Assembly (NCBI GenBank): GCA_004376055.2 | Contig: CP049016.1 | Span: 806,001 to 870,000 of the forward strand | DNA length: 64,000 bases | Direction: 5' to 3' | Origin: Nitrospirales bacterium LBB_01 | Lineage (GTDB): Bacteria > Nitrospirota > Thermodesulfovibrionia > Thermodesulfovibrionales > Magnetobacteriaceae | In this document: positions 1 to 64,000 of the stretch, piece after piece | Layout of the letters: each line of letters starts with the position of its first letter | Position numbering within the stretch: the first letter of the stretch is position 1 | Made by a program: the position numbers and the translations under genes | The notes under the pieces: generated by a model | Database searches by the model: none | The model's input: the letters and a program-made list of their open reading frames with translations, nothing else | What the model was told of the DNA's origin: nothing

Positions 1-41
1 TTACTGGTTTGAAACAGCACTACTGCCTAAAAGAGGTCAAA

Positions 42-1385
42 ATGACTGAGGGATTAAAAATATTGTTAATTGATGACGATGAGGAGGATGCCCTCATAGC
101 GAGGGATTTAATAAGGAAAGGTTTTTCTAAGAAGTCTCCTAAGATAGATGAAGCACGCTCGGTAGAGGACGCTCAACAGTTAGTTAAGGAAAACATATAT
201 GATGTAATAATTGTTGATTACATGATTGGCAGCAGTGACGGCATGGAGTTTGTCGATTGGCTTATAGCAGAGGGCATAACGGTGCCTATTATAATGTTAA
301 CCGGTCAGGGTGGTGAGTCAGTGGCTGTGGACGCCATGAAAAGAGGCGTCAGGGATTATCTTAATAAGTGGAAACTTTCTCAGGAGCTTCTCTGCCGCTC
401 AATCTCTAACGCTGTAAAATTAGGGGAACTTGAACACAATAAGGCTGCTGCTGAGAAGGCCTTGATGGACTCGGAACTAAAGTTTAGAGAGCTTGTAACC
501 TTTATGCCCGCTATAGTGTGTGAACTTAACTCAGACGGAACAGTGAAACTCATCAACGTTGCAGTTACTACTGTTTTAGGATATGAGGTAGAGGAACTTA
601 TAGGTGTAAGTTGGGCTGAGTGGTTTATCACAGAGGATGAGGTCGGTGGAGCGGCTGAGAGAAAAGAGCAATTTTTAACTGCATGTAACTCATCCTCCGG
701 TGTTTTTTCTTTTGAGCTTGTGGCTAAAGCAAAAAAGGATGCCAAAAAATACATTAACTGGAATATAACGGCAATTGGTGAGAGCAACAATAGAAGCAAG
801 AGCGATGCACCCTCGCATAAGCGTGTAATCTGTATAGGCACAGACGTTACAGAAGTTGTAATGCTAAGGGAGAGGCTCCAAACCCTTTCCATATTGGATG
901 AGTTGACAAGCCTTTACAATCGCCGGGGGTTTTACACACTTGCTGAGCAGCAAATAAAGATAGCAAAACGTTACGGCAGACGGATGACTGTCGTGTTTCT
1001 TGATTTGGATGGGCTAAAGCAAATAAACGACACACTGGGGCATGAGGCAGGGGACACGGCGATAGTAGGTGCCTCTGCTGTGTTAAGAGAGGCTTTCCGA
1101 GAGTCGGATATCATAGCAAGGATAGGCGGGGATGAGTTCATAGTGCTGGTGACAGACTCTGAATCGTTAGACGTTGATATCATAAGAACAAGGATCAAAG
1201 AGGGTGTGGATAACTTTAACAACACACAAAATCAGCCATTTAAACTTTCCATAAGCGACGGTGTGGTTCCATACGACCCAGAGTCAGACATTTCAATTGA
1301 TGAGCTGACAAAACAAGCCGATGCTCTGATGTATGAAAACAAGATGCGAAAAAAGGCTAATACAAATCCAAATTCAACAAGATAA
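42..1385 (+). CDS. Response regulator with PAS and GGDEF domains (diguanylate cyclase)
   Basis: Predicted cytoplasmic enzyme that makes cyclic di-GMP from GTP under control of a phosphorelay. Residues 5-125 form a receiver domain with acidic residues D11-D13, phospho-acceptor D59 (IIVDYMIG), T87 and K109. A PAS domain follows at about 145-275 and a GGDEF domain at about 285-440. The active-site motif RIGGDEF is intact and is preceded by RESD five residues upstream, the spacing of the inhibitory product-binding I-site. No membrane segment. An in-frame ATG lies at position 9, but the ATG at 42 has AGAGG just upstream and begins directly at the receiver fold, so I chose it. No partner kinase is adjacent. 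Domain calls are firm; the input signal is unknown. Confidence 0.9.
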   Translation: MTEGLKILLIDDDEEDALIARDLIRKGFSKKSPKIDEARSVEDAQQLVKENIYDVIIVDYMIGSSDGMEFVDWLIAEGITVPIIMLTGQGGESVAVDAMKRGVRDYLNKWKLSQELLCRSISNAVKLGELEHNKAAAEKALMDSELKFRELVTFMPAIVCELNSDGTVKLINVAVTTVLGYEVEELIGVSWAEWFITEDEVGGAAERKEQFLTACNSSSGVFSFELVAKAKKDAKKYINWNITAIGESNNRSKSDAPSHKRVICIGTDVTEVVMLRERLQTLSILDELTSLYNRRGFYTLAEQQIKIAKRYGRRMTVVFLDLDGLKQINDTLGHEAGDTAIVGASAVLREAFRESDIIARIGGDEFIVLVTDSESLDVDIIRTRIKEGVDNFNNTQNQPFKLSISDGVVPYDPESDISIDELTKQADALMYENKMRKKANTNPNSTR

Positions 1386-1397
1386 TAGTTTAAAAAA

Positions 1398-1438
1398 ATA
1401 TCAACCACGAAAAACACGAAAGGCACGAAAAACAGATT
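1398..1438 (-). repeat. 41-bp dispersed repeat, copy 1
   Basis: A 41-base stretch built from CACGAAA-like units (CACGAAAAACACGAAAGGCA core) just after the GGDEF gene. Its reverse complement occurs at 16060-16100 with a single mismatch. It is non-coding and lies within 15 bases of a stop codon, as does the second copy, so it may act in 3' ends or just be an interspersed repeat. The rest of 1386-1820 holds only the hairpins listed separately. Confidence 0.8.
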
Positions 1439-1502
1439 GATAAAAAAAAGATAGTTTGAGAATTTCGTATATTGCCTATGCAGTTAGCTCTGCAAACAAA
1501 AA

Positions 1503-1602
1503 ACTGGATTCCTGCCTTCGCAGGAATGACAAGAAAAAAGGAATGACACAAGAAAGAAGCGCACTCTCTTTTGTCATTCCAGCCTCCGAGCTGGAATCCA
1601 GT
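1503..1602. repeat. REPIN-like pair of inverted palindromic repeats
   Basis: Two copies of a roughly 28-30 base element face each other. Positions 1503-1530 read ACTGGATTCC...GGAATGAC and 1573-1602 read GTCATTCC...GGAATCCAGT. Each copy has its own stem (ATTCCTGC/GCAGGAAT and TTCCAGC/GCTGGAA), and the two copies are also complementary to each other across a 42-base spacer. The same family recurs at 5777-5858 as a pair and at 17937-17966 as a single. The inverted-pair layout is that of REPINs mobilised by RAYT transposases; no RAYT gene is in the window. Confidence 0.8.
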
Positions 1603-1703
1603 CCTTTAAATATATCATTTGCTGACAGAAAAACATTTGCCGGAGTTAACTCAATAAGCATTAAAAAAATTATAGGAATTTTAGTTTAGCTCAGAAAAGG
1701 AAA

Positions 1704-1752
1704 GGTGGAGGGAGTTTCAGAGGAGATTCTCTTCCCTGAAACCCCTTCCACC
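1704..1752. other. Long imperfect hairpin in intergenic spacer
   Basis: GGTGGAGGGAGTTTCAG at 1704-1720 pairs with CTGAAACCCCTTCCACC at 1736-1752 with two mismatches, and the loop region itself contains GAGATTCTC-type symmetry. No T-run follows on the plus strand. It could be another repeat family member or an RNA structure; no second copy seen here. Confidence 0.5.
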
Positions 1753-1783
1753 TGTTTGGAGGATTGTGTAGGGGAGTATTAAA

Positions 1784-1809
1784 TAAGGAGGGCGGGGGAA
1801 CCCTCCTTA
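1784..1809 (-). terminator. Rho-independent-type terminator of the EF-hand gene
   Basis: Read on the minus strand, TAAGGAGGG (1809-1801) pairs with CCCTCCTTA (1792-1784) over an 8-base loop, a perfect 9-bp stem beginning 11 bases after the stop codon at 1821, followed by TTTAAT. The tail is short in T, so strength is uncertain. Confidence 0.6.
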
Positions 1810-1820
1810 AGAGCTGACTT

Positions 1821-2420
1821 CTATGCTGTCGTACTTGTGGTGCTTGTACTTGAAGTTGTACCTGTAATTCCTTCTATCATTGCCCTATACTTAGAAAGTA
1901 CAGATTGCTGTGGGTTTGATTCGTTTAACTCACTTGCACTTAATTTGCCATCTCCGTTAGAATCAAGGCTATTAAATACGCTGCTTGAGATACCGGCTGT
2001 CGATGCCTCTGTAGAACTTAAATAGCTGTCCCCGTCCGTATCAAACTTACTAATCAAATCTTTTGACATTTGATTAATTCGCTGGGAATAGTAGCCGTTT
2101 GAAAGCTCCTCGGTTGTTACATAACCGTCTCCGTTTTTATCCAGAGCGCTAAAGGCGTCACTTGAAAGCCCCTTTGCTGTAAATTCCGATGATGATAACT
2201 TGCCGTCGCCATCGGTGTCAAGGCTTTGTACCATATTGGCTGAGGATGTATTTATCGCTGTCTGGTCAGAATTGGCTGCGCTTGCTAAGTCAGTTGAAAA
2301 TGTACCTGATGATGTACCTGATGATGTACCTGATGATGTACTTGAGGATGTGTTTCCTCCTATTGCATTTAAAATATCATATATTGACTTACTTGAACCT
2401 ACTCCGCTTACTGATGACAT
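1821..2420 (-). CDS. Four-EF-hand calcium-binding protein
   Basis: Small Ser/Thr-rich protein (199 aa) with four canonical EF-hand loops at residues 68-79 (DTDGDGKLSSSE), 94-105 (DKNGDGYVTTEE), 127-138 (DTDGDSYLSSTE) and 153-164 (DSNGDGKLSASE). Each has Asp at loop position 1 and Glu at position 12, so all four should bind calcium. No signal peptide or membrane segment. Residues about 24-42 are an SGTS repeat made by a 12-base unit repeated about four times at 2301-2348, and the C-terminus is another Thr/Ser tail. The start is clear: AAAGGAGG lies just upstream of ATG at 2420. A sigma-54 promoter and a terminator frame it as a single-gene unit. Its role is unknown; calcium buffering or sensing is inferred from the loops only. 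Confidence 0.88.
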   Translation of the reverse strand: MSSVSGVGSSKSIYDILNAIGGNTSSSTSSGTSSGTSSGTFSTDLASAANSDQTAINTSSANMVQSLDTDGDGKLSSSEFTAKGLSSDAFSALDKNGDGYVTTEELSNGYYSQRINQMSKDLISKFDTDGDSYLSSTEASTAGISSSVFNSLDSNGDGKLSASELNESNPQQSVLSKYRAMIEGITGTTSSTSTTSTTA

Positions 2421-2492
2421 ATTAACCTCCTTTAAACGTTTATCTCCATTGTTCCTGTTATCTTACTATCACTTTACAACTGTTATCATATT

Positions 2493-2509
2493 AGCAAGCA
2501 CCGTGCCAA
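2493..2509 (-). promoter_or_regulatory. Sigma-54 (RpoN) -24/-12 promoter of the EF-hand gene
   Basis: Minus strand reads TTGGCACGGTGCTTGCT, matching the consensus YTGGCACGRNNNTTGCW at every defined base with the correct GG-to-GC spacing. It points at the EF-hand gene and leaves a leader of about 60 bases. An enhancer-binding activator would be needed; none is encoded in the window. Confidence 0.8.
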
Positions 2510-2612
2510 ACCAATGGATATGCGGGTTTAGAGTGTTTTGTGAACAAAAAGAAAGATAAAAGAATACTATGTGAGGCAATATTTTCCAAACGACACGGAA
2601 AGAATTTCCCTG

Positions 2613-4730
2613 TTAAGCTTTTTTAATGCTGCAGAGCAAGCCTCGTAATCGGTATGAGCCAAAGGCAGGGTCATAAGGGGGCGTATCTGCCGTTAACACA
2701 TTGGCATTGGAACGCAAAAAGGACTCCTCATTGACGGCGTCGTCAGGGGAAATTTCTTCTGGAAACCATGAGCCGTGCTCCACACTTATAACTCCGGGAG
2801 CTATATCCACTGTAACTTTTGCTCTCATGAGAACTTCCCCGCGAGGGCTGGAAATTTTCACCCAATCGCCGTCTGCTACTCCGGCGGCTTTTGCGGTTTC
2901 TGGGTTAAGCTCTGCCAAAGGATCTGGATGGCGCTCTCTTAGCCCCTTTATTTGCCTGTGTTCACTGTGGAAAAACTCCCGGCACCTGCCGCCGGTTATT
3001 AAAATATACGGATAGGCATTTAATAGCTCAGGTGTGCTTACAGGGCTTTCCGGCGGCTCCACATAGTCGGGAAGGGGAGGATATCCCATCCGCTTTAACA
3101 CTGAACTGTATAGCTCAACTTTTTTTGAGGGCGTACGAATCCCTTTTGTCTTGTATTTATAATACTCATGCGGAGGACAATGAGCGCCTTTTTCAACGAG
3201 CTGCTCAAAGCTCATTCCAACATTGCTAAGTTGATGGTTAAATATGTCCATGTAGGATATATCCTGAGATGGCAGAGACAGCCGTTTAGATAGCTCATCT
3301 ATAATCCACTCATCCTGCCGTGCGCTGTAGTATGACGTCAAAGCACGTTGAGCATAGACATAATTTTCTACAACAAGCGGAATTCCCATGACGTGATTAA
3401 TTTCAGGCCAAAAAGCGGCAGGCAGCACATAGTCGGCCTGAAGAGAGGACGGAGTCATAAATAAATCCGTGGCTACAAGCAGGTCAAGTTTTCTTAGCGC
3501 TGATAGAGTTCTTTTAGGGTTTGACACGGTAAGAAGCGGGTTGTTACCAAAGAGCAGAAGCGCTCTAATCCTGTAGGGAATTCCCTCGTCTATAGCTTTA
3601 AAAAGTCCTGGAATGTGAGCCGATGGCATGTAGGCTCGCCAGCCGCTCAATAGTTTAAATTCCTCAGCGCCTATCCGTTTTTGAGAAGACTCGGCGGGAA
3701 GTTTATCCTTTAACACGGGATAACTCTTAAGTATGTTCATTCCTAAAATATCGCCGCCCGGCACATCAATATTACCGGTAAGTGCCCGTAAAATTGCGAC
3801 AGAGCGCACTGTTTGCAAAGAATTTGAGTTTTGCTCTAAACCTAAGCCCCAATCTAAAATGCCGGGCTTTACAGTGGCATAAATCTCTGCCGCTTTCTCT
3901 ATGTCTTTAGCCGCTATCGTGGTTATTCCCTCTGCCCACTTAGTTGTGTACCTTGATACGTGGTCTTTAAGCTCACTGAAACCTACAGTGTAATGCTCTA
4001 TAAAATCGTTGTCATAGAGATTTCGGTTAATTATGTAGTTAATCATGGCAAGGGCAAGGGCGGCATCGGTTCCGGGTCTTATCGGCAGCCATAGTTTGCA
4101 TCTTTTCCCGGTCTCTGTCCTTCTTGGGTCAACCGAAATGGTTTCACACTCATTGTGGAGTGCTCTCATAACTGCTGGAGCAAGCTCCCCGTCAGCGCTT
4201 GTTACAAGCGGGTTATGTGCCCAAAACAGAATGCACTTTGGCTTAACGCTGCCGTAGTAATCCCCTACAACAAAGCCGCCGTAGGTAAGGTGACTAACCG
4301 TGATGCGCGGAATAAAACACTGTGCAAGCCCTGGCTCATACCAGTTAGGGGTGCCAAGGGCATTTGCAAACCGAACAACGTGCATGTAGTGGTGACGACC
4401 TGTGCCCTGACCAATAGCTATAGTCTCTGGGCCAAACGAGCTTTTTAAGTCTGATATTTTACCTGCTATCTCATCTAACGCCGCATCCCACGAAAGCTCA
4501 GTCCATTTGTTTTGGCCGCGCTCTCCAGTCCGTTTAAGTGGAGTTTTAAGTCTGTCCGGGTGATTTGCTATCTCGTGGGATTTCAAGCCCTTTACACACA
4601 TATAGCCGCGGCTTATGGGAGAGTCCGGATCACCTTTCACTCTAACTACCTTACCGTCTTTTACATAAACAAGAGCGCCGCAGCCACCGTGACAGATGCG
4701 GCAAACACTTCTGTGTATCACCTCAGACAT
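2613..4730 (-). CDS. Molybdopterin-dependent oxidoreductase (DMSO reductase family)
   Basis: Predicted Mo/W-bis-MGD enzyme of 705 aa. The N-terminus carries an iron-sulfur motif C10-x2-C13-x3-C17-x27-C45, expected to hold one [4Fe-4S] cluster, then the molybdopterin oxidoreductase domain and, from about residue 575, a dinucleotide-binding domain (LNPETAKAAGVADGDWVKI). There is no twin-arginine signal, so it is probably cytoplasmic. Order and length resemble the acetylene hydratase / PhsA-like branch (SPNWY/PTxLQADYVLP-type blocks), but substrate cannot be told. No iron-sulfur electron-transfer or membrane subunit and no cofactor gene lies next to it, which is unusual for a respiratory enzyme. 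Start ATG at 4730. Confidence 0.85.
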   Translation of the reverse strand: MSEVIHRSVCRICHGGCGALVYVKDGKVVRVKGDPDSPISRGYMCVKGLKSHEIANHPDRLKTPLKRTGERGQNKWTELSWDAALDEIAGKISDLKSSFGPETIAIGQGTGRHHYMHVVRFANALGTPNWYEPGLAQCFIPRITVSHLTYGGFVVGDYYGSVKPKCILFWAHNPLVTSADGELAPAVMRALHNECETISVDPRRTETGKRCKLWLPIRPGTDAALALAMINYIINRNLYDNDFIEHYTVGFSELKDHVSRYTTKWAEGITTIAAKDIEKAAEIYATVKPGILDWGLGLEQNSNSLQTVRSVAILRALTGNIDVPGGDILGMNILKSYPVLKDKLPAESSQKRIGAEEFKLLSGWRAYMPSAHIPGLFKAIDEGIPYRIRALLLFGNNPLLTVSNPKRTLSALRKLDLLVATDLFMTPSSLQADYVLPAAFWPEINHVMGIPLVVENYVYAQRALTSYYSARQDEWIIDELSKRLSLPSQDISYMDIFNHQLSNVGMSFEQLVEKGAHCPPHEYYKYKTKGIRTPSKKVELYSSVLKRMGYPPLPDYVEPPESPVSTPELLNAYPYILITGGRCREFFHSEHRQIKGLRERHPDPLAELNPETAKAAGVADGDWVKISSPRGEVLMRAKVTVDIAPGVISVEHGSWFPEEISPDDAVNEESFLRSNANVLTADTPPYDPAFGSYRLRGLLCSIKKA

Positions 4731-4744
4731 AAATCCTAACTATC

Positions 4745-4855
4745 ATTCAATCGCCTAACTTCGTTGGCATGCGTCAAAAGCTCCTCAACGTACTAAAAGT
4801 ACGCCTCCGTCGCTTTCTCCTTGCCGCCTCGTTATGCTTCTGACTGCTAATTAGT
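4745..4855. other. Short intergenic element with CGTAC palindrome
   Basis: The spacer upstream of the molybdoenzyme holds CGTACTAAAAGTACG, a stem of CGTACT/AGTACG around three A, inside a stretch that reads like an interspersed repeat rather than a gene. Only one copy is in the window, so repeat status is from general resemblance and is weak. Confidence 0.3.
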
Positions 4856-4864
4856 CTCAACCTG

Positions 4865-5641
4865 TTAATTTGAAATCGAAAAACCGGTGCTTGAACTTTT
4901 CTTTCCATACTTTAGAATGTCTAAAACATCAGGGGTCAGGATAATACCGCTTTCAGCCGAAACTATAAAACCCAAAATGCTTGATAATCTGGTCAGGCCG
5001 GTCACTACGTCAGCCATTAACGTAGTAGGAACAAACACAATATCGTTAGAGCGCAGGTAAATATTTTGAGTCATGTCGCCTTTAAATGCTTTTTTTACGT
5101 CAAAGGTGGCAGTTTGCCCTTCTCTTACTACTACAACACCGGATTTATCGGCATTCGTACTAAAGCCGCCGCATTTAATTATCGCCTGAAGTAAGGTCAT
5201 GTTCTCCTCCATCGTAATCACGCCCGGAGTTGTAATCTCGCCCGCAACAATCACCTTATGACTTGTAATGGTGGTCGGATTTACCATTACCTGAGGATTG
5301 ACTATATATTCTTTAAGCCGGTCTGCCATCTCAGCTTCAAGGGTTTTCACGGTTTTACCCTTGACGTCAACATCTCCGATGAGAGGATAGGTGAACTTGC
5401 CGTCTAAGCGTATCCGTACGCTGCTTATCGTAAGGTCGTCGTGTCTGTGGACTTTGACAGAGATAATATCGCCTGGTCCCAGGGTAAACTCCGGCTCTTT
5501 CTGCAGCTGCGCTTCAAGCGATGTATTGTCGCTCATGCTGCTATCCTTAGTGAATTTGGCTGATTTTGATGAAGTTGAACAACTCACAAGTAAAAAAACA
5601 ATAAGCAGAGACATTTTAGCCAGAAACCCCGATACTCTCAT
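4865..5641 (-). CDS. Polysaccharide export outer-membrane lipoprotein (Wza-like)
   Basis: Predicted periplasm-facing outer-membrane lipoprotein that forms or feeds the exit channel for capsular or exopolysaccharide. An N-terminal hydrophobic segment ends in the lipobox LVSC. Residues about 50-135 are the poly-export domain (FTLGPGDIISVKV; YPLIGDVDVKGKT), followed by an SLBB-type fold (KVIVAGEITTPGVITM, about 145-225), and it ends with a hydrophobic C-terminal stretch. At about 258 aa it is shorter than E. coli Wza (379 aa), which is common for single-SLBB homologues. ATG at 5641 is preferred over TTG at 5650 because AAGGGGG lies about nine bases upstream. No Wzc/Wzx/Wzy genes are adjacent; a GT2 gene lies upstream on the same strand. 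Confidence 0.88.
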   Translation of the reverse strand: MRVSGFLAKMSLLIVFLLVSCSTSSKSAKFTKDSSMSDNTSLEAQLQKEPEFTLGPGDIISVKVHRHDDLTISSVRIRLDGKFTYPLIGDVDVKGKTVKTLEAEMADRLKEYIVNPQVMVNPTTITSHKVIVAGEITTPGVITMEENMTLLQAIIKCGGFSTNADKSGVVVVREGQTATFDVKKAFKGDMTQNIYLRSNDIVFVPTTLMADVVTGLTRLSSILGFIVSAESGIILTPDVLDILKYGKKSSSTGFSISN

Positions 5642-5678
5642 TATCAACAACCCCCTTGAAGCGTTTTATTAATACGGG

Positions 5679-5708
5679 ATACTATCACAAAAGCAGCATT
5701 TTATGCAA
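5679..5708 (-). promoter_or_regulatory. Possible sigma-70 promoter of the Wza-like gene
   Basis: On the minus strand TTGCAT (5708-5703), 18 bases, TAGTAT (5684-5679), located about 40 bases before the ATG. Four of six bases match at each box, so this is a modest call. Confidence 0.35.
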
Positions 5709-5776
5709 ACTCCTAATATCCAAAACGATTACATTCTTAGAGTAAGGGACATATGATTTGAAATCTCCTCTTTTTT

Positions 5777-5858
5777 GTCATTCCCGTGAAAACGGGAATC
5801 CAGATATCTTAAAAAAGGTTTTAAAAAGACTGGATTCCTGCTCGTAGGCAGGAATGAC
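5777..5858. repeat. REPIN-like pair, second locus
   Basis: GTCATTCCCG...CGGGAATCCAG at 5777-5804 and ACTGGATTCC...GGAATGAC at 5829-5858, the same repeat family as 1503-1602 but in the opposite facing order and with a 24-base spacer. Sits in the spacer between two minus-strand genes. The rest of 5709-5927 shows no gene. Confidence 0.8.
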
Positions 5859-5927
5859 AAAGAAGGGGCACAGGAATGGCAAAAAAATCCCAAACTTTTC
5901 AATTGGTGTTATTTGTGGGCAGGAGAG

Positions 5928-6719
5928 TTAAATTTTTCTTTTCAGATTCATGATTTCCAGTTTTGCAGCTTTAATAAAAAAGCGGATAAGCCCCTTATAA
6001 AAAAATCCTTTTTTTCTATAGCCTAATTTTTTTACAGATGCACCTTCGTGATGTATGGCTGCAGCATCTTTACATAGCCCGATTTTATAATCTGTATTTT
6101 TATAGAGCCTGTAACACCAGTCAACGTCGTTAAAAAAAATTGGAAATTTCTCATCCAGTTCTCCAACCAACTGCCAACAGTTGCGCCTTACCAATAGCGC
6201 TGACGCCATAGGCTGAGGGACTTCTTCTGAGGTCATGTGCTGCTCTGGGGTGAGTTTCCACTTTTTAAATCCTCCAAGCTCCTCCACGCCAAGTTTCTCT
6301 AAAACAATGGAGGCAATTGACGGAAACCTTCTGCATGAAATCTGAAGCTGTCCGTCCGGGTAGTAAAGAAGCGGAGCAACGGCTCCTGCCCATAGTGAAG
6401 TCTTTAAAAAGTTCACTAACTTTTCAGTTGTATCAGGATATAGCGCCACATCGTTATTTAACAGAAATATGTACTCGCCGGTAGATACGCTGACCCCTTG
6501 ATTTGTGGCTTTAGCATACCCCAGATTAATCTTGTTTCTTATCCAGATAATTTCCTTAAACTCTGCCCTTGCCCTTTTCTGACTGCCATCATCTGAGGCA
6601 TTATCTACCACAATTATTTCTTTAGTAAACGTTCCAGCTGATTTCTCTATGGAGGCAAGGCATTGCATGAGAAGCTCTGCATGGTTCCAGTGTGGTATGA
6701 CAAACGACACGGTTTCCAT
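5928..6719 (-). CDS. Family 2 glycosyltransferase (rhamnosyltransferase-like)
   Basis: Inverting GT-A glycosyltransferase of 263 aa expected to add a sugar from a nucleotide donor to a glycan at the inner face of the membrane. It begins with the GT2 fold (VSFVIPHWNHAELL), has VVDNASDDGS for the nucleotide site and LLNNDVAL as the metal-binding DxD-type motif near residue 92, and FFNDVDWCYRL further on, as in the WbbL/rhamnosyltransferase subgroup. The C-terminus is basic with no clear membrane helix. Its ATG abuts the stop codon of the CheY-TPR gene upstream, so the two are probably co-translated. Acceptor and sugar cannot be read from sequence. Confidence 0.88.
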   Translation of the reverse strand: METVSFVIPHWNHAELLMQCLASIEKSAGTFTKEIIVVDNASDDGSQKRARAEFKEIIWIRNKINLGYAKATNQGVSVSTGEYIFLLNNDVALYPDTTEKLVNFLKTSLWAGAVAPLLYYPDGQLQISCRRFPSIASIVLEKLGVEELGGFKKWKLTPEQHMTSEEVPQPMASALLVRRNCWQLVGELDEKFPIFFNDVDWCYRLYKNTDYKIGLCKDAAAIHHEGASVKKLGYRKKGFFYKGLIRFFIKAAKLEIMNLKRKI

Positions 6720-8399
6720 CTAACTATCTGAAGGAGGTTCTGGTGTGTTTTCTTTCTTATGTAAAATCGTGTTATATACATCAAGGAGCTGTTGAAACTT
6801 GGCGTTTTCCGCGTCTATTTCATTCATCCGCTTTATGAATTTTTCACATTTAAACAAATATTTGTCATCTCGTCCCTTTTTCTGCATATAACTTATTGTG
6901 GCTCTAAGAGCATTTAAATTTATGATGAAATTTGAGGTCATGCTGTCTGCGGCTTTTTCAAATAATTCAATAGCCTCAGCAAACATACCTTTATTAATGA
7001 AATCAACACCCTTGTTGTTAATTCCTATGATCTCAGCCTTAGTGTCAGCAACAAAGGAAAGTCCCTCCTCACCCATCCCCAAATCCTTAAACGTCTCCTG
7101 TACCTGACTTATTATGCCGTCATTGGAGTGGTTGTTTCTCACAACACTTTTCATCATTTCCATGCCCTTATTTTTTTCACCGGCTTTGATAAAAGACTGG
7201 GCTATTTCAATGGCGACATCAGGGGAAACTCTACCCTCAAGTTTGTTGTAAACCTCTTCAGCCTGCTTTAAAGACTCCAAAGCCTTTTCTTGTTGTTCAG
7301 ATTCAGAATAAATGTGACCCTCAATGAGTATTGCCTGAAGCAGCACATTGTCATTGTCTGGAAAATCAGCCCGAACCTCACTTACCATGTCAAGGGCTTT
7401 ACCTGCATTGTTTTTCTTAACTAAAACCTTGGCAAGCTGAGTGTAATCGGAGGCATCCTTAAACAGCGACGTCTTTCCAAGCTTAACGGCAGTTCTTAGC
7501 GATGTCTCAGCCTTATTCATGTCTTTGTTTTTAAAAGCTATGTTACCCAAGGCCCTTTGCCTGAGTATAGCCTTAGGTGACTGATGTATAGCCTCTTCTA
7601 AGGTACCCTGAGCGCCTCTTGTGTCGCCCAACAGTTCAAGTGACTTAGCCAGCCAATCGTAGGCTGGTACAAACAGATCGTTTTCGACAATAAGCCCCTT
7701 AAATGTATCACGTGCCTCTATATATCGCTCAGTATGGAAATAAACTTTTCCAAGATTATACACTGCCCACAGCACCCTGTACATATTCAACACCTGCATA
7801 TAAACCTTCTCTGCCTCTGCATAATCATTTTTCAGCATATACATCTCGCCTTTGACCTTTAAGAAATCCAACAGCTGCTTAGGGTACTTCTCCGATAACT
7901 TATCACATAAGGTGAGTGCTCTGGAATAATCCCTTCGGGATATTGCCTCATCTATTTCGGCAAATATCTTTTTCTTCTCATCCACAGCCTTTATCCGCTG
8001 AACAAGGGAGGCGCTTGTAAAGGGTTTTATTAAATATCCGTCTGGATGATAATCCATCATACTCATGACCATATTAATAGTGTTTTCAGCTGTTATCATT
8101 ATAAATATTGTGGAAAAACCGATCTTGTTGTTGTACTTTAACTCTTCAAACACCTGTTGGCCGTCTTTTTTACCATCGCCCAGATTATAGTCGCAGAGAA
8201 TTATATCGTAGTGTTTGTGAGAAACTTTATCGACGGCTTCAGCTCCGTCCGCTGTTGTTTCAACAAGTTTAGCGCCAAGACCAAGAAGACTTCTTCTTAA
8301 ATAATCTCTGAACTCCTTAAAATCCTCAATTACAAGAACTTTTTTCTCCACAAGGACAGTTTCTCTCGCCTGCTCCCTGCTGTATAGCATTCTTCCCAT
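6720..8399 (-). CDS. Response regulator with TPR repeats
   Basis: Cytoplasmic signalling protein of 559 aa. Residues about 18-140 form a CheY-like receiver (KVLVIEDFKEF acidic pair; phospho-acceptor in IILCDYNLGDG; YLIKPFT lysine). The rest is a long array of tetratricopeptide repeats (for example YAEAEKVYMQVLNMYR and YIEARDTFKGLIVEND), a protein-binding superhelix. There is no DNA-binding or enzymatic output domain, so output is probably by protein contact. It is the first gene of a two-gene unit with the GT2 gene downstream, without spacing. Upstream 8400-8588 is the divergent spacer to the membrane protein gene; I see no clear promoter there. Confidence 0.85.
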   Translation of the reverse strand: MGRMLYSREQARETVLVEKKVLVIEDFKEFRDYLRRSLLGLGAKLVETTADGAEAVDKVSHKHYDIILCDYNLGDGKKDGQQVFEELKYNNKIGFSTIFIMITAENTINMVMSMMDYHPDGYLIKPFTSASLVQRIKAVDEKKKIFAEIDEAISRRDYSRALTLCDKLSEKYPKQLLDFLKVKGEMYMLKNDYAEAEKVYMQVLNMYRVLWAVYNLGKVYFHTERYIEARDTFKGLIVENDLFVPAYDWLAKSLELLGDTRGAQGTLEEAIHQSPKAILRQRALGNIAFKNKDMNKAETSLRTAVKLGKTSLFKDASDYTQLAKVLVKKNNAGKALDMVSEVRADFPDNDNVLLQAILIEGHIYSESEQQEKALESLKQAEEVYNKLEGRVSPDVAIEIAQSFIKAGEKNKGMEMMKSVVRNNHSNDGIISQVQETFKDLGMGEEGLSFVADTKAEIIGINNKGVDFINKGMFAEAIELFEKAADSMTSNFIINLNALRATISYMQKKGRDDKYLFKCEKFIKRMNEIDAENAKFQQLLDVYNTILHKKENTPEPPSDS

Positions 8400-8588
8400 T
8401 AGTTAATCAGCATCACCCTTAATCAATTTTCTGTCCCACGTATAACTTACGTAAGCCGTCTTCTGACGCCACAACATCAATATCACAAGTTAATCCCCCT
8501 TTGTACGCTTTGGTATTATACATAAAAAATAAATCTTTTACAATGCCTGCCGGAAAAATATTGATGAGGTTTGTGATATAGTAAGCGA

Positions 8589-10064
8589 ATGAAAACGCTG
8601 AGATGGTTTCAGTACACTACCATATCATTTGGGTTTATATATGTGCTTTTTTTTCTTTTAGTTGTCATAAACAGGATTAACTATCCGTTTGATTTAGAGG
8701 AAGGCGAGGGTATAATGGTTGATCATGTTATACAAATTATTACAAAAGGGATTTTCTTTTATAAAGAACCAACTGTTGATTTTGTGCCTCTTATATACAT
8801 GCCTCTTTATTTCTACCTTAGTGCATTATTTTCTCAGGTATTTGGTATAGGTTACCTCTCACTTCGTGTTGTTTCTTTGTTGTCAACTTGCGGTATTGCC
8901 GTAACAATATACTATTTTATTAAAAAAGAAACATCAAACAAGGAATTGTCCCTGACTACCGCATGTATTTTTATTGCATCCTCAAGGATGAGTGGACATT
9001 GGTTTGACTTAGCGAGAGTTGACACATGTTTCTTATTTTTTTTATTTTTTGCATTTTTTATTTTGCGTTTCTATGACTCAGTGTTTGCCCTTATATGCGG
9101 CGGCATATTACTTACAGCAGCTTTTTTTACTAAGCAATCCGCCTCCCTTATGCTTAGTATAGCGTTACCGCTTTATTTTTTTTATGATAAACGTAAAACT
9201 GTGATATTCTTCGGTGTTTTTACAGTGGTATCAGCGGTATTAATTTTCCTGTACAACACGCTTAGCAATGGATGGTTCCTGCGCTATACGCAAGTAATTC
9301 CAAGCACTCATGCAATTAACTATAAGGTGATTTATAGTTTTTGGTATGATGATTTGGGAAAGGGATTTTGGATTATCTATATTTCTGTTTTAATGTATAT
9401 GTTTTGCTTTTTTTACAAAATGCTCAAATACAAAGAAATCAATCGCAAGAGTGCTTTTTATGTGTTTTTGTGTGCCGGATGTGTTTTAGTGTCCTATGTG
9501 TCAAGGCTTCACACAGGAGGAATAGCCAATGTAGTCATGCCTGCATATACCGCTTTTATTTTAGCGTGCGGTGTGTTTATCAACGATGTCAATCTACTTA
9601 TTGAAGGGGGAAAGTACAACAGCGAGAAAAAATATCTTTTCAAAACAGGGATATACGCTTTGATAATTATTCAGTTAATCACTTTTTTCTATATCCCGTC
9701 TAACAATATACCAAAAGACAAGACCAGAGTTTCCGAGGAGTCTTTCATGGGCAATGTTATGCAACTGCAGGGAAAGGACGTTTTATTTACAGATAGAGCA
9801 TATGTTTCTTACAGAATTAATAAGAGGGTTTTTGCAAGTACCATTGCAATCGTAGATCTTTTACGTTCAAAAGATGAGAAGGCAAAAACCTTGTTTATAA
9901 ATAATTACGTCAAAAATATAGAAAATAAGAAAATCCCCTATATCATTGCAAATAAAAATACTTACAAAATTGAAATAATTGAACAGAACTATGATTTAAC
10001 TAAAACATTTTATGGTTATGACAATACAGATGTTTGGTTCATTTACGTTTCCAAACCAATATAG
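8589..10064 (+). CDS. Multi-pass membrane protein, GT-C glycosyltransferase-like
   Basis: Integral membrane protein of 491 aa with about ten hydrophobic helices and a soluble C-terminal tail of about 120 residues. An acidic loop after the first helix (NYPFDLEEGEGIMVDH) sits where GT-C enzymes of the ArnT/PMT type carry their catalytic Asp/Glu, and HWFDLARVDT occurs after a later helix. This points to a lipid-linked-sugar glycosyltransferase, but overall family assignment is by pattern only. Codon use is AT-rich with many F, Y and I residues. It is followed by the radical SAM gene on the same strand after a short gap. An O-antigen-type or hypothetical membrane protein is the alternative. Confidence 0.6.
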   Translation: MKTLRWFQYTTISFGFIYVLFFLLVVINRINYPFDLEEGEGIMVDHVIQIITKGIFFYKEPTVDFVPLIYMPLYFYLSALFSQVFGIGYLSLRVVSLLSTCGIAVTIYYFIKKETSNKELSLTTACIFIASSRMSGHWFDLARVDTCFLFFLFFAFFILRFYDSVFALICGGILLTAAFFTKQSASLMLSIALPLYFFYDKRKTVIFFGVFTVVSAVLIFLYNTLSNGWFLRYTQVIPSTHAINYKVIYSFWYDDLGKGFWIIYISVLMYMFCFFYKMLKYKEINRKSAFYVFLCAGCVLVSYVSRLHTGGIANVVMPAYTAFILACGVFINDVNLLIEGGKYNSEKKYLFKTGIYALIIIQLITFFYIPSNNIPKDKTRVSEESFMGNVMQLQGKDVLFTDRAYVSYRINKRVFASTIAIVDLLRSKDEKAKTLFINNYVKNIENKKIPYIIANKNTYKIEIIEQNYDLTKTFYGYDNTDVWFIYVSKPI

Positions 10065-10111
10065 GAATTATATCTTTCTTATTCTTCAGGGTTTCTGTTA
10101 TACTGTGCGTT

Positions 10112-12526
10112 GTGGATTTTTTGAACCTTTCTAAGTTCCGAAGGCCAGGCAGATACATTGGCAGTGAGGTTAATATAACAAAAAAAAGAGGGATCTTGAG
10201 GTTTGCCCTGTGTTTTCCTGACCTCTATGATATTGGCATGTCTAATCTGGGTCTGAAAATCCTCTATAAAATCATTAACGACATTCCCTACGCCTCAGCC
10301 GAAAGAGTGTTCAGCCCGTGGATTGACCTTGAGGAATATTTAAAAAGAGAGGGCATTCCACTAATGTCTCTTGAAACATCTACACCGCTTAATAAATTTG
10401 ATGCCGTAGGGTTTACCCTTCAGTATGAGCTTTCGTATCCCACAGTTCTTAACATGCTCTCAATGTCCGGTATCCCTATTAAAGCCGCAGAGCGTGACCA
10501 CACGCATCCAATAGTGATTGCAGGAGGCCCATGTGTTGTTAATCCGGCGCCGGTTGCCGAGTTCTTTGACGCATTTGCTATCGGAGATGCTGAGGATTCA
10601 ATTAAGGAAATCACTGAGGCGCTGTATCTCCATAAATCAGAAGGGGATGGTAAACGAGAAAGCATTCTCACGGCGCTATCTAAAATAGAAGGCGTGTATG
10701 TGCCCGGGTACTCAACCAACCCTGTTAAGAGACGATATATTTTAAATCTTAACGACTCCCCATATCCGTGCGCTTTTCCTGTGCCATTTACGGAGGTTGT
10801 CCATGACAGGATAAACATAGAAATCGCAAGGGGTTGCAGCTGTAGTTGCAGGTTTTGTCAGGCTGGGATGATTTATCGTCCGGTTAGGGAGCGTGACCCT
10901 GAGACAATTATGAGGCTTGCCGCCGAATCCGTAGCTGCTACAGGCTATGACGAGGTATCCTTTACCTCGCTTAATTCTGGAGATTATTCAAATCTGCCCT
11001 ATCTGCTTAAACTCTTTAACCATAAATTTAAAGACAAAAATGTTTCGTTTTCGTTGCCATCCCTAAGGGTAAGCTCTGTGACAGAGGATATTATAAGGGA
11101 AATCAAGGTGGTGAAAAAATCAGGTTTTACGATAGCCCCGGAGGCGGCCACCTCACGGCTTAGGCTTGTGATTAATAAGGACTTTGGACAGGAGGATTTT
11201 GAACGCACCTTATATTCAATATTTAAAGGGGGCTGGCTTAATCTTAAAATGTACTTTCTTATTGGTCTTCCCACTGAAACCGATGAAGACATTGAGGCAA
11301 TCCCTGTGATGGCCGCTGAGGCCATGAAAATTGCCAGAAAACACACCGGCCGCTCGGTAAACATTAGCGTTGCGGTATCTCCCTTTGTACCCAAATCTCA
11401 CACTCCGTTTCAATGGTGCGGGCAGATTCCTATGGACGAGATAAACAGAAGAAATAATTATCTGAAACGGTCTCTTTCCCGAAAGGGACTTAAGTACAAA
11501 GGACACGATGAGAGGATGGCGCTTCTTGAGGCAGTCATCGCTCGTGGCGATACGTCTGTCTCTTCGTTGATTGAGGCCGCCTGGAGAGGTGGCGCAAGGC
11601 TGGATGCGTGGACGGAGGTTTTTGACTTCAATCACTGGCTTAACGCTGCCGAAAAAACTGGTCTTGATTTAAACGCTCTTGCCGAAAAATCCATTGAGCC
11701 TAACAAACCAACTCCGTGGAGTATCATTGATACCCAAATAAAAGACGATTTTCTGTACAAAGAATACGAAAAAGCGCTTTCAAGTGAGAAAACTTTCGAC
11801 TGTAAAGTTAACTGCCATGTCTGTGGCGTAAAATGTAAAAGCGGTCAGTACTTATCCGATGCGACACCTGTTGAAATATCCGACAGAGCGCCGGATTCAT
11901 TCAAAACCCGGTATAATCCGGTAAAGGTGCGGGTTATATTTTCTAAAACCGGAAACATGAAATATCTCTCGCATCTGGAACTTTTAACAACCATATTAAA
12001 ATCCCTTCGCAGAGCGCAGGTGCCGCTTGTCTATTCAAAGGGGTTTCATCCATCGCCTAACGTGTCATTTTCGCCGGCTCTTGGAGTTGGAGTTGCCGGG
12101 GAGCGGGAGTTTTTTGATATGGAGGTTACGCCTCCATTTAATTTAAGCCGCTACAGAGATATTATAGCTGAGAACATGCCACTGCCGTTTGTGGATATGT
12201 TTTTTATTCCGGTAAACACACAGTCACTCTGTAAGTTTATAACAGCCTACAGGTATGAGATAAAAGACGTCGGCTGCACTATTGAAGATATACAAAACCG
12301 GATAAACACTGAGGAAAACAAGTGGATTTTACCAATTTTGGTACGATTTGATATAATTAACGGCAGCCTTGATGTACTGCTAAAAGACACAGACAAGGCA
12401 GCGGTGAAGTTATCAGCCTGTGTAAAGGCACTGACAAATAAGGAGTTAGAGGATGTGGATGTATCAAGAAAGGGCATGTACGGCTGGCAAAATGGCTGGG
12501 TTGAACCAGTACAACCTCAGGGATAA
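10112..12526 (+). CDS. B12-binding-like radical SAM protein with DUF2344 (TIGR03960/TIGR03936 type)
   Basis: Two-part protein of about 804 aa. The N-terminal 600 residues have a vestigial cobalamin-binding-like region and a radical SAM core with the CxxxCxxC cluster motif in RGCSCSCRFCQAG; the C-terminal 200 residues match the DUF2344 radical-SAM-linked domain (VRVIFSKTGNMKYLSHLEL). The biochemical reaction of this family is not known to me. It is commonly encoded directly before RNase G, as here, which links it to RNA or ribosome biology. The longest frame begins at 10034 inside the upstream gene, but GTG at 10112 gives a family-like start just before KFRRPGRYIG. TATACT lies a few bases upstream, so a very short leader is possible. 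Start is uncertain. Confidence 0.85.
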   Translation: MDFLNLSKFRRPGRYIGSEVNITKKRGILRFALCFPDLYDIGMSNLGLKILYKIINDIPYASAERVFSPWIDLEEYLKREGIPLMSLETSTPLNKFDAVGFTLQYELSYPTVLNMLSMSGIPIKAAERDHTHPIVIAGGPCVVNPAPVAEFFDAFAIGDAEDSIKEITEALYLHKSEGDGKRESILTALSKIEGVYVPGYSTNPVKRRYILNLNDSPYPCAFPVPFTEVVHDRINIEIARGCSCSCRFCQAGMIYRPVRERDPETIMRLAAESVAATGYDEVSFTSLNSGDYSNLPYLLKLFNHKFKDKNVSFSLPSLRVSSVTEDIIREIKVVKKSGFTIAPEAATSRLRLVINKDFGQEDFERTLYSIFKGGWLNLKMYFLIGLPTETDEDIEAIPVMAAEAMKIARKHTGRSVNISVAVSPFVPKSHTPFQWCGQIPMDEINRRNNYLKRSLSRKGLKYKGHDERMALLEAVIARGDTSVSSLIEAAWRGGARLDAWTEVFDFNHWLNAAEKTGLDLNALAEKSIEPNKPTPWSIIDTQIKDDFLYKEYEKALSSEKTFDCKVNCHVCGVKCKSGQYLSDATPVEISDRAPDSFKTRYNPVKVRVIFSKTGNMKYLSHLELLTTILKSLRRAQVPLVYSKGFHPSPNVSFSPALGVGVAGEREFFDMEVTPPFNLSRYRDIIAENMPLPFVDMFFIPVNTQSLCKFITAYRYEIKDVGCTIEDIQNRINTEENKWILPILVRFDIINGSLDVLLKDTDKAAVKLSACVKALTNKELEDVDVSRKGMYGWQNGWVEPVQPQG

Positions 12527-12534
12527 AATTAAAG

Positions 12535-14034
12535 ATGGCAAATGAAATCATAATAAACCACACACTGGATGAGGTGCGAGTGGGGGTGTTAGAGGGCGGG
12601 CAGCTTGTAGAATTTTATGTAGAGCGAAAAAAAGAAGCCAGCATGGTCGGCAATATTTATAAGGGCAAAGTGGTAAAGATATTGCCCGGTATGCAGTCGG
12701 CATTTGTGGATATTGGACTTGAAAAAGCTGCATTCCTTTATGTAGCCGATATAAAAACTGAATCAGAAGATTTTACTGTTTTTTTAGAAGAGACCGATGT
12801 GCCGATAGAAATTCCTACGCGAAAAAGCCGCGGTGAGCTTACAATCAGTGAGCTTATTCAGGAGGGTCAGGAGGTAATAGTACAGGTATCAAAAGACCCG
12901 ATTGGAACAAAGGGTGCTCGCAGCACTTCGTACATAACACTTCCCGGGCGATACCTCGTCCTTATGCCAACCATTGAACACATAGGAATATCCCGCCGGA
13001 TTGAAAACCCCGAGGAAAGGCAGCGTCTTCGCTCCATCGTGGAATCCATAAAACCAAAGGGATATGGTCTTATCGTAAGAACTGCCAGTGAGGGTGCTAA
13101 TCAGGAAGAACTCCAGCACGATATGGAGTTTTTGATGCTCGTTTGGGACAACATCAACAAAAAGAAGGAAAAAGTCTCAGCTCCTGCACTGCTATACAGT
13201 GATTTGGATTTGAGTTTCAGAAGCGTCAGAGACCTTCTCAGTAACGATGTCGAGCGGCTTGTCATAGACTCAAAAGACGAGTATGAAAACATCCTTGATT
13301 TTGTTAAGAATTTTTTCCAAAAGTTACTTAATAAAATAGAACTATATGACCGCAAAGAGCCTATTTTTGATGCCTTTGGTATAGAGCTTGACATATACAA
13401 GGGGCTTGACCGCAAGGTGTGGTTAAAGTCCGGCGGCTACATTGTAATAGATCAGACTGAGGCCATGACTGTAATTGACGTAAACACCGGCAAGTATGTG
13501 GGCAAAAAGGATCTTGAGGATACAATACTGAAAACCAATCTTGAAGCGGTAAAAGAGATAGCATATCAGATACGGCTAAGAAATCTGGGCGGCATAATCA
13601 TCATAGATTTCATTGATATGGAGTTGCAGGAAAACCGTGATAAACTCTATCTGGCTTTCGTTGAGACAATGAAAAAAGACAGGGCAAAGAACACCATATT
13701 TAACGTATCAGAGCTTGGTCTGATTCAGATGACAAGAAAACGGATACGAGAAAGCTTGGGGCGCACACTTTGTGAAAGCTGCCCAATGTGTGAAGGAAAG
13801 GGGTTTGTCAAATCCGCTAAGACAATAAGTTATGAGATATTCAGGCGATTAAAGAAGGCTCCCATTCATAAGGGCGCAAAGGTTGTCATATCGGCCCACC
13901 CTATAGTTGCCGACTACCTCTCTGATGAACAAAGGGCCGGCCTTGAGGAATTTGAAGTTACCCATGATGTAGCAGTAATAGTAAAGGCAGATTCACGATT
14001 GCACAGGGAAAATGCAGACATATCCGTGGTATGA
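12535..14034 (+). CDS. rng: Ribonuclease G/E family endoribonuclease
   Basis: Endoribonuclease that cuts single-stranded AU-rich RNA for rRNA maturation and mRNA decay, acting in the cytoplasm. At 499 aa it has RNase G length and lacks the long RNase E scaffold. An S1 RNA-binding domain is at about 35-125 (GNIYKGKVVKILPGMQSAFVDIG would span it). The catalytic magnesium-binding aspartates are D315 in VIDVNTG and D358 in IIIDFIDME. The C-terminal CESCPMCEGKG supplies the zinc-link cysteines for dimer or tetramer formation. It follows the DUF2344 radical SAM gene by eight bases and overlaps larE by ATGA. The usual downstream rplU-rpmA pair is not present. Confidence 0.95.
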   Translation: MANEIIINHTLDEVRVGVLEGGQLVEFYVERKKEASMVGNIYKGKVVKILPGMQSAFVDIGLEKAAFLYVADIKTESEDFTVFLEETDVPIEIPTRKSRGELTISELIQEGQEVIVQVSKDPIGTKGARSTSYITLPGRYLVLMPTIEHIGISRRIENPEERQRLRSIVESIKPKGYGLIVRTASEGANQEELQHDMEFLMLVWDNINKKKEKVSAPALLYSDLDLSFRSVRDLLSNDVERLVIDSKDEYENILDFVKNFFQKLLNKIELYDRKEPIFDAFGIELDIYKGLDRKVWLKSGGYIVIDQTEAMTVIDVNTGKYVGKKDLEDTILKTNLEAVKEIAYQIRLRNLGGIIIIDFIDMELQENRDKLYLAFVETMKKDRAKNTIFNVSELGLIQMTRKRIRESLGRTLCESCPMCEGKGFVKSAKTISYEIFRRLKKAPIHKGAKVVISAHPIVADYLSDEQRAGLEEFEVTHDVAVIVKADSRLHRENADISVV

Positions 14035-14867
14035 TTCAAAAGCCTGACTCTGATTCTATTGATAAAAAATATATAACTCTGGTTTCTTATCTAAAATCAT
14101 TAAACAGTGTTGTGTTAGCTTACTCTGGAGGCGTTGACAGCACTTTCTTACTAAAGGCGCTCTCCGATGCTCAAATTTCTGCCCTTGCCGTAACTGCTAA
14201 ATCGCCCTCGATGCCGATTGATGATTTTAACCGTTGTGTCAGCATGACGGAGAAGTTTAATATTCCAACAAGGATAATTGAAACGGATGAGATGAGAGAT
14301 GAACGATATGCCGCTAATACGCATGAGCGGTGTTTTTACTGTAAGAGCGAGTTATTTGGAAAATTAACAGCTATTGCTGAAACTGAGGGATATGAGTGTG
14401 TGATAGACGGTTCAAATGCCGATGATCTTAGCGATTACCGGCCTGGGTTTAAAGCAAAGGAGCGTTTCATGGTAAAAAGCCCCCTGATAGAAGTTGGAAT
14501 GAGTAAGGCAGATATCAGGGAATTGTCTCAACGCTTTGGATTAAGCACGTGGGATAAGCCCTCATCGCCGTGTCTGGCTTCACGGCTGCCCTATGGAGAG
14601 CGTGTGACAGAGGAGGCGCTGACAATGGTAAGCGAGGCTGAGCGTGCGTTGAAAACGCTTGGCTTTGGAGAGCTGCGGGTAAGAAAACACGGCGATACGG
14701 CGCGCATTGAGTTAAATGCGGATGACATAGAAAAATGCACGCAAGGTGAGATGAGAAAAGAGATTGTGCAAAGATTGAAAGCTATCGGGTTTCTCTACGT
14801 ATTGTGTGATTTGGAGGGCTACGTAAGCGGCAAGTTAAACCGGGTACTTAAGAGAAGTGAGCAGTGA
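14031..14867 (+). CDS. larE: ATP-dependent sacrificial sulfur transferase LarE
   Basis: LarE donates sulfur to the pyridinium dicarboxylate precursor of the nickel-pincer cofactor of lactate racemase, using ATP in a PP-loop fold. The P-loop-like SGGVDS motif is at about residues 29-34, and SSPCLASR near residue 180 holds the cysteine that corresponds to the sacrificial Cys176 of Lactobacillus LarE. ERCFYCKSELF is a further conserved cysteine block. Length (278 aa) fits the family. Its start overlaps the RNase G stop codon as ATGA. No larA, larB or larC is in the window; homologues outside lar clusters may serve other nickel-pincer enzymes. Confidence 0.9.
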   Translation: MIQKPDSDSIDKKYITLVSYLKSLNSVVLAYSGGVDSTFLLKALSDAQISALAVTAKSPSMPIDDFNRCVSMTEKFNIPTRIIETDEMRDERYAANTHERCFYCKSELFGKLTAIAETEGYECVIDGSNADDLSDYRPGFKAKERFMVKSPLIEVGMSKADIRELSQRFGLSTWDKPSSPCLASRLPYGERVTEEALTMVSEAERALKTLGFGELRVRKHGDTARIELNADDIEKCTQGEMRKEIVQRLKAIGFLYVLCDLEGYVSGKLNRVLKRSEQ

Positions 14868-16060
14868 ACGATACAGAGTTTATACATAGCATAAACCTTT
14901 GTGTAAAGTGCGGCGGGTGTAAGGCAGAGTGCCCAACATATTTTGCAACGACAAAGGAGATGGAAAGCACACGAGGGCGGATGCGGCTTCTTAAGGCCTT
15001 TTTAAGCGGAGAGCTTGTACCCAGCAAAAGACTCACCGAAAAGATTTTCAGCTGCTTACTCTGCGGTGATTGCACAAACCGCTGTCCGTTAAACATAGAC
15101 ATTCAGGAGGTGATTTATCATGCCCGGTATCTGCTTAAAAGTTATGACAAAAAAAGGAGGCTTTATCGTCCGCTAACAAAAATTGCTTTCAAAAACACCG
15201 ATTTCTCTGTAAAACTCTATAAACCGTTTCAACGGTATTTTAATAAGCGGATGGCTGCAGACGGGTTGATACCGGAGGATGTGGAGTTTTGCGAGAATCA
15301 GTTTAAAAAAACCAATATTTTCCTGACAAAGGATAAAATCGGACGGGTTGCCGTGTTTTCGGGCTGTACGGCAAAACATGTGTACCCTGAGCTTTCCTAC
15401 TCACTGGCAAACGTGCTTAATGCGTTAAACTATGAGGTGGTGTTTCCAAACACGGAGGTCTGCTGCGGTGCGCCGTTTAGGTCTCTTGGGTTAAGGGACA
15501 CAGCTATAAAGTATGCTGAGAAAAATTACAACACTTTCAGTAAGTTAAACGTTGACGCTATCGTGTCCCTGTGTCCAACCTGTGTGGTAACTCTAAGGAA
15601 ACACTCTAAGATTCTCATAGGAAAAGAACTTGACAACGTATATGATATAGCAACTTTCTTAAAAGAAAAACTATCAAGCCGGATTACAGCGAAATCAGGG
15701 CTTGACCTTGACGTCACAGTTCATGACTCCTGTCATGATAGAAACGAGTTAAGAACCTGTGGGATTACAAGAGCGATATTAACCGATATGGGAGCAAAGA
15801 TAGTTGAGCCGCACAAGCAAACGTGCTGCGGCTTTGGCGGTACATTTAGTTTCTTCTACAAAGACATGTCAAATGTAATCCTGAAAGATACATTAAAAGG
15901 ACTGGTTCAAACCGGAACTAAGGCTTTTGTAACTACCTGCCCAAACTGCATATTTCAACTGAGTAAGTTAATGAAAGACAAACCCATATACCACCTCATT
16001 GAGCTTGTTGAGGAGGTTTTAATGAAAGAGCAGACTAATGCCAACACTCAAACTTTATAA
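14864..16060 (+). CDS. (Fe-S)-binding protein, GlcF/LutA-like oxidoreductase subunit
   Basis: Probable electron-transfer subunit of a hydroxyacid (glycolate or lactate) dehydrogenase, 398 aa. Two [4Fe-4S] ferredoxin motifs sit near the N-terminus (CVKCGGCKAECP and CLLCGDCTNRCP), followed by two CCG domains (FSGCTAKHVYP...EVCCGAPF at about 165-205, and HDSCHDRNEL...QTCCGFGG at about 285-325). It starts at a GTG overlapping the larE stop as GTGA, so the two are translationally coupled. A flavin subunit (GlcD) is absent here. The pairing with larE hints at lactate metabolism, but that is inference from position. Confidence 0.88.
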   Translation: MNDTEFIHSINLCVKCGGCKAECPTYFATTKEMESTRGRMRLLKAFLSGELVPSKRLTEKIFSCLLCGDCTNRCPLNIDIQEVIYHARYLLKSYDKKRRLYRPLTKIAFKNTDFSVKLYKPFQRYFNKRMAADGLIPEDVEFCENQFKKTNIFLTKDKIGRVAVFSGCTAKHVYPELSYSLANVLNALNYEVVFPNTEVCCGAPFRSLGLRDTAIKYAEKNYNTFSKLNVDAIVSLCPTCVVTLRKHSKILIGKELDNVYDIATFLKEKLSSRITAKSGLDLDVTVHDSCHDRNELRTCGITRAILTDMGAKIVEPHKQTCCGFGGTFSFFYKDMSNVILKDTLKGLVQTGTKAFVTTCPNCIFQLSKLMKDKPIYHLIELVEEVLMKEQTNANTQTL

Positions 16061-16100
16061 ATCAGTTTTTCGTGCCTTTCGTGTTTTTCGTGGTTGATAT
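16060..16100 (+). repeat. 41-bp dispersed repeat, copy 2
   Basis: Reverse complement of 1398-1438 with one mismatch. It begins at the last base of the GlcF-like stop codon and lies between two convergent genes, a position where it could serve as a transcript end. Confidence 0.8.
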
Positions 16101-16150
16101 CTTTTCGCCTTTATTTGTTGTTTTTTTTATAATAGAGTTCTTTCCCTATT

Positions 16151-17641
16151 TTATACAAACATAAATCCAAAAATTCGTGACCTAATCAGTTTAAACCTGA
16201 ATCTTACTATCTTACCCGCTAATTTTGATATATTTCCCTTCCTGTTAAAAGTTACCGGAGTCCAGTGGTTATTGCCTTTTATTGGGTCACAGTCGTTAAG
16301 CGTAAATCCCTCAAATGGAGGCGCTTCAAGTTTGGGTTTAAGTTCCAGCACCTCTATTTTAATTTCACCTCCAGGGTAAGAAAGCGAATTAATCCTCATT
16401 TCAGAGCCTTTGAACACACACGGATATGTATAGAATTCCCCCATGAGCGAGGCCTCAATGCCGGCTATCCCATCCTCTCTGACTGTGGCAAGAAATATGG
16501 CAGGACGCTCGGCTCGGTATTCATTATGAGAGCGGCGGGAAAAAAACACAGGGAGTGCCCAATGATTGCCCTCATACGGCACAAGACCAACTCCCGCATA
16601 AGTCGTAACTTTCTCCGGATTTTCCTCGTTTGAATACAACGCCGATTGCGACGGGAAAAACCACCTGTCGCCGTCTCTGCTTAACGCTAAATGCAGGCTC
16701 AACGTGTCGGTGTCTCTGTGATAAATAGTCGGAAACATTATGTGCGCCATATCTGCCCCCGGCCACCTGTTGTAGCTGTTTGTGTATATGTCGGCTGACG
16801 GCCCCCAGCTTATCTCAGGGGTCAGTACCGCCTTTGGCGGCGGAAATTTGCCAAACTGCCGCGATTCCGTTTTTCTTACTATGCGCCTCCCTCCAAATCC
16901 ATGACGATTCTGCGGCGACCATCCCCTTACGTATAAAACATACTTTCCCCGCTTATTATGCTCAATATAACACGCTACAGATTGCGTATCGCTTAAGTAC
17001 TCCAAAATTGGCTTATCCAAAAGCCTCCAGTGAATGCCATCCGGTGATACCGCCCCATATATCCAATTAAACACATCCTTGACCTGTGTTGCCTGCCCCA
17101 AATGCACAAGTTTATAGCGTTCATGTGCAGGCGCTGACTCGTCCTTAAACACTGTTGCCCCATGAGCGCCAAGCACGCCCCCCACACTCTCATTGCCCCA
17201 GCCATACACAATATTGTTTGACTTGCTCCCCTTATACTCAATAAGACTAAGCTCCGGACGCACCCAGTGCTTACAATCATCCGATTCCATATAACAGAGC
17301 TTATCGTTTTCCTGAATCCCAGTTTCCGAAAAATCATACGTGCAGTACCACAGGCGATACTTCCCATTGTCATACATCAAGGTGCTGTAAGCGCCCACCA
17401 ATCCAAGCGGATCGTCAGCCGCAATCGGATAGTCCGTAATCTCAGGCTTTAATATCTTAAGCTCTATCCCATATGGGCTTAACCACGGATGCGTTCCATA
17501 CATATCCTGATAGAATCTCCAAAACGGCATCCCATATCCGGCTTCAACATACCACCAGTCAAAAAACATGTTCTTAACGCCAGCCCGAAACCGCATCGGA
17601 ATGTGGACGTCCTCCGAGCCTTTCACCATCTTCGACATCAT
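16151..17641 (-). CDS. Beta-propeller glycosidase-like protein, function unknown
   Basis: Soluble protein of about 496 aa with no signal peptide from the chosen start. Repeated strand-turn blocks such as LMYDNGKYRLWYCTYD, VFKDESAPAHERYKLVH and LSRDGDRWFFPS look like the five-bladed beta-propeller fold of GH43/GH32-type glycoside hydrolases; the acidic catalytic residues cannot be assigned with confidence. The frame is open upstream to 17791, but those codons run through two perfect DNA hairpins and read as non-coding, so I place the start at ATG 17641 (ATG 17629 is also possible). No clear ribosome-binding site. No sugar-metabolism gene is adjacent. Convergent with the GlcF-like gene. Confidence 0.6.
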   Translation of the reverse strand: MMSKMVKGSEDVHIPMRFRAGVKNMFFDWWYVEAGYGMPFWRFYQDMYGTHPWLSPYGIELKILKPEITDYPIAADDPLGLVGAYSTLMYDNGKYRLWYCTYDFSETGIQENDKLCYMESDDCKHWVRPELSLIEYKGSKSNNIVYGWGNESVGGVLGAHGATVFKDESAPAHERYKLVHLGQATQVKDVFNWIYGAVSPDGIHWRLLDKPILEYLSDTQSVACYIEHNKRGKYVLYVRGWSPQNRHGFGGRRIVRKTESRQFGKFPPPKAVLTPEISWGPSADIYTNSYNRWPGADMAHIMFPTIYHRDTDTLSLHLALSRDGDRWFFPSQSALYSNEENPEKVTTYAGVGLVPYEGNHWALPVFFSRRSHNEYRAERPAIFLATVREDGIAGIEASLMGEFYTYPCVFKGSEMRINSLSYPGGEIKIEVLELKPKLEAPPFEGFTLNDCDPIKGNNHWTPVTFNRKGNISKLAGKIVRFRFKLIRSRIFGFMFV

Positions 17642-17695
17642 AACTGTTAATATAACCTTTTTTACGGAAAATAAGTAAGGGAGTATAGGTAAGGT

Positions 17696-17966
17696 AAGGG
17701 GGAGGCGCTGCCTCCCCCTTAGACCCCCACCGCAAGGGGAAATGATTTCCCCTTGACCCCTCGGTTTGTTGGCAGCGATGGGGTAGTTCATGCTAATGTC
17801 TTGTTGGTGTTCTTGTCGGTAGAGAATTTTTCAATTGGCGTTCCGCCAATTAAAAAGTTTCAATTGCGACCTTCGTCCGCAAAACAGACGAAAAGCGTTG
17901 AAAAGATTATGGCTGTACACGATATACTACTCCCTTGTCATTCCCGCCTACGAGCGGGAATCCAGT
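17696..17966. repeat. Cluster of perfect hairpins and a REP-like repeat
   Basis: The 414-base spacer upstream of both the beta-propeller gene and the TPR gene is packed with palindromes. AAGGGGGAGGC pairs perfectly with its complement at 17696-17720 around a 3-base loop. CAAGGGGAAA pairs perfectly at 17733-17755, also with a 3-base loop. AATTGGCG/CGCCAATT pairs at 17833-17851. A single copy of the GTCATTCC...GGAATCCAGT repeat lies at 17937-17966. I see no gene here. It may be a landing area for short interspersed elements. Confidence 0.75.
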
Positions 17967-18055
17967 CCTTTCCCATTGCTATCAATTGAAATCCACAGCT
18001 TAATTGTGTTACTGTTACCGCAAATGGTAACACATAACTTGGGAGGGTGGGGCGT

Positions 18056-18970
18056 ATGAAGGGAAAATTAATGCACATTATAATAGCTCTAAAGCCCTCA
18101 TTTTGGGAAGGACTTTCAACTTCAGATCGATTGACTCTTATAGGGGTTATTGTTGCAATTGTTGTGGGTTTACCAACAATCGGTGCGTTTCTATATCCAA
18201 TATTGAAAACGCGTAAAGATAAAAATGAAAAAATAACAATACTGACCACTGCAGTTGAAAACGCAGAAAAGCTACAGGAGAAACATCCTCAAGACGCATT
18301 AAAAACCTATGAGAAAATATTAGAGACCTTACCACCAAATCATAAACTATATGGCCGTGTTAAAGACGACGAGGGACAATGTTACTATTATTTGGCACTA
18401 ATTGATAAAAAAGAAGAAAATATAGAACACGCAATTGCGGCTTATGAAGCGGCTCTTAAAATCAGAATCATTGATAAATACCCTATTGATTATGCAGAGA
18501 CACAGAATAATCTTGGTCTTGCATACTGGCAAATGTCTTTAGTACGTGACAAAGAGGGTAACCTAAGTGAAGCTATTGTAGCCTATAATGAGGCTCTTAA
18601 AATATATACCATTGATAAATATCCGATTGATTATGCAATGACTCAAATCAATCTTGGTATTGCCTACTGGAACATGGCTTTAGTAAGAGACAAAGAGAGT
18701 AACGTAAGTAAAGCAATTGCGGCTTATGAAGCGGCTCTTAAAATATATACCATTGATAAATACCCGATTTATTATGCCGGGACTCAAAACAATCTTGGTA
18801 ACGTCTACCGGAACATGTCAGAAGTAGGGGATAAAAAGGCAAATTTAAAACGTGCAATTAAATATTACGAGGAGGCACTTGAGATACGTACCGAAAAGGA
18901 TTACCCGATTTATTACAAGAAGACGAAATCAAACCTTGATAAAGCGCGCGGGATGTTGGGGCGTGAATAA
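18056..18970 (+). CDS. Membrane-anchored TPR protein
   Basis: Protein of about 304 aa with one membrane helix at about residues 25-50 (LIGVIVAIVVGLPTIGAFLY) and a large TPR-type domain. Residues about 130-290 are three to four nearly identical 47-residue repeats of the form IDKYPIDYA.TQ.NLG.AY followed by a helix ending AI.AY.EALKI. The repeats are alike at DNA level too, which suggests recent duplication. ATG at 18056 is chosen over GTG 18047 because GGAGGG lies about nine bases upstream. Such repeats usually bind proteins. No enzymatic domain is present and no partner gene is adjacent. Confidence 0.8.
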   Translation: MKGKLMHIIIALKPSFWEGLSTSDRLTLIGVIVAIVVGLPTIGAFLYPILKTRKDKNEKITILTTAVENAEKLQEKHPQDALKTYEKILETLPPNHKLYGRVKDDEGQCYYYLALIDKKEENIEHAIAAYEAALKIRIIDKYPIDYAETQNNLGLAYWQMSLVRDKEGNLSEAIVAYNEALKIYTIDKYPIDYAMTQINLGIAYWNMALVRDKESNVSKAIAAYEAALKIYTIDKYPIYYAGTQNNLGNVYRNMSEVGDKKANLKRAIKYYEEALEIRTEKDYPIYYKKTKSNLDKARGMLGRE

Positions 18971-19004
18971 GCATGCGCGACAAGAGGGTCGTCCAACAGC
19001 GATG

Positions 19005-19229
19005 CTATTTTAGAGAACTTAGCTCTTCTATCGTTATCCCTGTTTGGTTCAATATAGCTTTTAGAGTTCCTTTAGCGATTTCTTTATGGTTTGGTACAAC
19101 CGCTCTTCTGTAAGGTGGGAGATAATGCCTAAGAATGATATGGCTTCCTGTTTGATGGTCGATAAAATATCCGAATTTCTCTAACGCTTTACATAAATCT
19201 TTACCTGATAATACAGGTAATCTGGTCAA
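19005..19229 (-). CDS. hicA: HicA-family mRNA interferase toxin
   Basis: Small basic dsRBD-like toxin of 74 aa predicted to cut or block mRNA. The family hallmark is seen in FGYFIDHQTGSHIILRH, with the catalytic His in GSHI, and VVPNHKEIAKGTLKAIL. It starts with TTG overlapping the stop of the upstream antitoxin as TTGA, so translation is coupled. Here antitoxin precedes toxin, the reverse of the classic hicAB order. Confidence 0.9.
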   Translation of the reverse strand: MTRLPVLSGKDLCKALEKFGYFIDHQTGSHIILRHYLPPYRRAVVPNHKEIAKGTLKAILNQTGITIEELSSLK

Positions 19230-19438
19230 ACCAATACCTCAACCAACTCCTCTTCTATCGGCGGCGGAATCGCTTCCCCGTGTTTTTTCAAGCTCTCTAT
19301 ATAACCTTTAATGGCATCTGCAATATTCGTAATTGCCTCCTGCCGGGTTTTCCCCTGAGATATACAACCGGGTAATGCCGGACACTGCGCTACAAATACT
19401 CCGTCCTCGTCCTGCTCTACCAATATTCTGTATTTCAT
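19226..19438 (-). CDS. hicB: HicB-family antitoxin
   Basis: Partner of the adjacent HicA toxin, 70 aa, with the partial RNase H-like HicB fold (YRILVEQDEDGVFVAQCPAL and GCISQGKTRQEAITNI). It has no C-terminal DNA-binding domain, so it probably acts only by binding the toxin. A strong GGAGG precedes ATG 19438. It lies 16 bases after the stop of the receiver-PAS-kinase gene on the same strand and may be read from that operon as well. Confidence 0.9.
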   Translation of the reverse strand: MKYRILVEQDEDGVFVAQCPALPGCISQGKTRQEAITNIADAIKGYIESLKKHGEAIPPPIEEELVEVLV

Positions 19439-19454
19439 ACGATTCCCTCCTCCC

Positions 19455-20972
19455 TTATATTAAATTCTCAGCGGGAAGTTCTATTGTAAACAGAGCGCCG
19501 TCATCAGCATTGTCAGCTGTTAGGGAGCCGCCCATATTATCTTCTATGATTGTTTTTGAGATAGAAAGTCCGATACCGGTTCCGTTAGCGCCTTTGGTTG
19601 ACACGTAGGGGTCAAAAATTGTCGGCAGTATGTGGGCTGGGATACCGCCTGCGTTGTCTTGGATTGTTATAGTGGTCTTTGTGCCATTGTCTTTAACAGT
19701 TATGTCAACTTTGCGATTTTGTATTTTGTTAGACACAAAGGCGTCTCGTGTGTTATTAAGTAAATTTATAATTGTCTGTTTGAATTCGTTTTGATACCCG
19801 CGTACTGTGGCGCGCTCATTGCCGGTTACGGTTATAGTGATGTCGTTGATTTTATATTGTTTCCCTATAATTTCAATAGCATTATTTATTGCAGCCAGCG
19901 GGTAAAATAACTTTTTTTCCTTTGATGGTTTAAAAAAATCTCTGAAGTCGTCTATTGTCTTTGACATGTATGATATCTGACTCATCCCGTCATTTACCAA
20001 ATCGATCACATAATCTTTGTATGGTTCTCCATCCAGTTCAGGGTTTTCCATATCTTGAATTATAAGGGCTAAAATATTTAGCGGCTGTTTCCATTGATGC
20101 GCTATAGCGTTAATCAGTTCTCCCATTTGTGCCGCTCTGCTTTGAACCTCAAGCAATTTCTTTGCTTTTGCGGCATCGTCTTTAAGTTTACCGCGCTCTG
20201 CTTCAATGGCCGCTATTTCGGTAAGCGTTATAATGTAGTAAGAAAGCGAAAACTTGCCTGTTGTGGCAATAAATGGCCGTGTATCTGAGCCGTGTTCTTT
20301 TAGATATATCACGTGTTCTTTTTCAGAGGCATTAACGATAGCGCTCAACCACGATTTTTCTGAATTTGAATCGGGAGCCTCATCATTTATCTTTGTAATT
20401 AGAGAATATAAATTTATGCCGCTTTTTTTGAATTTATCAAGGGTTTCAAATCCAAGAAATTTTAGGAAAGTTTTGTTTATATATTCTACCTCGTCCCCAT
20501 CCATTGTCATCATAAAGGACGGGTTAGAATCAAGAATAAAGCGCATTGAGTCTGTTTTCTTTTCAATTTCACGTCTTTGAAAAATTGTCACGGCAGATTT
20601 ATAAATCGTCTCAAGGAGTTTGTCTGGATTTGTGGGTTTGGTAGCGTAGCTGTCTATTCCTATGTCGATGGACTGAATCAGATAGCGAGGTTCGTTAAAA
20701 GCAGTGAGAACAATAACAGGCACGTTTTCGTCAATGTCTTTTATGGACTTTGCCATGGTAAGTCCGTCCATTTTTGGCATCTGAATATCGGTAACCACAA
20801 TATCGGGCTTATGCTCCTGAAAGAGCTGTAATCCTTGAACACCGTCTTCTGCCACATAGAGGGTTCCAACATCCATACTGAGAATATCGGCAAGCTCCTC
20901 GCGTGTATCGGGCTGGTCCTCAACGTAAAGGACAGAGACGAGTTTCAATAGTTTTCTTTGCTCTATGTTCAT
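19455..20972 (-). CDS. Receiver-PAS-histidine kinase
   Basis: Cytoplasmic signalling kinase of 505 aa. A receiver domain occupies residues 12-130 (VLYVEDQ; phospho-acceptor in VVTDIQMP; YATKPTN lysine), a PAS-type domain about 145-265, a dimerisation/phosphoacceptor domain with H in AIAHQWKQPLN near residue 291, and an HATPase domain with N-box (NLLNNTRDA), DNAGGIP and GTGIGLS. No membrane segment, so the receiver is the likely input, fed by the membrane kinase encoded 23 bases upstream. The AHQW(K/R)QPLN phosphoacceptor motif is shared by both kinases. Output regulator is not encoded nearby. Confidence 0.92.
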   Translation of the reverse strand: MNIEQRKLLKLVSVLYVEDQPDTREELADILSMDVGTLYVAEDGVQGLQLFQEHKPDIVVTDIQMPKMDGLTMAKSIKDIDENVPVIVLTAFNEPRYLIQSIDIGIDSYATKPTNPDKLLETIYKSAVTIFQRREIEKKTDSMRFILDSNPSFMMTMDGDEVEYINKTFLKFLGFETLDKFKKSGINLYSLITKINDEAPDSNSEKSWLSAIVNASEKEHVIYLKEHGSDTRPFIATTGKFSLSYYIITLTEIAAIEAERGKLKDDAAKAKKLLEVQSRAAQMGELINAIAHQWKQPLNILALIIQDMENPELDGEPYKDYVIDLVNDGMSQISYMSKTIDDFRDFFKPSKEKKLFYPLAAINNAIEIIGKQYKINDITITVTGNERATVRGYQNEFKQTIINLLNNTRDAFVSNKIQNRKVDITVKDNGTKTTITIQDNAGGIPAHILPTIFDPYVSTKGANGTGIGLSISKTIIEDNMGGSLTADNADDGALFTIELPAENLI

Positions 20973-20995
20973 AGTCTTGCAGATAGTGAGAACAG

Positions 20996-22615
20996 TTATT
21001 TTGCGACCAGAGGTAATTCTATCAAAAACTCAGCGCCGTTGTCAACATTACGCACTGTGAGACGTCCGTTCATGTTGTTTTCAATAATCATTTTTGACAT
21101 ATAAAGTCCAACACCGGTGCCTTTGCCTTGTTCTTTGGTTGTAAAGTAAGGGTCATATATTCTTTCAATTACGTTTTGGGGGATACCGCCGCCGTTGTCA
21201 CAAAATTTTAAAAACGCCTTATTATCATTTATTCCGACTTGTATTGAAACAAGACCTGGGTGAATGGATTTTTCAACAATAACATCCTTTGCGTTAGAGA
21301 ACAGATTTAAGAGCGCCTGTGAAAACTCATTAGGATAACCGTTTACTACGCCATCCTCTTTAACATCAAGATTTACATTTATATCGCTGTTTTTAAAGCT
21401 TGCGTCAAACAGTGAGAGCGTGTTTTTGACTGAAGCGGCAAGATGGAAGTTTTCCCTGACTTTATCCGGTCTAAAGAAGTTTCTGAAATCATCTATGGTT
21501 GATGACATTCCCTCGATAAGTTTTTGTCCTTTTGTTACCGATGTTGTCATCATTTCCTGTGTAAGTGTGTTATCCCCGTATGCACGGTTAAGTTTATAGA
21601 GAATAAGGCTGATTACATTTATCGGCTGTCTCCACTGGTGTGCGATGTTTCCTATCATCTCACCCATAGAGGCAAGACGTGACTGCTGAATGAGCATTTT
21701 CTCCTGCTCCATGCGTTTTGACGATTCCTCATTGACTCTTTCTTCAAGGGTACGGTTTAATTCCTCAAGCAGCGCTGTGTTAAACCTAAGCTCATTTTCA
21801 ATCCGCTTACGTTCGGTAAGTTCTGTGCTGAGTTTTACGTTTATCTCGGCCAGCTCCCGGGTTCTGACACTAACAAGTTCTTCGAGGTTTCGTCTGTTGT
21901 ATTCAAGTTCGGAGTTCCACGCCTGTATTTGTGTAAGCATTTCGTTAAGACCACGGGCAAGCATACCCAGTTCGTCATCACTTTCCACTTTTGCTCGTAT
22001 TGTGTAGTCTCTCTGCGCCTCTACCTTGTTCATAACATCCAATATGTTAAATATGGGCCCTATGATTGACTTTTGAAGTTTTGTCATAAAAAAAATAGCG
22101 ATTAAAAATGCTGCAAATGAGACTGAGATTCCAAAGAGCAATTTCTCCATAAGATTTTGATAGAGGGCTTTTATGTTTGACCTGATATAGACAATACCAA
22201 GGTACTCTTTGTTGTAGATTATGGATTGAAAAACGCGCAATGAACCCTTTTTAAAAAAAGAACCGTCCTCTTGCGGCAAAGGCGGGAACATCTTTTTCTC
22301 ATTATTTTCATTTTTGTACTCTGTAAAAACTGTTCCCTCTTTAGAATATAACACGGCGTGCTCAATGTTTGGGGAGTAACTCAGAGTTTTCAGGATTTCA
22401 GTCGCTCTTTTCTTGTCAGAAAATAACATGATGGCTGCGCTGTTTTTTGCTATCATTTTGGCCTTTAACGTTAGATCGTTTGACATAGACATTTTAAAGG
22501 AAATGACCTCCTCCACCACTACCACAAGCCCTATCATGATAACCACAAAGCCTATTGAAATAAGATTAACCTGCATTAATCTTTTTCTGATGTTTCCCTT
22601 TGTAAAGGTTAACAT
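20996..22615 (-). CDS. Membrane histidine kinase with CHASE8-like sensor and HAMP
   Basis: Sensor kinase of 539 aa. Membrane helices at about 15-37 and 158-178 enclose a periplasmic domain of about 120 residues whose sequence (NSAAIMLFSDKKRATEIL, SPNIEHAVLYSKEGTVF) resembles the CHASE8 domain of the diguanylate cyclase YfiN/TpbB. HAMP follows (about 180-235), then a coiled coil, the phosphoacceptor in NIAHQWRQPINV and an HATPase domain (NLFSNAKD, DNGGGIP, GTGVGLYMSK). The gene upstream encodes a YfiR-like periplasmic protein, which in Pseudomonas represses YfiN through its periplasmic side. The same control of a kinase instead of a cyclase is a reasonable inference. Confidence 0.88.
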   Translation of the reverse strand: MLTFTKGNIRKRLMQVNLISIGFVVIMIGLVVVVEEVISFKMSMSNDLTLKAKMIAKNSAAIMLFSDKKRATEILKTLSYSPNIEHAVLYSKEGTVFTEYKNENNEKKMFPPLPQEDGSFFKKGSLRVFQSIIYNKEYLGIVYIRSNIKALYQNLMEKLLFGISVSFAAFLIAIFFMTKLQKSIIGPIFNILDVMNKVEAQRDYTIRAKVESDDELGMLARGLNEMLTQIQAWNSELEYNRRNLEELVSVRTRELAEINVKLSTELTERKRIENELRFNTALLEELNRTLEERVNEESSKRMEQEKMLIQQSRLASMGEMIGNIAHQWRQPINVISLILYKLNRAYGDNTLTQEMMTTSVTKGQKLIEGMSSTIDDFRNFFRPDKVRENFHLAASVKNTLSLFDASFKNSDINVNLDVKEDGVVNGYPNEFSQALLNLFSNAKDVIVEKSIHPGLVSIQVGINDNKAFLKFCDNGGGIPQNVIERIYDPYFTTKEQGKGTGVGLYMSKMIIENNMNGRLTVRNVDNGAEFLIELPLVAK

Positions 22616-22635
22616 GTTGAGGTTAATTCTCCTGC

Positions 22636-23196
22636 TTACTCATCTTCTGTCAGCTCAAGAAGCTGCGAGCTTATAGTAAGCCCGGCCTTTTTTGCCGCTT
22701 CATTATTAATTTTAAATCGGACCATATTGTCTTTTATAACAAACTGTATGATTCCACCGTCTTTGTTAAATGTTTCATGGTCGGAAATCGTTAAAACAGG
22801 CTTATTCACAAGCTTAATCAACAGAGTTGGAATATCGGCGGCATTAGCTGCCCCGATAAATAATATGTGACAGTCAGTGATTTTATCTGTGTTGTTTATG
22901 TTAATAATGTTGACATTTTTTGAAGTAATTTCTTTTTGTAAATTAAGCGCTTGGATAATAGGACTATTGCCAAATATGCAAATGGTTAAAGGAGGCGGGT
23001 TTTTTGAATCTACGGAGAGCTTATTTGGCCATTCTACAAATATTGTAAAATTCAGGATGCAAGAGGCTTTCATTTCATGCTCGTTTTTGGGAGCTGAAAA
23101 AACCGTGTAGGGATTAAGCAATTGCAAAAGCAATGATAGTAGTACTACTACGTATAAGTAATATTTTAAGGTTCTGCCGCGTTGTATTAGTATCAC
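22636..23196 (-). CDS. YfiR-family (DUF4154) periplasmic protein
   Basis: Secreted protein of 186 aa with an N-terminal signal or anchor (YLYVVVLLSLLLQLLNPYTV) and the YfiR fold (KASCILNFTIFVEWPNK; ILFIGAAN; GGIIQFVIKDNMVRFKINN; AAKKAGLTISSQLLEL). In Pseudomonas YfiR binds the periplasmic domain of YfiN and holds it inactive in response to redox and envelope state. Start is GTG 23196, supported by AGGAGTG eight bases upstream. It is first in a three-gene run with two kinases, spaced by 20 and 23 bases. Confidence 0.88.
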   Translation of the reverse strand: MILIQRGRTLKYYLYVVVLLSLLLQLLNPYTVFSAPKNEHEMKASCILNFTIFVEWPNKLSVDSKNPPPLTICIFGNSPIIQALNLQKEITSKNVNIININNTDKITDCHILFIGAANAADIPTLLIKLVNKPVLTISDHETFNKDGGIIQFVIKDNMVRFKINNEAAKKAGLTISSQLLELTEDE

Positions 23197-23232
23197 AAGT
23201 TGCCACTCCTAACAGCTGAGTCTATTGTCATA

Positions 23233-23493
23233 TCACCTATACACCTTATTTCTATGTCTTATGACTATAATATCTAATATAGAATTGTTGTCATCAATTG
23301 AATAGACAACCCTGTAATCTTCAATTCTGATACGCCAGATGTTTTTGCCTCCTTTGAGCTTGACAGAACCCCTTGGGCGTGGTTCTTTGGACAACATTTC
23401 TATTTTATGGAATATTTTTGAGACAAGAGGCTCATCAAGTGCCTCAAGTTCTTTACGGGCCGAACGTGCAAATGTGATGGAAAAGTCAGTCAC
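23233..23493 (-). CDS. RelE/ParE-family toxin
   Basis: Ribosome-dependent mRNA interferase or gyrase-type toxin fold, 86 aa. ITFARSARKELEALDE, SVKLKGGKNIWRIRIEDYRVVYSID and the C-terminal IIVIRHRNKVYR are the RelE signature with its basic catalytic residues. It starts with GTG overlapping the antitoxin stop as GTGA. The stop lies 36 bases before the YfiR gene start on the same strand, so read-through into that operon is possible. Confidence 0.92.
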   Translation of the reverse strand: MTDFSITFARSARKELEALDEPLVSKIFHKIEMLSKEPRPRGSVKLKGGKNIWRIRIEDYRVVYSIDDNNSILDIIVIRHRNKVYR

Positions 23494-23678
23494 ACAGCTT
23501 TCCCCTTTTGTATCAGCTTACTTCTTACTACCTCAAGTGATTCCCTCGGCTGTTCCTTGCGCTGAGCTGCAATTAGATTGTCGTAAAAGTCTTCCCATAA
23601 ATCACCATATTTTCTAAGGTCTATCACTACAGATGTTTTGTCTCCACTGTCATCTGTCATATACTGAATACCTTTCAC
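23490..23678 (-). CDS. Antitoxin of the RelE-like pair
   Basis: Short acidic protein of 62 aa (TSVVIDLRKYGDLWEDFYDNL) located immediately upstream of the RelE-like toxin and overlapping it by four bases. It has the look of the small Phd/RelB-unlike antitoxins with a strand-helix N-terminus, but I do not recognise the exact family. GTG start at 23678 has AAGGAGGTG directly upstream. Confidence 0.8.
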   Translation of the reverse strand: MKGIQYMTDDSGDKTSVVIDLRKYGDLWEDFYDNLIAAQRKEQPRESLEVVRSKLIQKGKAV

Positions 23679-23768
23679 GTCCCACCTCCTTGATGTTTAA
23701 GTATATAACAATTATCAACAATTTTCATATATGAAAACTCAAATGCTTTTAGAGATTTTCATAAAGGC

Positions 23769-23797
23769 TTGACAGAATTAGGGCATAAGGATAATCA
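23769..23797 (+). promoter_or_regulatory. Possible sigma-70 promoter of gmd-fcl
   Basis: TTGACA at 23769-23774, 17-base spacer, TAATCA at 23792-23797, about 37 bases ahead of the gmd ATG. The -35 box is perfect and the -10 box is weak. Confidence 0.5.
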
Positions 23798-23833
23798 TAA
23801 ACTGATACTAAAGAAGACTTGGCTGGAGGAAAG

Positions 23834-24946
23834 ATGAAAAGGGCATTGATAACCGGTATAACTGGGCAGGACGGTTCATATCTTGCCGAGTTACTCCTTG
23901 ATAAAGGATACGAAGTATATGGTCTCATACGGCGTAGCAGCACGTTTAATACAGTAAGGATAGACCATCTGTATGTTGACCCACATGACAAAGACGCACG
24001 GTTTTTTCTGGAATACGGTGATTTATCCGACTCAGGGACTTTAACTAACCTTATCTATAATGTAAAACCGGATGAGATATACCACCTTGCGGCACAAAGC
24101 CACGTCAGAGTGAGTTTTGATATGCCAGAATACACTGGGGATATAACAGGACTTGGAACAGTTAGAATTTTAGAGGCCATAAGAAGAAGCGGTGTTGGGG
24201 CAAGGTTTTATCAGGCATCGTCTTCTGAGATGTTTGGCTCGGCTAATCCTCCTCAGGATGAGGCCACGCCATTTTGTCCACGCAGTCCTTATGCTGCTGC
24301 TAAAGTCTATGCCTACTGGATAACCGTAAACTACAGAGAGGGCTACGGAGTGTTTGCCTGTAATGGGATTTTATTTAATCACGAATCTCCAAGAAGAGGG
24401 GAGACCTTTGTGACACGGAAAATAACCCGCGCTCTTGCCGCTCTGATTGCAAAAAAACAAAATAAACTCTATCTTGGAAATCTTGATGCAAGACGCGACT
24501 GGGGTTTTGCTCCCGAATATGTCCATTTACAGTGGTTAATCCTTCAACAGGACACACCGGAGGACTATGTTATAGGCACTGGGGAGAGCCGCTCGGTAAG
24601 AGAGTTTGTAGTAAGCGCATTCCAATACGCTGGTATTGAGTTAGAGTGGCAAGGAGGCGGCGTAAATGAAAAGGGAATTGTAAAGTCCTGTGTTAGTACG
24701 CTGCCCTTTAGGACAGGCGATGTTATAATAGAAATAGACAGCCGGTATTTCAGACCCACCGAGGTTGACTACTTGCTTGCCAATGCTAAAAAAGCAAAAG
24801 AGAGGTTGGGGTTTGATCCTAAGATTACATTTGATGAGCTTGTTAAAATCATGGTCGATGCTGACCTTGAGGCTGCGGGATTAAGCAGCCCTGGTGAAAG
24901 CCCTCACATCCTAAAGAGTAAGGGATTTAGCTGGATACGAAAGTAG
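23834..24946 (+). CDS. gmd: GDP-mannose 4,6-dehydratase
   Basis: Converts GDP-D-mannose to GDP-4-keto-6-deoxy-D-mannose, the first step to GDP-L-fucose and related deoxy sugars, in the cytoplasm with bound NADP. Short-chain dehydrogenase fold with the nucleotide motif [12 protein letters not shown] near the start, the catalytic SSSEMFG and [10 protein letters not shown] (Tyr/Lys pair), and a substrate block [16 protein letters not shown]. About 370 aa, normal for the family. ATG at 23834 follows GGAGGAAAG closely; the TTG at 23819 is less likely. fcl follows after nine bases, forming a two-gene pathway unit. Confidence 0.97.
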
Positions 24947-24955
24947 GAAAGCAAT

Positions 24956-25909
24956 ATGAATAAAGATTCAAAAATATATGTAAGCGGTCACAGAGGGCTT
25001 GTTGGACGGGCTGTGATGAGACGTTTAAAGGCTGGCGGCTACTCAAACATAGTGGTAAGGGGACGAGAGGAGCTGGACTTGAAGTCTCAGGAGGCAGTAA
25101 GAGAGTTTTTTATGGCTGAGAGACCGGAATATGTTTTTTTGGCAGCTGCAAAAGTTGGCGGTATAATGGCTAATAACACATACCCTGCAGAGTTTATTTA
25201 TGACAATCTGGTAATTGAGACAAACGTGGTTCACAGCGCTTATCTAAGTGGTGTAAAGAAATTGCTTTTTCTGGGTAGTTCCTGCATTTATCCCAAATTT
25301 GCACCGCAGCCTATGAAAGAAGAGCATCTCTTAACCGGCATTTTGGAGCCAACAAATGAACCCTACGCAATTGCTAAAATAGCCGGCATAATACTCTGTC
25401 AATCATACAACAGACAGTACGGCACGGGGTACATCTCAGCTATGCCCACTAATCTCTATGGGCCTTACGATAACTTTGACCTAAATAATTCGCATGTTTT
25501 ACCGGCTTTAATAAAGAAATTCCATGACAGTAAAATTGCAATGGAACGAGGAGTGAAAAGTCCGGTCGTTCTTTGGGGAACGGGCAGCCCCTGCAGAGAG
25601 TTCTTACATGTTGACGACCTTGCCGATGCTCTGCTTTTTTTAATGGATAAATATAATGACAACGTAACAATCAACGTGGGTACCGGTACAGACCAGACCA
25701 TAGCCGAGCTTGCAGGCATTGTAAAAGAAGTTGTCGGTTTTAAGGGCGAGGTTATATGGGACACTACTAAGCCTGATGGCACTCCCAGAAAACTCCTTGA
25801 TACATCAAAACTTACAAAATTGGGCTGGAGCCCAAAAATAACACTGAGAGAAGGCATCAAAAGCACTTACGACTGGTTTTGTAAAAACTATGATAACAAT
25901 ATCGAGTAG
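24956..25909 (+). CDS. fcl: GDP-L-fucose synthase
   Basis: Epimerase/reductase that turns GDP-4-keto-6-deoxy-mannose into GDP-L-fucose with NADPH. Signature blocks are [31 protein letters not shown] with catalytic Ser/Cys, and the Tyr/Lys pair in [10 protein letters not shown]. 317 aa, normal length. Directly downstream of gmd, so both steps are made together. The product is probably used for surface polysaccharide. Confidence 0.97.
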
Positions 25910-25922
25910 TGATTGTGGAAAC

Positions 25923-25960
25923 TGTCAATATTGACATAGAGTCAGTGACTTTGTTATAGT
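25923..25960 (+). promoter_or_regulatory. Sigma-70 promoter with palindromic operator before the Ser/Thr kinase operon
   Basis: The perfect 14-base palindrome TGTCAATATTGACA (25923-25936) ends in the -35 hexamer TTGACA (25931-25936); 18 bases later comes TATAGT (25955-25960). This makes a good promoter whose -35 box overlaps a likely repressor site. It lies just after fcl and leaves a leader of about 185 bases before the first kinase gene. That leader holds no convincing gene. Confidence 0.6.
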
Positions 25961-26152
25961 GTCAATCATGTTTCAGGATGCTGTGTTTAGGTACAAAGTG
26001 GCATGATGTGATAAGAGGCAGCGCTATTCCGTGCGGCCGCTGACTGCAGTGGGTGTACAGTGGAGGGGCGCAGCACTAAAACGGCAGCAGGGGTTAATTA
26101 AGCAGGTTAGCGTCGGCAATTTTATTAAATACACATTATTACGGAGGGCGTT

Positions 26153-27661
26153 TTGCCGGCAAAAGTCGTCCTTGAGGTTACGGAGGGTAAGCTCAAAGGT
26201 AAAAAATATAAATTTTTGGAGCGTACTACCTGCATAATTGGCAGGGGTGTGGACTGCAGCCCCCGCCTGCCCGATGATGATGAACACAGAACTATTTCCC
26301 GCCACCATTGTCTTTTAGATATAAACCCCCCCGGAATAAGAATAAAAGACTTCGGCAGCTTAAACGGCACTTACGTTAACGGACTTAAGATTGGTCAGCG
26401 CCAGAAATCTCAGAACATCAACGAAATATCTCAAATGGAGTTTCCCGAGTATGATCTGAAAAAGGGAGACGAAATCAAACTCGGCACTACTGTCTTTAAA
26501 GTTAAGACGTATGCGCCTCCACTGTGTTCCGTCTGTGGAGCCGACTTACCTCTTGATAGCTCGGGTGAGTTTAAAACAGAGGGCGGCAGTAACTTGTGTC
26601 AAAACTGTGCTGAAAATAAAGATAAAAAGGATACTGCCCCCGCACTTTTGACCTCTTGCACGGGCTGTGGGAAAATCCTCGGTAAAGACAGCGTTGAACA
26701 GTCCTCAGGGCTTTGCACTGTGTGCCGCGACGATCCGATGCAGGTAGTGAAATCTCTTGTGCCTGCTGAGGAAAAAGACAAAGACGCTCTTGAAATTCAC
26801 GGCTATAAGATATTAAAAGAGATTGGGAAGGGCGGAATGGGCGCTGTTTACCTTGCCAAACATATAGAGACTGGAAGGGATGTGGCTCTGAAGGTTATGC
26901 TTTCAGAGGTTGCCGTTAATGAGCGCTCAAAGGAAATGTTTCTTAGAGAGGTGGAAAACACAAAACACTTAAAGCACCCAAACGTTGTGCAGCTGCTTGA
27001 CTACGGCAACTCACGCGGCACCTTTTATTTTACCCTTGAGTACTGCGAGGGGGGCAGCATAGACAAGATAATGATGGCACAGGGCGGACGACTAAGTATA
27101 GAGGAATCCACCAACATGATAATGCAATCCCTTGATGGACTTCACTACGCTCATACACTAGAAATTCCTAACGTCAAACTGGCCGATGGCACAATTGCTA
27201 CACTAAAAGGATTAATCCATAGAGATATAAAACCCACTAATATATTTATAACAGAAGCCGATGGAACAAAATTGGCAAAAATAGCAGACTTTGGATTGGG
27301 TAAAGCATTTGATGCCGCTGGCTTAAGCGGCTATACCCGTACAGGAGCCTCTGCCGGCACCCCTGTTTTTATGTCCAGACAACAGGTTATCAATTTCAAA
27401 TACTCAAAACCGGAGGCTGACGTTTGGGCTATGGCAGCCACTTTTTATTACATGCTTACAGGGCGTTTTCCCAGAGATTTTCCCAAAGGTAAGGACCCAT
27501 GGTACATAGTGCTTCAGAGCAAGCCGGTACCGATACTGAAAAGAAATCCTAATATACCTAAGAAGCTGGCCGAGGTGATAGATGAGGCACTTATAGACCA
27601 GCCTGAAATTAAAATCAAAACCGCTCTTGATTTTAAGCGAGCGCTGGAGGGTGCATTATGA
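26153..27661 (+). CDS. FHA-domain Ser/Thr protein kinase
   Basis: Cytoplasmic eukaryote-type protein kinase of 502 aa. An FHA phosphothreonine-binding domain covers about residues 20-105 with GRG, SRHHC and FGSLNGTYVNG. Two CxxC pairs follow (CSVCGADL...CQNC and CTGCGKIL...CTVC, about 125-200), probably zinc-binding. The kinase domain runs from about 222 to the end: GKGGMGAVYLAK loop, VALKVM lysine, HRDIKPTN catalytic loop near 357 and DFGLGKA near 380. No membrane helix or PASTA domain. The start is TTG 26153 with GGAGGG just upstream. Its stop overlaps the phosphatase gene as ATGA, so kinase and phosphatase are made together. Confidence 0.93.
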   Translation: MPAKVVLEVTEGKLKGKKYKFLERTTCIIGRGVDCSPRLPDDDEHRTISRHHCLLDINPPGIRIKDFGSLNGTYVNGLKIGQRQKSQNINEISQMEFPEYDLKKGDEIKLGTTVFKVKTYAPPLCSVCGADLPLDSSGEFKTEGGSNLCQNCAENKDKKDTAPALLTSCTGCGKILGKDSVEQSSGLCTVCRDDPMQVVKSLVPAEEKDKDALEIHGYKILKEIGKGGMGAVYLAKHIETGRDVALKVMLSEVAVNERSKEMFLREVENTKHLKHPNVVQLLDYGNSRGTFYFTLEYCEGGSIDKIMMAQGGRLSIEESTNMIMQSLDGLHYAHTLEIPNVKLADGTIATLKGLIHRDIKPTNIFITEADGTKLAKIADFGLGKAFDAAGLSGYTRTGASAGTPVFMSRQQVINFKYSKPEADVWAMAATFYYMLTGRFPRDFPKGKDPWYIVLQSKPVPILKRNPNIPKKLAEVIDEALIDQPEIKIKTALDFKRALEGAL

Positions 27662-29412
27662 ATAAAGCGATAACATTCGCAGGCTTAACCGACAAGGGGC
27701 TGGTTCGACAAAGAAATGAGGATAACTTGTCCATGAACCCGGAGCACGGCATGTTTATTGTATCCGATGGTATGGGAGGACATGCCGCAGGAGACCTTGC
27801 CAGTAAAGAAGTCGTAGAAAACCTGCCCGGTCTTTTAATTAAATATATGCAGCACATCGCTAGCCTCAAGGGCCCCGATGCCGTTGAGACAATCTCATCA
27901 GCCCTCACCGAGCTTAATGAACATGTGCGAATTATAAGTAAATCCAAACCGGGGCTTTCCGGCATGGGCGCCACAGTTGTTCTACTGATAATAAAAAACC
28001 GGGAGGCCATTGTCGCCCACATGGGTGACAGTAGAGCATATCTGCTAAGACACGGTTCCCTTACCCAGCTCACCATGGACCACTCTGTCATACAGGTGTT
28101 GATAAACTCTGGAGAAATCACTCAGGCGGATATCCAAAGCCACCCGGCCAGAGGAAAAATCACTCGTTGTATCGGTATGTCCGGGGATGCACTGCCGGAG
28201 ACCAAATTCATGGTACCTCAACCCGGCGACAGGTTCCTGCTTTGCAGCGACGGCCTCACTGGAATGGTCGGCGACAGCGATATAAAAGAAACGCTTATGA
28301 ACATTGCTGACTCAGAAAAAGCCTGTGCCTCACTGATTAAATCAGCCATCACAGCAGGCGGCATTGACAATATCACCGTGATTGTCGTTGACTACGTTTT
28401 AAATGATGACTCTGACAGCGATGTTACTCCTGTAACCATCTCAGACACAGAAAAGTACGGCTCGGGGGAAAAAGACACCGCTGAGACAACAGACTTTGCT
28501 GCTTTGGTCGTAAATCTGGATAAAACACCGCCTCAGTTTAGCTTACCCGTGACCGCTCCTTCTTTTACGATAGGAAGGTCATCAAACAACAATTTAAGTT
28601 TAAAGGTGGACAAGACCGTATCACGCAACCACTGTGTTGTCAGAGTGGAGGGGGGTGAGTTAATTTTGGAGGATCTTGGCAGCCGAAACGGCACATACCT
28701 AAACGGCAAACGCATAAAGGGAGCTGTGAGTCTGCCCTTGCCCTCGTGGTTTGCTGTTGGACGCACAAGGATTGGTATAATCCCTCCCGGCTCTGATGAG
28801 GCGCAGGCTGATGATTTGCTTGATGAGGCCTATAGCTCTGAGGGAAGTATATTAATTCCGCCCAGTGAGTTCTTTGAAGAACGTACGGAGGCGCTTCTGG
28901 TTGTTGACATAGTGGGTTCAACGAGAATTGTAAAACTGGGTGAAACTCACCTTGTTAAAGTCATATCGGCTCTTGGGCAGCTGCTTGAAAAATCCCTGCA
29001 AAATGAAAAACATGCCTTTCTTAAATGCACAGGGGATGGTTTTTTTGCTATTTTTAGTTCGGCCGATGCCGCTCTGAGTGCAGCCCTTAAGCTCTCACCG
29101 GGAATCCTCAGACACATAAAGATTCCGGTTCAAATATCGATAGCTCTTCACTGGGGCTCAGTACGTCTTACTCAGGAGGGCGAACGCACCGGACGAAACG
29201 CTCATGCTGTGTTTTCCCTTGAAGACCTAAGACACAGAGAGCCAAAAGTAAACGAACGCTTGACCCCTCATCACAAAGAATTTATACTTATGACCGACCC
29301 CTTCTGGAGTAACCTCAACCCGGCTTCACAACTTAAGGCACTGCCCATCGGCTCTTATACGCTTAAGGGACTGGATAAGCAGGAAAAGATTTACTACTGG
29401 AAAACTCAATAA
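27658..29412 (+). CDS. PP2C phosphatase-FHA-adenylate/guanylate cyclase-like fusion
   Basis: Three-domain cytoplasmic protein of 584 aa. Residues 1-245 form a PP2C-type Ser/Thr phosphatase with all metal motifs (EDNLSM; SDGMGGHAAGD; GDSRAYL; CSDGLTGMV; GGIDNITVIV). An FHA domain follows at about 285-370 (IGRSSNN; SRNHCVV; GSRNGTYLNG). Residues about 405-580 match class III cyclases: metal aspartates in LVVDIVGSTR and KCTGDGFFAIF. The later motif that should hold Asn and the transition-state Arg reads TGRNAHAVFS, with no Arg four residues after Asn, so cyclase activity is doubtful. It should oppose the adjacent kinases. Confidence 0.9.
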   Translation: MNKAITFAGLTDKGLVRQRNEDNLSMNPEHGMFIVSDGMGGHAAGDLASKEVVENLPGLLIKYMQHIASLKGPDAVETISSALTELNEHVRIISKSKPGLSGMGATVVLLIIKNREAIVAHMGDSRAYLLRHGSLTQLTMDHSVIQVLINSGEITQADIQSHPARGKITRCIGMSGDALPETKFMVPQPGDRFLLCSDGLTGMVGDSDIKETLMNIADSEKACASLIKSAITAGGIDNITVIVVDYVLNDDSDSDVTPVTISDTEKYGSGEKDTAETTDFAALVVNLDKTPPQFSLPVTAPSFTIGRSSNNNLSLKVDKTVSRNHCVVRVEGGELILEDLGSRNGTYLNGKRIKGAVSLPLPSWFAVGRTRIGIIPPGSDEAQADDLLDEAYSSEGSILIPPSEFFEERTEALLVVDIVGSTRIVKLGETHLVKVISALGQLLEKSLQNEKHAFLKCTGDGFFAIFSSADAALSAALKLSPGILRHIKIPVQISIALHWGSVRLTQEGERTGRNAHAVFSLEDLRHREPKVNERLTPHHKEFILMTDPFWSNLNPASQLKALPIGSYTLKGLDKQEKIYYWKTQ

Positions 29413-29422
29413 TGGTGAGCAA

Positions 29423-32400
29423 ATGCCTATCATAACAGCTTGCCCAACTTGCGGGTCAAAATACAGCGTGTCATCATCATTGACTGGTAAAAACGCCAAG
29501 TGTAAAAAGTGTGGCGGCACGTTTAGAATAGAAAAATATGCGGCAGAGCAATCCGTCTCAATGCAGACTATGGAAAAAGGCTCAGGCTGCTCGTGGAACG
29601 TTGGGGATGTAATATTAGACCTCTATGAGGTTTCAGGGCTTTTGGGCGAGGGCGGAATGGGCAAGGTGTATAAGGTTAAACATAAGGGCTGGAATGTTGA
29701 CCTTGCCGTGAAATGCCCAAAGTCGGCGGAGCTGGCAAGAGCGGGGGGATCGGAAAACTTTGAGCGTGAGGCTGAGACGTGGGTCAATCTCGGTCTGCAT
29801 CCGCATATAGTCAGCTGCTACTACGTAAGAGAGGTCGATGAGGTTCCAATGGTTTTTGCCGAATACGTGGATGGCGGGAGTTTAAACGACTGGATTCATG
29901 ACGGCAAACTAAACACACTGGACGCCATCCTTGACGCTTCAATACAGTTTGCATGGGGGCTCCATTATGCTCATGAAAAAGGGCTTATTCACCAGGATAT
30001 AAAACCGGCTAATGTCATGATGACCTCAGAGGGCATAGCCAAAGTTACCGACTTCGGACTTGCCAAAGCCGTGGGAATGTCATACGGTCAGGATAGTTTT
30101 GAAGACTATGGTTTGAATAAATTAGTGACGCCGGGAGGGATGACGCCGGCTTATTGTTCTCCTGAGCAGGCCAATCAGGAACAACTTTCCCTTAAGACCG
30201 ACATTTGGTCATGGGCAGTGTCTGTGCTTGTGATGTTTACCGGGGAGGTGACCTGGCCCTCGGGCACAGTGGCAGGGGAGGCTATGAAGTGGTATCTGGA
30301 AAGTATGGGCGATGGTCTCAGTAATAAGAACCTGCCGGCTATGCCGGATGAGGTAGCGGAACTCCTTACCAGGTGCTTTAAGGAAAACCCAATTGAACGT
30401 CCAGACAGTATGTTTGATGTAGCCCGTGAACTTATAAAAATATATGAGAAGTTAATTGGTAAAAATTATGCTCGCACTGCCCCAGAGGTCAGCACGGCTA
30501 CAGCCGATAGTCTTAATAACCGAGCAGTCTCTCTTCTTGACCTTGGCAGAGAGGAGGAGGCAGAGCGGCTATGGACCGAGGCGCTTCGGATTCAGCCCCA
30601 TCATCCGGAATCCAGCTTTAACCTTGGGCTATCTCAGTGGCGCGGAGCTAAGATAACAGATAACTCACTTGTCAGACTGCTGGATGAGGTTCAGCGCTCC
30701 CACCCTGAAACCCCAATAGTGAAATATCTGACAGGTCTTGTGCATCTGGAAAGAGACGACTGCTCACTTGCTTTAAAATACCTTAACGATATAGACCCAA
30801 CTATAACGCACCTTGAGGACATTAGGTATGCGATAGTTTACGCACAATCGCAAAAAGGGCGTTCAAAGGGCTGCCTTAGAACCTTTACCGGACATGATGA
30901 GCCTGTAACCGCCGTAGGGTTAAGTGCAGACGGCAGAATTGCCATGTCGGGTAGTCTTGATAAGACACTTCGTCTTTGGGATACGGAAACCGGAACATGT
31001 CTGAAAGTTTTTATAGGGCATACAGACGGCATCCTATCGGCATATATGCTGCCCGACGCATCGCTTATAATCTCCGGCAGCCGGGACAAAACGGTACGAG
31101 TGTGGGATGTTAAAAGCGGCTACTGTCTCCACACTTTTAAAGGCCACATGGATGGAGTTACCTCGGTGTTTATAGAGCCGGGCGGGCGTAACCCGCTATC
31201 GGGCAGCATGGATGAGACAATAAAACTATGGGATACAAAAACAGGCACTTATATGAGGTCTTTTATCGGGCACAAAGGAGATATAACATCGGTTTATCTT
31301 ACAAAGGATGGAAAATATGTAGCGTCATCGTGCAAAGACGGTACAATACGGCTTTGGGATGTTTCCTCTCTTAGATGTCTGCACACATTTAAGGGGCATA
31401 TCGGTGCTGTTAACTTTATGTCGGTAAGTAAAAACGGTCAGACAATGGTCACAGCTGGAGCTGACAAGAGCGTAAAATTGTGGGACTTGACCACCCGTAT
31501 ATACAGTAAAACCATGTATGGTCATGGTGAGGCGGTAAGCGGGGTTTTTGTGGACTCAGTAGGTAAGACATTTGTCTCTGTAAGTCATGATAAGACAATG
31601 ATCCAGTGGGCAGTTGACTCCGGCAGAGGTATGCGCACCTTTGAGGGACACTCGGAGTCAGTTAACGCAGCGGCTCTGTCAGAGGATGGCAGATTTGCCA
31701 TTACAGGAGGCGATGATAAACAAGTAAAATTCTGGGATGTCACCTCCAACAGGGAATCTTTCCGAGCACCTATGATGCTCTCTCAGGTACTTAAGAGCGA
31801 GGCTGCGTTTTCAGCCATGGCAGCCTACTCGCAGGAACTTAAGGAGGCAAAGAAGTGTTTTAAAGAGGGGGATTTTAAAAAGGCGGCAGCTCATATAAGA
31901 AAAGCACGCTCACAGCGCGGCTATAGCCGTGACATCGAGGCGTTGACTATGTGGATGGAACTGTATTTGCGTTTCCCTCGTCACAAATTTGTAGGCGGCT
32001 GGGAGGGTGTTACATTTAAAGGGCACAGTGGATCGGTCACTTCAATTTCGGTTGACAGTCACGGAAAACTTTTGCTTACCGGCAGCATAGATAAAACCAT
32101 TCGGCTTTGGGATATAGAAAGCGGTGATTTAATTAACACATTTAAGGGATTCCCTGCCGGCATAACCAGCGTGCATCTGAGCGAGGACGGTCTGTATGCA
32201 GTGGCAGGCACTATGGATAAAACCATAAGCTTTTGGGACGTACAAAAGGGTAAGCAGATAAGAGCTATCAAAGGGCATGAGGGAGTGGTACGCAGCGTAT
32301 ATCTCAGCAACGATTGTCATTTGGCTGTTACCTCAGGGGACGATAAAACTGTAAAGGTTTGGGATGTTACCACAGGGCGTCTTATTAGATCGTATGATGA

Positions 32401-33130
32401 CCACACTGACCCTGTCATGGCTGTTTCATTAAATGCCGACAACAGGTTTTTTATAACAGGTTGTGCTGATGGTAAACTTAAGGTGTGGGAGATGACAACA
32501 GCTAACTTTGTGAAAGCTCTTGCCACTTATGAAGGACACACAGATGTAATAAACACGGTGGCGTTAAGTCTGGACGGAAAACTTGTGGTAACCGGCAGCG
32601 AGGATATGACAATAAGGGTGTGGGATCTGTCTTTAGGAAAATGCGTAAAGAAACTTGAGGGCCACACGGCAGGGGTTACCACAGTAAGCATAAGTGCCGA
32701 CAACAACTTCTTACTTTCTGGTAGTAACGACAATGCTGTAAGACTTTGGGATATCAGGTCGGAAAGCTGTGTGCGAGTATTTAAGGGGCATCAGTTAGGG
32801 ATAAACTCGGTATTGTTGAGCCGTCATGGCAGACATGCTTTCTCAGCAGGCGATGACGGCGAAATAAAGCTATGGACGCTTGACTGGGAAATAGACGATA
32901 CAAAAGAGGGCAGGTGGGATGACTCAGCTTATGGATATCTTGAGCTGTTCCTTGCCTCCTTTGTGCCTTATGTATCGGGGAGCCTTGCCCGCCGGGGAAA
33001 ACCAGGCTGGAAAGATAAGGACCTTGAAGAACTGTTCTATAAGCTTGGATGTGTCGGCTGCGGCTGGATCTCTCATGAAGTAATTAAAAAAGAAATAAAA
33101 ATACTTGAAGGCAAAAAGTTTTCAAAATAA
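29423..33130 (+). CDS. Zinc ribbon-Ser/Thr kinase-TPR protein with 14 WD40 repeats
   Basis: Large cytoplasmic protein of 1235 aa. An N-terminal zinc ribbon (CPTCGSKY...CKKCGGTF, MJ0042 type) leads into a kinase domain at about 62-330 with GEGGMGKVYKVK, DLAVKCPK and DFGLAKA. The catalytic loop is HQDIKPAN instead of HRD. A TPR-like stretch at about 355-480 precedes seven WD40 blades (about 482-776), a helical linker (about 780-860) and seven more blades (about 862-1155), for example GSLDKTLRLWD and GSNDNAVRLWD. This fits two complete seven-bladed propellers. A C-terminal unassigned domain of about 75 aa ends it. Last gene of the kinase-phosphatase-kinase operon, 10 bases after the phosphatase gene. 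Confidence 0.92.
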   Translation: MPIITACPTCGSKYSVSSSLTGKNAKCKKCGGTFRIEKYAAEQSVSMQTMEKGSGCSWNVGDVILDLYEVSGLLGEGGMGKVYKVKHKGWNVDLAVKCPKSAELARAGGSENFEREAETWVNLGLHPHIVSCYYVREVDEVPMVFAEYVDGGSLNDWIHDGKLNTLDAILDASIQFAWGLHYAHEKGLIHQDIKPANVMMTSEGIAKVTDFGLAKAVGMSYGQDSFEDYGLNKLVTPGGMTPAYCSPEQANQEQLSLKTDIWSWAVSVLVMFTGEVTWPSGTVAGEAMKWYLESMGDGLSNKNLPAMPDEVAELLTRCFKENPIERPDSMFDVARELIKIYEKLIGKNYARTAPEVSTATADSLNNRAVSLLDLGREEEAERLWTEALRIQPHHPESSFNLGLSQWRGAKITDNSLVRLLDEVQRSHPETPIVKYLTGLVHLERDDCSLALKYLNDIDPTITHLEDIRYAIVYAQSQKGRSKGCLRTFTGHDEPVTAVGLSADGRIAMSGSLDKTLRLWDTETGTCLKVFIGHTDGILSAYMLPDASLIISGSRDKTVRVWDVKSGYCLHTFKGHMDGVTSVFIEPGGRNPLSGSMDETIKLWDTKTGTYMRSFIGHKGDITSVYLTKDGKYVASSCKDGTIRLWDVSSLRCLHTFKGHIGAVNFMSVSKNGQTMVTAGADKSVKLWDLTTRIYSKTMYGHGEAVSGVFVDSVGKTFVSVSHDKTMIQWAVDSGRGMRTFEGHSESVNAAALSEDGRFAITGGDDKQVKFWDVTSNRESFRAPMMLSQVLKSEAAFSAMAAYSQELKEAKKCFKEGDFKKAAAHIRKARSQRGYSRDIEALTMWMELYLRFPRHKFVGGWEGVTFKGHSGSVTSISVDSHGKLLLTGSIDKTIRLWDIESGDLINTFKGFPAGITSVHLSEDGLYAVAGTMDKTISFWDVQKGKQIRAIKGHEGVVRSVYLSNDCHLAVTSGDDKTVKVWDVTTGRLIRSYDDHTDPVMAVSLNADNRFFITGCADGKLKVWEMTTANFVKALATYEGHTDVINTVALSLDGKLVVTGSEDMTIRVWDLSLGKCVKKLEGHTAGVTTVSISADNNFLLSGSNDNAVRLWDIRSESCVRVFKGHQLGINSVLLSRHGRHAFSAGDDGEIKLWTLDWEIDDTKEGRWDDSAYGYLELFLASFVPYVSGSLARRGKPGWKDKDLEELFYKLGCVGCGWISHEVIKKEIKILEGKKFSK

Positions 33131-33224
33131 TATTAATTACAGGTATAATAAATATGTGAGGACAGTGGGTTGTGTATAGAATCGTGACAGGGCATAGTAT
33201 CAGGTCTATAAAGGAGTGTGAGTG

Positions 33225-33788
33225 ATGGTCCAGAAAACTTACGAGGCAAATCTGGAGACAGCTTTGTCGTACCTAAAAAATGATCAAAGAAAAGACGCTG
33301 TCTCTACCATGAAACGGGCGCTTGCTCAGGTGCCGGAGGACGAGAAACTGCCCGAGAATCTTGCGTATCTAAAAATACTGTTTTTCTGCGCCAGATTTGC
33401 CATTGAGGACACCGACGAAAGAGTTGCCTACTACTACATTAAAGAGGGCATTAAGACTAAGAAGTTCTACGCCGATTTTCTCTTCCTTGACATTTTTCTT
33501 GCCAAACTCCAGCACAGATACGGCGATATGCTTAGCTCAATCATTGCATATCTGATTTCCATAGATTTACCGGATAGAGATATGTATAGTTATGATTTTG
33601 TCAATGCTGACGCCATCAATGAGGTGTTTACCGTCTATTTGCCCCTTGCGTACAATAACACTCAAAATCACGCAATGATTCTAAACGTACTAAACAACAC
33701 AATTGAAAAAGTCAGAGAGTTCTCTACCGGCGAAAACGTCTCTAAAGCTTATGACATCATGCGCTCTATGGATTTTAAAAGTAACTGA
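33225..33788 (+). CDS. Helical protein of unknown function
   Basis: I do not recognise this 187-aa protein. It looks all-helical and TPR-like (YEANLETALSYLKNDQRKDA, VSTMKRALAQVPEDEK, VAYYYIKEGIKTKKFYADF) with no signal peptide or membrane segment. ATG 33225 has AAGGAGTG upstream and is preferred to GTG 33222. It sits between the WD40 kinase and a GT-B-like gene, two bases before the latter, so it probably works with that protein. It could be a scaffold or regulatory partner. Confidence 0.65.
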   Translation: MVQKTYEANLETALSYLKNDQRKDAVSTMKRALAQVPEDEKLPENLAYLKILFFCARFAIEDTDERVAYYYIKEGIKTKKFYADFLFLDIFLAKLQHRYGDMLSSIIAYLISIDLPDRDMYSYDFVNADAINEVFTVYLPLAYNNTQNHAMILNVLNNTIEKVREFSTGENVSKAYDIMRSMDFKSN

Positions 33789-33790
33789 TT

Positions 33791-34960
33791 ATGACTGCTC
33801 CTAAAGTGCTCTTACCCGTAGGAGAGACCGAACTACAGGCCACAAGCGGGAGGCTTTTACACATTGCCAAATCTCTTGCCCTTGAGGGTATATCGGTTGA
33901 TGTTATCACCTACAGCGAGTCTGTGGCAGAGTTTTCTAACGGACTTTTTAAGGAAATGAAGAATGTAAGAACTGTTCGCATTGAGTCTGAACCGACACAC
34001 TATCACCATGTGACATCGCTGGTTAATACCTTTATCAAGTTAACATACGATATTTACCTTCCTGAGACCGATCTGAAATTTTATAAGCTTACAGCTTTTG
34101 ATGATTTCAGGGGTCATATCGCTAACTTCACATACCCTGAGACAGATTTCTCCACTTACGACGCCGTCATTTTCCCTATTCCCTCAAACGAGATTCCGCC
34201 ACTTCCCGACGCTGACATATTCTACTCCACTATATGCTTTTACGCTAAGGAAAATAAAGTCCCCCTTGTCGGTATCCAACTATATCCTGTGGTTCAAACC
34301 CCTCCCATATACTATTCTGCACTGGACTATATAATTTTAAAGCACGACTGGGAGAAAGAGATGCTCAAAGAGTTTGCCTTTGACCTAAACAAGGCATTTG
34401 TGGTTACCTACGGTCATGAGGGGTATTTTTTCAGCACTATTGAGGATAAATATCTTGACACTTTGCTTAATCCCGGCATTCATATTCCCAAACAGGAGCT
34501 ATCCATCATGCTTATCAATCATCCCAGGCTAAGATTCTGTGTCTCGGAGGCTCTGGATGTCCTCAATGAGCTTGATATGCCTAAAACCGTATTTTTTCTT
34601 AAACGAAAATTTGTCATTAGAGAGCTTACCGAGGATGACATTATAAACGACTACTTTATGCCAAAAATAAAGAAGCTAAAGGGTAGGGCTTTCTTAATGG
34701 AGCCGGACTCTAAAGGCTCTTTGCTTTTGCTTTCAGATGTTATAATATCCCCTGCGTACCTGACCACACTGGGATTTGCCGCTGGGTATGGAAAGTTGGC
34801 CGTAGTGTATAATCCACTTCTTGATAAGAAACTTGCCGATCGCAATGCCACATTTATAGAGAATAAGGAACAACTAAAGAGCGCTATTTTAAAGTTTTAT
34901 GAGCAGAAAAAGGCTTTAATATCCATTGCTGACATCATAAGGACAGTGATCAATGAGTAG
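33791..34960 (+). CDS. GT-B-fold glycosyltransferase-like protein near flagellar genes
   Basis: Soluble 389-aa protein with a two-Rossmann layout typical of GT-B glycosyltransferases: an N-terminal nucleotide-fold start (KVLLPVGETELQATSGRLLHIAKSLALEG) and a C-terminal half where VIISPAYLTTLGFAAGYGKLAVVY resembles the donor-site end of such enzymes. A clear E-x7-E motif is missing, so the family is not assigned. It lies two bases after the helical protein and directly before the sigma-28 promoter and flaG-fliD-fliS. A role in flagellin or other surface glycosylation is plausible from position, not proven. Confidence 0.55.
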   Translation: MTAPKVLLPVGETELQATSGRLLHIAKSLALEGISVDVITYSESVAEFSNGLFKEMKNVRTVRIESEPTHYHHVTSLVNTFIKLTYDIYLPETDLKFYKLTAFDDFRGHIANFTYPETDFSTYDAVIFPIPSNEIPPLPDADIFYSTICFYAKENKVPLVGIQLYPVVQTPPIYYSALDYIILKHDWEKEMLKEFAFDLNKAFVVTYGHEGYFFSTIEDKYLDTLLNPGIHIPKQELSIMLINHPRLRFCVSEALDVLNELDMPKTVFFLKRKFVIRELTEDDIINDYFMPKIKKLKGRAFLMEPDSKGSLLLLSDVIISPAYLTTLGFAAGYGKLAVVYNPLLDKKLADRNATFIENKEQLKSAILKFYEQKKALISIADIIRTVINE

Positions 34961-34997
34961 GCTGTTGACAAGTTTAATTTTTTTGTTAAAAAAAGAC

Positions 34998-35024
34998 TAA
35001 AGTTTTAATTAATGCTACCGATAA
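34998..35024 (+). promoter_or_regulatory. Sigma-28 (FliA) flagellar promoter
   Basis: TAAAGTTT (34998-35005), 11 bases, ACCGATAA (35017-35024). This differs from the enterobacterial sigma-28 consensus TAAAGTTT-N11-GCCGATAA by one base. It points at the mini-ORF and flaG-fliD-fliS, late flagellar genes that this sigma factor normally controls. Leader to the next start codon about 180 bases; no other gene is seen in 34961-35212. Confidence 0.8.
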
Positions 35025-35212
35025 GGAAAGTGAAAGCTGTGAGGCTTTAATCGTAAATACTTAGGAAGGGGTTATTAAGGGGGTGTGTGATAGAGGGGTG
35101 GCAAAGAGGGATTTCAACAAAAGTACCGGAGAAGATGGAAGCGGATAATAAGATAATAGCTGGATGCTGTTATGTTAGACATAAAGGGATTAAATTTACA
35201 GGGAGGTAGGCT

Positions 35213-35302
35213 ATGGTATTAGTGGTAGATACGATGATAACATATGTGAATGCACAGCGTGGTTTAGATATGGCACGGGCTGACTCAAGAGAGGAGGTTT
35301 AG
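35213..35302 (+). CDS. 29-residue ORF resembling a flagellin N-terminus
   Basis: ATG to TAG gives a 29-residue peptide beginning MVLVVDTMITYVNAQRGL. Flagellins start with a block like INTNVAALNAQRNL; nearly every position here is identical or conservative, including NAQR. GGGAGG lies seven bases before the ATG, and the flaG ribosome site overlaps its end. It sits under the sigma-28 promoter exactly where fliC often precedes flaG. It may be a flagellin remnant, or a small translated leader peptide. No flagellin-like sequence continues in the other frames after the stop. Confidence 0.5.
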   Translation: MVLVVDTMITYVNAQRGLDMARADSREEV

Positions 35303-35305
35303 GAC

Positions 35306-35644
35306 ATGGATATTAACTTAGGGCCTCTTAGTACGTATTCTCAGAGCTGGGCAAAAAAGTCACAACAGACTGATAGTAGCGTAAGTGGACAGGATCCGCG
35401 TAACGGGCAGCAAAGTGCTGGTGACGGCAAGCCAAATAATGTCTCAGAAAAAACACAGACAGAAAAACCAGCTGAGGCAAACGAGAGTAAGGCGGTTTTT
35501 GCCGTTGATGAAAATAAAAATGTTGTTATCAGGATTTTAGATTCTGGTGGTAAAGTCGTTAAGCAAATACCTGCTGAGGATTATGTAAAGATGGCGCAGC
35601 AATTAGAACAAAGCGCAAAGAGTCTGTTCCATAAGGAGACTTGA
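35306..35644 (+). CDS. flaG: FlaG-family flagellar protein
   Basis: Small 112-aa protein with a low-complexity polar N-terminal half (many Q, S, D, K) and the FlaG domain at the end: AVFAVDENKNVVIRILD and GKVVKQIPAEDYVKMAQQL. FlaG proteins affect filament length; the molecular role is not settled. GAGGAGG precedes the ATG. fliD follows after one base, so the two are co-expressed. Confidence 0.88.
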   Translation: MDINLGPLSTYSQSWAKKSQQTDSSVSGQDPRNGQQSAGDGKPNNVSEKTQTEKPAEANESKAVFAVDENKNVVIRILDSGGKVVKQIPAEDYVKMAQQLEQSAKSLFHKET

Positions 35645-35645
35645 C

Positions 35646-37028
35646 ATGGCAGCTATAACATCACCTACGGGAACAACATCATCAGGCGGCACTATAACGT
35701 CAAGTGTTGGGCCATTTTCGGGGATAAACACAGGGGATATAATTAACAAGCTTATGTCTATAGAGCAGCAGCCCTATGATAAGCTTACCACTAAAATACA
35801 GACAGATCAGACCGAGATAAGCTCATTTGGGCAGATAGCGTCCAATTTAACTTCTCTTAAAACAGCTCTTACTAATATTCAGTCTAAGAATCTCAACACA
35901 TATACTGCTGCGTCATCTGACACCGGTTCTGTAAAGGTTACTGCTGACTCCACAGTAAACGCTGGGCAGTATAGCATAAAGGTTTATCAATTGGCACAGT
36001 CAGAAAAGCTCTATTCTCAATCTGCTACATCTGTTTCTGCTGTTTATAATTCCGGCACGATTACTGTCAAAAACGGCAGCCATAGCACCACCATAAACAT
36101 CAGTACCTCCAATAAGACTCTTTCCGGTATCAGGGACGCCATAAATTCCGCTGCTACCGACGTCAGCGCCACGATAATCAGCGATGGTTCCGGTTACCGT
36201 TTAATGCTTAACTCTGTAGGCGGCACATCATCTAGCCCGCTGTCTGTGTCTGTTTCAGATACCGGAGGGAATGCAAAGTCCTTGAGTGCCTTTAGTTTTG
36301 ACCCAGCAAATCCTAACCCAACAGACGGCAGCGGCATGACTTTACTTCAGTACCGCCAGGACGCCAAATTTTCAGTGGACGGTTTCCAGCTTACAAGCTC
36401 CACAAACAAAGTCACTAACGCTTTAAGCGGATTGTCTATTGATCTTCTTAACACTACGTCTAACAGAGCTGTTACCATCTCTGTTGACGCCAACTCCATA
36501 TCAAGCTCAGCCAATATGACAACCTTCATAGATACCTATAATTCTACTCTTGCCTCGCTAAAGCAGCTTAGAACAGCCGGACAGCCTCTTCAATATGACA
36601 GCACTGTTTCATCAATGATAGATACTATGAGAAACGTTTTTAGCTCCTCAGGGGATCCAAGTAATTCTGTAGCCTCTTATGGCATTATGCACAACAAGGA
36701 CGGTACGCTGGCTATAGACACCACAAAAATGGATACTGCAATCCGCAGGAATATGGGGGCTTTTTATAAGGCGATAAATTCTCTCTCCAGTTCTTTTTCA
36801 GCCAGGATAACTAATATTCTGACTAACACCATCACTGCTAAAGATGATACTCTTAATACGCAGATTAAACAGATGACTGACAAACAGACATCAATGCAGG
36901 AAATTTTGGACCTGAAACGGGCTGCCTATGTTAAAAAATTCTCAGACATGGAAGCATCTATTGGACAAATGCAATCACAAAGCAGCAGCTTAAGTAATTT
37001 AACAAGTAGCACAAGTTCAACAAAATAA
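35646..37028 (+). CDS. fliD: Flagellar filament cap protein FliD
   Basis: Hook-associated protein 2, exported through the flagellar channel; it caps the growing filament and folds incoming flagellin. 460 aa, in the family range. N-terminal coiled region with the HAP2 signature (GINTGDIINKLMSIEQQPYD, TKIQTDQTEISSFGQI), a Ser/Thr-rich beta domain in the middle, and a C-terminal helix region (QIKQMTDKQTSMQEILDLKR, YVKKFSDMEASIGQMQSQ). AAGGAG before the ATG. Between flaG and fliS as in many flagellates. Confidence 0.95.
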   Translation: MAAITSPTGTTSSGGTITSSVGPFSGINTGDIINKLMSIEQQPYDKLTTKIQTDQTEISSFGQIASNLTSLKTALTNIQSKNLNTYTAASSDTGSVKVTADSTVNAGQYSIKVYQLAQSEKLYSQSATSVSAVYNSGTITVKNGSHSTTINISTSNKTLSGIRDAINSAATDVSATIISDGSGYRLMLNSVGGTSSSPLSVSVSDTGGNAKSLSAFSFDPANPNPTDGSGMTLLQYRQDAKFSVDGFQLTSSTNKVTNALSGLSIDLLNTTSNRAVTISVDANSISSSANMTTFIDTYNSTLASLKQLRTAGQPLQYDSTVSSMIDTMRNVFSSSGDPSNSVASYGIMHNKDGTLAIDTTKMDTAIRRNMGAFYKAINSLSSSFSARITNILTNTITAKDDTLNTQIKQMTDKQTSMQEILDLKRAAYVKKFSDMEASIGQMQSQSSSLSNLTSSTSSTK

Positions 37029-37054
37029 TTCTTTTTATCACAGGAGGATAGTGA

Positions 37055-37480
37055 ATGCAAAATATCTCTTATGCGCAGAATGCCTACAGAAGCATTGACA
37101 TTGGCAGTTTATCTCCACTTGACCTCATAATTAAGTTATATGACGGAGCTATAAGCTTTTTATCAAAGGCGGCACTCGGCATAGAGAAAAAAGATAAGAT
37201 AGCCAAGATTAACTACATAAACAAGACGCGCATGATTTTAGAGGAACTTCTCTCTTCATTAAATGTGGAGGCAGGCGGTGAGGTAGCTCTGCATCTGCGA
37301 GACCTTTATACCTATATGATTGTTGAGCTTACACGTGCTAATGCTAATAACTCTATCGATAAGGTTTATCATGTTCAGGAACTTATGAGAACTTTAAAAA
37401 GTGCATGGCAGGAAATAAAGATTACAAACACTCCCGTATCGGAGTCGTATGCTATCAAATCAATAAACAGTTCCCACTAA
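37055..37480 (+). CDS. fliS: Flagellin export chaperone FliS
   Basis: All-helical cytoplasmic chaperone, 141 aa, that binds the C-terminus of unassembled flagellin. NAYRSIDIGSLSPLDLIIKL and LYDGAISFLSKA are the family start, and the last third LRDLYTYMIVELTRANANN matches as well. A strong AGGAGG site precedes ATG 37055. Its presence implies that a flagellin gene exists elsewhere in the genome. Confidence 0.94.
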   Translation: MQNISYAQNAYRSIDIGSLSPLDLIIKLYDGAISFLSKAALGIEKKDKIAKINYINKTRMILEELLSSLNVEAGGEVALHLRDLYTYMIVELTRANANNSIDKVYHVQELMRTLKSAWQEIKITNTPVSESYAIKSINSSH

Positions 37481-37533
37481 ACACATAATGGGAATTAGGA
37501 TATTAGTTATTAGCGCTGCCGTGACGTCTCCCC

Positions 37534-38430
37534 TTGGATGTTTTAAACTGCCGGATACTGTCTGTTGACACGCAATGTCATCTTCTGCTACATTACGCAA
37601 GGAGCTTGTACTACTACAACAAGAGTCTGCTTTTCTATGAGACTTGGACGGAGCCGCAACAGATGTCTATAACAAAAGGTGAAAGTGTAATTTGTAAGCT
37701 GATGCCTAAACCAGAGCAATACCTTGCCTCTGTGGATGACTTGCGCGACAACATGATGTTTTTAAAAATTAAAGACGGCACTTCTAATTTGCGCGTTGGA
37801 ATGAGTCTTCTTGTGGCATCAGAAACTATGGACTATTACACGGAGCTTACTGCCTTAAAGGACAGTATCGCTGTCTTACGAATTCAAGGGAGTGAAAAGA
37901 GGGATTATTTCAGAGTGGATGATACCTTTCCTGTGGTTATAACAAAGATAGCAGGGAACCCGTTAGAGAGAAAGTCTAAAATCATATCTGAGTACGGCCT
38001 TGAGTTATCAGATATGCGGACATACACTGTAGATGTGCCGGATGAGAATATCAGTCCGGTGCTTTGGAAAATGCTTGTGGATATAAATATGAAAATTGGT
38101 TTGATTTTGGACAGGTTGTTTTTAGAGAATGAGGGATTGATGAAAGCGCCGGAGAGATCAGTAAGCATAAGCGGCTCCGGAGTGCGGTTACTGCTTGAAG
38201 AGAAATTTGAGCTTCATGATAATGTATCAGTGAAAATGCTTTTGCCCTCATCGCCGCCAATAGGGGTTTCAGTTATTGGCGTTGTAGTGCTTTCAGAGGG
38301 TGTCATGGGGGCGCAGTTTGATACCGCTATAAGTTTCACAAATATTGAAGAGGGAGTAAGGGACGAAATTATACAGTACACCCTTAAGAGGCAGCGAGAG
38401 ACACTGAGAGCACAGAGGGGGCTTAAGTAA
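37534..38430 (+). CDS. PilZ-domain protein (YcgR-like flagellar regulator)
   Basis: Cytoplasmic protein, up to 298 aa, likely to bind cyclic di-GMP and act on the motor. An N-terminal YcgR-type domain (ITKGESVICKLMPKPEQYLA) is followed by the linker with R-x3-R in KRDYFRVD, and a PilZ barrel where SVSISGSG stands in for the (D/N)xSxxG motif with Ser in the first place. That change leaves ligand binding slightly uncertain. The longest frame starts at TTG 37534 without a good ribosome site; ATG 37663 is a possible start, and a TTGACA-N18-TACATT promoter-like sequence at 37565-37594 would fit it. Six bases separate it from motA, which suits a flagellar brake role. Confidence 0.7.
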   Translation: MDVLNCRILSVDTQCHLLLHYARSLYYYNKSLLFYETWTEPQQMSITKGESVICKLMPKPEQYLASVDDLRDNMMFLKIKDGTSNLRVGMSLLVASETMDYYTELTALKDSIAVLRIQGSEKRDYFRVDDTFPVVITKIAGNPLERKSKIISEYGLELSDMRTYTVDVPDENISPVLWKMLVDINMKIGLILDRLFLENEGLMKAPERSVSISGSGVRLLLEEKFELHDNVSVKMLLPSSPPIGVSVIGVVVLSEGVMGAQFDTAISFTNIEEGVRDEIIQYTLKRQRETLRAQRGLK

Positions 38431-38436
38431 CAGATT

Positions 38437-39285
38437 ATGCTGGTTATCGTTGGAATGGTCATAACTTTAGGCGCGATACTGGGCGGCTATCTGATGGAGC
38501 ACGGCAATGTTGCCATGCTTGTCAACATCCCGGAGTTTGTTATATTGGGCGGCTGCGCAGTCGGCTCTTTAGTAGTGTCCAGTCCTCCAGCGGTTATCAA
38601 GCTTATTATAGGAAGCTTGCCTACGATTTTTGGCAAAGGCGGTGCTGAAAAACATGAGTATCTGGAGTTATTGTCCTTGCTATTCATTGTGTTTTCAAAA
38701 GTTAGAAAAGAGGGCTTAATATCAATAGAACAAGACGTGGAGGATCCGAGTAAGAGCGCAATATTTACAAAATATAAAAGTGTTTTGGAAAACAAAAAAG
38801 CTATGGGATTTATTTGTGATAACCTTAAAGTTATAATAACGACCAATATGCCGCCGCATGAGCTTTCCGATTTACTTGAGATAGACATAGAGGCTAATGC
38901 CCATGAAGCGCTCCTGCCCTCCCAAGGTATAAGCAAAGTGGGTGATTCAATGCCTGGGTTTGGTATCGTTGCTGCAGTTTTAGGAGTTGTTGTAACAATG
39001 GGAAAAATCAGTGAGCCTCCGGAGGTGCTGGGGCATAGTATTGGTTCAGCGCTTGTTGGAACCTTTCTTGGTATATTGATGGCGTATGGGTTTTTTGGCC
39101 CGGTATCGACAAATCTGGAGCTTAAGGCAAAAGAGGGCGAGGTTTATTTTCATGTAATAAAGGCAGCACTGGTAGCTTTTGTAGGGGGAGCGGCGCCTCA
39201 GATAGCTGTCGAATCTGGCAGACGTGCTATCCCTAACTCAGAAAGACCGTCTTTTGCAGAACTTGAGGAGGCGATAAGAAAATGA
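38437..39285 (+). CDS. motA: Flagellar motor stator protein MotA
   Basis: Inner-membrane stator subunit, 282 aa, forming with MotB the ion channel that drives rotation. Four membrane helices are visible (starting VIVGMVITLGAILGGYL, EFVILGGCAVGSLVV, SMPGFGIVAAVLGVVVTMG, IGSALVGTFLGILMAYGFF). The conserved channel proline is in SMPGFGI. The large cytoplasmic loop at about 65-170 carries the charged residues that contact FliG. ATGA overlap with motB shows coupling. Confidence 0.95.
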   Translation: MLVIVGMVITLGAILGGYLMEHGNVAMLVNIPEFVILGGCAVGSLVVSSPPAVIKLIIGSLPTIFGKGGAEKHEYLELLSLLFIVFSKVRKEGLISIEQDVEDPSKSAIFTKYKSVLENKKAMGFICDNLKVIITTNMPPHELSDLLEIDIEANAHEALLPSQGISKVGDSMPGFGIVAAVLGVVVTMGKISEPPEVLGHSIGSALVGTFLGILMAYGFFGPVSTNLELKAKEGEVYFHVIKAALVAFVGGAAPQIAVESGRRAIPNSERPSFAELEEAIRK

Positions 39286-40118
39286 AAGGACAAACTATAA
39301 TCATTAAAAAGGTAAAAAAAGGCGGCCATGCTGCTGCTCATGGCGGCTCGTGGAAAGTTGCATATGCCGACTTTGTTACGGCTATGATGGCTTTTTTTCT
39401 GCTTATGTGGCTTATTAATATGACGTCTCCTGAGAAAAAACTTAAGCTGTCCACATATTTTAAGACTGTTGGGATTATGGAGGCAGCTGGTTTAGGTTTT
39501 ATGGGTAAGGGGAAGGATATTCTTGATACCAGTATTGTTAATCCTGCAGAGGAATTAGCAGAGAAAAAAGGCGACAGCTTCTACCAGTTAAACAAAGAGG
39601 AGTTTAAGGAAAAGCTTAAAAAGGACATAGAAGATAAATTAGGCGCAGTAAAGGATCAGGTGATGGTTGATGTGATAGAGGGCGGCGTACGGATAAACAT
39701 CGTAGATAAATTAGGAAAACCCATGTTTACCATTGGCAGTTCAGAGTTGGCCCCTGAAGCAAAGTCAGTTTTAAAGCTCGTATCAGAGGAAATAAGAGAG
39801 TTTAAAGATCTCAAGATATCGGTAGAAGGACACACCGATTCTACAGCATACTCCGGCAATAAATATACCAACTGGGAGCTTTCCACTGACAGGGCATCGG
39901 CAGCACGCAGGGAGTTGGAAAAAAACAACATTGATCCAAATGATTTGGCTAAGGTGTCAGGTTTTGCGGCAACTCAGCCTCTTATCGCTGATAAACCAAA
40001 TGACCCCAGAAATAGAAGGATAAGCTTACTACTTTTGAGTACCGATCAGGCTGCTGTTGAAAAACTGACGGGTAAGAAAAGCGGAAAAACAAGTTCAAAC
40101 AAAACAGAAACCCATTAA
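39282..40118 (+). CDS. motB: Flagellar motor stator protein MotB
   Basis: Stator subunit with one membrane helix and a periplasmic peptidoglycan-binding OmpA/MotB domain, 278 aa. The helix region SWKVAYADFVTAMMAFF contains the ion-carrying Asp in YADF. A plug-like stretch follows, and the OmpA domain at about 150-260 includes LKISVEGHTDS and LSTDRASAARREL. The basic N-terminus KKVKKGGHAAAHGGSWK is typical. Type of coupling ion cannot be decided from this sequence. Confidence 0.95.
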   Translation: MKGQTIIIKKVKKGGHAAAHGGSWKVAYADFVTAMMAFFLLMWLINMTSPEKKLKLSTYFKTVGIMEAAGLGFMGKGKDILDTSIVNPAEELAEKKGDSFYQLNKEEFKEKLKKDIEDKLGAVKDQVMVDVIEGGVRINIVDKLGKPMFTIGSSELAPEAKSVLKLVSEEIREFKDLKISVEGHTDSTAYSGNKYTNWELSTDRASAARRELEKNNIDPNDLAKVSGFAATQPLIADKPNDPRNRRISLLLLSTDQAAVEKLTGKKSGKTSSNKTETH

Positions 40119-40135
40119 AAAGGGAGGTGTTTACT

Positions 40136-40489
40136 ATGAGTGGTAAGTTTGAGATAGAGGTTAAAGGCTCTGTGATAATAGCGCACTACGAGGGAGAGAT
40201 GGACAGTGCTCTTGTAAACGACTCTGCAACGCAGATTGAGGAGCTGTTGGATAAGACAGAGGCAAACAAGATACTTTACGATACGCTGAAGATGTCAAAT
40301 CCACCAATGAAGCTGGCACTCCAGATGAAGAGCTTTGATGCTCGCATTAAAAATAAGGTGATAAAGAGTGCTACAGTGGTTCCTGGCGCTGCCACTGCGC
40401 TTAAGGCCTCCATTGCCTTTGTGCTTTCAAAACACCATAAGGTATTTCATAACGACTATGACGCCGCTATTGAATGGTTAAATGCCTGA
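40136..40489 (+). CDS. SpoIIAA-like/STAS-type protein
   Basis: Small soluble protein of 117 aa with the alternating strand-helix pattern of the STAS/SpoIIAA-like group (FEIEVKGSVIIAHYEGEMDS at the start, DAAIEWLNA at the end). Related domains are switched by Ser/Thr phosphorylation in sigma-factor control. GGGAGG lies before ATG 40136, so the GTG at 40127 is not used. It sits between motB and an FHA Ser/Thr kinase gene, a position that makes it a candidate kinase target; this is inference. Confidence 0.6.
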   Translation: MSGKFEIEVKGSVIIAHYEGEMDSALVNDSATQIEELLDKTEANKILYDTLKMSNPPMKLALQMKSFDARIKNKVIKSATVVPGAATALKASIAFVLSKHHKVFHNDYDAAIEWLNA

Positions 40490-40529
40490 GAGTCTTTTCA
40501 TACTACAATCACTAAGAGCATAGGGGACT

Positions 40530-42017
40530 ATGAAAGTAACTCTTGATGTAACAGCCGGTCCTAACACCGGAGAGAGATTCATATTTACCGAATCGGACAC
40601 TTTTTTAGTCGGCAGATCAAGAAAGGCGCACCTGAGGCTTAACAAAAAAGACGATCTTTTCATTTCAAGAACTCATTTCATTTTAGAGATAAGACGCAAT
40701 ATCTGTTACATAACCGATATAAACAGCACTAACGGTACCCTTGTAAATGACAAACGGATAGACAGAGCGGAACTTCACGATGATGATGAGATTACAATAG
40801 GCAATACAAAAATACTGGTGCATATTGATCAGGACGACACCCAGAGGTACCACTACGTGTTTTGCAGTGCGTGTAAGGAAAACGTTGACCACGAGGTGGA
40901 TGAGAGCGTTCCTCAGAATGAGCGGGAATTTATGGCATATACGTGCAGGTCGTGCAGGGCTTTAGAGGAGGAGCGTAAGGTAAGCAAAAAACACACTGAT
41001 TCACACAAACATTATACCTGTGTAAGTTGTAACACTGACATGACAGATGCTGCAAACTATGACGGCAGGGCGGCAGAGTTTGAAGACAGTATTTATCTGT
41101 GTACAAACTGTGAGTGGAAATGGCGCACTAAAACACCTACGTTTGAAGCAGGAGATGCTTATGTGGTGTTAAGTATCATAGGGCGCGGCGCAATGGGGAC
41201 AGTGTATAAGGTAGTTGAGGTCAACACACGGCGTGTGTATGCGCTTAAGAGAGTTAACATTGACGGCAAGAAAAACTCCTCTGGGCTGAAACTCTTTGCA
41301 CGGGAGATGGAAATCCAGTCACGTTTGAATCATAAGAATCTGATTAAATATCTTGACAGAGGAGAGGCCGGAAATATGCCCTTCTTAGTCAGTGAGTTTA
41401 TGCCGGGAGGGGATTTGGGTAAACTCATAAAGATGACGCTTAAAGGCCCGCTGCCTCCACAGTATGCCTGTAAAATTATAATACAGGTTTTAAACGGCCT
41501 GCAGTTCATCCATTTAAATGGATACGTACACAGAGATCTAAAACCCTCAAATTTTCTTTTAAATAGAGCTTACACAGACACTGGGCTGACGATAAAAATC
41601 ACAGACTACGGACTTGCAAAATCTTATGAAGAGGCTGGAAACTCACTGTATGATTTTACCCAGACAGGGACGTTTGGCGGCTCTTTGATGTTTCTATCGC
41701 CGGAGCAGATTACAAATTATAAATTTGTGAAACCGCCATCGGATATTTACTCTGTGGGCGTAAGTTTGTATTACATGTTGACAGCCAAATACACTGTTAA
41801 GTATCCGCCTGAATCCAGCCGTTCCGGTAAGAAGTGGAGGCATCCGCTTGATATGGTTTTAGAGGATGCGCCGATTCCCATATTAGAGCGTAACAAAGAC
41901 CTGCCCGATGCCTTAGCCGCTGTTGTTGATAAATCTGTCACAAAAGACGAGTATAAAAGATTTCAGTCGGCTTCTGAATTTAGAGAGGCTCTCTGTGAAG
42001 CTATTGACGGGTTGTAA
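40530..42017 (+). CDS. Second FHA-domain Ser/Thr protein kinase
   Basis: Cytoplasmic kinase of 495 aa with the same order as the gene at 26153: FHA (about 20-95; VGRSRK, SRTHFIL, NSTNGTLVND), two Cys-pair segments (CSACKENV...CRSC and CVSCNTDM...CTNCEW, about 112-200) and a kinase domain (about 208-490; GRGAMGTVYKV, HRDLKPSN). The metal-binding DFG is DYG here (ITDYGLAKSY). No membrane segment. Together with the SpoIIAA-like protein and motAB it forms a run on one strand. Paralogy with the 26153 kinase is clear from shared layout including the cysteine modules. Confidence 0.92.
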   Translation: MKVTLDVTAGPNTGERFIFTESDTFLVGRSRKAHLRLNKKDDLFISRTHFILEIRRNICYITDINSTNGTLVNDKRIDRAELHDDDEITIGNTKILVHIDQDDTQRYHYVFCSACKENVDHEVDESVPQNEREFMAYTCRSCRALEEERKVSKKHTDSHKHYTCVSCNTDMTDAANYDGRAAEFEDSIYLCTNCEWKWRTKTPTFEAGDAYVVLSIIGRGAMGTVYKVVEVNTRRVYALKRVNIDGKKNSSGLKLFAREMEIQSRLNHKNLIKYLDRGEAGNMPFLVSEFMPGGDLGKLIKMTLKGPLPPQYACKIIIQVLNGLQFIHLNGYVHRDLKPSNFLLNRAYTDTGLTIKITDYGLAKSYEEAGNSLYDFTQTGTFGGSLMFLSPEQITNYKFVKPPSDIYSVGVSLYYMLTAKYTVKYPPESSRSGKKWRHPLDMVLEDAPIPILERNKDLPDALAAVVDKSVTKDEYKRFQSASEFREALCEAIDGL

Positions 42018-42083
42018 CTGTGCTAACAAAAAAAACAAGCATTTTTTGTTGTTAATGTTGTAAAATCGTATCTAAAAGCGGGA

Positions 42084-43109
42084 ATGGTGCAAATGTTTGA
42101 CGGAAAGACAATATTAGTAACTGGGGGGACAGGGTCCTTTGGTAAGGAATTAGCAAAATTTATATTAAAAAAATATAAAGTAAAAAAACTAATAATATTT
42201 AGCAGAGATGAGTTTAAGCAGTATGAAATGTCCGCACAATTTAAAACTCCTCAGTATCCGATACGATATTTTATTGGCGATATCAGAGACCGTGAGAGGC
42301 TCTACAGGGCTTTTAACGGTGTTGATTATGTAATACATGCTGCCGCTATGAAACACGTTTTAGCTGCCGAGTATAATCCTCTTGAGGTGGTTAAGACAAA
42401 CATAATAGGGGCTGAAAATATTGTTGACGCAGCTATAGATAACGGTGTGAAAAAAGTTATAGCGCTCTCTACCGATAAGGCGGTGAGTCCGCTAAATCTG
42501 TACGGCGCCACTAAGCTTGCAATGGAAAAGATTTTTGTGGCAGCGGGCGCTTATGTTGGCGGAAAGGACACTAAGTTTTCCATAGTGCGGTACGGCAACG
42601 TGGTAGGAAGCAGAGGGAGTGTTGTCCCTCTTTTTCATAAACTCATTAGGTCTGGAATTAAGGAATTACCCATAACCGATGAACGTATGACGCGGTTTTG
42701 GATAACAATGGAGGAGTCGGTTGAGCTGGTTTTGGAGGCGCTTGATGAGTCGGTTGGGGGTGAGGTGTTTGTTCCAAAAATTCCAAGCATGAAAATTACA
42801 GATTTGGCAAAGGCTGTTTGCGGCGACTGTAAGTTTAAGTTTTCGGGTGTGAGACCGGGTGAGAAAATCCACGAGACCCTTATCTCTGAGGATGAGGCAC
42901 GCACAACAATAGAGTACCAACCGCACGGCAGGGATATGTATGTAATCGTGCCGCACATGAACTTTGAGTCTAAAGCTACTGCTAAATACAGAGGATTTAA
43001 AAGACTCAAGGAGGACTTCACATATAGGAGCGACACAAATGACGCATGGCTTACCATTGAACAGATGCGAACCTATATTGAAGGTTTGATTAAAAATAAT
43101 AACATATGA
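42084..43109 (+). CDS. pseB: UDP-GlcNAc 4,6-dehydratase (inverting), PseB
   Basis: First enzyme of pseudaminic acid synthesis: removes water from UDP-GlcNAc and inverts C5. Extended short-chain dehydrogenase of 341 aa with ILVTGGTGSFGKELAK nucleotide motif, FSRDEFKQYEM, HAAAMKHV and STDKAVSPLNLYGATK (the Tyr is replaced in the usual way for this group by the DKA motif). ERMTRFWITMEE is also characteristic. Start at ATG 42084, or ATG 42093. Overlaps pseC as ATGA. Confidence 0.93.
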   Translation: MVQMFDGKTILVTGGTGSFGKELAKFILKKYKVKKLIIFSRDEFKQYEMSAQFKTPQYPIRYFIGDIRDRERLYRAFNGVDYVIHAAAMKHVLAAEYNPLEVVKTNIIGAENIVDAAIDNGVKKVIALSTDKAVSPLNLYGATKLAMEKIFVAAGAYVGGKDTKFSIVRYGNVVGSRGSVVPLFHKLIRSGIKELPITDERMTRFWITMEESVELVLEALDESVGGEVFVPKIPSMKITDLAKAVCGDCKFKFSGVRPGEKIHETLISEDEARTTIEYQPHGRDMYVIVPHMNFESKATAKYRGFKRLKEDFTYRSDTNDAWLTIEQMRTYIEGLIKNNNI

Positions 43110-44272
43110 CTGCCTTCATTCCCTACGGCAGACAGCTAATTCAAGATGACGATATAGAAGCAGTGCTGGAAACCCTGAGGAGTGATTTTATCACTCAGGG
43201 ACCTCGTGTTGCAGAATTTGAAGAGGCGCTGTCGTCTTACTGCGAAGCTAAGTACGCAGTGGTTTTTAACTCAGGCACATCAGCCCTTCATGCTGCATAC
43301 TTTGCCGCTGGTTTAAGAGCCGGAGATGAGTTTATAACAAGTCCGATTACCTTTTCCGCTACGGCTACGGCTGGTATTTTAACCGGCGCAAGGGCTGTGT
43401 TTGCTCCTGTTGAACCGGATACCGGAAATTTGGATGTGTCACAACTTTCAAATCTTATCGCGCCCAGAACAAAACTCATAGTCCCTGTGCATTTTGCAGG
43501 GCATCCGGTTAATGTTGAAGCTCTCTTTGCTGTGATTAAGGGAGGCTCTATCGTTATAGTGGAGGATGCCTGTCACGCTCTTGGCACTTTGTATAAAGAC
43601 AGGATAGATGGGAACTGGCAGAAAGTTGGAGCGCTTAAACACTCTCACATGTGCGCCTTTAGTTTTCATCCGGTTAAGGCAATTACCACAGGTGAGGGCG
43701 GTGCTGTTACCACAAATGATGTGTCATACTATAAGAAACTAAAACTATTTGGCAACCACGGCATAACTAAACTCTCCGATAATTTTATTAATCCAGAGCG
43801 CGCTCCCTGGTACTATGAGATGCAAACCATTGGTCTTAACTATCGGATGACTGACATTCAAGCCGCACTTGGCATATCGCAGCTGAGAAAGCTGGATGTT
43901 TTTATAGAGCGGAGACGCTCTATCGCTAATACCTATAATAACGCTTTTGCCGCTAACCGGTATTTTTATTTGCCCCCTGAGAGAGATTACGCAAAATCAT
44001 CATATCACCTCTACCATATAAGACTTAAAGATGAATATTTTCAGAGAAAACTTGACATATTTAATAAATTGAGAGCACTTGGACTTGGCGTTCAATGTCA
44101 TTACATTCCGGTCTATAGACATCCGTACTACAGCGCACTTCAGTATAAAAGCATAGAGAGCGCCGAGGATTTTTATAGCAGGGAGATTTCAATTCCCATA
44201 TTTCCTGCAATGAGTGACGCCGATGTTCAATTTGTAATAGAAAAAGTGTTTGAAACGTTTGAAGGGATTTAG
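43106..44272 (+). CDS. pseC: UDP-4-amino-4,6-dideoxy-altrosamine transaminase, PseC
   Basis: PLP-dependent aminotransferase, second step of pseudaminic acid synthesis, 388 aa. DegT/DnrJ/EryC1 fold with VVFNSGTSALHAAYFAAG, the cofactor Asp in VEDACHALG and the PLP-lysine in FHPVKAITTGEGG. NYRMTDIQAALGISQL is another family block. Coupled to pseB by overlapping start and stop. Confidence 0.93.
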   Translation: MTAFIPYGRQLIQDDDIEAVLETLRSDFITQGPRVAEFEEALSSYCEAKYAVVFNSGTSALHAAYFAAGLRAGDEFITSPITFSATATAGILTGARAVFAPVEPDTGNLDVSQLSNLIAPRTKLIVPVHFAGHPVNVEALFAVIKGGSIVIVEDACHALGTLYKDRIDGNWQKVGALKHSHMCAFSFHPVKAITTGEGGAVTTNDVSYYKKLKLFGNHGITKLSDNFINPERAPWYYEMQTIGLNYRMTDIQAALGISQLRKLDVFIERRRSIANTYNNAFAANRYFYLPPERDYAKSSYHLYHIRLKDEYFQRKLDIFNKLRALGLGVQCHYIPVYRHPYYSALQYKSIESAEDFYSREISIPIFPAMSDADVQFVIEKVFETFEGI

Positions 44273-44277
44273 TTTAA

Positions 44278-45414
44278 GTGGCGGCAACTAAACAACGAGC
44301 GGCTGCTTTTGTTCCAGTCAGACTAAGCTCAAGCAGACTGCCCGAAAAACATCTTAAGTTAATTGGTACAAGACTCCTTATTTCATGGGTAATACATAGG
44401 CTTAAGGCGGCTCATGAGCTTGATGAGATAGTAATCTGCACGACCTCGGAAAAACAAAATGAGAAACTGAAAGAGATTACCGATTTAGAGCATGTATCGC
44501 TTTTTGTTTATGACGGAAATCCTGACGATGTTGTAGGGAGGTTGACTGCTGCCTCAGTTAAACATAACGCTGATATATGTGTATTGGCAAGCGGAGACTG
44601 CCCGCTTCTAAGCAGCGAGACAATAGACTTAATGGTAAGAATGCTTAAGGAAAATCCTGAAGCAGATAACGTATTATTTTCAGATATTGACGGTAGGTTA
44701 CCCATACATGAGGGTATAATAGTGTCCAGACGGACACTGTGGGAGCTTGCCGATAAATTTTCAGATACACCCGCCTTAAGGGAGCATCAGTTTCCAGTTT
44801 TTTTAAGAAACGTCTATCCTGATAAATTTTCTCACATAAAAAATATTTATGTGAGAGATGATGATATTTTTTATAGCATAAGCCATCGCATCTCTATTGA
44901 CACACCGGATGATCTAAAATTCATAAACAGGCTCTACACTATGTTGCAAACAGCAGGAGAAGAGTTTAATTTAAGAAATGCAATCGCCGCCATTTTCAAA
45001 AACCCTGATATTGTCAATATTAATAAACACGTTTACCGGAAAACCCTTGAGGATGTGACAGTCAGAGTTGTTTTTTTTGTTGCTGGTGACAACAACCATC
45101 TACAACTATCCATTGAGGTTGCCGATGTTTTAGTTAACAGATACGGCATAGGGGTAAGGGTTTTAACTTTTGATGAGTCATCAAAAAAGATTATAGAAGA
45201 GAGCGGCTTAAGGGCGGATGTTTCGGCTGCCGATAGACTTGTGGATTTTCATAAGGAATTTCCATTTAATGCAGTTGTTATTGACACTGACAGTAATACT
45301 CATAAGCTTATAGATTCAATCAAAAAATCTGTTAATGCTAAGGTCATAATACTATCAGAGCATGGCGGGGCAGAGAACTCTGCTAAAGAAATATTTCAGG
45401 TTTTGGGAAACTAA
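44278..45414 (+). CDS. PseF-like cytidylyltransferase fused to a half PseG-like domain
   Basis: Protein of 378 aa beginning at GTG 44278. Residues 1-235 are a nucleotidyltransferase related to CMP-pseudaminate synthase PseF and SpsF (FVPVRLSSSRLPEKHLKLIG; VLASGDCPLLSSETID). The C-terminal 120 residues start a new fold (VVFFVAGDNNHLQLSIEVAD) that resembles only the N-terminal half of the UDP-sugar hydrolase PseG, with a His in the expected place but without the flanking glycines. PseG is normally about 340 aa, so this domain is truncated. Five bases after pseC. pseH and pseI are not in the window. Confidence 0.75.
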   Translation: MAATKQRAAAFVPVRLSSSRLPEKHLKLIGTRLLISWVIHRLKAAHELDEIVICTTSEKQNEKLKEITDLEHVSLFVYDGNPDDVVGRLTAASVKHNADICVLASGDCPLLSSETIDLMVRMLKENPEADNVLFSDIDGRLPIHEGIIVSRRTLWELADKFSDTPALREHQFPVFLRNVYPDKFSHIKNIYVRDDDIFYSISHRISIDTPDDLKFINRLYTMLQTAGEEFNLRNAIAAIFKNPDIVNINKHVYRKTLEDVTVRVVFFVAGDNNHLQLSIEVADVLVNRYGIGVRVLTFDESSKKIIEESGLRADVSAADRLVDFHKEFPFNAVVIDTDSNTHKLIDSIKKSVNAKVIILSEHGGAENSAKEIFQVLGN

Positions 45415-45478
45415 GGTAAAGATTAGTCGCAGACGGCACATGGGGAAAACACCCCAACCCGCAAAGGAAAGAAAAAAA

Positions 45479-45516
45479 TCAAATCTGCGAAAATCTGCGT
45501 AATCTGCGGATAAAAT
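45479..45516 (+). repeat. ATCTGCG repeat element, partial copy
   Basis: Three ATCTGCG units in 38 bases (CGAAAATCTGCGTAATCTGC core), downstream of the PseF-like gene. It is shared, with small changes, with the right half of the element at 54087-54148. The remaining spacer to 45633 has a TATAAT at about 45576 but no matching -35 box. Confidence 0.7.
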
Positions 45517-45633
45517 TCTTATTAAGTATCTTTTACTTATAAGTTCTTATGATGCAATAACTCCGCCTAATCTGTTATAATATCGCAGTTTTGGGGTGAT
45601 TAAAATAAATGTCATTATCAGGTAATTATTATA

Positions 45634-48600
45634 ATGGAAAGACTGCTTAGCCTTCTGGATAAATTAGACGCATCATCTGTATATTTTTTAGCGTCTAAAC
45701 AAACGTTGACCTATGCTTTCAGACGGTATGAAAATAACGGAGTGAATGAGATACAATGGAATAAAGACAAAACAACGCTCTCTCTGGATGTTCTTGGATT
45801 TCCTTCCGTCAACGTTCAAATTTGTGAAAAAGACGGCGCACTTACCTATAAATGCGATTGTGACTTCAATCATGCCTATCATAGCTGTGATCACATAATA
45901 TGCTCAATAATTACGATTAAAAACCTGTTAAACCCTAACTTGTATAAGCTAAAAAATAAAAGTATAAGCAAAAAAAGAGACTATCTGTATAGTCGCCTAT
46001 TTGAAGAAAATCCCATAGAAGATTCCCCTGCAATCAATTATGCTGTAGAGTTTGAATATAACAGAAACTACCCCTGTGGATATATTACAATAAACGCTCA
46101 AAAATACGATCACAGATACGGTTTACCCGCAGATGCGCCCCCTGAGATACGCCAATTTCTTAAAATAAATTATAATAGCATGGAAACATTTTACCATGTT
46201 TTCAGACAAAAAGATTACAAAGTATCTCTCAATTTAAGGCACCATGATAAAGTAATACCAATAAGTTTTGACGACGGACGTATCTACAAACCATGTGTTG
46301 AATTTGGCTATACCGGGGGCAAGGTGTTTTTTAAGCTGCTTTGCTCATTAGACCCTGATGAGGCAAAGAGCCTGCTTGTGATGGGTGATTTTATAGTAAA
46401 TACAGCTACAAATATGATAACACCAATCTCTGATACAAAAGGTCTCAATTATTGGAAACAATTAAAAAACACCTTTGATAAAAAAAGGTGGAACCCTCAT
46501 CAGAAGCGCTCAGATATTTTTAGCGGCTCAGATGTTATCAGCGACAATATTGTGGAAATACCGATGCAGACTTTTCAAAACAGTGTGTTTAGATTTTCGG
46601 CACTCAATCAGGACACGTTAGTGTATGATTCTCTCTTGTTTACAATAAACGGTGGATTTGTTGATCTTAAAACCACTCCTCCTCCTAAATACAGAATTTC
46701 GGCAGATGAGGATAAAGCGGGATACTCGTTAACTGCCTCTGGTGTTACAGAGGGTTCAACCTTCACTCCGGCAATACACCCATTTGAGTTTTTTTATGTA
46801 TATATGCCGGCAGGACTTAACTCTCAAAAAAAACGAAATATCATATATCAAACATTCATAGCTCTATTTTCTGAAAAAACTAAAAAGGAGAAAACTGACC
46901 TTATAAAAAAAATGATTTCAGAGGAGACATTTGGAAAGCACAAATATGTCAGAGAAGCTCGCAAACTTTTAAAAAGTTATATTGAAATGAATTTTGAAAA
47001 CCTACAGCTGATTTTTCAAAATAATCAATGGGCTGTAGTGCCGATAGACATAAGGAATCAGCTGCCTCTTTTTAGCGTTCCATATGAATTATTCGGTTTG
47101 AAGATATTTGAAAGTATTGCAGAGCCAGGCAACATGTGGGTGGAAAAGCAGGATTTCACACCTAAAGTGCCAGAGCTGTTACAAGCACTCATGGAAAAAG
47201 GTGTGGAGTTATTAATAAACAATCAGGCGGTTTTACTGACAAGCTGGGATTTTGAAGTTAATGTAACCAAAAAAGCGATAGACTGGTTTGAGATAAAACA
47301 GGAAATCAGATACCACGGCAATCTGATAACCAAACAGATGCTCAAAGAGGCCCTAAGCGGTGTGGTCAGACACGGTGGTGCCATACATTTCCTTGATGAG
47401 ACAACTCTTAAAAATCTCACAAAGCTCTCTAAACTTTTAAAGGAGGACTCACGAAAGGAAATTGTAACGATACCGAGGCTCCAGATATTTGATCTGTTGT
47501 CACTAAGGAAAACAAACATAAAAGTGACACTGCCAAAAGAAGAAGAGGAGATTATTAAGAGACTGTTAAGTTTTGAGTCGATAGCGCCAAAAAATGTACC
47601 AGCAAAGCTTAAGGCAAAGCTGAGACAGTACCAAAAGGATGGTTTCAGCTGGCTGTCGTTTCTCTATGAGCACAGATTTGGAGCATGTCTTGCCGATGAT
47701 ATGGGACTTGGTAAGACGGTTCAGGCTATTGCGCTTCTTGCTGCCGTAAAAGAGGGAATCATAGCTACTGGCAGCTCATCTGCTGTTAATCTTGTAATAG
47801 TACCTCCAACCCTCCTGTTTAACTGGGAAAGTGAGCTGGAGCGTTTTTATCCTGACCTCAAGATATATTTGTACCGCGGTAAGGACAGAGATACCAATTT
47901 TGAAGGCTTTGATATAGTGTTGACATCGTATGCGCTGATTCGCAGAGATATAGAAAAGCTAAGCGCTCTGCGGTTTAATATAATAGTGTTTGACGAGGCT
48001 CAGATGATAAAAAATATCTATGCCGATACGACAGGGGCTGTGCGCAAACTTAACGCTTATTTTAAACTTGGGCTTACGGGTACTCCGCTTGAAAATCACA
48101 TCGGTGAGTACTACTCGATAATGGACTTACTGCTGCCAGGTCTTCTGGGCCAGTATCGGCAATACAGGGGCACGATAGCTAATGACGCTATGGAGTCTCT
48201 GATATTTGCCACCCGTCCATTTGTACTGAGGCGTACTAAAGACAAAATACTTAAAGAGCTGCCGCCAAAGGTGGAAAGCGACGTGTATCTATCGTTAACG
48301 GAAAGCCAAAAGGCACTTTACAATAAGACTGTGGAAAACGTGAAAAAGACAGTGACTGAGGCGTATGAAAACAAGCCTGAATCACAGGCAAAGATAATAG
48401 CTCTTACAGCTTTGCTTAGGCTGCGTCAGGTCTGTTTGTCATCGCGGTTATTGTTGCCTGTTCAGAAGGAGAAATCGCCCAAGATAGAGTTTTTAGTAGA
48501 TAAAACTACAGAGCTTATGGAGGAGGGGCACAGCTGCCTTGTTTTTTCGCAATTCACTGCTTTTTTGGATTTAATTGAGGCGCGTCTCAAAGAGCTTGAC

Positions 48601-48999
48601 TGTAAACTTTTCCGGTTAGACGGTGAAACAACTGTCATAAAGCGCAAAAAGATAGTGGAGGATTTTCAAAACTCAGAGACGCCGTCCATATTTTTGCTTA
48701 GTTTAAAAGCCGGCGGGCAGGGATTGAATCTAACGAGGGCAACCTATGTGTTTCATATGGATCCGTGGTGGAATCCGGCAGTAGAAAATCAAGCGTCGGA
48801 CAGAGCGCATCGCATCGGGCAAAAAAACAAGGTTATTATCACACGTCTTATCATGCAGCACACCGTGGAGGAGAAAATAATGCACCTGAAAAAGCGAAAA
48901 TCCGACATATATAACGCTATCATGGACCCAGCCACCGTGTCAGATAAAGTGGTGCTCTCTAAAAAAGATTTTGAATATATTTTAAATGTTACTGTGTAG
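45634..48999 (+). CDS. SWIM zinc finger SNF2-family helicase
   Basis: DNA-dependent ATPase of the Swi2/Snf2 (bacterial RapA/HepA-like) group, 1121 aa. A SWIM zinc finger sits near the start (CDCDFNHAYHSCDH, C74-C76-C85-H87). Residues about 660-1110 hold the motor: LRQYQKDGFSWLSFL, Walker A DDMGLGKT near 690, DEAQ box near 786, LTGTPLENH, and the C-terminal helicase motifs SLKAGGQGLNLT and QASDRAHRIGQ. The 550 residues between are unassigned. It probably remodels protein-DNA or RNA polymerase complexes. No partner nuclease or methylase is adjacent, so no defence role is evident. Confidence 0.92.
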   Translation: MERLLSLLDKLDASSVYFLASKQTLTYAFRRYENNGVNEIQWNKDKTTLSLDVLGFPSVNVQICEKDGALTYKCDCDFNHAYHSCDHIICSIITIKNLLNPNLYKLKNKSISKKRDYLYSRLFEENPIEDSPAINYAVEFEYNRNYPCGYITINAQKYDHRYGLPADAPPEIRQFLKINYNSMETFYHVFRQKDYKVSLNLRHHDKVIPISFDDGRIYKPCVEFGYTGGKVFFKLLCSLDPDEAKSLLVMGDFIVNTATNMITPISDTKGLNYWKQLKNTFDKKRWNPHQKRSDIFSGSDVISDNIVEIPMQTFQNSVFRFSALNQDTLVYDSLLFTINGGFVDLKTTPPPKYRISADEDKAGYSLTASGVTEGSTFTPAIHPFEFFYVYMPAGLNSQKKRNIIYQTFIALFSEKTKKEKTDLIKKMISEETFGKHKYVREARKLLKSYIEMNFENLQLIFQNNQWAVVPIDIRNQLPLFSVPYELFGLKIFESIAEPGNMWVEKQDFTPKVPELLQALMEKGVELLINNQAVLLTSWDFEVNVTKKAIDWFEIKQEIRYHGNLITKQMLKEALSGVVRHGGAIHFLDETTLKNLTKLSKLLKEDSRKEIVTIPRLQIFDLLSLRKTNIKVTLPKEEEEIIKRLLSFESIAPKNVPAKLKAKLRQYQKDGFSWLSFLYEHRFGACLADDMGLGKTVQAIALLAAVKEGIIATGSSSAVNLVIVPPTLLFNWESELERFYPDLKIYLYRGKDRDTNFEGFDIVLTSYALIRRDIEKLSALRFNIIVFDEAQMIKNIYADTTGAVRKLNAYFKLGLTGTPLENHIGEYYSIMDLLLPGLLGQYRQYRGTIANDAMESLIFATRPFVLRRTKDKILKELPPKVESDVYLSLTESQKALYNKTVENVKKTVTEAYENKPESQAKIIALTALLRLRQVCLSSRLLLPVQKEKSPKIEFLVDKTTELMEEGHSCLVFSQFTAFLDLIEARLKELDCKLFRLDGETTVIKRKKIVEDFQNSETPSIFLLSLKAGGQGLNLTRATYVFHMDPWWNPAVENQASDRAHRIGQKNKVIITRLIMQHTVEEKIMHLKKRKSDIYNAIMDPATVSDKVVLSKKDFEYILNVTV

Positions 49000-49016
49000 T
49001 TTCGTAATTATTTATA

Positions 49017-49355
49017 TCAAACGTCAGATAATTTTTCCTCCAAAGCTTTTTGAACAAGTTGATTCAGGGGTATCCCTGTCAAAGTAGCCCTCTCAATTGC
49101 TTTTCTGTGTAACTCCATTGGTATCCTTACGTTAAAGCTGCCCTTGTAAGAGCGCTCAGGTTTCTTGCCTGTGTCTTTACAAATGTTTTCATAGTCATCA
49201 ACAGCCTCATGGAATGCTTTTGCCAGCTCTGTTACACTTTGTCCTTCAAATGTTACAAGATCGCTTATGCCCTCAAGCTTTCCGTGAAATGTCATATCGG
49301 CAGCGCTAAAGCGCACAGAGCCGATAAAAGTTTTATACGATAATACGTCTTTCAT
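49017..49355 (-). CDS. hicB: HicB-family antitoxin with ribbon-helix-helix tail
   Basis: 112-aa antitoxin. The first 70 residues carry the HicB fold (SYKTFIGSVRFSAADMTFHG, SVTELAKAFHEAVDDYEN) and the end is a ribbon-helix-helix DNA-binding segment (FNVRIPMELHRKAIERA, IPLNQLVQKALEEKL), so this one should also repress its own promoter. ATG 49355 follows GGGGGG at proper distance; the longer frame to 49394 lies within the toxin gene. One base separates it from the toxin stop codon. Confidence 0.9.
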   Translation of the reverse strand: MKDVLSYKTFIGSVRFSAADMTFHGKLEGISDLVTFEGQSVTELAKAFHEAVDDYENICKDTGKKPERSYKGSFNVRIPMELHRKAIERATLTGIPLNQLVQKALEEKLSDV

Positions 49356-49356
49356 T

Positions 49357-49611
49357 CTATCCCCCCATTTTATGTAATGATGTTTCAATGTCATCTAACT
49401 GATACAGCTTAAGCTCAGGGTTTGGATGCGGTTTGTGCAGTCTTATTATGTGCCCAGCATTACGGTTTATAAAGGCAACTCTTGAGCCTGAGGTTTTGCC
49501 TGACTTTATAGCCTCATAGTTAAAACCTCTGAGAAGCCTATCAAGCTCATCAAAAGTAAAGTCCTTGGGTTTTGACAAAAATCTCTGCAGTAATTTTTCC
49601 GCCTTTCCCAT
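49357..49611 (-). CDS. hicA: HicA-family toxin (second HicAB locus)
   Basis: 84-aa partner toxin of the adjacent HicB. FDELDRLLRGFNYEAIKSGK, VAFINRNAGHIIRLHKPHPN with the catalytic His, and ELKLYQLDDIETSL fit the HicA group with a longer N-terminus than the copy at 19005. Here toxin precedes antitoxin, the classic order. The C-terminus is convergent with nothing; the pair stands alone between the helicase and nfi. Confidence 0.85.
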   Translation of the reverse strand: MGKAEKLLQRFLSKPKDFTFDELDRLLRGFNYEAIKSGKTSGSRVAFINRNAGHIIRLHKPHPNPELKLYQLDDIETSLHKMGG

Positions 49612-49695
49612 GACTTTATTGTATCAAAAAGACAAACTTTTTGCAACTATTTTTTAGTGACATATTACGCTTAGGATTAGCTTATCCAATATAAA

Positions 49696-50319
49696 TTAAG
49701 TTTTTCCCAATCCTTCTAACTTTTTGAAGGCTGCCAAATTATGGGCGCACCTTGTCGGCTGCGGCAGTCTGTAGTTAGTTGTACATTCAAGCACGATTCT
49801 AACTGAATCGTCAAAATCCACAAGATGGCCGGGTGAAATAAAAAGCGGTTTCACATTGTTACGGCTCCTTAGCACTGTGCCAACTCTTTTTGTGCCGTTC
49901 AGAAGCTCAGAAGTGCTGCCCTTTATAGTGTCCGGCTTAATATAGTTTCCGATGAGCCTTGACTTAGCGCACCCTATTGTCGGTAGCCCCATTAAAACTC
50001 CAATGTGTGAGGCAAGCCCCAAACCTCTTGGATGCGCTATCCCCTGGCCGTCAACCAGTATAATGTCAGGTGGAGTAGCAAGCGCTCTCAGAGCGTCAAT
50101 CATTGCCGGAGCCTCCCTAAATGACAGAAAACCCGGAATGTATGGAAATTCTACTTTTCTTATCACAGCTTTTTCATCTATCTTCTGAAGCTGTCTTTGT
50201 GAGGTTTTCTCATTGGTTGCAACCTCAAACAAACAAGCTGCGGCTATTATAGTGTCATCTATGAATGCCGCATCAACGCCGGCAATGTATCTAAGCGTAC
50301 CCTTAAAGGGTTGTAACAC
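49696..50319 (-). CDS. nfi: Endonuclease V, 5' end frameshifted
   Basis: Repairs deaminated bases by cutting the second bond 3' to inosine. The open frame gives 207 aa starting at GTG 50319 with YIAGVDAAF (metal Asp), YIPGFLSFREAP (wedge and Glu), VDGQGIAHPRGLG (Asp) and PEPTR-like QPTRCAHNL (His). But codons just upstream of the GTG, in the same frame, read VQIELSKSI, matching the normal N-terminus of the family, and then hit a stop. ATG 50366, coupled as ATGA to the upstream gene, is in another frame. A one-base loss at about 50347 would join them. It may be a real frameshift or a sequencing error. The core enzyme is otherwise complete. Confidence 0.85.
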   Translation of the reverse strand: MLQPFKGTLRYIAGVDAAFIDDTIIAAACLFEVATNEKTSQRQLQKIDEKAVIRKVEFPYIPGFLSFREAPAMIDALRALATPPDIILVDGQGIAHPRGLGLASHIGVLMGLPTIGCAKSRLIGNYIKPDTIKGSTSELLNGTKRVGTVLRSRNNVKPLFISPGHLVDFDDSVRIVLECTTNYRLPQPTRCAHNLAAFKKLEGLGKT

Positions 50320-50362
50320 TATTGATTTGGATAACTCAATCTGAACGCAGCCTCAGAAATTT

Positions 50363-51010
50363 TCATTTTACATAATCTTTTATCAATGATTTCCATAGCA
50401 GATAACCGCTGCCATTTAGATGTAAACCATCTACCGTGTATGTAACGTTAAGCTGCCCGGTTGTCGGCATTACAAAGTGCTTGTGTAAGTCAATGTATTT
50501 TATATTTGAATTGTTAAGTTTTGACACCATTTCTCTTAGTGCCGTATTTAGTTTGACAATTTCCTTATTAATTTCAGCGCTCTGTACGAAATCATCAGAG
50601 ACGACAGGCAGTGTGCTTTGTACATATATTTTTGTTTTACTTGACTTAGTTAAAAGAGTGTCCAGAATTTTTTTGTAGTTACTTAAAATTGTTTCTGCTT
50701 TTTGTTTGTGAAGGATATCATTTACACCAATCATTATAAATACCGTTTTAGGTTTCATCTCTATTATCTGATTTACTCGCTGCAACAGTCCCTCAGAAGT
50801 ATCTCCGCCAATTCCTCTGTTTTTTATTGCCCTGTCTGAAAACAACTCGCTCCACTCACAGAAGTGCGTTATGCTGTCACCAAAGAAAACAATACTGTCA
50901 TTGTCCTTTGGCAGTACATCAAAGACGGTGGTTCTCGTTTCCTGAAACGTAAAACCAGTTAGAAAAAAATATAAGGATATAAGGAGAAATATCCTTAAAG
51001 ACTTATACAT
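50363..51010 (-). CDS. Secreted SGNH/GDSL-type hydrolase
   Basis: Esterase-type enzyme of 215 aa with an N-terminal signal peptide (IFLLISLYFFLTGFTF), so it acts outside the inner membrane. All four SGNH blocks are present: FFGDSITHF (Ser), RGIGGDTSEG (Gly), IGVNDILH (Asn) and DGLHLNGSG (Asp and His). Substrate could be a lipid, an acetylated polysaccharide or peptidoglycan; the sequence does not tell. Its stop overlaps the ATG at 50366 that belongs to endonuclease V. Confidence 0.88.
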   Translation of the reverse strand: MYKSLRIFLLISLYFFLTGFTFQETRTTVFDVLPKDNDSIVFFGDSITHFCEWSELFSDRAIKNRGIGGDTSEGLLQRVNQIIEMKPKTVFIMIGVNDILHKQKAETILSNYKKILDTLLTKSSKTKIYVQSTLPVVSDDFVQSAEINKEIVKLNTALREMVSKLNNSNIKYIDLHKHFVMPTTGQLNVTYTVDGLHLNGSGYLLWKSLIKDYVK

Positions 51011-51150
51011 GCATCCTCCTTGCAGACACCTTAAAAAACTGTAAACATCATCGTCAGATTACCACAAGTTTTAGAAAAATGCAAAAGCTATCTTCAGAGA
51101 ATATTCGTTACTTGCTTTGATGTTGTATAATAAATGAAAGGATTTGACAT

Positions 51151-51402
51151 ATGGATATTAAATTAACAAAACATGCGGCTGGAAAGATAAGACAGAGAGG
51201 TATCAAAACAGAAGATATAGACTGTGTCGTTAATGAGCCGTTATTTGTCGAATTCGATAGGTTTGATAACACATTAAAGCATTTTGTTGGATTTGTAAAC
51301 GATAAGTATTTGAGGGTTATTGGAAGGAACGTTTCGGAGGAAACACTTTTAATTATCAGTGTATTTTACGACAGACGTTTAAAAAGCAGGAGGGAGCAGT
51401 GA
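51151..51402 (+). CDS. DUF4258-type small protein, probable toxin
   Basis: 83-aa protein with KLTKHAAGKIRQRGIKTEDI near the start and LRVIGRNVSEETLLIISVFYDRR later, as in DUF4258 proteins, which share the RelE-like strand pattern. TATAAT occurs about 25 bases before the start and AAAGGA gives a ribosome site. It is coupled to a DUF2283 gene by TGATG. Toxin activity is inferred from this common pairing. Confidence 0.75.
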   Translation: MDIKLTKHAAGKIRQRGIKTEDIDCVVNEPLFVEFDRFDNTLKHFVGFVNDKYLRVIGRNVSEETLLIISVFYDRRLKSRREQ

Positions 51403-51602
51403 TGATAAAGATAGAGTATGACGAAGAGGGCGATATTCTTGAGATAAGGTTTTCAGAAAGTAAAATAGAAAATTCCGAATGTCTGGAGGAAACAGGCATG
51501 GTAGTTGACTATGACGAAAATAATTATATAGTTGGAGTTGAGATTTTATCTTTTACAAAACGTGTGAGTAGAGGTAAAATGGCAGAGATGGCAGCCTTAT
51601 AG
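51402..51602 (+). CDS. DUF2283 small protein, probable antitoxin
   Basis: 66-aa acidic protein with the DUF2283 pattern (KIEYDEEGDILEIRFSE, GMVVDYDENNYIVGVEILSF). ATG 51402 shares one base with the upstream stop codon, and AGGAGGG lies eight bases before it, within the toxin gene. Partner of the DUF4258 protein. The 250 bases that follow hold a CTACGC/GCGTAG hairpin at about 51655-51671 and AT-rich palindromes but no gene that I can support. Confidence 0.8.
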   Translation: MIKIEYDEEGDILEIRFSESKIENSECLEETGMVVDYDENNYIVGVEILSFTKRVSRGKMAEMAAL

Positions 51603-51855
51603 GGCTTGAGGAATAGTCCTATAATTTTTTCTTGCTTTTTTTTACTCAGTTCTGCTACGCTTTCTTGCGTAGTGGTGCACGGTATAAATTTAGGCGATAT
51701 AGGGTGAAAGGCACTGATGATGGTTTCTGCAAGGTACAAAAGTATGCAGTTAAGCTTTAGCTTTATCTATATAAACTTACCTTTGTTAGCTATACATAGC
51801 TTTAACCAACTAAATTGCTCAAATATTAATATTTATAATAAAAGGAGGGTAAAGG

Positions 51856-53511
51856 ATGAAATTATTGGACAACATGAAAATCGGTACTAAGTTAGTAGGA
51901 AGTTTTTTACTGGTAGCCATAATAGCGGCATTTATCGGGGTTTTTGCAATAATTAATTTACACAAAATAGACAACGCCGATACGCTTCTGTATGAGAAAA
52001 TGACTGTACCCTTGGGTCAGTTGGGAGAAATATCCACATCATTTCAACGTGTAAGGATAAATGTGATGGAGTTGGTTGACGCAAAGACAAAAGAGGAAAT
52101 GCAGAAACCAATGGATACTATTAAACAGCTAAGAGAATCTATAGACAAGGACTCAGCAGAATTTGAAAAAACAATAATGACTGATAAAGCACGGGAGATG
52201 TTCAAGCATTTTCTTGAGACACGAAAAGCCTACGGTGCGATAATCGACAAAACTGTGGAGTTAGTCACTGCAGGTAAAAATGCAGAAGCTGATGCGTTTG
52301 TCAAAGGCGAAGGTAAAAAAGCAGCTTTTGCAGAGCAGGCTGCTATAGATGCCTTACAGGAAAATAAAGTGAAAAGAGCCAAAGAGACCTCAGAAGCCAA
52401 CACAGCGCTTGCCAACAGTGTGACAAATCTGATAATCGCTATAACAGTAATCGGCGCTATTTTAGCCATGGCATTAGGGTTGATTATTTCCAGCTCGATA
52501 AGTAAACCGCTAAAGCAAGGAGTGGTATTTGCGGAAGGTATTGCGAGCGGCGATTTAAGCCAGCAGATACACATGGACAGAAAGGACGAGGTTGGGCAGC
52601 TTGCCAACGCACTAAACGACATGGTGGATAAGCTAAAAAGTGTCATAGGCGAGGTCAATGTATCAGCTGATAACGTATCCTCAGGGAGCATTGAGTTAAG
52701 CGGCACAGCTCAGGTTATCTCTCAAGGCGCTACAGAGCAGGCGGCGTCAGTTGAGGAGGTGTCCTCGTCAATGGAGCAGATGGCATCAGGTATTAAACAA
52801 AACGCCGATAACTCTCAGCAGACAGAACGGATGGCAGCCAAGGCATCTCAGGATGCGCAAGAAAGTGGCAAGGCTGTGGATGAGGCGGTTCATGCCATGA
52901 AAGAAATAGCAAGTAAAATCTCCATAATAGAGGAGATAGCAAGACAGACTAATCTTTTAGCACTTAATGCGGCAATAGAGGCAGCCCGTGCTGGTGAACA
53001 TGGTAAGGGTTTTGCTGTGGTAGCCTCAGAAGTTAGAAAACTTGCCGAGAGAAGCCAAAAGGCAGCAGGAGAAATCAGCACCTTATCGTCAACAACTGTA
53101 CAGGTATCAGAAAAAGCAGGCACTATGCTTAGACAGTTAGTGCCAGATATTCAAAAGACTGCGGAGTTGGTTCAGGAAATCAGCGCAGCTAGCAGCGAAC
53201 AAAATGCCGGTGCTGATCAAATAAACAAGGCAATCACACAGCTTGACCAGGTAATTCAACAAAACGCTTCTGCATCTGAGGAGATGGCGTCAACATCAGA
53301 GGAGTTAACATCTCAGGCAGAACAGCTCTCGGCAGCAATAGCGTTTTTTAGAACCGGCGAACAGAGACATGTTTCAAAGGCGCCCAAAAAACAGCCGCCT
53401 AAAATAGCGCATATAACACACGAGAAGCATAAACCTGCTGCTGCTACAAAAGCAAAAAAGGTTGATTTGCTTGCCGAGCACAAAGACGACAGCGAATTTG
53501 AGTCATACTAA
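51856..53511 (+). CDS. Methyl-accepting chemotaxis protein
   Basis: Chemoreceptor of 551 aa. Membrane helices at about 12-32 and 190-212 flank a periplasmic four-helix-bundle sensor domain (about 33-188) rich in Lys and Glu. HAMP follows (about 213-265), then the signalling domain with the highly conserved tip [24 protein letters not shown] (given here in part: [20 protein letters not shown]). The C-terminus is Lys/Ala-rich and has no NWETF-type tether. AAAGGAGGG before ATG. cheW follows after 12 bases, so receptor and coupling protein are made together. The ligand is unknown. Confidence 0.94.
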
Positions 53512-53523
53512 GGGAGGCGTCAA

Positions 53524-54051
53524 ATGGCAGAAGATAATACAATGATGCAGTTTTTAACATTTAAGCTGGATGATGAGGTGTTTGCGCTTCATATAGAGAA
53601 AATTCGTGAGGTGTTAGAATTTACCACCGTTACGAAGATGCCCAGAACGCCGGAGTTTATGCGAGGCGTGATTAATTTGCGCGGCAGCGTTGTACCAGTT
53701 ATTGATATGAAACAGAAATTTGGGATGTCCTATACTGAAAAAGCTGTGGATACATGTGTAGTAATTGTAGAGGTTGGAATGGAGGGAGAGAAACTCGTTT
53801 TGGGCGCTATGGTGGACAGCGTCAAAGAGGTCATGGAGCTTGAAAGCTCGGCAATAGAGCCGCCTCCTAAAATAGGAACTCAGTTAAACAATGAGTATAT
53901 CGAGGGCATGGGCAAACAGGACGACGAATTTGTCATAATTTTGGATATAGACAGGATATTTTCCGCTGATGAGTTAACGATTGTGTCTGATATGAAAGGC
54001 GGACGTATGTCGTTAGAGCCGGATGAGGAGATGGCGGCGCTGCACGCTTAA
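53524..54051 (+). CDS. cheW: Chemotaxis coupling protein CheW
   Basis: Adaptor of 175 aa that links chemoreceptors to the kinase CheA. FLTFKLDDEVFALHIEKIREV, MPRTPEFMRGVINLRGSVVP and VDSVKEVMELESSAIEPPP are family blocks. No CheA in the window. GGGAGG precedes the ATG. Confidence 0.95.
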   Translation: MAEDNTMMQFLTFKLDDEVFALHIEKIREVLEFTTVTKMPRTPEFMRGVINLRGSVVPVIDMKQKFGMSYTEKAVDTCVVIVEVGMEGEKLVLGAMVDSVKEVMELESSAIEPPPKIGTQLNNEYIEGMGKQDDEFVIILDIDRIFSADELTIVSDMKGGRMSLEPDEEMAALHA

Positions 54052-54086
54052 GGAGTTATAAATAGAGGATACAGAATAAGGATTTT

Positions 54087-54148
54087 ATCCGCAGATGATA
54101 CAGATGAACGCAGATATAAATCTGTGAAAATCTGCGCAATCTGCGGAT
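54087..54148. repeat. ATCTGCG inverted-repeat element, full copy
   Basis: Begins ATCCGCAGAT and ends ATCTGCGGAT, perfect complements, with further CGCAGAT and ATCTGCG units inside. It lies between the convergent cheW and glycosyltransferase genes, where it may end transcripts from both sides. The 3' half is shared with 45479-45516. Confidence 0.75.
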
Positions 54149-54181
54149 TAATCTTTTCAATAGTTCCTTGACGGACTTACA

Positions 54182-57124
54182 CTAATAGAAAACATTATTT
54201 ACAAAATCAGTCTTCTCTACATACCCCATGTCTGAGAGCTTTTTCCCAATTTCTGCAAAATACATTGAGGCGACAACAACAAAAGGCCTATTGTTCTGCC
54301 GGTTTTTTAATGAATCTGGGGAGTAAATATCAAGCCCATAAAACACCGTGCCCCATCTGTCAGGATTGCCGTCAATAAACCCATTTACGTAAAAACCAAT
54401 TTCATTTAGCATAAATCTTGTGGAAATGCCGGCAGTACCAGCTCCCCATATATATATTTCCCTGTCATTGACTGATGGTATGATTTTTCTTAATTCATCA
54501 AGTGTTACAGAGACAATGTCATTTTTTTCTCTAAGCATGGCAGATATGTTCACACAACTGTTTAAGTTTCTGCCTTTTTCTATGATTTCACTTAAACTCT
54601 CTGCCGATACCTCAGTGTATTCAATAGTTTTTGGGGAGACTGAGTTTGCTTTTGCGGTTTTTAGGTCAACCACTAATATAGCAGCATATTTATAAATAAA
54701 CTCTCGCTGACGCTGATTAACCTCAAGGAGTTTTCCTCTTTCGTATTCACTAAGCACACGATTTGTGGAAATATCCCACTGTCCGTCTTCTACCTCACAC
54801 ACTACGGTGGCATTACAGTTACACTTTCTTATGACTCCGAGTTTATAGAAAGCGCTTGTGCGCCCTCTTAGCCATATCAAATCAAAACGGTCACGGTTTA
54901 GCCTTATAAACTCTTCAAATTCCCATACATCAAAGCAAACCTCAATGCCCGTAAACTGAGAGAAGTTTTCAATCTGGCTTTTTAGAATATTGTGTTCATG
55001 GTAAAATGATACCTTAGCGCCGCTGTCCATTAGCTCTGCGGTTAATGTGCGTAGGTTGAAATTACCGGTTTGTGTATCAGTAACTGATGGCATCGTGCTA
55101 ACAAACAAAACCTCGGCTGTTTTACCATACCTATAGGTTCTACCTGAAAATTCATAATCTCGGTGAAAGTGGTTTAGTTCTAACTGAGATTTCCACCTCT
55201 CTAAAAATGTGCAGCGGTCTCTAAACAACAACTCATCACTTATGTGTGAGTTAGGTTGAGGTTTTTCAATGTAGTTTTCATCGGGTGCTATAAGGGAGAC
55301 CTCAGTATCCGGAAAATAAAACACTTTAAACTCACGGCTCCTCACAAAAAAACAAAGGTCTGCGGCTTGATACAAGTCAGTTTTGTAAGTCCTGTAATTC
55401 TGCGCATATTCCCTTAATATATCACCAAGCACGGCAAAACATCCCTCAGCGTAAAAATCAATTTCCCTGATATAATTAATTTTATCGGAGTTGGGGTCGT
55501 CTCCAAAATCCAGATGGTTAATAAAATAGCCGTTTGCCCACATTGTAGAGCCGATGTTTTTCACTTGCCCCTCGTGATTTACAATTTTTATGCCTAAAAA
55601 GCCGCATCGGTTAATTCGTGCGAAGGATTCGTTAATTACTTTGAAAAACCCTGCTTTCATTTCACATGCCCCGTGTACAAACGCAACGTATTTGCCGTTT
55701 ATCGGTTCGGCTGCCAATACTCCGCTTAAATTAATGCTGTTAGAGGCTGTGACAACTCTGAGACCTTTCACATGGCTTAACCATTCGCTGCTGCCGTCTA
55801 ATCCCTCCGGTAAAACCGCAATAACCTCTATTTCCATATTTTTACATTGCGCAGTTACAGTGTAAATAGTGTGTAGAAGCAGCGGGAAACTACCCGCATA
55901 GGTCACGACAACTGTAAATTCCGCCTTATCGGTAACCGTATAAGCAGAGAAGGGGTTAAAGCAATCATAAAAACTCCTTCTTATGGAAACCTGAGGCCCT
56001 GGAAACTCGCCGTCAGCAATTACCGGATGGGTTTTCCCACGCATCCATATATCATAAAAATATAATTTTTCAGGATTGTCTAAAAGCACATTAATTGAGT
56101 CTTTAAACCAACCTGTATGAAGCGGTTCGATTATGGATGGAAAGTGAACAAAGTATCCGGTCAAGTTTAGCGCAACTGCCTGATAAAACAAAAACTGCGA
56201 CATGGTGTCAATTTCTATAATCCGAATATCGAGGTCAGTGTTGTGGATATTTAGGATTTCGCCAGCACCTGAGACATCAGTTATAATTAGCACTTCAAGG
56301 TCTCGGTTTATTTGGGTCATAACTTGTGCAATCGTATTTTTTAGCGATTTAATATGCCACAGGGATTCTTCATGTATAGCTTTAACAAACGCAACGGCAA
56401 GCGTACCAATCGGCCCGTCAGGATGCTGCGATGACAGGTGTTTATATCGCATGTAGATTTCACGAGTTTCAGGGTAAAAGACGCTCCAATTGGCAAATCC
56501 GCTTTTAGATTCCTTGTGAAAGCGATAGACCGAGAGAGTCTCAGGGATATAGTAAAACTTGTGCTTTTGGGCAAATCTTAAAAACAGATCATAGTCCATC
56601 ATGTATTTTAAAGATGTGTCAACAGAGCCAAATTCCTTAAGCAGACTGCGTTTAAAAAACACTGAGGGTTGATTAGGCGGCACATTGTGGCTCCAGTAGC
56701 GGAGCATCTTTTCAAAATCAAGCTCAGAGTTAATATTTACGTAGTGTTCAGCGGAGTTTTCAAAATAATACAGACAGTCGCCGTATATAACGCTTGCCTC
56801 TTGGTTATTCTTAAATGCAGCGGCCACTTTATGAAACGCTCCTGGGTAATGGTAATCGTCTGAGTTTATCCATGCGATGACATCTCCGGTAGCCATAGCA
56901 AATCCCTTATTTATGGCATAAGCCTGCCCCTCGTCAGGCTCTGAGACCCATGTCAGGTGGGGATAACTTCTCAGAATATCCAGCGTGTTATCTGTTGAAC
57001 CGCCGTCAATAATGATATGCTCAAAGTCAGGGTAGTTTTGCCTGAGAACGCTGACGATGGTTTCCTCTATGAATTTCCCTTGATTAAAGGAGACTGTTAC
57101 AACCGAAAACTTAAGATTTCCCAT
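54182..57124 (-). CDS. Multidomain glycosyltransferase (GT2-GT2-like-GT4-like-Rossmann)
   Basis: Large soluble 980-aa protein. Residues 1-230 are a full GT2 domain (VVTVSFNQGKFIEETI, IIIDGGSTDNTLDIL, WINSDDYHYPGAF with DxD). Residues about 405-640 repeat a GT2-like fold but lack a recognisable DxD (FVHGACEMKAGF), so it is probably inactive. Residues about 675-830 resemble the acceptor half of GT4 enzymes (EVLFVSTMPSVTDTQTGNFN). The last 90 residues form a Rossmann-type sugar-binding segment (YIWGAGTAGISTRFML). It likely builds a surface glycan. It stands alone on the minus strand after the chemotaxis genes. Confidence 0.8.
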   Translation of the reverse strand: MGNLKFSVVTVSFNQGKFIEETIVSVLRQNYPDFEHIIIDGGSTDNTLDILRSYPHLTWVSEPDEGQAYAINKGFAMATGDVIAWINSDDYHYPGAFHKVAAAFKNNQEASVIYGDCLYYFENSAEHYVNINSELDFEKMLRYWSHNVPPNQPSVFFKRSLLKEFGSVDTSLKYMMDYDLFLRFAQKHKFYYIPETLSVYRFHKESKSGFANWSVFYPETREIYMRYKHLSSQHPDGPIGTLAVAFVKAIHEESLWHIKSLKNTIAQVMTQINRDLEVLIITDVSGAGEILNIHNTDLDIRIIEIDTMSQFLFYQAVALNLTGYFVHFPSIIEPLHTGWFKDSINVLLDNPEKLYFYDIWMRGKTHPVIADGEFPGPQVSIRRSFYDCFNPFSAYTVTDKAEFTVVVTYAGSFPLLLHTIYTVTAQCKNMEIEVIAVLPEGLDGSSEWLSHVKGLRVVTASNSINLSGVLAAEPINGKYVAFVHGACEMKAGFFKVINESFARINRCGFLGIKIVNHEGQVKNIGSTMWANGYFINHLDFGDDPNSDKINYIREIDFYAEGCFAVLGDILREYAQNYRTYKTDLYQAADLCFFVRSREFKVFYFPDTEVSLIAPDENYIEKPQPNSHISDELLFRDRCTFLERWKSQLELNHFHRDYEFSGRTYRYGKTAEVLFVSTMPSVTDTQTGNFNLRTLTAELMDSGAKVSFYHEHNILKSQIENFSQFTGIEVCFDVWEFEEFIRLNRDRFDLIWLRGRTSAFYKLGVIRKCNCNATVVCEVEDGQWDISTNRVLSEYERGKLLEVNQRQREFIYKYAAILVVDLKTAKANSVSPKTIEYTEVSAESLSEIIEKGRNLNSCVNISAMLREKNDIVSVTLDELRKIIPSVNDREIYIWGAGTAGISTRFMLNEIGFYVNGFIDGNPDRWGTVFYGLDIYSPDSLKNRQNNRPFVVVASMYFAEIGKKLSDMGYVEKTDFVNNVFY

Positions 57125-57266
57125 ACCGGTGTATTATAAAACTTTTTACAGTGTTATTTAAACGATTGTTTAGGTTAAGATTTCTTAAGAGAAAGCTGCT
57201 TGACTAATCATTTTTATGATGTTAAACTAACGAATAACAGATGGCTTTTAAGGGGTTATCAGAAAA

Positions 57267-57599
57267 ATGAGAAAAGACCGTGGGTTTACCATAAGAAAGG
57301 CTGTAAAGAAGCCGGCTGACAACAGGCCGGTTGGGGATATAATAAAGGAGCTAAAGGGACAGAGTGCGAAAAATCAATCCGATTACAGAGACATGTCGCT
57401 TAAAATTCACGGACTCATATGCGCAAAATGCGGCAGCGAATTTAACGAAAAAAATAAATCCCTTCTTACCGTGCATCACAAAGATGGAAACCATGATAAC
57501 AACCCTGCCAATGGTTCAAACTGGGAGAATCTGTGCGCATACTGTCATGATGACGAGCATAGCAGGGGGATTTTAGGTGACTATCTGTCGGGTAAGTGA
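57267..57599 (+). CDS. HNH-domain protein, YajD-like
   Basis: 110-aa protein with a C-terminal HNH nuclease fold: zinc pair CAKC, HHKDGNHDNNP with the catalytic His, and NWENLCAYCHDDEH with the second pair. The N-terminal 45 residues are basic. YajD-type proteins have no settled role. It stands alone between divergent neighbours, with GGGGTTATC-type weak ribosome site. Confidence 0.85.
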   Translation: MRKDRGFTIRKAVKKPADNRPVGDIIKELKGQSAKNQSDYRDMSLKIHGLICAKCGSEFNEKNKSLLTVHHKDGNHDNNPANGSNWENLCAYCHDDEHSRGILGDYLSGK

Positions 57600-57655
57600 A
57601 GCTAACAGCTCTGTGAGAGTTGCTCTTATTGAAATTGCAGCAGTTGACTAAAACC

Positions 57656-59092
57656 ATGTCTGCCAGCCTGACTACCAAAAAACAGAGGGTTATGGAGTAC
57701 TATAACTCTGCGGCAGAAAGGCGCGATTATTACATAGATAAAAACAAGTACTACTATGACGACCTCACTGGTTTTTTGAAGTTTACCATTCCTGCTGGTA
57801 AAAGGATTCTGGAGATTGGCTCAGGCACAGGACATGTCCTTGCCGCTCTTGAACCATCTTACGGCGTAGGTGTTGATTTTTCTCCAAAGATGGTTCAGAT
57901 AGCTAAGCTAAAGTATCCGTATCTTAGGTTTTTTAAAATGGATGCCGAAGACCTTGACCTTAATGACGCCCCATTTGATTACATCGTTATTTCAGACACA
58001 ATCGGGCTTTTTGAAGACATACAGCAGGTGTTTAAACACATGAAGCACCTTGTTAATGAACACACACGAGTGGTCATAACATATAACTGTTCTCTATGGC
58101 ATCCTATATTAAGTATTGCTGAGACACTGAGACTTAAGATGCCGCGGCAGCAGTTGAATTGGCTTGATGCTGAGGATGTCAGTCAGCTTTTGTATCTTGA
58201 GGGTTTTGAGGTAGTGAAAACCGGCAGAAGATTTTTATTTCCAAAAAAATTATCGTTTATATCGTCATTTATAAACAAATTTATTGCTCATCTGCCGTTT
58301 TTTAATTCCCTGTGTCTAACAGGATTTATAATAGCAAAGAAGGCATACAGCGCAGATAATACTAAACCCGAGCCAACCGTAAGCGTTGTAATACCTGCCA
58401 GAAACGAACGAGGGAACATTGAAAATGCCGTAAAACGAACTCCCAAACTTGGCAGTCATACAGAAATTATCTTTATCGAGGGGCACTCAAACGATGGCAC
58501 GCTGGATGAGATACGGCGTGTGTGCGACCTCTATAAGGATAAGTGCGATGTCAAATATGCCGTTCAGGACGGCAAAGGCAAAGGGGATGCCGTAAGAAAG
58601 GGTTTTGCTATGGCAAACGGGGATATTCTTATGATACTGGATGCGGACCTTACAGTGCCCCCTGAAGAACTCCCTAAGTTTTACGAGGCTATTGCAACAG
58701 GGAAGGGAGAATTTATAAACGGCACACGTCTTGTGTATCCACTTGAGAAGGAATCAATGAGGTTTCTAAATATGCTCGGAAATAAGTTTTTCTCAATAAT
58801 GTTTACATGGATTTTAGGCCAGCGCCTTAAAGACACACTGTGCGGCACAAAGGTTCTATCAAGGGAAAACTATCTGAGCATTCAGGCAAACAGGCATTTC
58901 TTTGGCGAGTTTGACCCGTTTGGCGATTATGATCTTATCTTTGGTGCAGCCAAGTTAAACTTGAAAATTGTTGAAATTCCAATCACATACAAGGCCAGAG
59001 AGTACGGTGAGACTAATATCTCAAGATTTGCGCACGGCTGGCTGCTCCTTAAGATGACCATGTTTGCCGTCAATAAGTTGAAATTTAAATAG
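57656..59092 (+). CDS. Methyltransferase-glycosyltransferase fusion
   Basis: Two enzymes in one chain of about 478 aa. Residues about 15-220 form a SAM-dependent methyltransferase (ILEIGSGTGHVLAAL, MDAEDLDLNDAPFDYIVISD). Residues about 245-478 are a GT2 enzyme of the dolichyl-phosphate-mannose-synthase type (VSVVIPARNERGNIENAV, IFIEGHSNDGT, ILDADLTVPPEE with DxD, FINGTRLVYP, DTLCGTKVLSRENY). The product is probably a lipid-linked sugar. The frame is open from TTG 57620; ATG 57656 is chosen, without a clear ribosome site. The radical SAM gene follows in the same direction after about 100 bases. Confidence 0.85.
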   Translation: MSASLTTKKQRVMEYYNSAAERRDYYIDKNKYYYDDLTGFLKFTIPAGKRILEIGSGTGHVLAALEPSYGVGVDFSPKMVQIAKLKYPYLRFFKMDAEDLDLNDAPFDYIVISDTIGLFEDIQQVFKHMKHLVNEHTRVVITYNCSLWHPILSIAETLRLKMPRQQLNWLDAEDVSQLLYLEGFEVVKTGRRFLFPKKLSFISSFINKFIAHLPFFNSLCLTGFIIAKKAYSADNTKPEPTVSVVIPARNERGNIENAVKRTPKLGSHTEIIFIEGHSNDGTLDEIRRVCDLYKDKCDVKYAVQDGKGKGDAVRKGFAMANGDILMILDADLTVPPEELPKFYEAIATGKGEFINGTRLVYPLEKESMRFLNMLGNKFFSIMFTWILGQRLKDTLCGTKVLSRENYLSIQANRHFFGEFDPFGDYDLIFGAAKLNLKIVEIPITYKAREYGETNISRFAHGWLLLKMTMFAVNKLKFK

Positions 59093-59189
59093 TAGCGTCT
59101 AACAACACTTCAAAATGTTTTTTTATATTGCTATTACATAGAATCTTCTGAAATTGACACAAAGGCGTAAAATAAGTTAGTCTTTTCCG

Positions 59190-60692
59190 ATGGGTAAGAA
59201 GCTTTTGTTAATGGAACCGCCTTTTTACAGGTTATATAAGGATACCTACGCTCTTGAAATATTCCCGCTTTCTATTGGCTATCTCTCTGCCACAGTTAAA
59301 CGTGATACAAACTGGGACGTCATGGCATATAATGCCGATTTCACTCCAAATGCTGAAATTATGCAGGTCAGCTTTCTTGCTGGTACCGGCTACAGAAACT
59401 ATTTAAATAACCTCAAAGACCCAAACTACAACGTGTGGCAGGAGGTTAGAAAAACAATCTCCTCATACCGCCCAGATGTGATAGGTATTACTACCAAAAG
59501 TCAAAACTTTGCATCGGTACGCACAATAGCCAAAATAGCTAAGGACATAAACCCAAAGACCACTGTAATTGTTGGAGGGCCTCATCCCACAATGGTGGGA
59601 AAGGACGTGTTTAAGTGTCAGGACATTGACGCCCTTGCTGTTGGCGAGGGTGAAGAGACGCTGGTTGATTTTCTGAAAAAACTGGAATCCGGCGACAGTC
59701 TTGATACTGTAAACGGGCTGATGTACAGAAAAAACGGAATTATATCGGTAACTCCACCTAGAGCTTACATTCAAGACCTTGACACACTGCCGTTTCCTCA
59801 TCAAAGCGCTAAGGATGTACTTAAAGACTATGATAAGTATCCGCTGTCGGCGTTTAAATCAGTATTTGCAGCGCGCGGCTGTCCGTATAACTGTCTGTTT
59901 TGCGGCTCTCGCTACTTGTGGAGTACAAAGGTCAGATTTAGAAGTCCGGAGAGCATCGCAGCTGAAATCTTAGAACTCAGAAAACTCGGCCTTAACGTTA
60001 TCAGGTTTGATGACGACACATTCGGAGTCCACCGTAAGTACATTTACGAGCTTTGTGATGCTATTTCGGCCTGCTGCCCGGATATTAAGTGGAGCTGTGA
60101 AATTCATGTCAAACTAATTGACGAGGAAATTGTCTCCAGTATGAAAAAATCCGGCTGCTACAGTATTCAAATTGGAATTGAATCCGGTAATAACGAAATG
60201 CTGAAAAAAATCCGAAAAAACATCACGATAGAAGATGCGTATAACGCCTCTAAGTTGATTCGCTCACACGGCATTGAGGTGCAGACATTTTTTATGATAG
60301 GTTTCCCGGATGAAACAGAAGAAACTCTAAAAGACACTCTTTCCGCAATAGAGACAATAGATAGCGATGCAGTATCATATAGCATATTTACCCCGTATCC
60401 CGGCACGGAGCTGTTTACAACCTGTAAGGAGCGCGGCCTTGTGGACGATGATTTTGATGTTTCGCTGTATAACCACCAGAGTCCGGCTAACCATTTTTGT
60501 TCAAACATCACGCACGAGAGGTTTCGTGAGCTTGCTCTTGTCGCTGAGAAAATGGTTGACAGACGAAATAATGTTAAGATGATAAAACGCGTGTTCTCTA
60601 CGGGTACTTTGAGGGCTGTGAAAGATATGGGAATACGGGCAGCAGCTTCAAAGGGGTTGTCATTTATCAGAAACTACCTTAACAATCGCTGA
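59190..60692 (+). CDS. B12-binding radical SAM protein
   Basis: 500-aa protein with an N-terminal cobalamin-binding-type domain (about 1-165; VIVGGPHPTMVGKDVF, ALAVGEGEETL) and a radical SAM core with CPYNCLFC (CxxxCxxC) at about 231-238. Members of this family methylate or rearrange unreactive carbons, for example in lipids, tetrapyrroles or natural products; the substrate here is not known. The first domain lacks a clear DxHxxG motif, so cobalamin may bind base-off without the His ligand. Follows the methyltransferase-GT2 gene. Confidence 0.85.
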   Translation: MGKKLLLMEPPFYRLYKDTYALEIFPLSIGYLSATVKRDTNWDVMAYNADFTPNAEIMQVSFLAGTGYRNYLNNLKDPNYNVWQEVRKTISSYRPDVIGITTKSQNFASVRTIAKIAKDINPKTTVIVGGPHPTMVGKDVFKCQDIDALAVGEGEETLVDFLKKLESGDSLDTVNGLMYRKNGIISVTPPRAYIQDLDTLPFPHQSAKDVLKDYDKYPLSAFKSVFAARGCPYNCLFCGSRYLWSTKVRFRSPESIAAEILELRKLGLNVIRFDDDTFGVHRKYIYELCDAISACCPDIKWSCEIHVKLIDEEIVSSMKKSGCYSIQIGIESGNNEMLKKIRKNITIEDAYNASKLIRSHGIEVQTFFMIGFPDETEETLKDTLSAIETIDSDAVSYSIFTPYPGTELFTTCKERGLVDDDFDVSLYNHQSPANHFCSNITHERFRELALVAEKMVDRRNNVKMIKRVFSTGTLRAVKDMGIRAAASKGLSFIRNYLNNR

Positions 60693-60746
60693 AAGGAACG
60701 CAGGCAAATTTTAAAAGACACATTCATAAAGCGAATCGGTTTCAAT

Positions 60747-61553
60747 GTGCTTACCATATCGGGGGGAGTGGTTGTTATATTCCTGACATTGGCTGCTGTG
60801 TTTGCTCCTCTAATATGTCCATATAATCCCGAGGCAATCGATAGATACCACATCCTGTCGTCGCCTGACATGTCGCACCTTCTCGGCACTGATGACCTCG
60901 GTCGTGACGTGTTAAGCAGGATGATATATGGCGCTCGGATTTCCCTTTCAGTTGGGTTTGTCTCCGTTGGGCTTGCCACACTTACAGGGATAGCGGCAGG
61001 TGCAGCAGCAGGGTTTTATGGCTCTTTTGTTGATAGAATTATTATGCGTTTTGTGGATATTATGCTTGCTATCCCTACGTTTTTTTTAATATTAGCTGTA
61101 ATAGCCTTTCTTGATTCAACGATATGGAACATTATGGCTGTGATAGGGCTGACGTCGTGGATGGGTGTGGCACGTCTTGTGAGAGCGGAGTTTTTGTCGC
61201 TAAAGAGCCGTGAGTTTGTACTTTCCGCCAAAAGCATAGGAGCATCTGACATCAGACTGATAATTAAACACATGCTGCCTAATGCGCTTGCGCCTGTCAT
61301 TGTCTCAGCAGTGCTTGGCATAGCGGGAGCTATACTTGTCGAATCAGCGCTAAGCTTTCTTGGTATTGGTGTACAGCCACCGACTCCAAGCTGGGGTAAT
61401 ATTCTTTCTGCCGGTAAGGACAACCTTGAAATAGCGTGGTGGCTTTCCGTGTTTCCCGGTATGGCAATTTTGATTACCGTTTTGGGATATAACCTGCTTG
61501 GCGAGGGACTGCGTGACGTCCTTGACCCCAGACTATGGGACGGTCAAAGGTGA
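60747..61553 (+). CDS. ABC transporter permease, DppC/OppC type
   Basis: Inner-membrane permease of peptide/nickel-type importers, 268 aa from GTG 60747, with about six helices and the EAA motif region (LKSREFVLSAKSIGASDIRL). FAPLICPYNPEAIDRY and HLLGTDDLGRDVLSRMIYGA are DppC signatures. In-frame codons before the GTG (LKDTFIKRIGFN) read like the usual cytoplasmic N-terminus; the only initiation-like codon there is ATT 60708, with AAAGGA ten bases upstream. The true start may therefore be non-standard. No DppB, ATPase or binding-protein gene is adjacent, so the permease is orphaned. Confidence 0.88.
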   Translation: MLTISGGVVVIFLTLAAVFAPLICPYNPEAIDRYHILSSPDMSHLLGTDDLGRDVLSRMIYGARISLSVGFVSVGLATLTGIAAGAAAGFYGSFVDRIIMRFVDIMLAIPTFFLILAVIAFLDSTIWNIMAVIGLTSWMGVARLVRAEFLSLKSREFVLSAKSIGASDIRLIIKHMLPNALAPVIVSAVLGIAGAILVESALSFLGIGVQPPTPSWGNILSAGKDNLEIAWWLSVFPGMAILITVLGYNLLGEGLRDVLDPRLWDGQR

Positions 61554-61565
61554 TATATACACATA

Positions 61566-61595
61566 TTGACAACAATTCACAAAAACTGATATTAT
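61566..61595 (+). promoter_or_regulatory. Sigma-70 promoter of the Panacea toxin-antitoxin pair
   Basis: TTGACA (61566-61571), 18 bases, TATTAT (61590-61595), 25 bases before the ATG, with AGGGGG as ribosome site. Confidence 0.55.
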
Positions 61596-61620
61596 ATAAT
61601 TAGTACGCAGGGGGTGTATA

Positions 61621-62055
61621 ATGGCAGTATCAGTTTTTGATGTAGCTTCATATATTTTAGAAAAGCGTGGGAAAATGACAGCGATGAAGCTTCAAAAGCT
61701 TGTTTATTATTGTCAAGCGTGGTCTCTTGTGTGGAATGAAGAGCCTCTTTTCAATGAAAAAATTGAAGCATGGGCTAATGGTCCCGTAGTAAGGGAGCTT
61801 TACGATAAGCACCAGGGCTTATTTGAAATTTCCTCTTTGGGCATTGGCGATCCTTCAGTCCTTTCTAAAAAACAGAGAGAAGCTGTTAATAGTATTTTGG
61901 AATATTATGGTAAAAAATCATCACAGTGGTTGTCAGACCTTACTCATATGGAGGATCCATGGAAAAAAGCCCGCAAAGGATTGGCTCCAAGTATGAGAGG
62001 TAATAACGAAATCAGTCATGCCAGCATGATGGAATATTATAGTAGCCTTGAGTAA
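61621..62055 (+). CDS. Panacea-domain (DUF4065) antitoxin
   Basis: 144-aa protein of the Panacea/SocA/GepA group: MTAMKLQKLVYYCQAWSLVW, EKIEAWANGPVVRELYDKH. Panacea proteins neutralise many unrelated toxins, with partner specificity set by the terminal parts. It overlaps the next gene by eight bases. Own promoter directly upstream. Confidence 0.9.
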   Translation: MAVSVFDVASYILEKRGKMTAMKLQKLVYYCQAWSLVWNEEPLFNEKIEAWANGPVVRELYDKHQGLFEISSLGIGDPSVLSKKQREAVNSILEYYGKKSSQWLSDLTHMEDPWKKARKGLAPSMRGNNEISHASMMEYYSSLE

Positions 62056-62503
62056 AAATAAGCCTAAACGTAAAGAGAAACCGTCAGGCAAAAAAAAGCC
62101 AAATAGTGACCCTGCTAATTCACCTGCCTCAATAAAGCAAAAAATGCCTGTTTGGCGAATTGGCATGATAGATTTTGAAGGGAACTGGGGGTGGGGGAAA
62201 TTAAATAGTATGTATGACATCAAAACAATACTATGCAAACTGAAAGATTTTGAGACGATGACATGGGGTGAAATAGAAAAAAAGATAACCCGCAAAGGCA
62301 CTCCAGCAAATCATTTAATATCAGTAGACAAAATATGCAGAGAAGCTAGGGATCGCTTAAGGGAAATCAAGTTAGATGATTATGATAATATCTACACTTT
62401 AAGGTTTTCCGGGAAAGAACGCCTATGGGGCTTTCGTGAGGCAGAGATTCTTCATATACTTTGGTGGGACAACGATCATTCTGTATATCAAATCCAAAAT
62501 TAA
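62048..62503 (+). CDS. Putative toxin partner of the Panacea protein
   Basis: 151-aa protein beginning at TTG 62048 inside the antitoxin gene. The first 30 residues are very Lys-rich (KNKPKRKEKPSGKKKP); the rest is folded, with PVWRIGMIDFEGNWGWGKL and a C-terminal IYTLRFSGKERLWGFREAEI then FHILWWD-like ILHILWWDNDHSVY. The last block has the strand pattern of RelE-like mRNA interferases with basic residues, but I cannot name the family. Toxin role is inferred from the coupling to Panacea. Confidence 0.65.
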   Translation: MSKNKPKRKEKPSGKKKPNSDPANSPASIKQKMPVWRIGMIDFEGNWGWGKLNSMYDIKTILCKLKDFETMTWGEIEKKITRKGTPANHLISVDKICREARDRLREIKLDDYDNIYTLRFSGKERLWGFREAEILHILWWDNDHSVYQIQN

Positions 62504-62541
62504 CCTCTAAAAAATGAGCAATCTTTTTAAATTTTTAACCA

Positions 62542-64000
62542 GTGTCACAAATTGACGAACTATCATTAGCAACGCCTGATCCAAAACGGGCGCATGGGAA
62601 CTTGAAAGCGTTTTTTACCGAGTGCCCACTCATTGCAGAATCGCTTTCAGATGACGAGTTACTCAGCACTGCTATGGTATTTAGCTGCAGTCAGTTTCTT
62701 ACCTCATATGCGTTAAGAGAGCCGGAGTCGTTGGTGTTTTCTCTTAAAAATGCTGCATGCGATGTAACCAAAGAATATCTGCGCTCGGAGATGGCACGAT
62801 TTTTCCCTGATATGGAGATAAACTCAAGGCTTAGGAAATTCAAAAAGTGCTACCTGCTTTTGATAACTCTTCGCAATGTGACAAACAAAACCGACACTAT
62901 AGTCTCCATGACTGAGCTAAGCGCTCTTGCCGATGTGCTGACTGAGACAGGCTTAAAAGCGGTCAAAGTAAACCTTACACAACAGCATGGAGAGCCGCAA
63001 TCTGATGCTTTTTCGGTTCTGGCTTTAGGAAAACTTGGCGCTAATGAGCTTAATTACAGCTCCGATGTAGATTTTATCTGCGTTTATGGCACAGCAGAGG
63101 GACAGACCGAAGGCGTTTTAAATGTCAGCGGTATTAGGACAAACCGGATAAGCAACCATGAGTTTTACTGTAAGCTGGTAGAGGGGTTAAGTAGAGTTCT
63201 CAATCAAAACACGGCGGATGGGTTTGTATATCGCGTTGATTTACGGCTGCGACCGCAAGGCAGCAGAGGGGCGCTTGCCATGTCTTTGGGCGCTTACGAG
63301 CAGTACTATGAATCGTGGGGCAGGGAGTGGGAACGGCTCGCTCTTATCAGGGCAAGGCATATTGCAGGCGATGCCGCCCTAAGCGAAGATTTCTTTAAAA
63401 TGACACTCCCCTTTGTCTATAGAAAGTACATTGACACACGCTCATTTGATGAGATTAAAAAACTCAAAAACAAGATTGACTCCAAGTTTGATGAAAAAGA
63501 CATTAAGAAAGGCTATGGCGGTATCCGTGAGATAGAGTTCTTTACGCAGGCACATCAACTTGTCTATGGCGGACAGTCTCCAATTCTAAGAGAAAAAGGA
63601 CTGCTTATTGCTCTTCATAAGTTAACTCAGAAAAACCTGATTGGTTATGATGACTACTCAATTTTATGCAATAACTATCTGTATTTGAGAAAACTTGAGC
63701 ATTACATTCAAATGCTGGATGATCTGCAAAGCCACTCTCTTCCAACCGATAAAGAACAGCTTGAAGCTTTAGCAAGGAAAATGGGAAGTACTAACACAAA
63801 AGAATTTCTGGAAGTACTTCAAAATAACAGACGACAGGTGAGGCAAATTTACGATTCCCTGTTTGGAACTCACTCAAAGGCTGTGTCAGATGAGAACACC
63901 AGAATAGAAACTGTATTTGACAGACATAAAGCCGGCAAACTCATGGATGAGCTAAGAGAGATGCAAATCCAAAACCCGGAACACATAAATCACAGCATTG
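62542..64000 (+). CDS. glnE: Glutamine synthetase adenylyltransferase/adenylyl-removing enzyme, 5' part
   Basis: Bifunctional regulator of glutamine synthetase, cut by the window end after 486 codons of an expected 900 or more. The visible part is the adenylyl-removing half: a nucleotidyltransferase domain with LGKLGANELNYSSDVDFIC (DxD metal site) and YRVDLRLRPQGSRG, then a helical region (KGYGGIREIEFFTQAHQL). GTG 62542 is the earliest start in frame, three bases after a stop, and has no ribosome site. An ATG at 62514 opens a short out-of-frame peptide. The start is therefore unsure. Confidence 0.93.
   Translation, partial: MSQIDELSLATPDPKRAHGNLKAFFTECPLIAESLSDDELLSTAMVFSCSQFLTSYALREPESLVFSLKNAACDVTKEYLRSEMARFFPDMEINSRLRKFKKCYLLLITLRNVTNKTDTIVSMTELSALADVLTETGLKAVKVNLTQQHGEPQSDAFSVLALGKLGANELNYSSDVDFICVYGTAEGQTEGVLNVSGIRTNRISNHEFYCKLVEGLSRVLNQNTADGFVYRVDLRLRPQGSRGALAMSLGAYEQYYESWGREWERLALIRARHIAGDAALSEDFFKMTLPFVYRKYIDTRSFDEIKKLKNKIDSKFDEKDIKKGYGGIREIEFFTQAHQLVYGGQSPILREKGLLIALHKLTQKNLIGYDDYSILCNNYLYLRKLEHYIQMLDDLQSHSLPTDKEQLEALARKMGSTNTKEFLEVLQNNRRQVRQIYDSLFGTHSKAVSDENTRIETVFDRHKAGKLMDELREMQIQNPEHINHSI

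Follow-up and report, generated by a model that had tools for sequence, protein, structure and literature searches.

When Ser/Thr kinases are found among flagellar genes, should the whole neighbourhood be read as one control system? The question is raised by a 64,000-nucleotide stretch of the genome of Nitrospirales bacterium LBB_01 (contig CP049016.1, positions 806,001 to 870,000), the whole of which is called the window here. A preliminary description of it, made from the sequence alone, proposed that three kinases and a phosphatase control motility or filament glycosylation. Bacterial stators are under direct control by c-di-GMP brakes, ion supply, and load; with a kinase kept in the stator operon of two genera, Ser/Thr phosphorylation would join these controls. 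The family also has magnetotactic members, which have to adjust their movement along field lines to the redox conditions.

Our comparison of neighbourhoods in the family divides the locus into two units differing in age, unit A and unit B. Among the kinases of the locus it is K2, the last gene of unit B, rather than those of unit A, that is the candidate for a role in motility.

What does the locus contain?

All genes named in the preliminary description lie on the + strand at the coordinates below, with Pfam support, and its statement that type VI secretion genes are missing holds for the 20 genes annotated in 20996-45414. Its list was incomplete between the WD40 kinase and flaG, where two genes had been overlooked (33222-33788 and 33791-34960).

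26020-33130, +, unit A block; DNA homology with the unit of a relative (G062) lies between these borders, in two pieces
26153-27661, +, K1, first gene of unit A: FHA, two zinc ribbons, Ser/Thr kinase (Pfam FHA and kinase)
27658-29412, +, unit A: PP2C phosphatase, FHA, cyclase-like C-terminal domain (Pfam PP2C and FHA)
29423-33130, +, unit A: Ser/Thr kinase with WD40 repeats (Pfam kinase and WD40)
33222-33788, +, 188-aa protein, no family match; left end of the flagellar block common to two genera
33791-34960, +, 389-aa protein, no family match; within the same block
35306-35644, +, flaG (Pfam)
35646-37028, +, fliD, filament cap (Pfam)
37055-37480, +, fliS, flagellin chaperone (Pfam)
37663-38430, +, PilZ protein, perhaps YcgR/MotI-like (Pfam); ORF from 37534
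38437-39285, +, motA (Pfam); sole match in the genome at E 1e-5
39282-40118, +, motB (Pfam)
40127-40489, +, SpoIIAA/STAS-like protein (just below Pfam cut-off); downstream neighbour of motB in 12 of the 18 loci of the family
40530-42017, +, K2: FHA, two zinc ribbons, Ser/Thr kinase (Pfam FHA and kinase); closes the block common to two genera
42084-45414, +, pseB, pseC, and pseF-like genes (pseB by NCBIfam, pseC and pseF by Pfam class and position)

Unit B is thus flaG-fliD-fliS-PilZ-motA-motB-(SpoIIAA-like)-K2. The PilZ ORF is over-extended at its start, the likely start being ATG 37663. A promoter scan gave 39 matches against 39.0 in shuffles (sd 6.1), no excess, and a terminator scan 20 against 17.3 (sd 3.6), little excess, so that the operon call rests on spacing. 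PseB scores above its NCBIfam cut-off (497.8 bits against 407.75). The pse genes follow K2 in three of the four genomes of the window's genus and in none of the four of the other genus with K2; kinase control of filament glycosylation is not supported.

How closely is K2 tied to the stator genes?

The search for relatives covered the phylum, with 198 genomes taken from a larger number, and one collection scan with close-relative patterns. In all eight genomes having K2, it lies directly 3' of motB or motB-SpoIIAA-like, on the same strand and with a gap of 31-92 bp; the matches at E 1e-30 from 19 genomes of the family include no K2 at another place. These eight represent two genera (g1 and g99, four genomes each), between which K2 is 52-54% identical. 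The gene order common to both stops at K2, and beyond it no gene is held in common (23 versus 21 ORFs). Motility control by kinases is therefore plausible for K2. The motor can do without K2, since 10 of the 18 family motAB loci lack it. Across 20 loci from other families, no kinase was found beside motAB: a kinase-model match in G188 is, by eye, a Cys-rich, cytochrome-like protein. A fragment in G208 that might have been a further K2 is a K3, 92% identical to that of G206.

How did this arrangement arise? Trees of pilZ and motA join g1 with the K2-less genus g2 (1.0 each in one analysis; 99 and 100 in a second), as does the concatenation of pilZ, motA, and motB (support 100), which argues for vertical descent and loss over transfer. 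The motB tree conflicts, splitting g2 from the rest (0.971; 100 in the second analysis), and in the SpoIIAA-like tree g1 joins g97 (0.895). No tree of pilZ, motA, motB, or their concatenation groups the two K2 genera alone, and transfer of the flagellar block between them is not favoured for this reason. We favour the view that K2 was probably present before the genera split and was lost in two other genera, with which motB partly disagrees.

Does unit A belong to the same system?

Unit A is widespread in the family, and among the relatives compared it stands intact beside the flagellar run in the window genome only. Fourteen relatives in which a flank can be seen have it elsewhere; many relatives are drafts, with the flanks invisible in G208 and only one side seen in some others. 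Its place beside the flagellar run is confined to the window's genus. FliW lies 3.7 kb from unit A in one relative, G172, and close to the K3 unit in two others (G132 and G206); with so few independent events, we dropped it as evidence of a second tie to flagellar genes.

Could K1, the PP2C-FHA phosphatase, the WD40 kinase, the SpoIIAA-like protein, and K2 nevertheless form one system for motility or filament glycosylation, as was first proposed? The adjacency in the window genome speaks for it, and so does sister genome G209, in which a 5' fragment of K1 lies at the flagellar locus with the same left border as in the window, so that the adjacency is older than the window genome. Yet unit A is elsewhere in those 14 relatives and is retained in genomes without K2, the window genome has the left flank of the G062 site but not unit A there (only this one flank was found), and all four g99 genomes keep K2 while lacking the SpoIIAA-like gene at the locus. 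We consider one joint system improbable. In relatives, then, K2 stays with motAB wherever it was found, and unit A, though the G209 fragment adjoins the flagellar run, is largely separated; the best reading is that unit A is a general signalling unit, separate from the K2 block.

Within unit A, the PP2C domain falls just below the cut-off of the Stp1/IreP model (225.7 of 230 bits). The part termed cyclase-like has a sub-cut-off NCBIfam match and no Pfam match at 0.01. Two aspartates in it are invariant in eight aligned sequences, at places that we take to be those expected for cyclase metal ligands.

Is K2 equipped as a kinase and phosphothreonine reader?

In the paralogue tree K2 is the sister group of K3, which in most genomes has no recognised flagellar neighbour; neighbours were identified through homology to proteins of the window, a chosen few of them through Pfam, and the remainder by inspection, so that a flagellar gene could be missed. 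Each of the eight cysteines that make up the two zinc ribbons is present in 33 or all of the 34 K1, K2, and K3 sequences. The kinase domains are of the Hanks type and score above cut-off (PF00069: K2 163.9 bits, K1 140.3, cut-off 31.7), and K240, H334-R335-D336, and D359-x-G361 are invariant in 18 aligned sequences, with the DYG form in K2. The K2 FHA domain also scores above cut-off (PF00498, 59.1 bits, cut-off 20.7), with the related PF16697 also above its cut-off (42.9 bits versus 33.2). G28, R29, S46, H49, N68, and G69 are invariant in the 18 sequences; these are the Gly-Arg, Ser-x-x-His, and Asn-Gly residues with which FHA domains bind phosphothreonine. Residue 67 in the FHA loop is Thr in all eight K2 sequences; the 14 K1 sequences have Leu there and the 12 K3 sequences Arg or Lys, which points to a distinct binding preference of K2. 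The structure model of K2 was poor (mean pLDDT 49.2) and was left out of the fold search.

What might K2 act on?

Our leading reading, held at just under even confidence, is that K2 is a stator-associated Ser/Thr kinase that phosphorylates a motor-side protein and so tunes stator engagement, unit A being separate and general. It starts from the gene content, the linkage of K2 to motAB, the paralogue groups, the intact catalytic and FHA residues, and the differing places of unit A; we infer the co-transcription, substrate, direction of effect, and phosphatase that follow. K2 would be expressed together with the motor genes, and its FHA domain would bind a phosphothreonine partner. Its substrate could be the MotA/MotB stator, the adjoining PilZ brake, or K2 itself as a docking scaffold. 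Phosphorylation would then tune stator engagement, and the unit A phosphatase may reverse the marks. A stronger version, in which a dedicated stator kinase uses its FHA domain to read phosphothreonine and exerts direct gating on the stator or its c-di-GMP brake, we regard as rather doubtful; if true, phosphorylation and c-di-GMP would converge on the motor in these Nitrospirota.

Judging by its context, a Pfam match (25.9 bits, cut-off 22.5), and a weak fold match, the PilZ protein encoded upstream of motA may be a brake of the YcgR/MotI kind. It carries RxxxR, and its best fold match is MotI/DgrA (PDB 5vx6, E 5.7e-5), found with a weak model (mean pLDDT 46.7); no PDB sequence match was seen at E 1. 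The SpoIIAA-like protein lies below the PF11964 cut-off (24.3 of 25 bits), and its residue 57, a candidate placed by eye for the phospho-accepting Ser of SpoIIAA partner-switching proteins, is Ser in 5, Asp or Glu in 6, and Ala in 1 of 12 sequences.

A scan of alignment columns for phosphosites found no K2-specific conserved Ser/Thr in MotA or PilZ. MotB residue 5, one of many columns scanned, is Thr or Ser in all eight K2 genomes (Ser in four), with Asn in seven and Ser in one of ten others, and is a weak lead to a putative K2 phosphosite. MotB residue 99 was dropped, as by position it lies outside the cell. Columns in FliS (2) and FliD (9) had a single comparator only, and five in the SpoIIAA-like protein were dropped, the protein being absent from g99 and residue 57 being Ser also in the outgroup G172.

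Which other explanations should be weighed?

K2 may instead be a passenger, inserted after motAB in an ancestor and kept for convenient operon expression, with its targets outside motility. Its sister relationship to K3 fits such an origin, as do the 10 family loci with PilZ-motAB and no K2, but K2 has stayed last in the block when all genes seen beyond it differ between genera, and it was found nowhere else in the 19 family genomes; we think this unlikely. Still less probable, in our view, is that K2 targets filament building (FliD, FliS, FlaG, or the 188-aa and 389-aa pair) and not the stator. The flaG-fliD-fliS run does lie upstream of PilZ-motAB-K2 in all eight K2 genomes and is absent from the fetched stretch of the K2-less g2 and g97 genomes. 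However, K2 sits at the end of the block where the motor genes are, and G172 retains flaG-fliD-fliS-PilZ-motAB-SpoIIAA-like without it.

A SNF2 protein is encoded downstream (45634-48999) and matches the DpdE and ZorD models, which, with MotAB, might point to a Zorya-like defence island. The chance of this is next to negligible: MotA has the MotA_N domain and MotB the MotB_plug, MotA is the only one in a genome with six flagellin matches, fliD, fliS, and flaG adjoin, and no SNF2 gene was seen after K2 in the four g99 loci. Defence models match kinase and SNF2 domains in a general way only.

How does the locus compare with known systems?

PpkA, PppA, and Fha of type VI secretion combine kinase, PP2C, and FHA in one neighbourhood, as the window does, but at this locus the FHA domain is part of the kinase and phosphatase proteins themselves; K2 scores far below the cut-off of the TagH-type FHA model (37.5 of 120.25 bits). 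In the Arn network of Sulfolobus, FHA and kinase are on separate proteins. The excerpts consulted describe that network as regulating the archaellum through the FHA protein ArnA, ArnB, the kinases ArnC and ArnD, and PP2A (PMC5300886, PMC6509490, PMC12852372, PMC7472852). There too an organelle for swimming is controlled by an FHA domain together with eukaryotic-type kinases and a phosphatase; the network belongs to an archaeon, however, targets components of the archaellum as well as their expression, and is not known to be linked to a stator, and we do not claim homology. The PilZ brakes YcgR and MotI (DgrA) act on MotA and FliG and, in the excerpts used, respond to c-di-GMP (PMC10140304); the window protein differs in having a long insertion. 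No Ser/Thr kinase alongside such brakes was met in the literature consulted, partly as excerpts, and no stator-linked kinase was found in the literature searched.

In NCBIfam the kinase domain matches PknB/Stk1 (NF033483) best, and the PP2C domain Stp1/IreP (NF033484). The window differs from that pair in having no PASTA domain (no Pfam match in K1 or K2) and in the position of its PP2C phosphatase outside the K2 block; NF033483 reaches 178.9 of 450 bits on K2, with the match lying within the kinase domain only.

Gene content of the region

Every gene named in the preliminary description of this DNA is present where it was placed, within the single contig of the 3.27-Mb LBB_01 genome. That account had read kinases, phosphatase and flagellar genes as one candidate system of phosphorylation-based control; its observation holds, and its interpretation is half right. 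The features discussed here, in window coordinates, are:

26020-33130, unit A: FHA/zinc-ribbon Ser/Thr kinase K1 (26153-27661), PP2C-FHA-cyclase-like phosphatase and WD40 kinase
33222-34960, two extra genes (188 and 389 aa) between the WD40 kinase and flaG
37663-38430, PilZ protein
40127-40489, SpoIIAA-like gene
40530-42017, K2, the second FHA/zinc-ribbon Ser/Thr kinase

The genome has one MotA match, seven FHA matches and 15 kinase match rows (13 over the cut-off, two of those within one ORF). The 188-aa and 389-aa genes match nothing in Pfam, NCBIfam or PHROGs. In two genera this pair lies 5' of flaG or flagellin-like genes; in G172, from a third genus, it is near the block. Flagellin may be its target. 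Six flagellin matches occur in the genome, none of them inside the window. Tandem repeat copies 141 bp apart occupy 18431-18915 within an ORF at 18047-18970 (75% over 344 bases), and short dispersed repeats lie near 1571, 5824, 17935, 45481 and 54118.

Linkage of K2 to the stator block

K2 is the gene of interest here. MotA was detected in 18 of 19 family genomes, and all 18 motAB loci (17 fetched plus the window) were read. Each has PilZ-motA-motB, with the PilZ gene 5' of motA; the SpoIIAA-like gene follows motB in 12, across four genera. K2 comes next, after motB or the SpoIIAA-like gene, in 8/18 loci. These come from two genera, the window's own (g1) and that of Magnetobacterium (g99), each with K2 in all four of its genomes. 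K2 shares the strand of motAB throughout, behind a gap of 31-92 bp. Matches at E 1e-30 in these 19 genomes included no K2 away from the stator locus, and the proposed kinase-flagellar linkage is borne out for K2 (8/8 loci). A doubtful fragment considered as an extra K2 proved to be K3, the third paralogue. The four g99 loci lack the SpoIIAA-like gene yet have K2.

The block common to g1 and g99 runs from the 188-aa gene through K2, although on the G203 contig it is visible only from a flagellin-like gene onward. Beyond K2, comparison of 23 g1 ORFs with 21 g99 ORFs gives no match at E 1e-10, and 5' of the block eight ORFs against eight give none either; both comparisons cover short stretches, L065 supplying a single downstream ORF. 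Since no ORFs match beyond either end, conserved order stops at K2 and the block does not belong to an extended collinear region. In Ca. Magnetobacterium casense, K2 is directly followed by five consecutive 159-aa ORFs on the opposite strand (L037:11577-14384); the single one tested carries DUF29.

In the order but beyond this family, MotA was matched at E 1e-20 in 34 genomes. Twenty of these loci were read, one truncated inside motB, and none has a kinase near motAB. The lone kinase-model match there is, by eye, a Cys-rich, cytochrome-like protein.

History of the arrangement

Genera g2 and g97 of the family lack K2. The pilZ (1.0; second analysis 99), motA (1.0; 100) and concatenated pilZ-motA-motB (100) trees join g1 with g2, as does the K3 clade (0.987) and, more weakly, K1 (0.657). 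Genus g99 joins g97 in K1 (0.952), K3 (0.987), pilZ and the concatenation (86 each). The motB tree conflicts, splitting g2 from the rest (0.971; second analysis 100); in the SpoIIAA-like tree g1 groups with g97 (0.895). Because the pilZ, motA, motB and concatenated trees never group g1 with g99 alone, K2 beside motAB would most simply be older than these genera, with later loss in g2 (six loci) and in g97 (one locus).

The kinase paralogues

K1 and K2 are built alike: an FHA domain, two zinc ribbons of four cysteines each, and a kinase domain. K3 (G000:2632021) is 42% identical to K2. A tree built on 34 sequences (16 genomes) resolves K1 (n=14; 0.968), K2 (n=8; 0.987) and K3 (n=12; 0.929), with K3 sister to K2. 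All eight zinc-ribbon cysteines are kept in the 34 sequences, apart from one gapped K1 row, and key FHA and kinase residues are invariant across 18 aligned sequences. Eleven residues are invariant in K2, missing from K3 and present in at most one K1. One of these, Thr67, precedes Asn68-Gly69 in the FHA loop; K3 has Arg/Lys there and K1 has Leu. The equivalent residue of a yeast FHA domain touches the phosphate.

Full-length members of this kinase group occur in 6/198 phylum genomes, all within this bacterial family; in one other genome the match is restricted to the kinase domain. A collection scan with close-relative patterns matched K2 at five loci in named genomes. The homologue in 'Nitrospirae bacterium' nDJH6bin1 is 88% identical to the window's K2, and those in Ca. 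Magnetobacterium casense MYR-1, MYbinv3, nDJH13bin1 and nMYbin3 are 52-54% identical.

Unit A is separate from the flagellar genes

For unit A the proposed linkage largely fails: in 14 relatives with at least one flank visible, no flaG-motAB run is seen beside it. K1 and PP2C-FHA adjoin wherever both are visible, except at a divergent K1-like copy in G209 (L215), which two WD40 kinases follow instead. Most genomes have the WD40 kinase next after PP2C; g99 genomes with a visible flank do not. By eye, the neighbours in G062 are isochorismatase-like and mnmG-like, with different genes in other relatives; in G172, FliW lies 3.7 kb upstream.

DNA homology between the window and G062 spans 26020-33130, in two pieces. 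The G062 left flank matches 762.6-767.3 kb of the LBB_01 contig, a place without unit A; its right flank was not located in that genome, and the G062 flagellar contig stops short of the unit A place. The sister genome G209 carries a K1 fragment at its flagellar locus (213-226 aa, 81-85%) that begins at a left border identical to the window's and stops inside the gene; a second contig carries the WD40 kinase together with the 3' portion of PP2C, and the genes that follow are those of G062. These positions indicate that unit A was relocated within g1, in one direction or the other. A 1008-aa DUF4062/TPR gene (L214:1491-4517) adjoins the G209 fragment.

The cyclase-like C-terminal domain of the PP2C-FHA protein (28855-29409) has no Pfam match and is 62-97% identical to seven relatives; both motif aspartates are invariant.

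A proposed mechanism

In a fold search with a weak model, the best match of the PilZ protein was MotI/DgrA (E 5.7e-5); VCA0042 and YcgR ranked lower. YcgR binds both MotA and FliG, and c-di-GMP strengthens the binding (PMC10140304). Given this resemblance, the block may bring together a stator, its brake and a kinase. By eye, the PilZ protein has RxxxR and S-x-S-x-x-G about 85 residues apart; in a low-confidence model, part of the insertion seems to be helical.

We propose that K2 would dock through its FHA domain on a pThr mark and phosphorylate the stator, the brake or K2 itself. In the cytoplasmic tail of MotB, residue 5 is split evenly between Thr and Ser in the K2 genomes (four each); among ten others it is Asn in seven and Ser in one. 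It is no more than a lead for a K2 phosphosite. PP2C-FHA, a candidate for the opposing phosphatase, is present in 8/8 K2 genomes (partial in G209) and also occurs in eight without K2.

The nearest idea to a kinase-controlled stator is the archaeal Arn network. No stator-linked kinase appears in the titles and abstract openings of the matches listed in open-licence literature.

K3 contexts

In most contexts seen, other than G198, K3 is accompanied by a WD40 kinase and, by eye, a small lipoprotein-like gene. FliW and a second small gene sit beside this unit in two genomes, G132 and G206; in G172 they precede the K1 unit:

L085:3092-4227, FliW and second small gene
L207:7989-9085, FliW and second small gene
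L080:5147-6233, FliW and second small gene

The small gene is SprA-related in both tested loci, L085 and L080.

Follow-up and report, generated by a model that had tools for sequence, protein, structure and literature searches.

Class III cyclases are known as enzymes, and the locus described here raises the question of what such a domain does when it is joined in one chain to a PP2C phosphatase and an FHA domain and no longer has all the catalytic residues expected of a cyclase. In the window, the whole 64,000-nucleotide stretch of the Nitrospirales bacterium LBB_01 genome that was analyzed, translation of positions 27658-29412 (+) yields a single ORF of 584 amino acids with no internal stops, laid out as follows.

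27658..29412, + strand: PP2C-FHA-class III cyclase-like fusion protein, 584 aa
27658..28395, + strand: PP2C phosphatase domain, residues 1-246 (boundary approximate), from Pfam, fold match and conserved residues
28441..28458, + strand: linker motif around Thr264, [DE]T[EV]x with a hydrophobic residue at T+3, from column conservation
28510..28785, + strand: FHA domain, residues 285-376 (boundaries approximate), from Pfam and invariant signature residues
28834..29409, + strand: class III cyclase-homology domain, residues 393-584 (approximate), with the conserved lead-in EGSILIPPSEFFEERTEALL, from AlphaFold2 and structure alignment

The first two domains are recognized by Pfam, with PP2C matches to PF00481 (1.1e-11; 45.3 bits, cutoff 20.3) and PF13672 (1.3e-10) and an FHA match to PF00498 (5.4e-17; 62.4 bits, cutoff 20.7). 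The third is left unnamed by Pfam and by NCBIfam: the Pfam cyclase family (Guanylate_cyc) gave no match to the protein at E ≤ 0.1, and the gene is absent from the PF00211 matches of its own genome. Thus, the cyclase assignment of this domain needed other evidence. An AlphaFold2 model of residues 389-584, built from a 30-sequence alignment, has a mean pLDDT of 88.6 and aligns best with Rv1900c (1ybu_B; Z 20.2, rmsd 2.1 Å, 157 residues aligned), followed by Ma1120 bound to ATP analogues at Z 18-19. Foldseek gave a best E of 4.8e-10, and the top listed structural matches are all class III cyclases. In addition, phmmer matched the fusion protein to the 3mr7 and Ma1120 cyclases, and profile matches of the cyclase domain include Ma1120 (2.7e-7) and Rv1900c. 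The C-terminal domain has the class III cyclase fold, as structure prediction had been proposed to check. Together with the ORF, the Pfam matches and the orthologues described below, this upholds the proposal of the first-pass annotation that the three domains lie in one chain. The full-length model has a pTM of 0.45, a value at which the relative placement of the domains and their coupling are not predicted.

A frameshift or assembly artefact is ruled out by 15 other full or near-full orthologues (48-93% identity), which carry the fusion in one frame. By the cyclase-domain profile, the fusion is present in 16 of the 19 sampled genomes of the family and in six of seven genera, one copy (G003) being a fragment at a contig end. 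The carriers are relatives of Ca. Magnetobacterium and Ca. Magnetominusculus in the Nitrospirota, spanning the window's genus and related genera, and those with names include Ca. Magnetobacterium casense and Ca. Magnetominusculus xianensis (Nitrospirota according to NCBI). Across the phylum, 396 sampled genomes gave no fusion-type match outside the family. Named genome contigs were scanned with peptide patterns of the window protein only, which reaches close relatives and bears little on other phyla; a plasmid collection gave 261 matching records, none over 80% of the query and the best of those listed mainly to the PP2C part. A literature search covering few subscription journals found no paper that describes this exact three-domain order, and a survey published in 2025 on PP2C domains of bacteria (PMC12088040) does not use the word "cyclase" in its main text. 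The fusion had been called unusual, which holds for bacteria as judged from the genomes sampled and the literature located, but not more widely, because a single chain of fungal Cyr1 combines PP2C with a class III cyclase, and there the cyclase is active while the PP2C is described as a likely pseudophosphatase (PMC12002173). Cyr1 is the closest architectural analogue and a mirror image, with a probably dead PP2C and an active cyclase as opposed to the apparently intact PP2C and degenerate cyclase seen here, and it carries RA and LRR rather than FHA. The protein is apparently a new bacterial combination of known domains with a conserved, degenerate cyclase.

The PP2C domain has conserved R17, E21, D22, D37, G38, D124, D198, D237 and N238, of which the set comprising the metal-binding Asp and phosphate Arg residues of PPM phosphatases (R17, D37, G38, D124, D198, D237) is retained in every alignment row that covers it. 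It matches known PP2C structures with Z up to 29.8, consistent with a PPM fold. By profile, fold and conserved residues the domain is complete, as had been claimed, and it is apparently a working protein phosphatase. Its core and metal residues are shared with the Stp1/PstP-type phosphatases M. tuberculosis PstP, tPphA and Stp1 (Z 28-30 over 216-245 residues; phmmer 8e-40 to PstP), which, unlike the fusion protein, lack a cyclase domain; with the NCBIfam Stp1 model the fusion protein reaches 225.7, just short of the cutoff (230). An anti-phage role gains no clear support, the profiles matched in PADLOC being generic ones for PP2C and kinases. The profile PDLC04518 (candidate defence protein PDC-M21C, PP2C-like, from a candidate defence gene set) matches the PP2C part at 3.8e-16 and an ordinary PP2C of the same genome (L097) likewise at 5e-15. 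Within the cyclase part, residues 524-567 also match PDC-M21C weakly, apparently by chance. Identity as a Pycsar cyclase was also dropped, the profile match having an E of only 0.005-0.03.

The positions that decide what the cyclase-like domain can do were located by alignment.

28906..28908, + strand: D417 codon, first metal Asp (VVDIVGST), invariant
29023..29025, + strand: K456 codon, adenine-contact Lys position, invariant in orthologues
29035..29037, + strand: D460 codon, second metal Asp (KCTGDGFF), invariant
29182..29184, + strand: E509 codon, base-contact Asp column (Asp in intact paralogues)
29203..29205, + strand: H516 codon, transition-state Asn column
29215..29217, + strand: S520 codon, transition-state Arg column

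D417, D460, K456 and E509 are invariant in 15/15 fusion orthologues, so both metal Asp motifs are kept, as the first-pass annotation had stated. The base-contact pair is Lys456/Glu509, where adenylyl cyclases have Lys/Asp; Lys-Glu pairs have been reported in uncharacterized mycobacterial relatives (PMC4886424). The transition-state Asn and Arg columns are His516 and Ser520 in all 15 orthologues, a combination not expected of a cyclase enzyme. The first-pass annotation was correct that the catalytic Arg is missing, its place being taken by S520, but it took N514 of GRNAHAVFS for the catalytic Asn, and that column is H516, two residues downstream. In the same alignment, Asn and Arg are both kept by nine HEAT-cyclase paralogues and by a ClpB/C-like fusion (L060), and Arg is kept in every other covering row, even in those without the Asn. 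Because His also replaces the transition-state Asn in the Rv1900c cyclase (PMC4886424), His516 does not by itself show inactivity, and the Arg-to-Ser change is the stronger sign of lost cyclase activity. Loss of the Arg is not proof of inactivity; R510 and R525 are also invariant and could in principle substitute. Compared with mycobacterial Rv1900c and Ma1120, the domain thus has a common fold (Z 20.2 and 19) and metal Asp pair but differs in the Ser at the catalytic Arg column and in its partner domains.

Since the domain has lost catalytic residues and kept those that contact metal and ATP, the reading we prefer, which we regard as evenly balanced between true and false, is that the protein may be a Ser/Thr phosphatase regulated by a degenerate, nucleotide-binding pseudo class III cyclase rather than a maker of cAMP. 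With the Asn register corrected to H516, the earlier suggestion of a nucleotide sensor in place of an enzyme remains compatible with these residues. It is unlikely, though it deserves weight, that the domain does no more for the phosphatase than provide a scaffold for dimerization or protein docking, without binding nucleotide. Such a role would fit the loss of catalytic residues, and the invariant patches EGSILIPPSEFFEERTEAL and HAVFS(L/V)EDLRH, which lie beyond the metal- and base-contact positions, could be contact surfaces. However, the four metal- and base-contact positions are invariant (4/4) against ~35% of columns across the domain as a whole, a pattern that speaks against a scaffold alone.

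No other part of the protein is as constrained as the cyclase-like domain. When the window is compared with two congeners, dN/dS is 0.025 and 0.013 for residues 393-584, 0.093 and 0.070 for PP2C, and 0.028 and 0.042 for FHA, the values of the second pair being rough because dS is saturated. This strongest constraint in the protein indicates that the domain is functional and not decaying. In a tree of cyclase domains, the fusion orthologues form one clade (support 98/91) on a long stem (1.66), and a long stem with later constraint is as expected for a change of function. The HEAT-cyclases fall near this clade, but the joining node is weak (46/46) and the branches are long, which leaves sister status unsupported.

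The HEAT-repeat class III cyclase paralogue in the genome of the fusion (L003/L096) shows cyclase-domain kinship at E ~1e-13 to 1e-17 and a common EGSI...TEAILVVDL lead-in, but it carries HEAT repeats rather than PP2C-FHA, keeps Asn and Arg, and adjoins a cyclic-nucleotide-binding gene. At 7134-9188 of L096, the HEAT-cyclase has complete catalytic residues and lies beside a small cNMP-binding gene (9306-9692), an arrangement also seen in L093, L094 and L095. Apart from the fusion protein, the genome (3.27 Mb) has five PF00211 domains, with the Asn/Arg pattern intact in four, and 29 cNMP-binding matches, several of them pieces of one gene. Cyclic-nucleotide signaling thus probably exists independently of the fusion protein, and cyclic-nucleotide synthesis need not depend on it. 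Elsewhere in this genome (L097, 1.897-1.902 Mb), the gene at 8229-9563 (+) encodes a PKG-like combination of a Ser/Thr kinase with a cyclic-nucleotide-binding domain, and opposite it on the - strand (7177-7974, 6442-7173 and 5386-6237) are a PP2C gene, an FHA gene and a response-regulator-like cNMP-binding gene; a similar PP2C, FHA and kinase-cNMP set occurs in L099 of G009. In L060, a ClpB/C C-terminal-like segment is continuous with a class III cyclase domain (1486-2499, -), adjoins a Ser/Thr kinase-TPR gene and gives a weak PycC (Pycsar cyclase) profile match of 1.5e-8.

In mammalian adenylyl cyclase two halves jointly form the active site. By analogy, the fusion domain could supply the metal Asp half of a composite heterodimer site, the partner being a cyclase in which Asn and Arg are intact, such as the HEAT-repeat paralogue, an arrangement we consider quite unlikely. 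The kept and lost residues would fit one complete composite site, and a HEAT-cyclase, which keeps D, K, D, D, N and R, is found in 14 of the 16 fusion genomes; moreover, three Ca. Magnetominusculus-type genomes have separate PP2C and FHA genes near it. The two genes do not keep company strictly, however: a HEAT-cyclase match is missing from G007 (92% complete), which carries the fusion, whereas the fusion is missing from G009 and G017, which carry a HEAT-cyclase, and in the window's genome the two genes are unlinked. That the homodimer is a non-canonical active nucleotide cyclase, with His516 standing in for Asn as in Rv1900c, its nearest structural match (PMC4886424), and another residue, for which the invariant R510 and R525 are candidates, replacing Arg, is very improbable given a Ser that is fixed in 15/15 orthologues at a column that is Arg in all the other alignment rows covering it.

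The FHA domain and the gene neighborhood suggest where such a phosphatase may dock. The FHA domain shows the G-R, S-x-x-H and N-G signature in addition to the profile match, with G306, R307, S322, R323, H325, N344 and N349 invariant. Ahead of it, residue 264 is Thr in 15 of 16 rows, the exception being Val in the most distant orthologue (L021), with D/E before it, E/V after it and, in most rows, a hydrophobic residue at +3. The linker holding Thr264 has a mean column conservation of 0.41 and is disordered in the model, with pLDDT <50 at residues 250-278. This arrangement of an FHA domain after a flexible segment with an E/D-T motif resembles the GarA/OdhI switch, in which the motif is phosphorylated by a Ser/Thr kinase and, in GarA, the protein's own phosphothreonine is bound by its own FHA domain (PMC5448819). 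By this analogy, drawn from sequence, the Thr264 motif may be an in-cis FHA ligand or a kinase site; GarA, unlike the fusion protein, has neither PP2C nor cyclase. Two kinase genes flank the fusion gene.

26153..27661, + strand: FHA - Cys-rich - Ser/Thr kinase gene, 502 aa, TTG start as listed (Pfam FHA 2e-14, Pkinase 1e-40)
29423..33130, + strand: Ser/Thr kinase - WD40 repeat gene, 1235 aa (Pfam), downstream of the fusion in most, not all, relatives

The upstream kinase has readable HRDIKP, DFG and VALK motifs, and its gene overlaps the fusion gene by 4 bases (ATGA). In every relative whose sequence covers that spot, its orthologue immediately precedes the fusion gene, though it is partial in L043. 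A flagellar function, suggested by nearby fliD and motAB, is unsupported, as only the kinase and kinase-WD40 genes consistently adjoin the fusion; the flagellar and sugar genes of the window were not found beside it in the relatives compared. Within the window, 35646-45414 holds FliD, PilZ-domain, MotA and MotB genes, a second FHA-Ser/Thr kinase (40530-42017), and then sugar-nucleotide genes (epimerase, DegT aminotransferase, cytidylyltransferase) that resemble those of flagellin glycan synthesis, and 45634-48999 encodes an SNF2-type helicase with high PADLOC scores (DpdE 1.5e-127, ZorD 2.5e-102).

In the mechanism we propose for a nucleotide-regulated phosphatase, the cyclase-like domain would dimerize and bind a metal-NTP without turnover, most likely ATP as judged from the Lys/Glu pair, and NTP occupancy would alter PP2C activity or access. 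The FHA domain would dock the phosphatase on phosphothreonine, either that of its own linker at Thr264, in a GarA-like self-binding switch, or that of proteins on which the kinase encoded by the overlapping gene has acted. This kinase and the fusion protein would form a kinase/phosphatase module, a pairing supported by the retention of the two genes together across the family. Nucleotide binding, dimerization, cyclase inactivity and coupling to PP2C are what we infer, the binding from the residues alone.

More tentatively, and in our estimate a possibility on the doubtful side, the family may have either a phosphatase gated by ATP, and so by energy state, through a dead cyclase dimer, or a single complex with the HEAT-cyclase that combines dephosphorylation with cNMP synthesis. 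Being family-wide and strongly constrained, with transition-state residues lost and an intact phosphatase attached, the protein offers a good opportunity to test whether a cyclase fold can become a nucleotide sensor. If this is true, nucleotide state would be tied directly to Ser/Thr phosphorylation in magnetotactic-lineage Nitrospirota, the reverse of the arrangement in fungal Cyr1.
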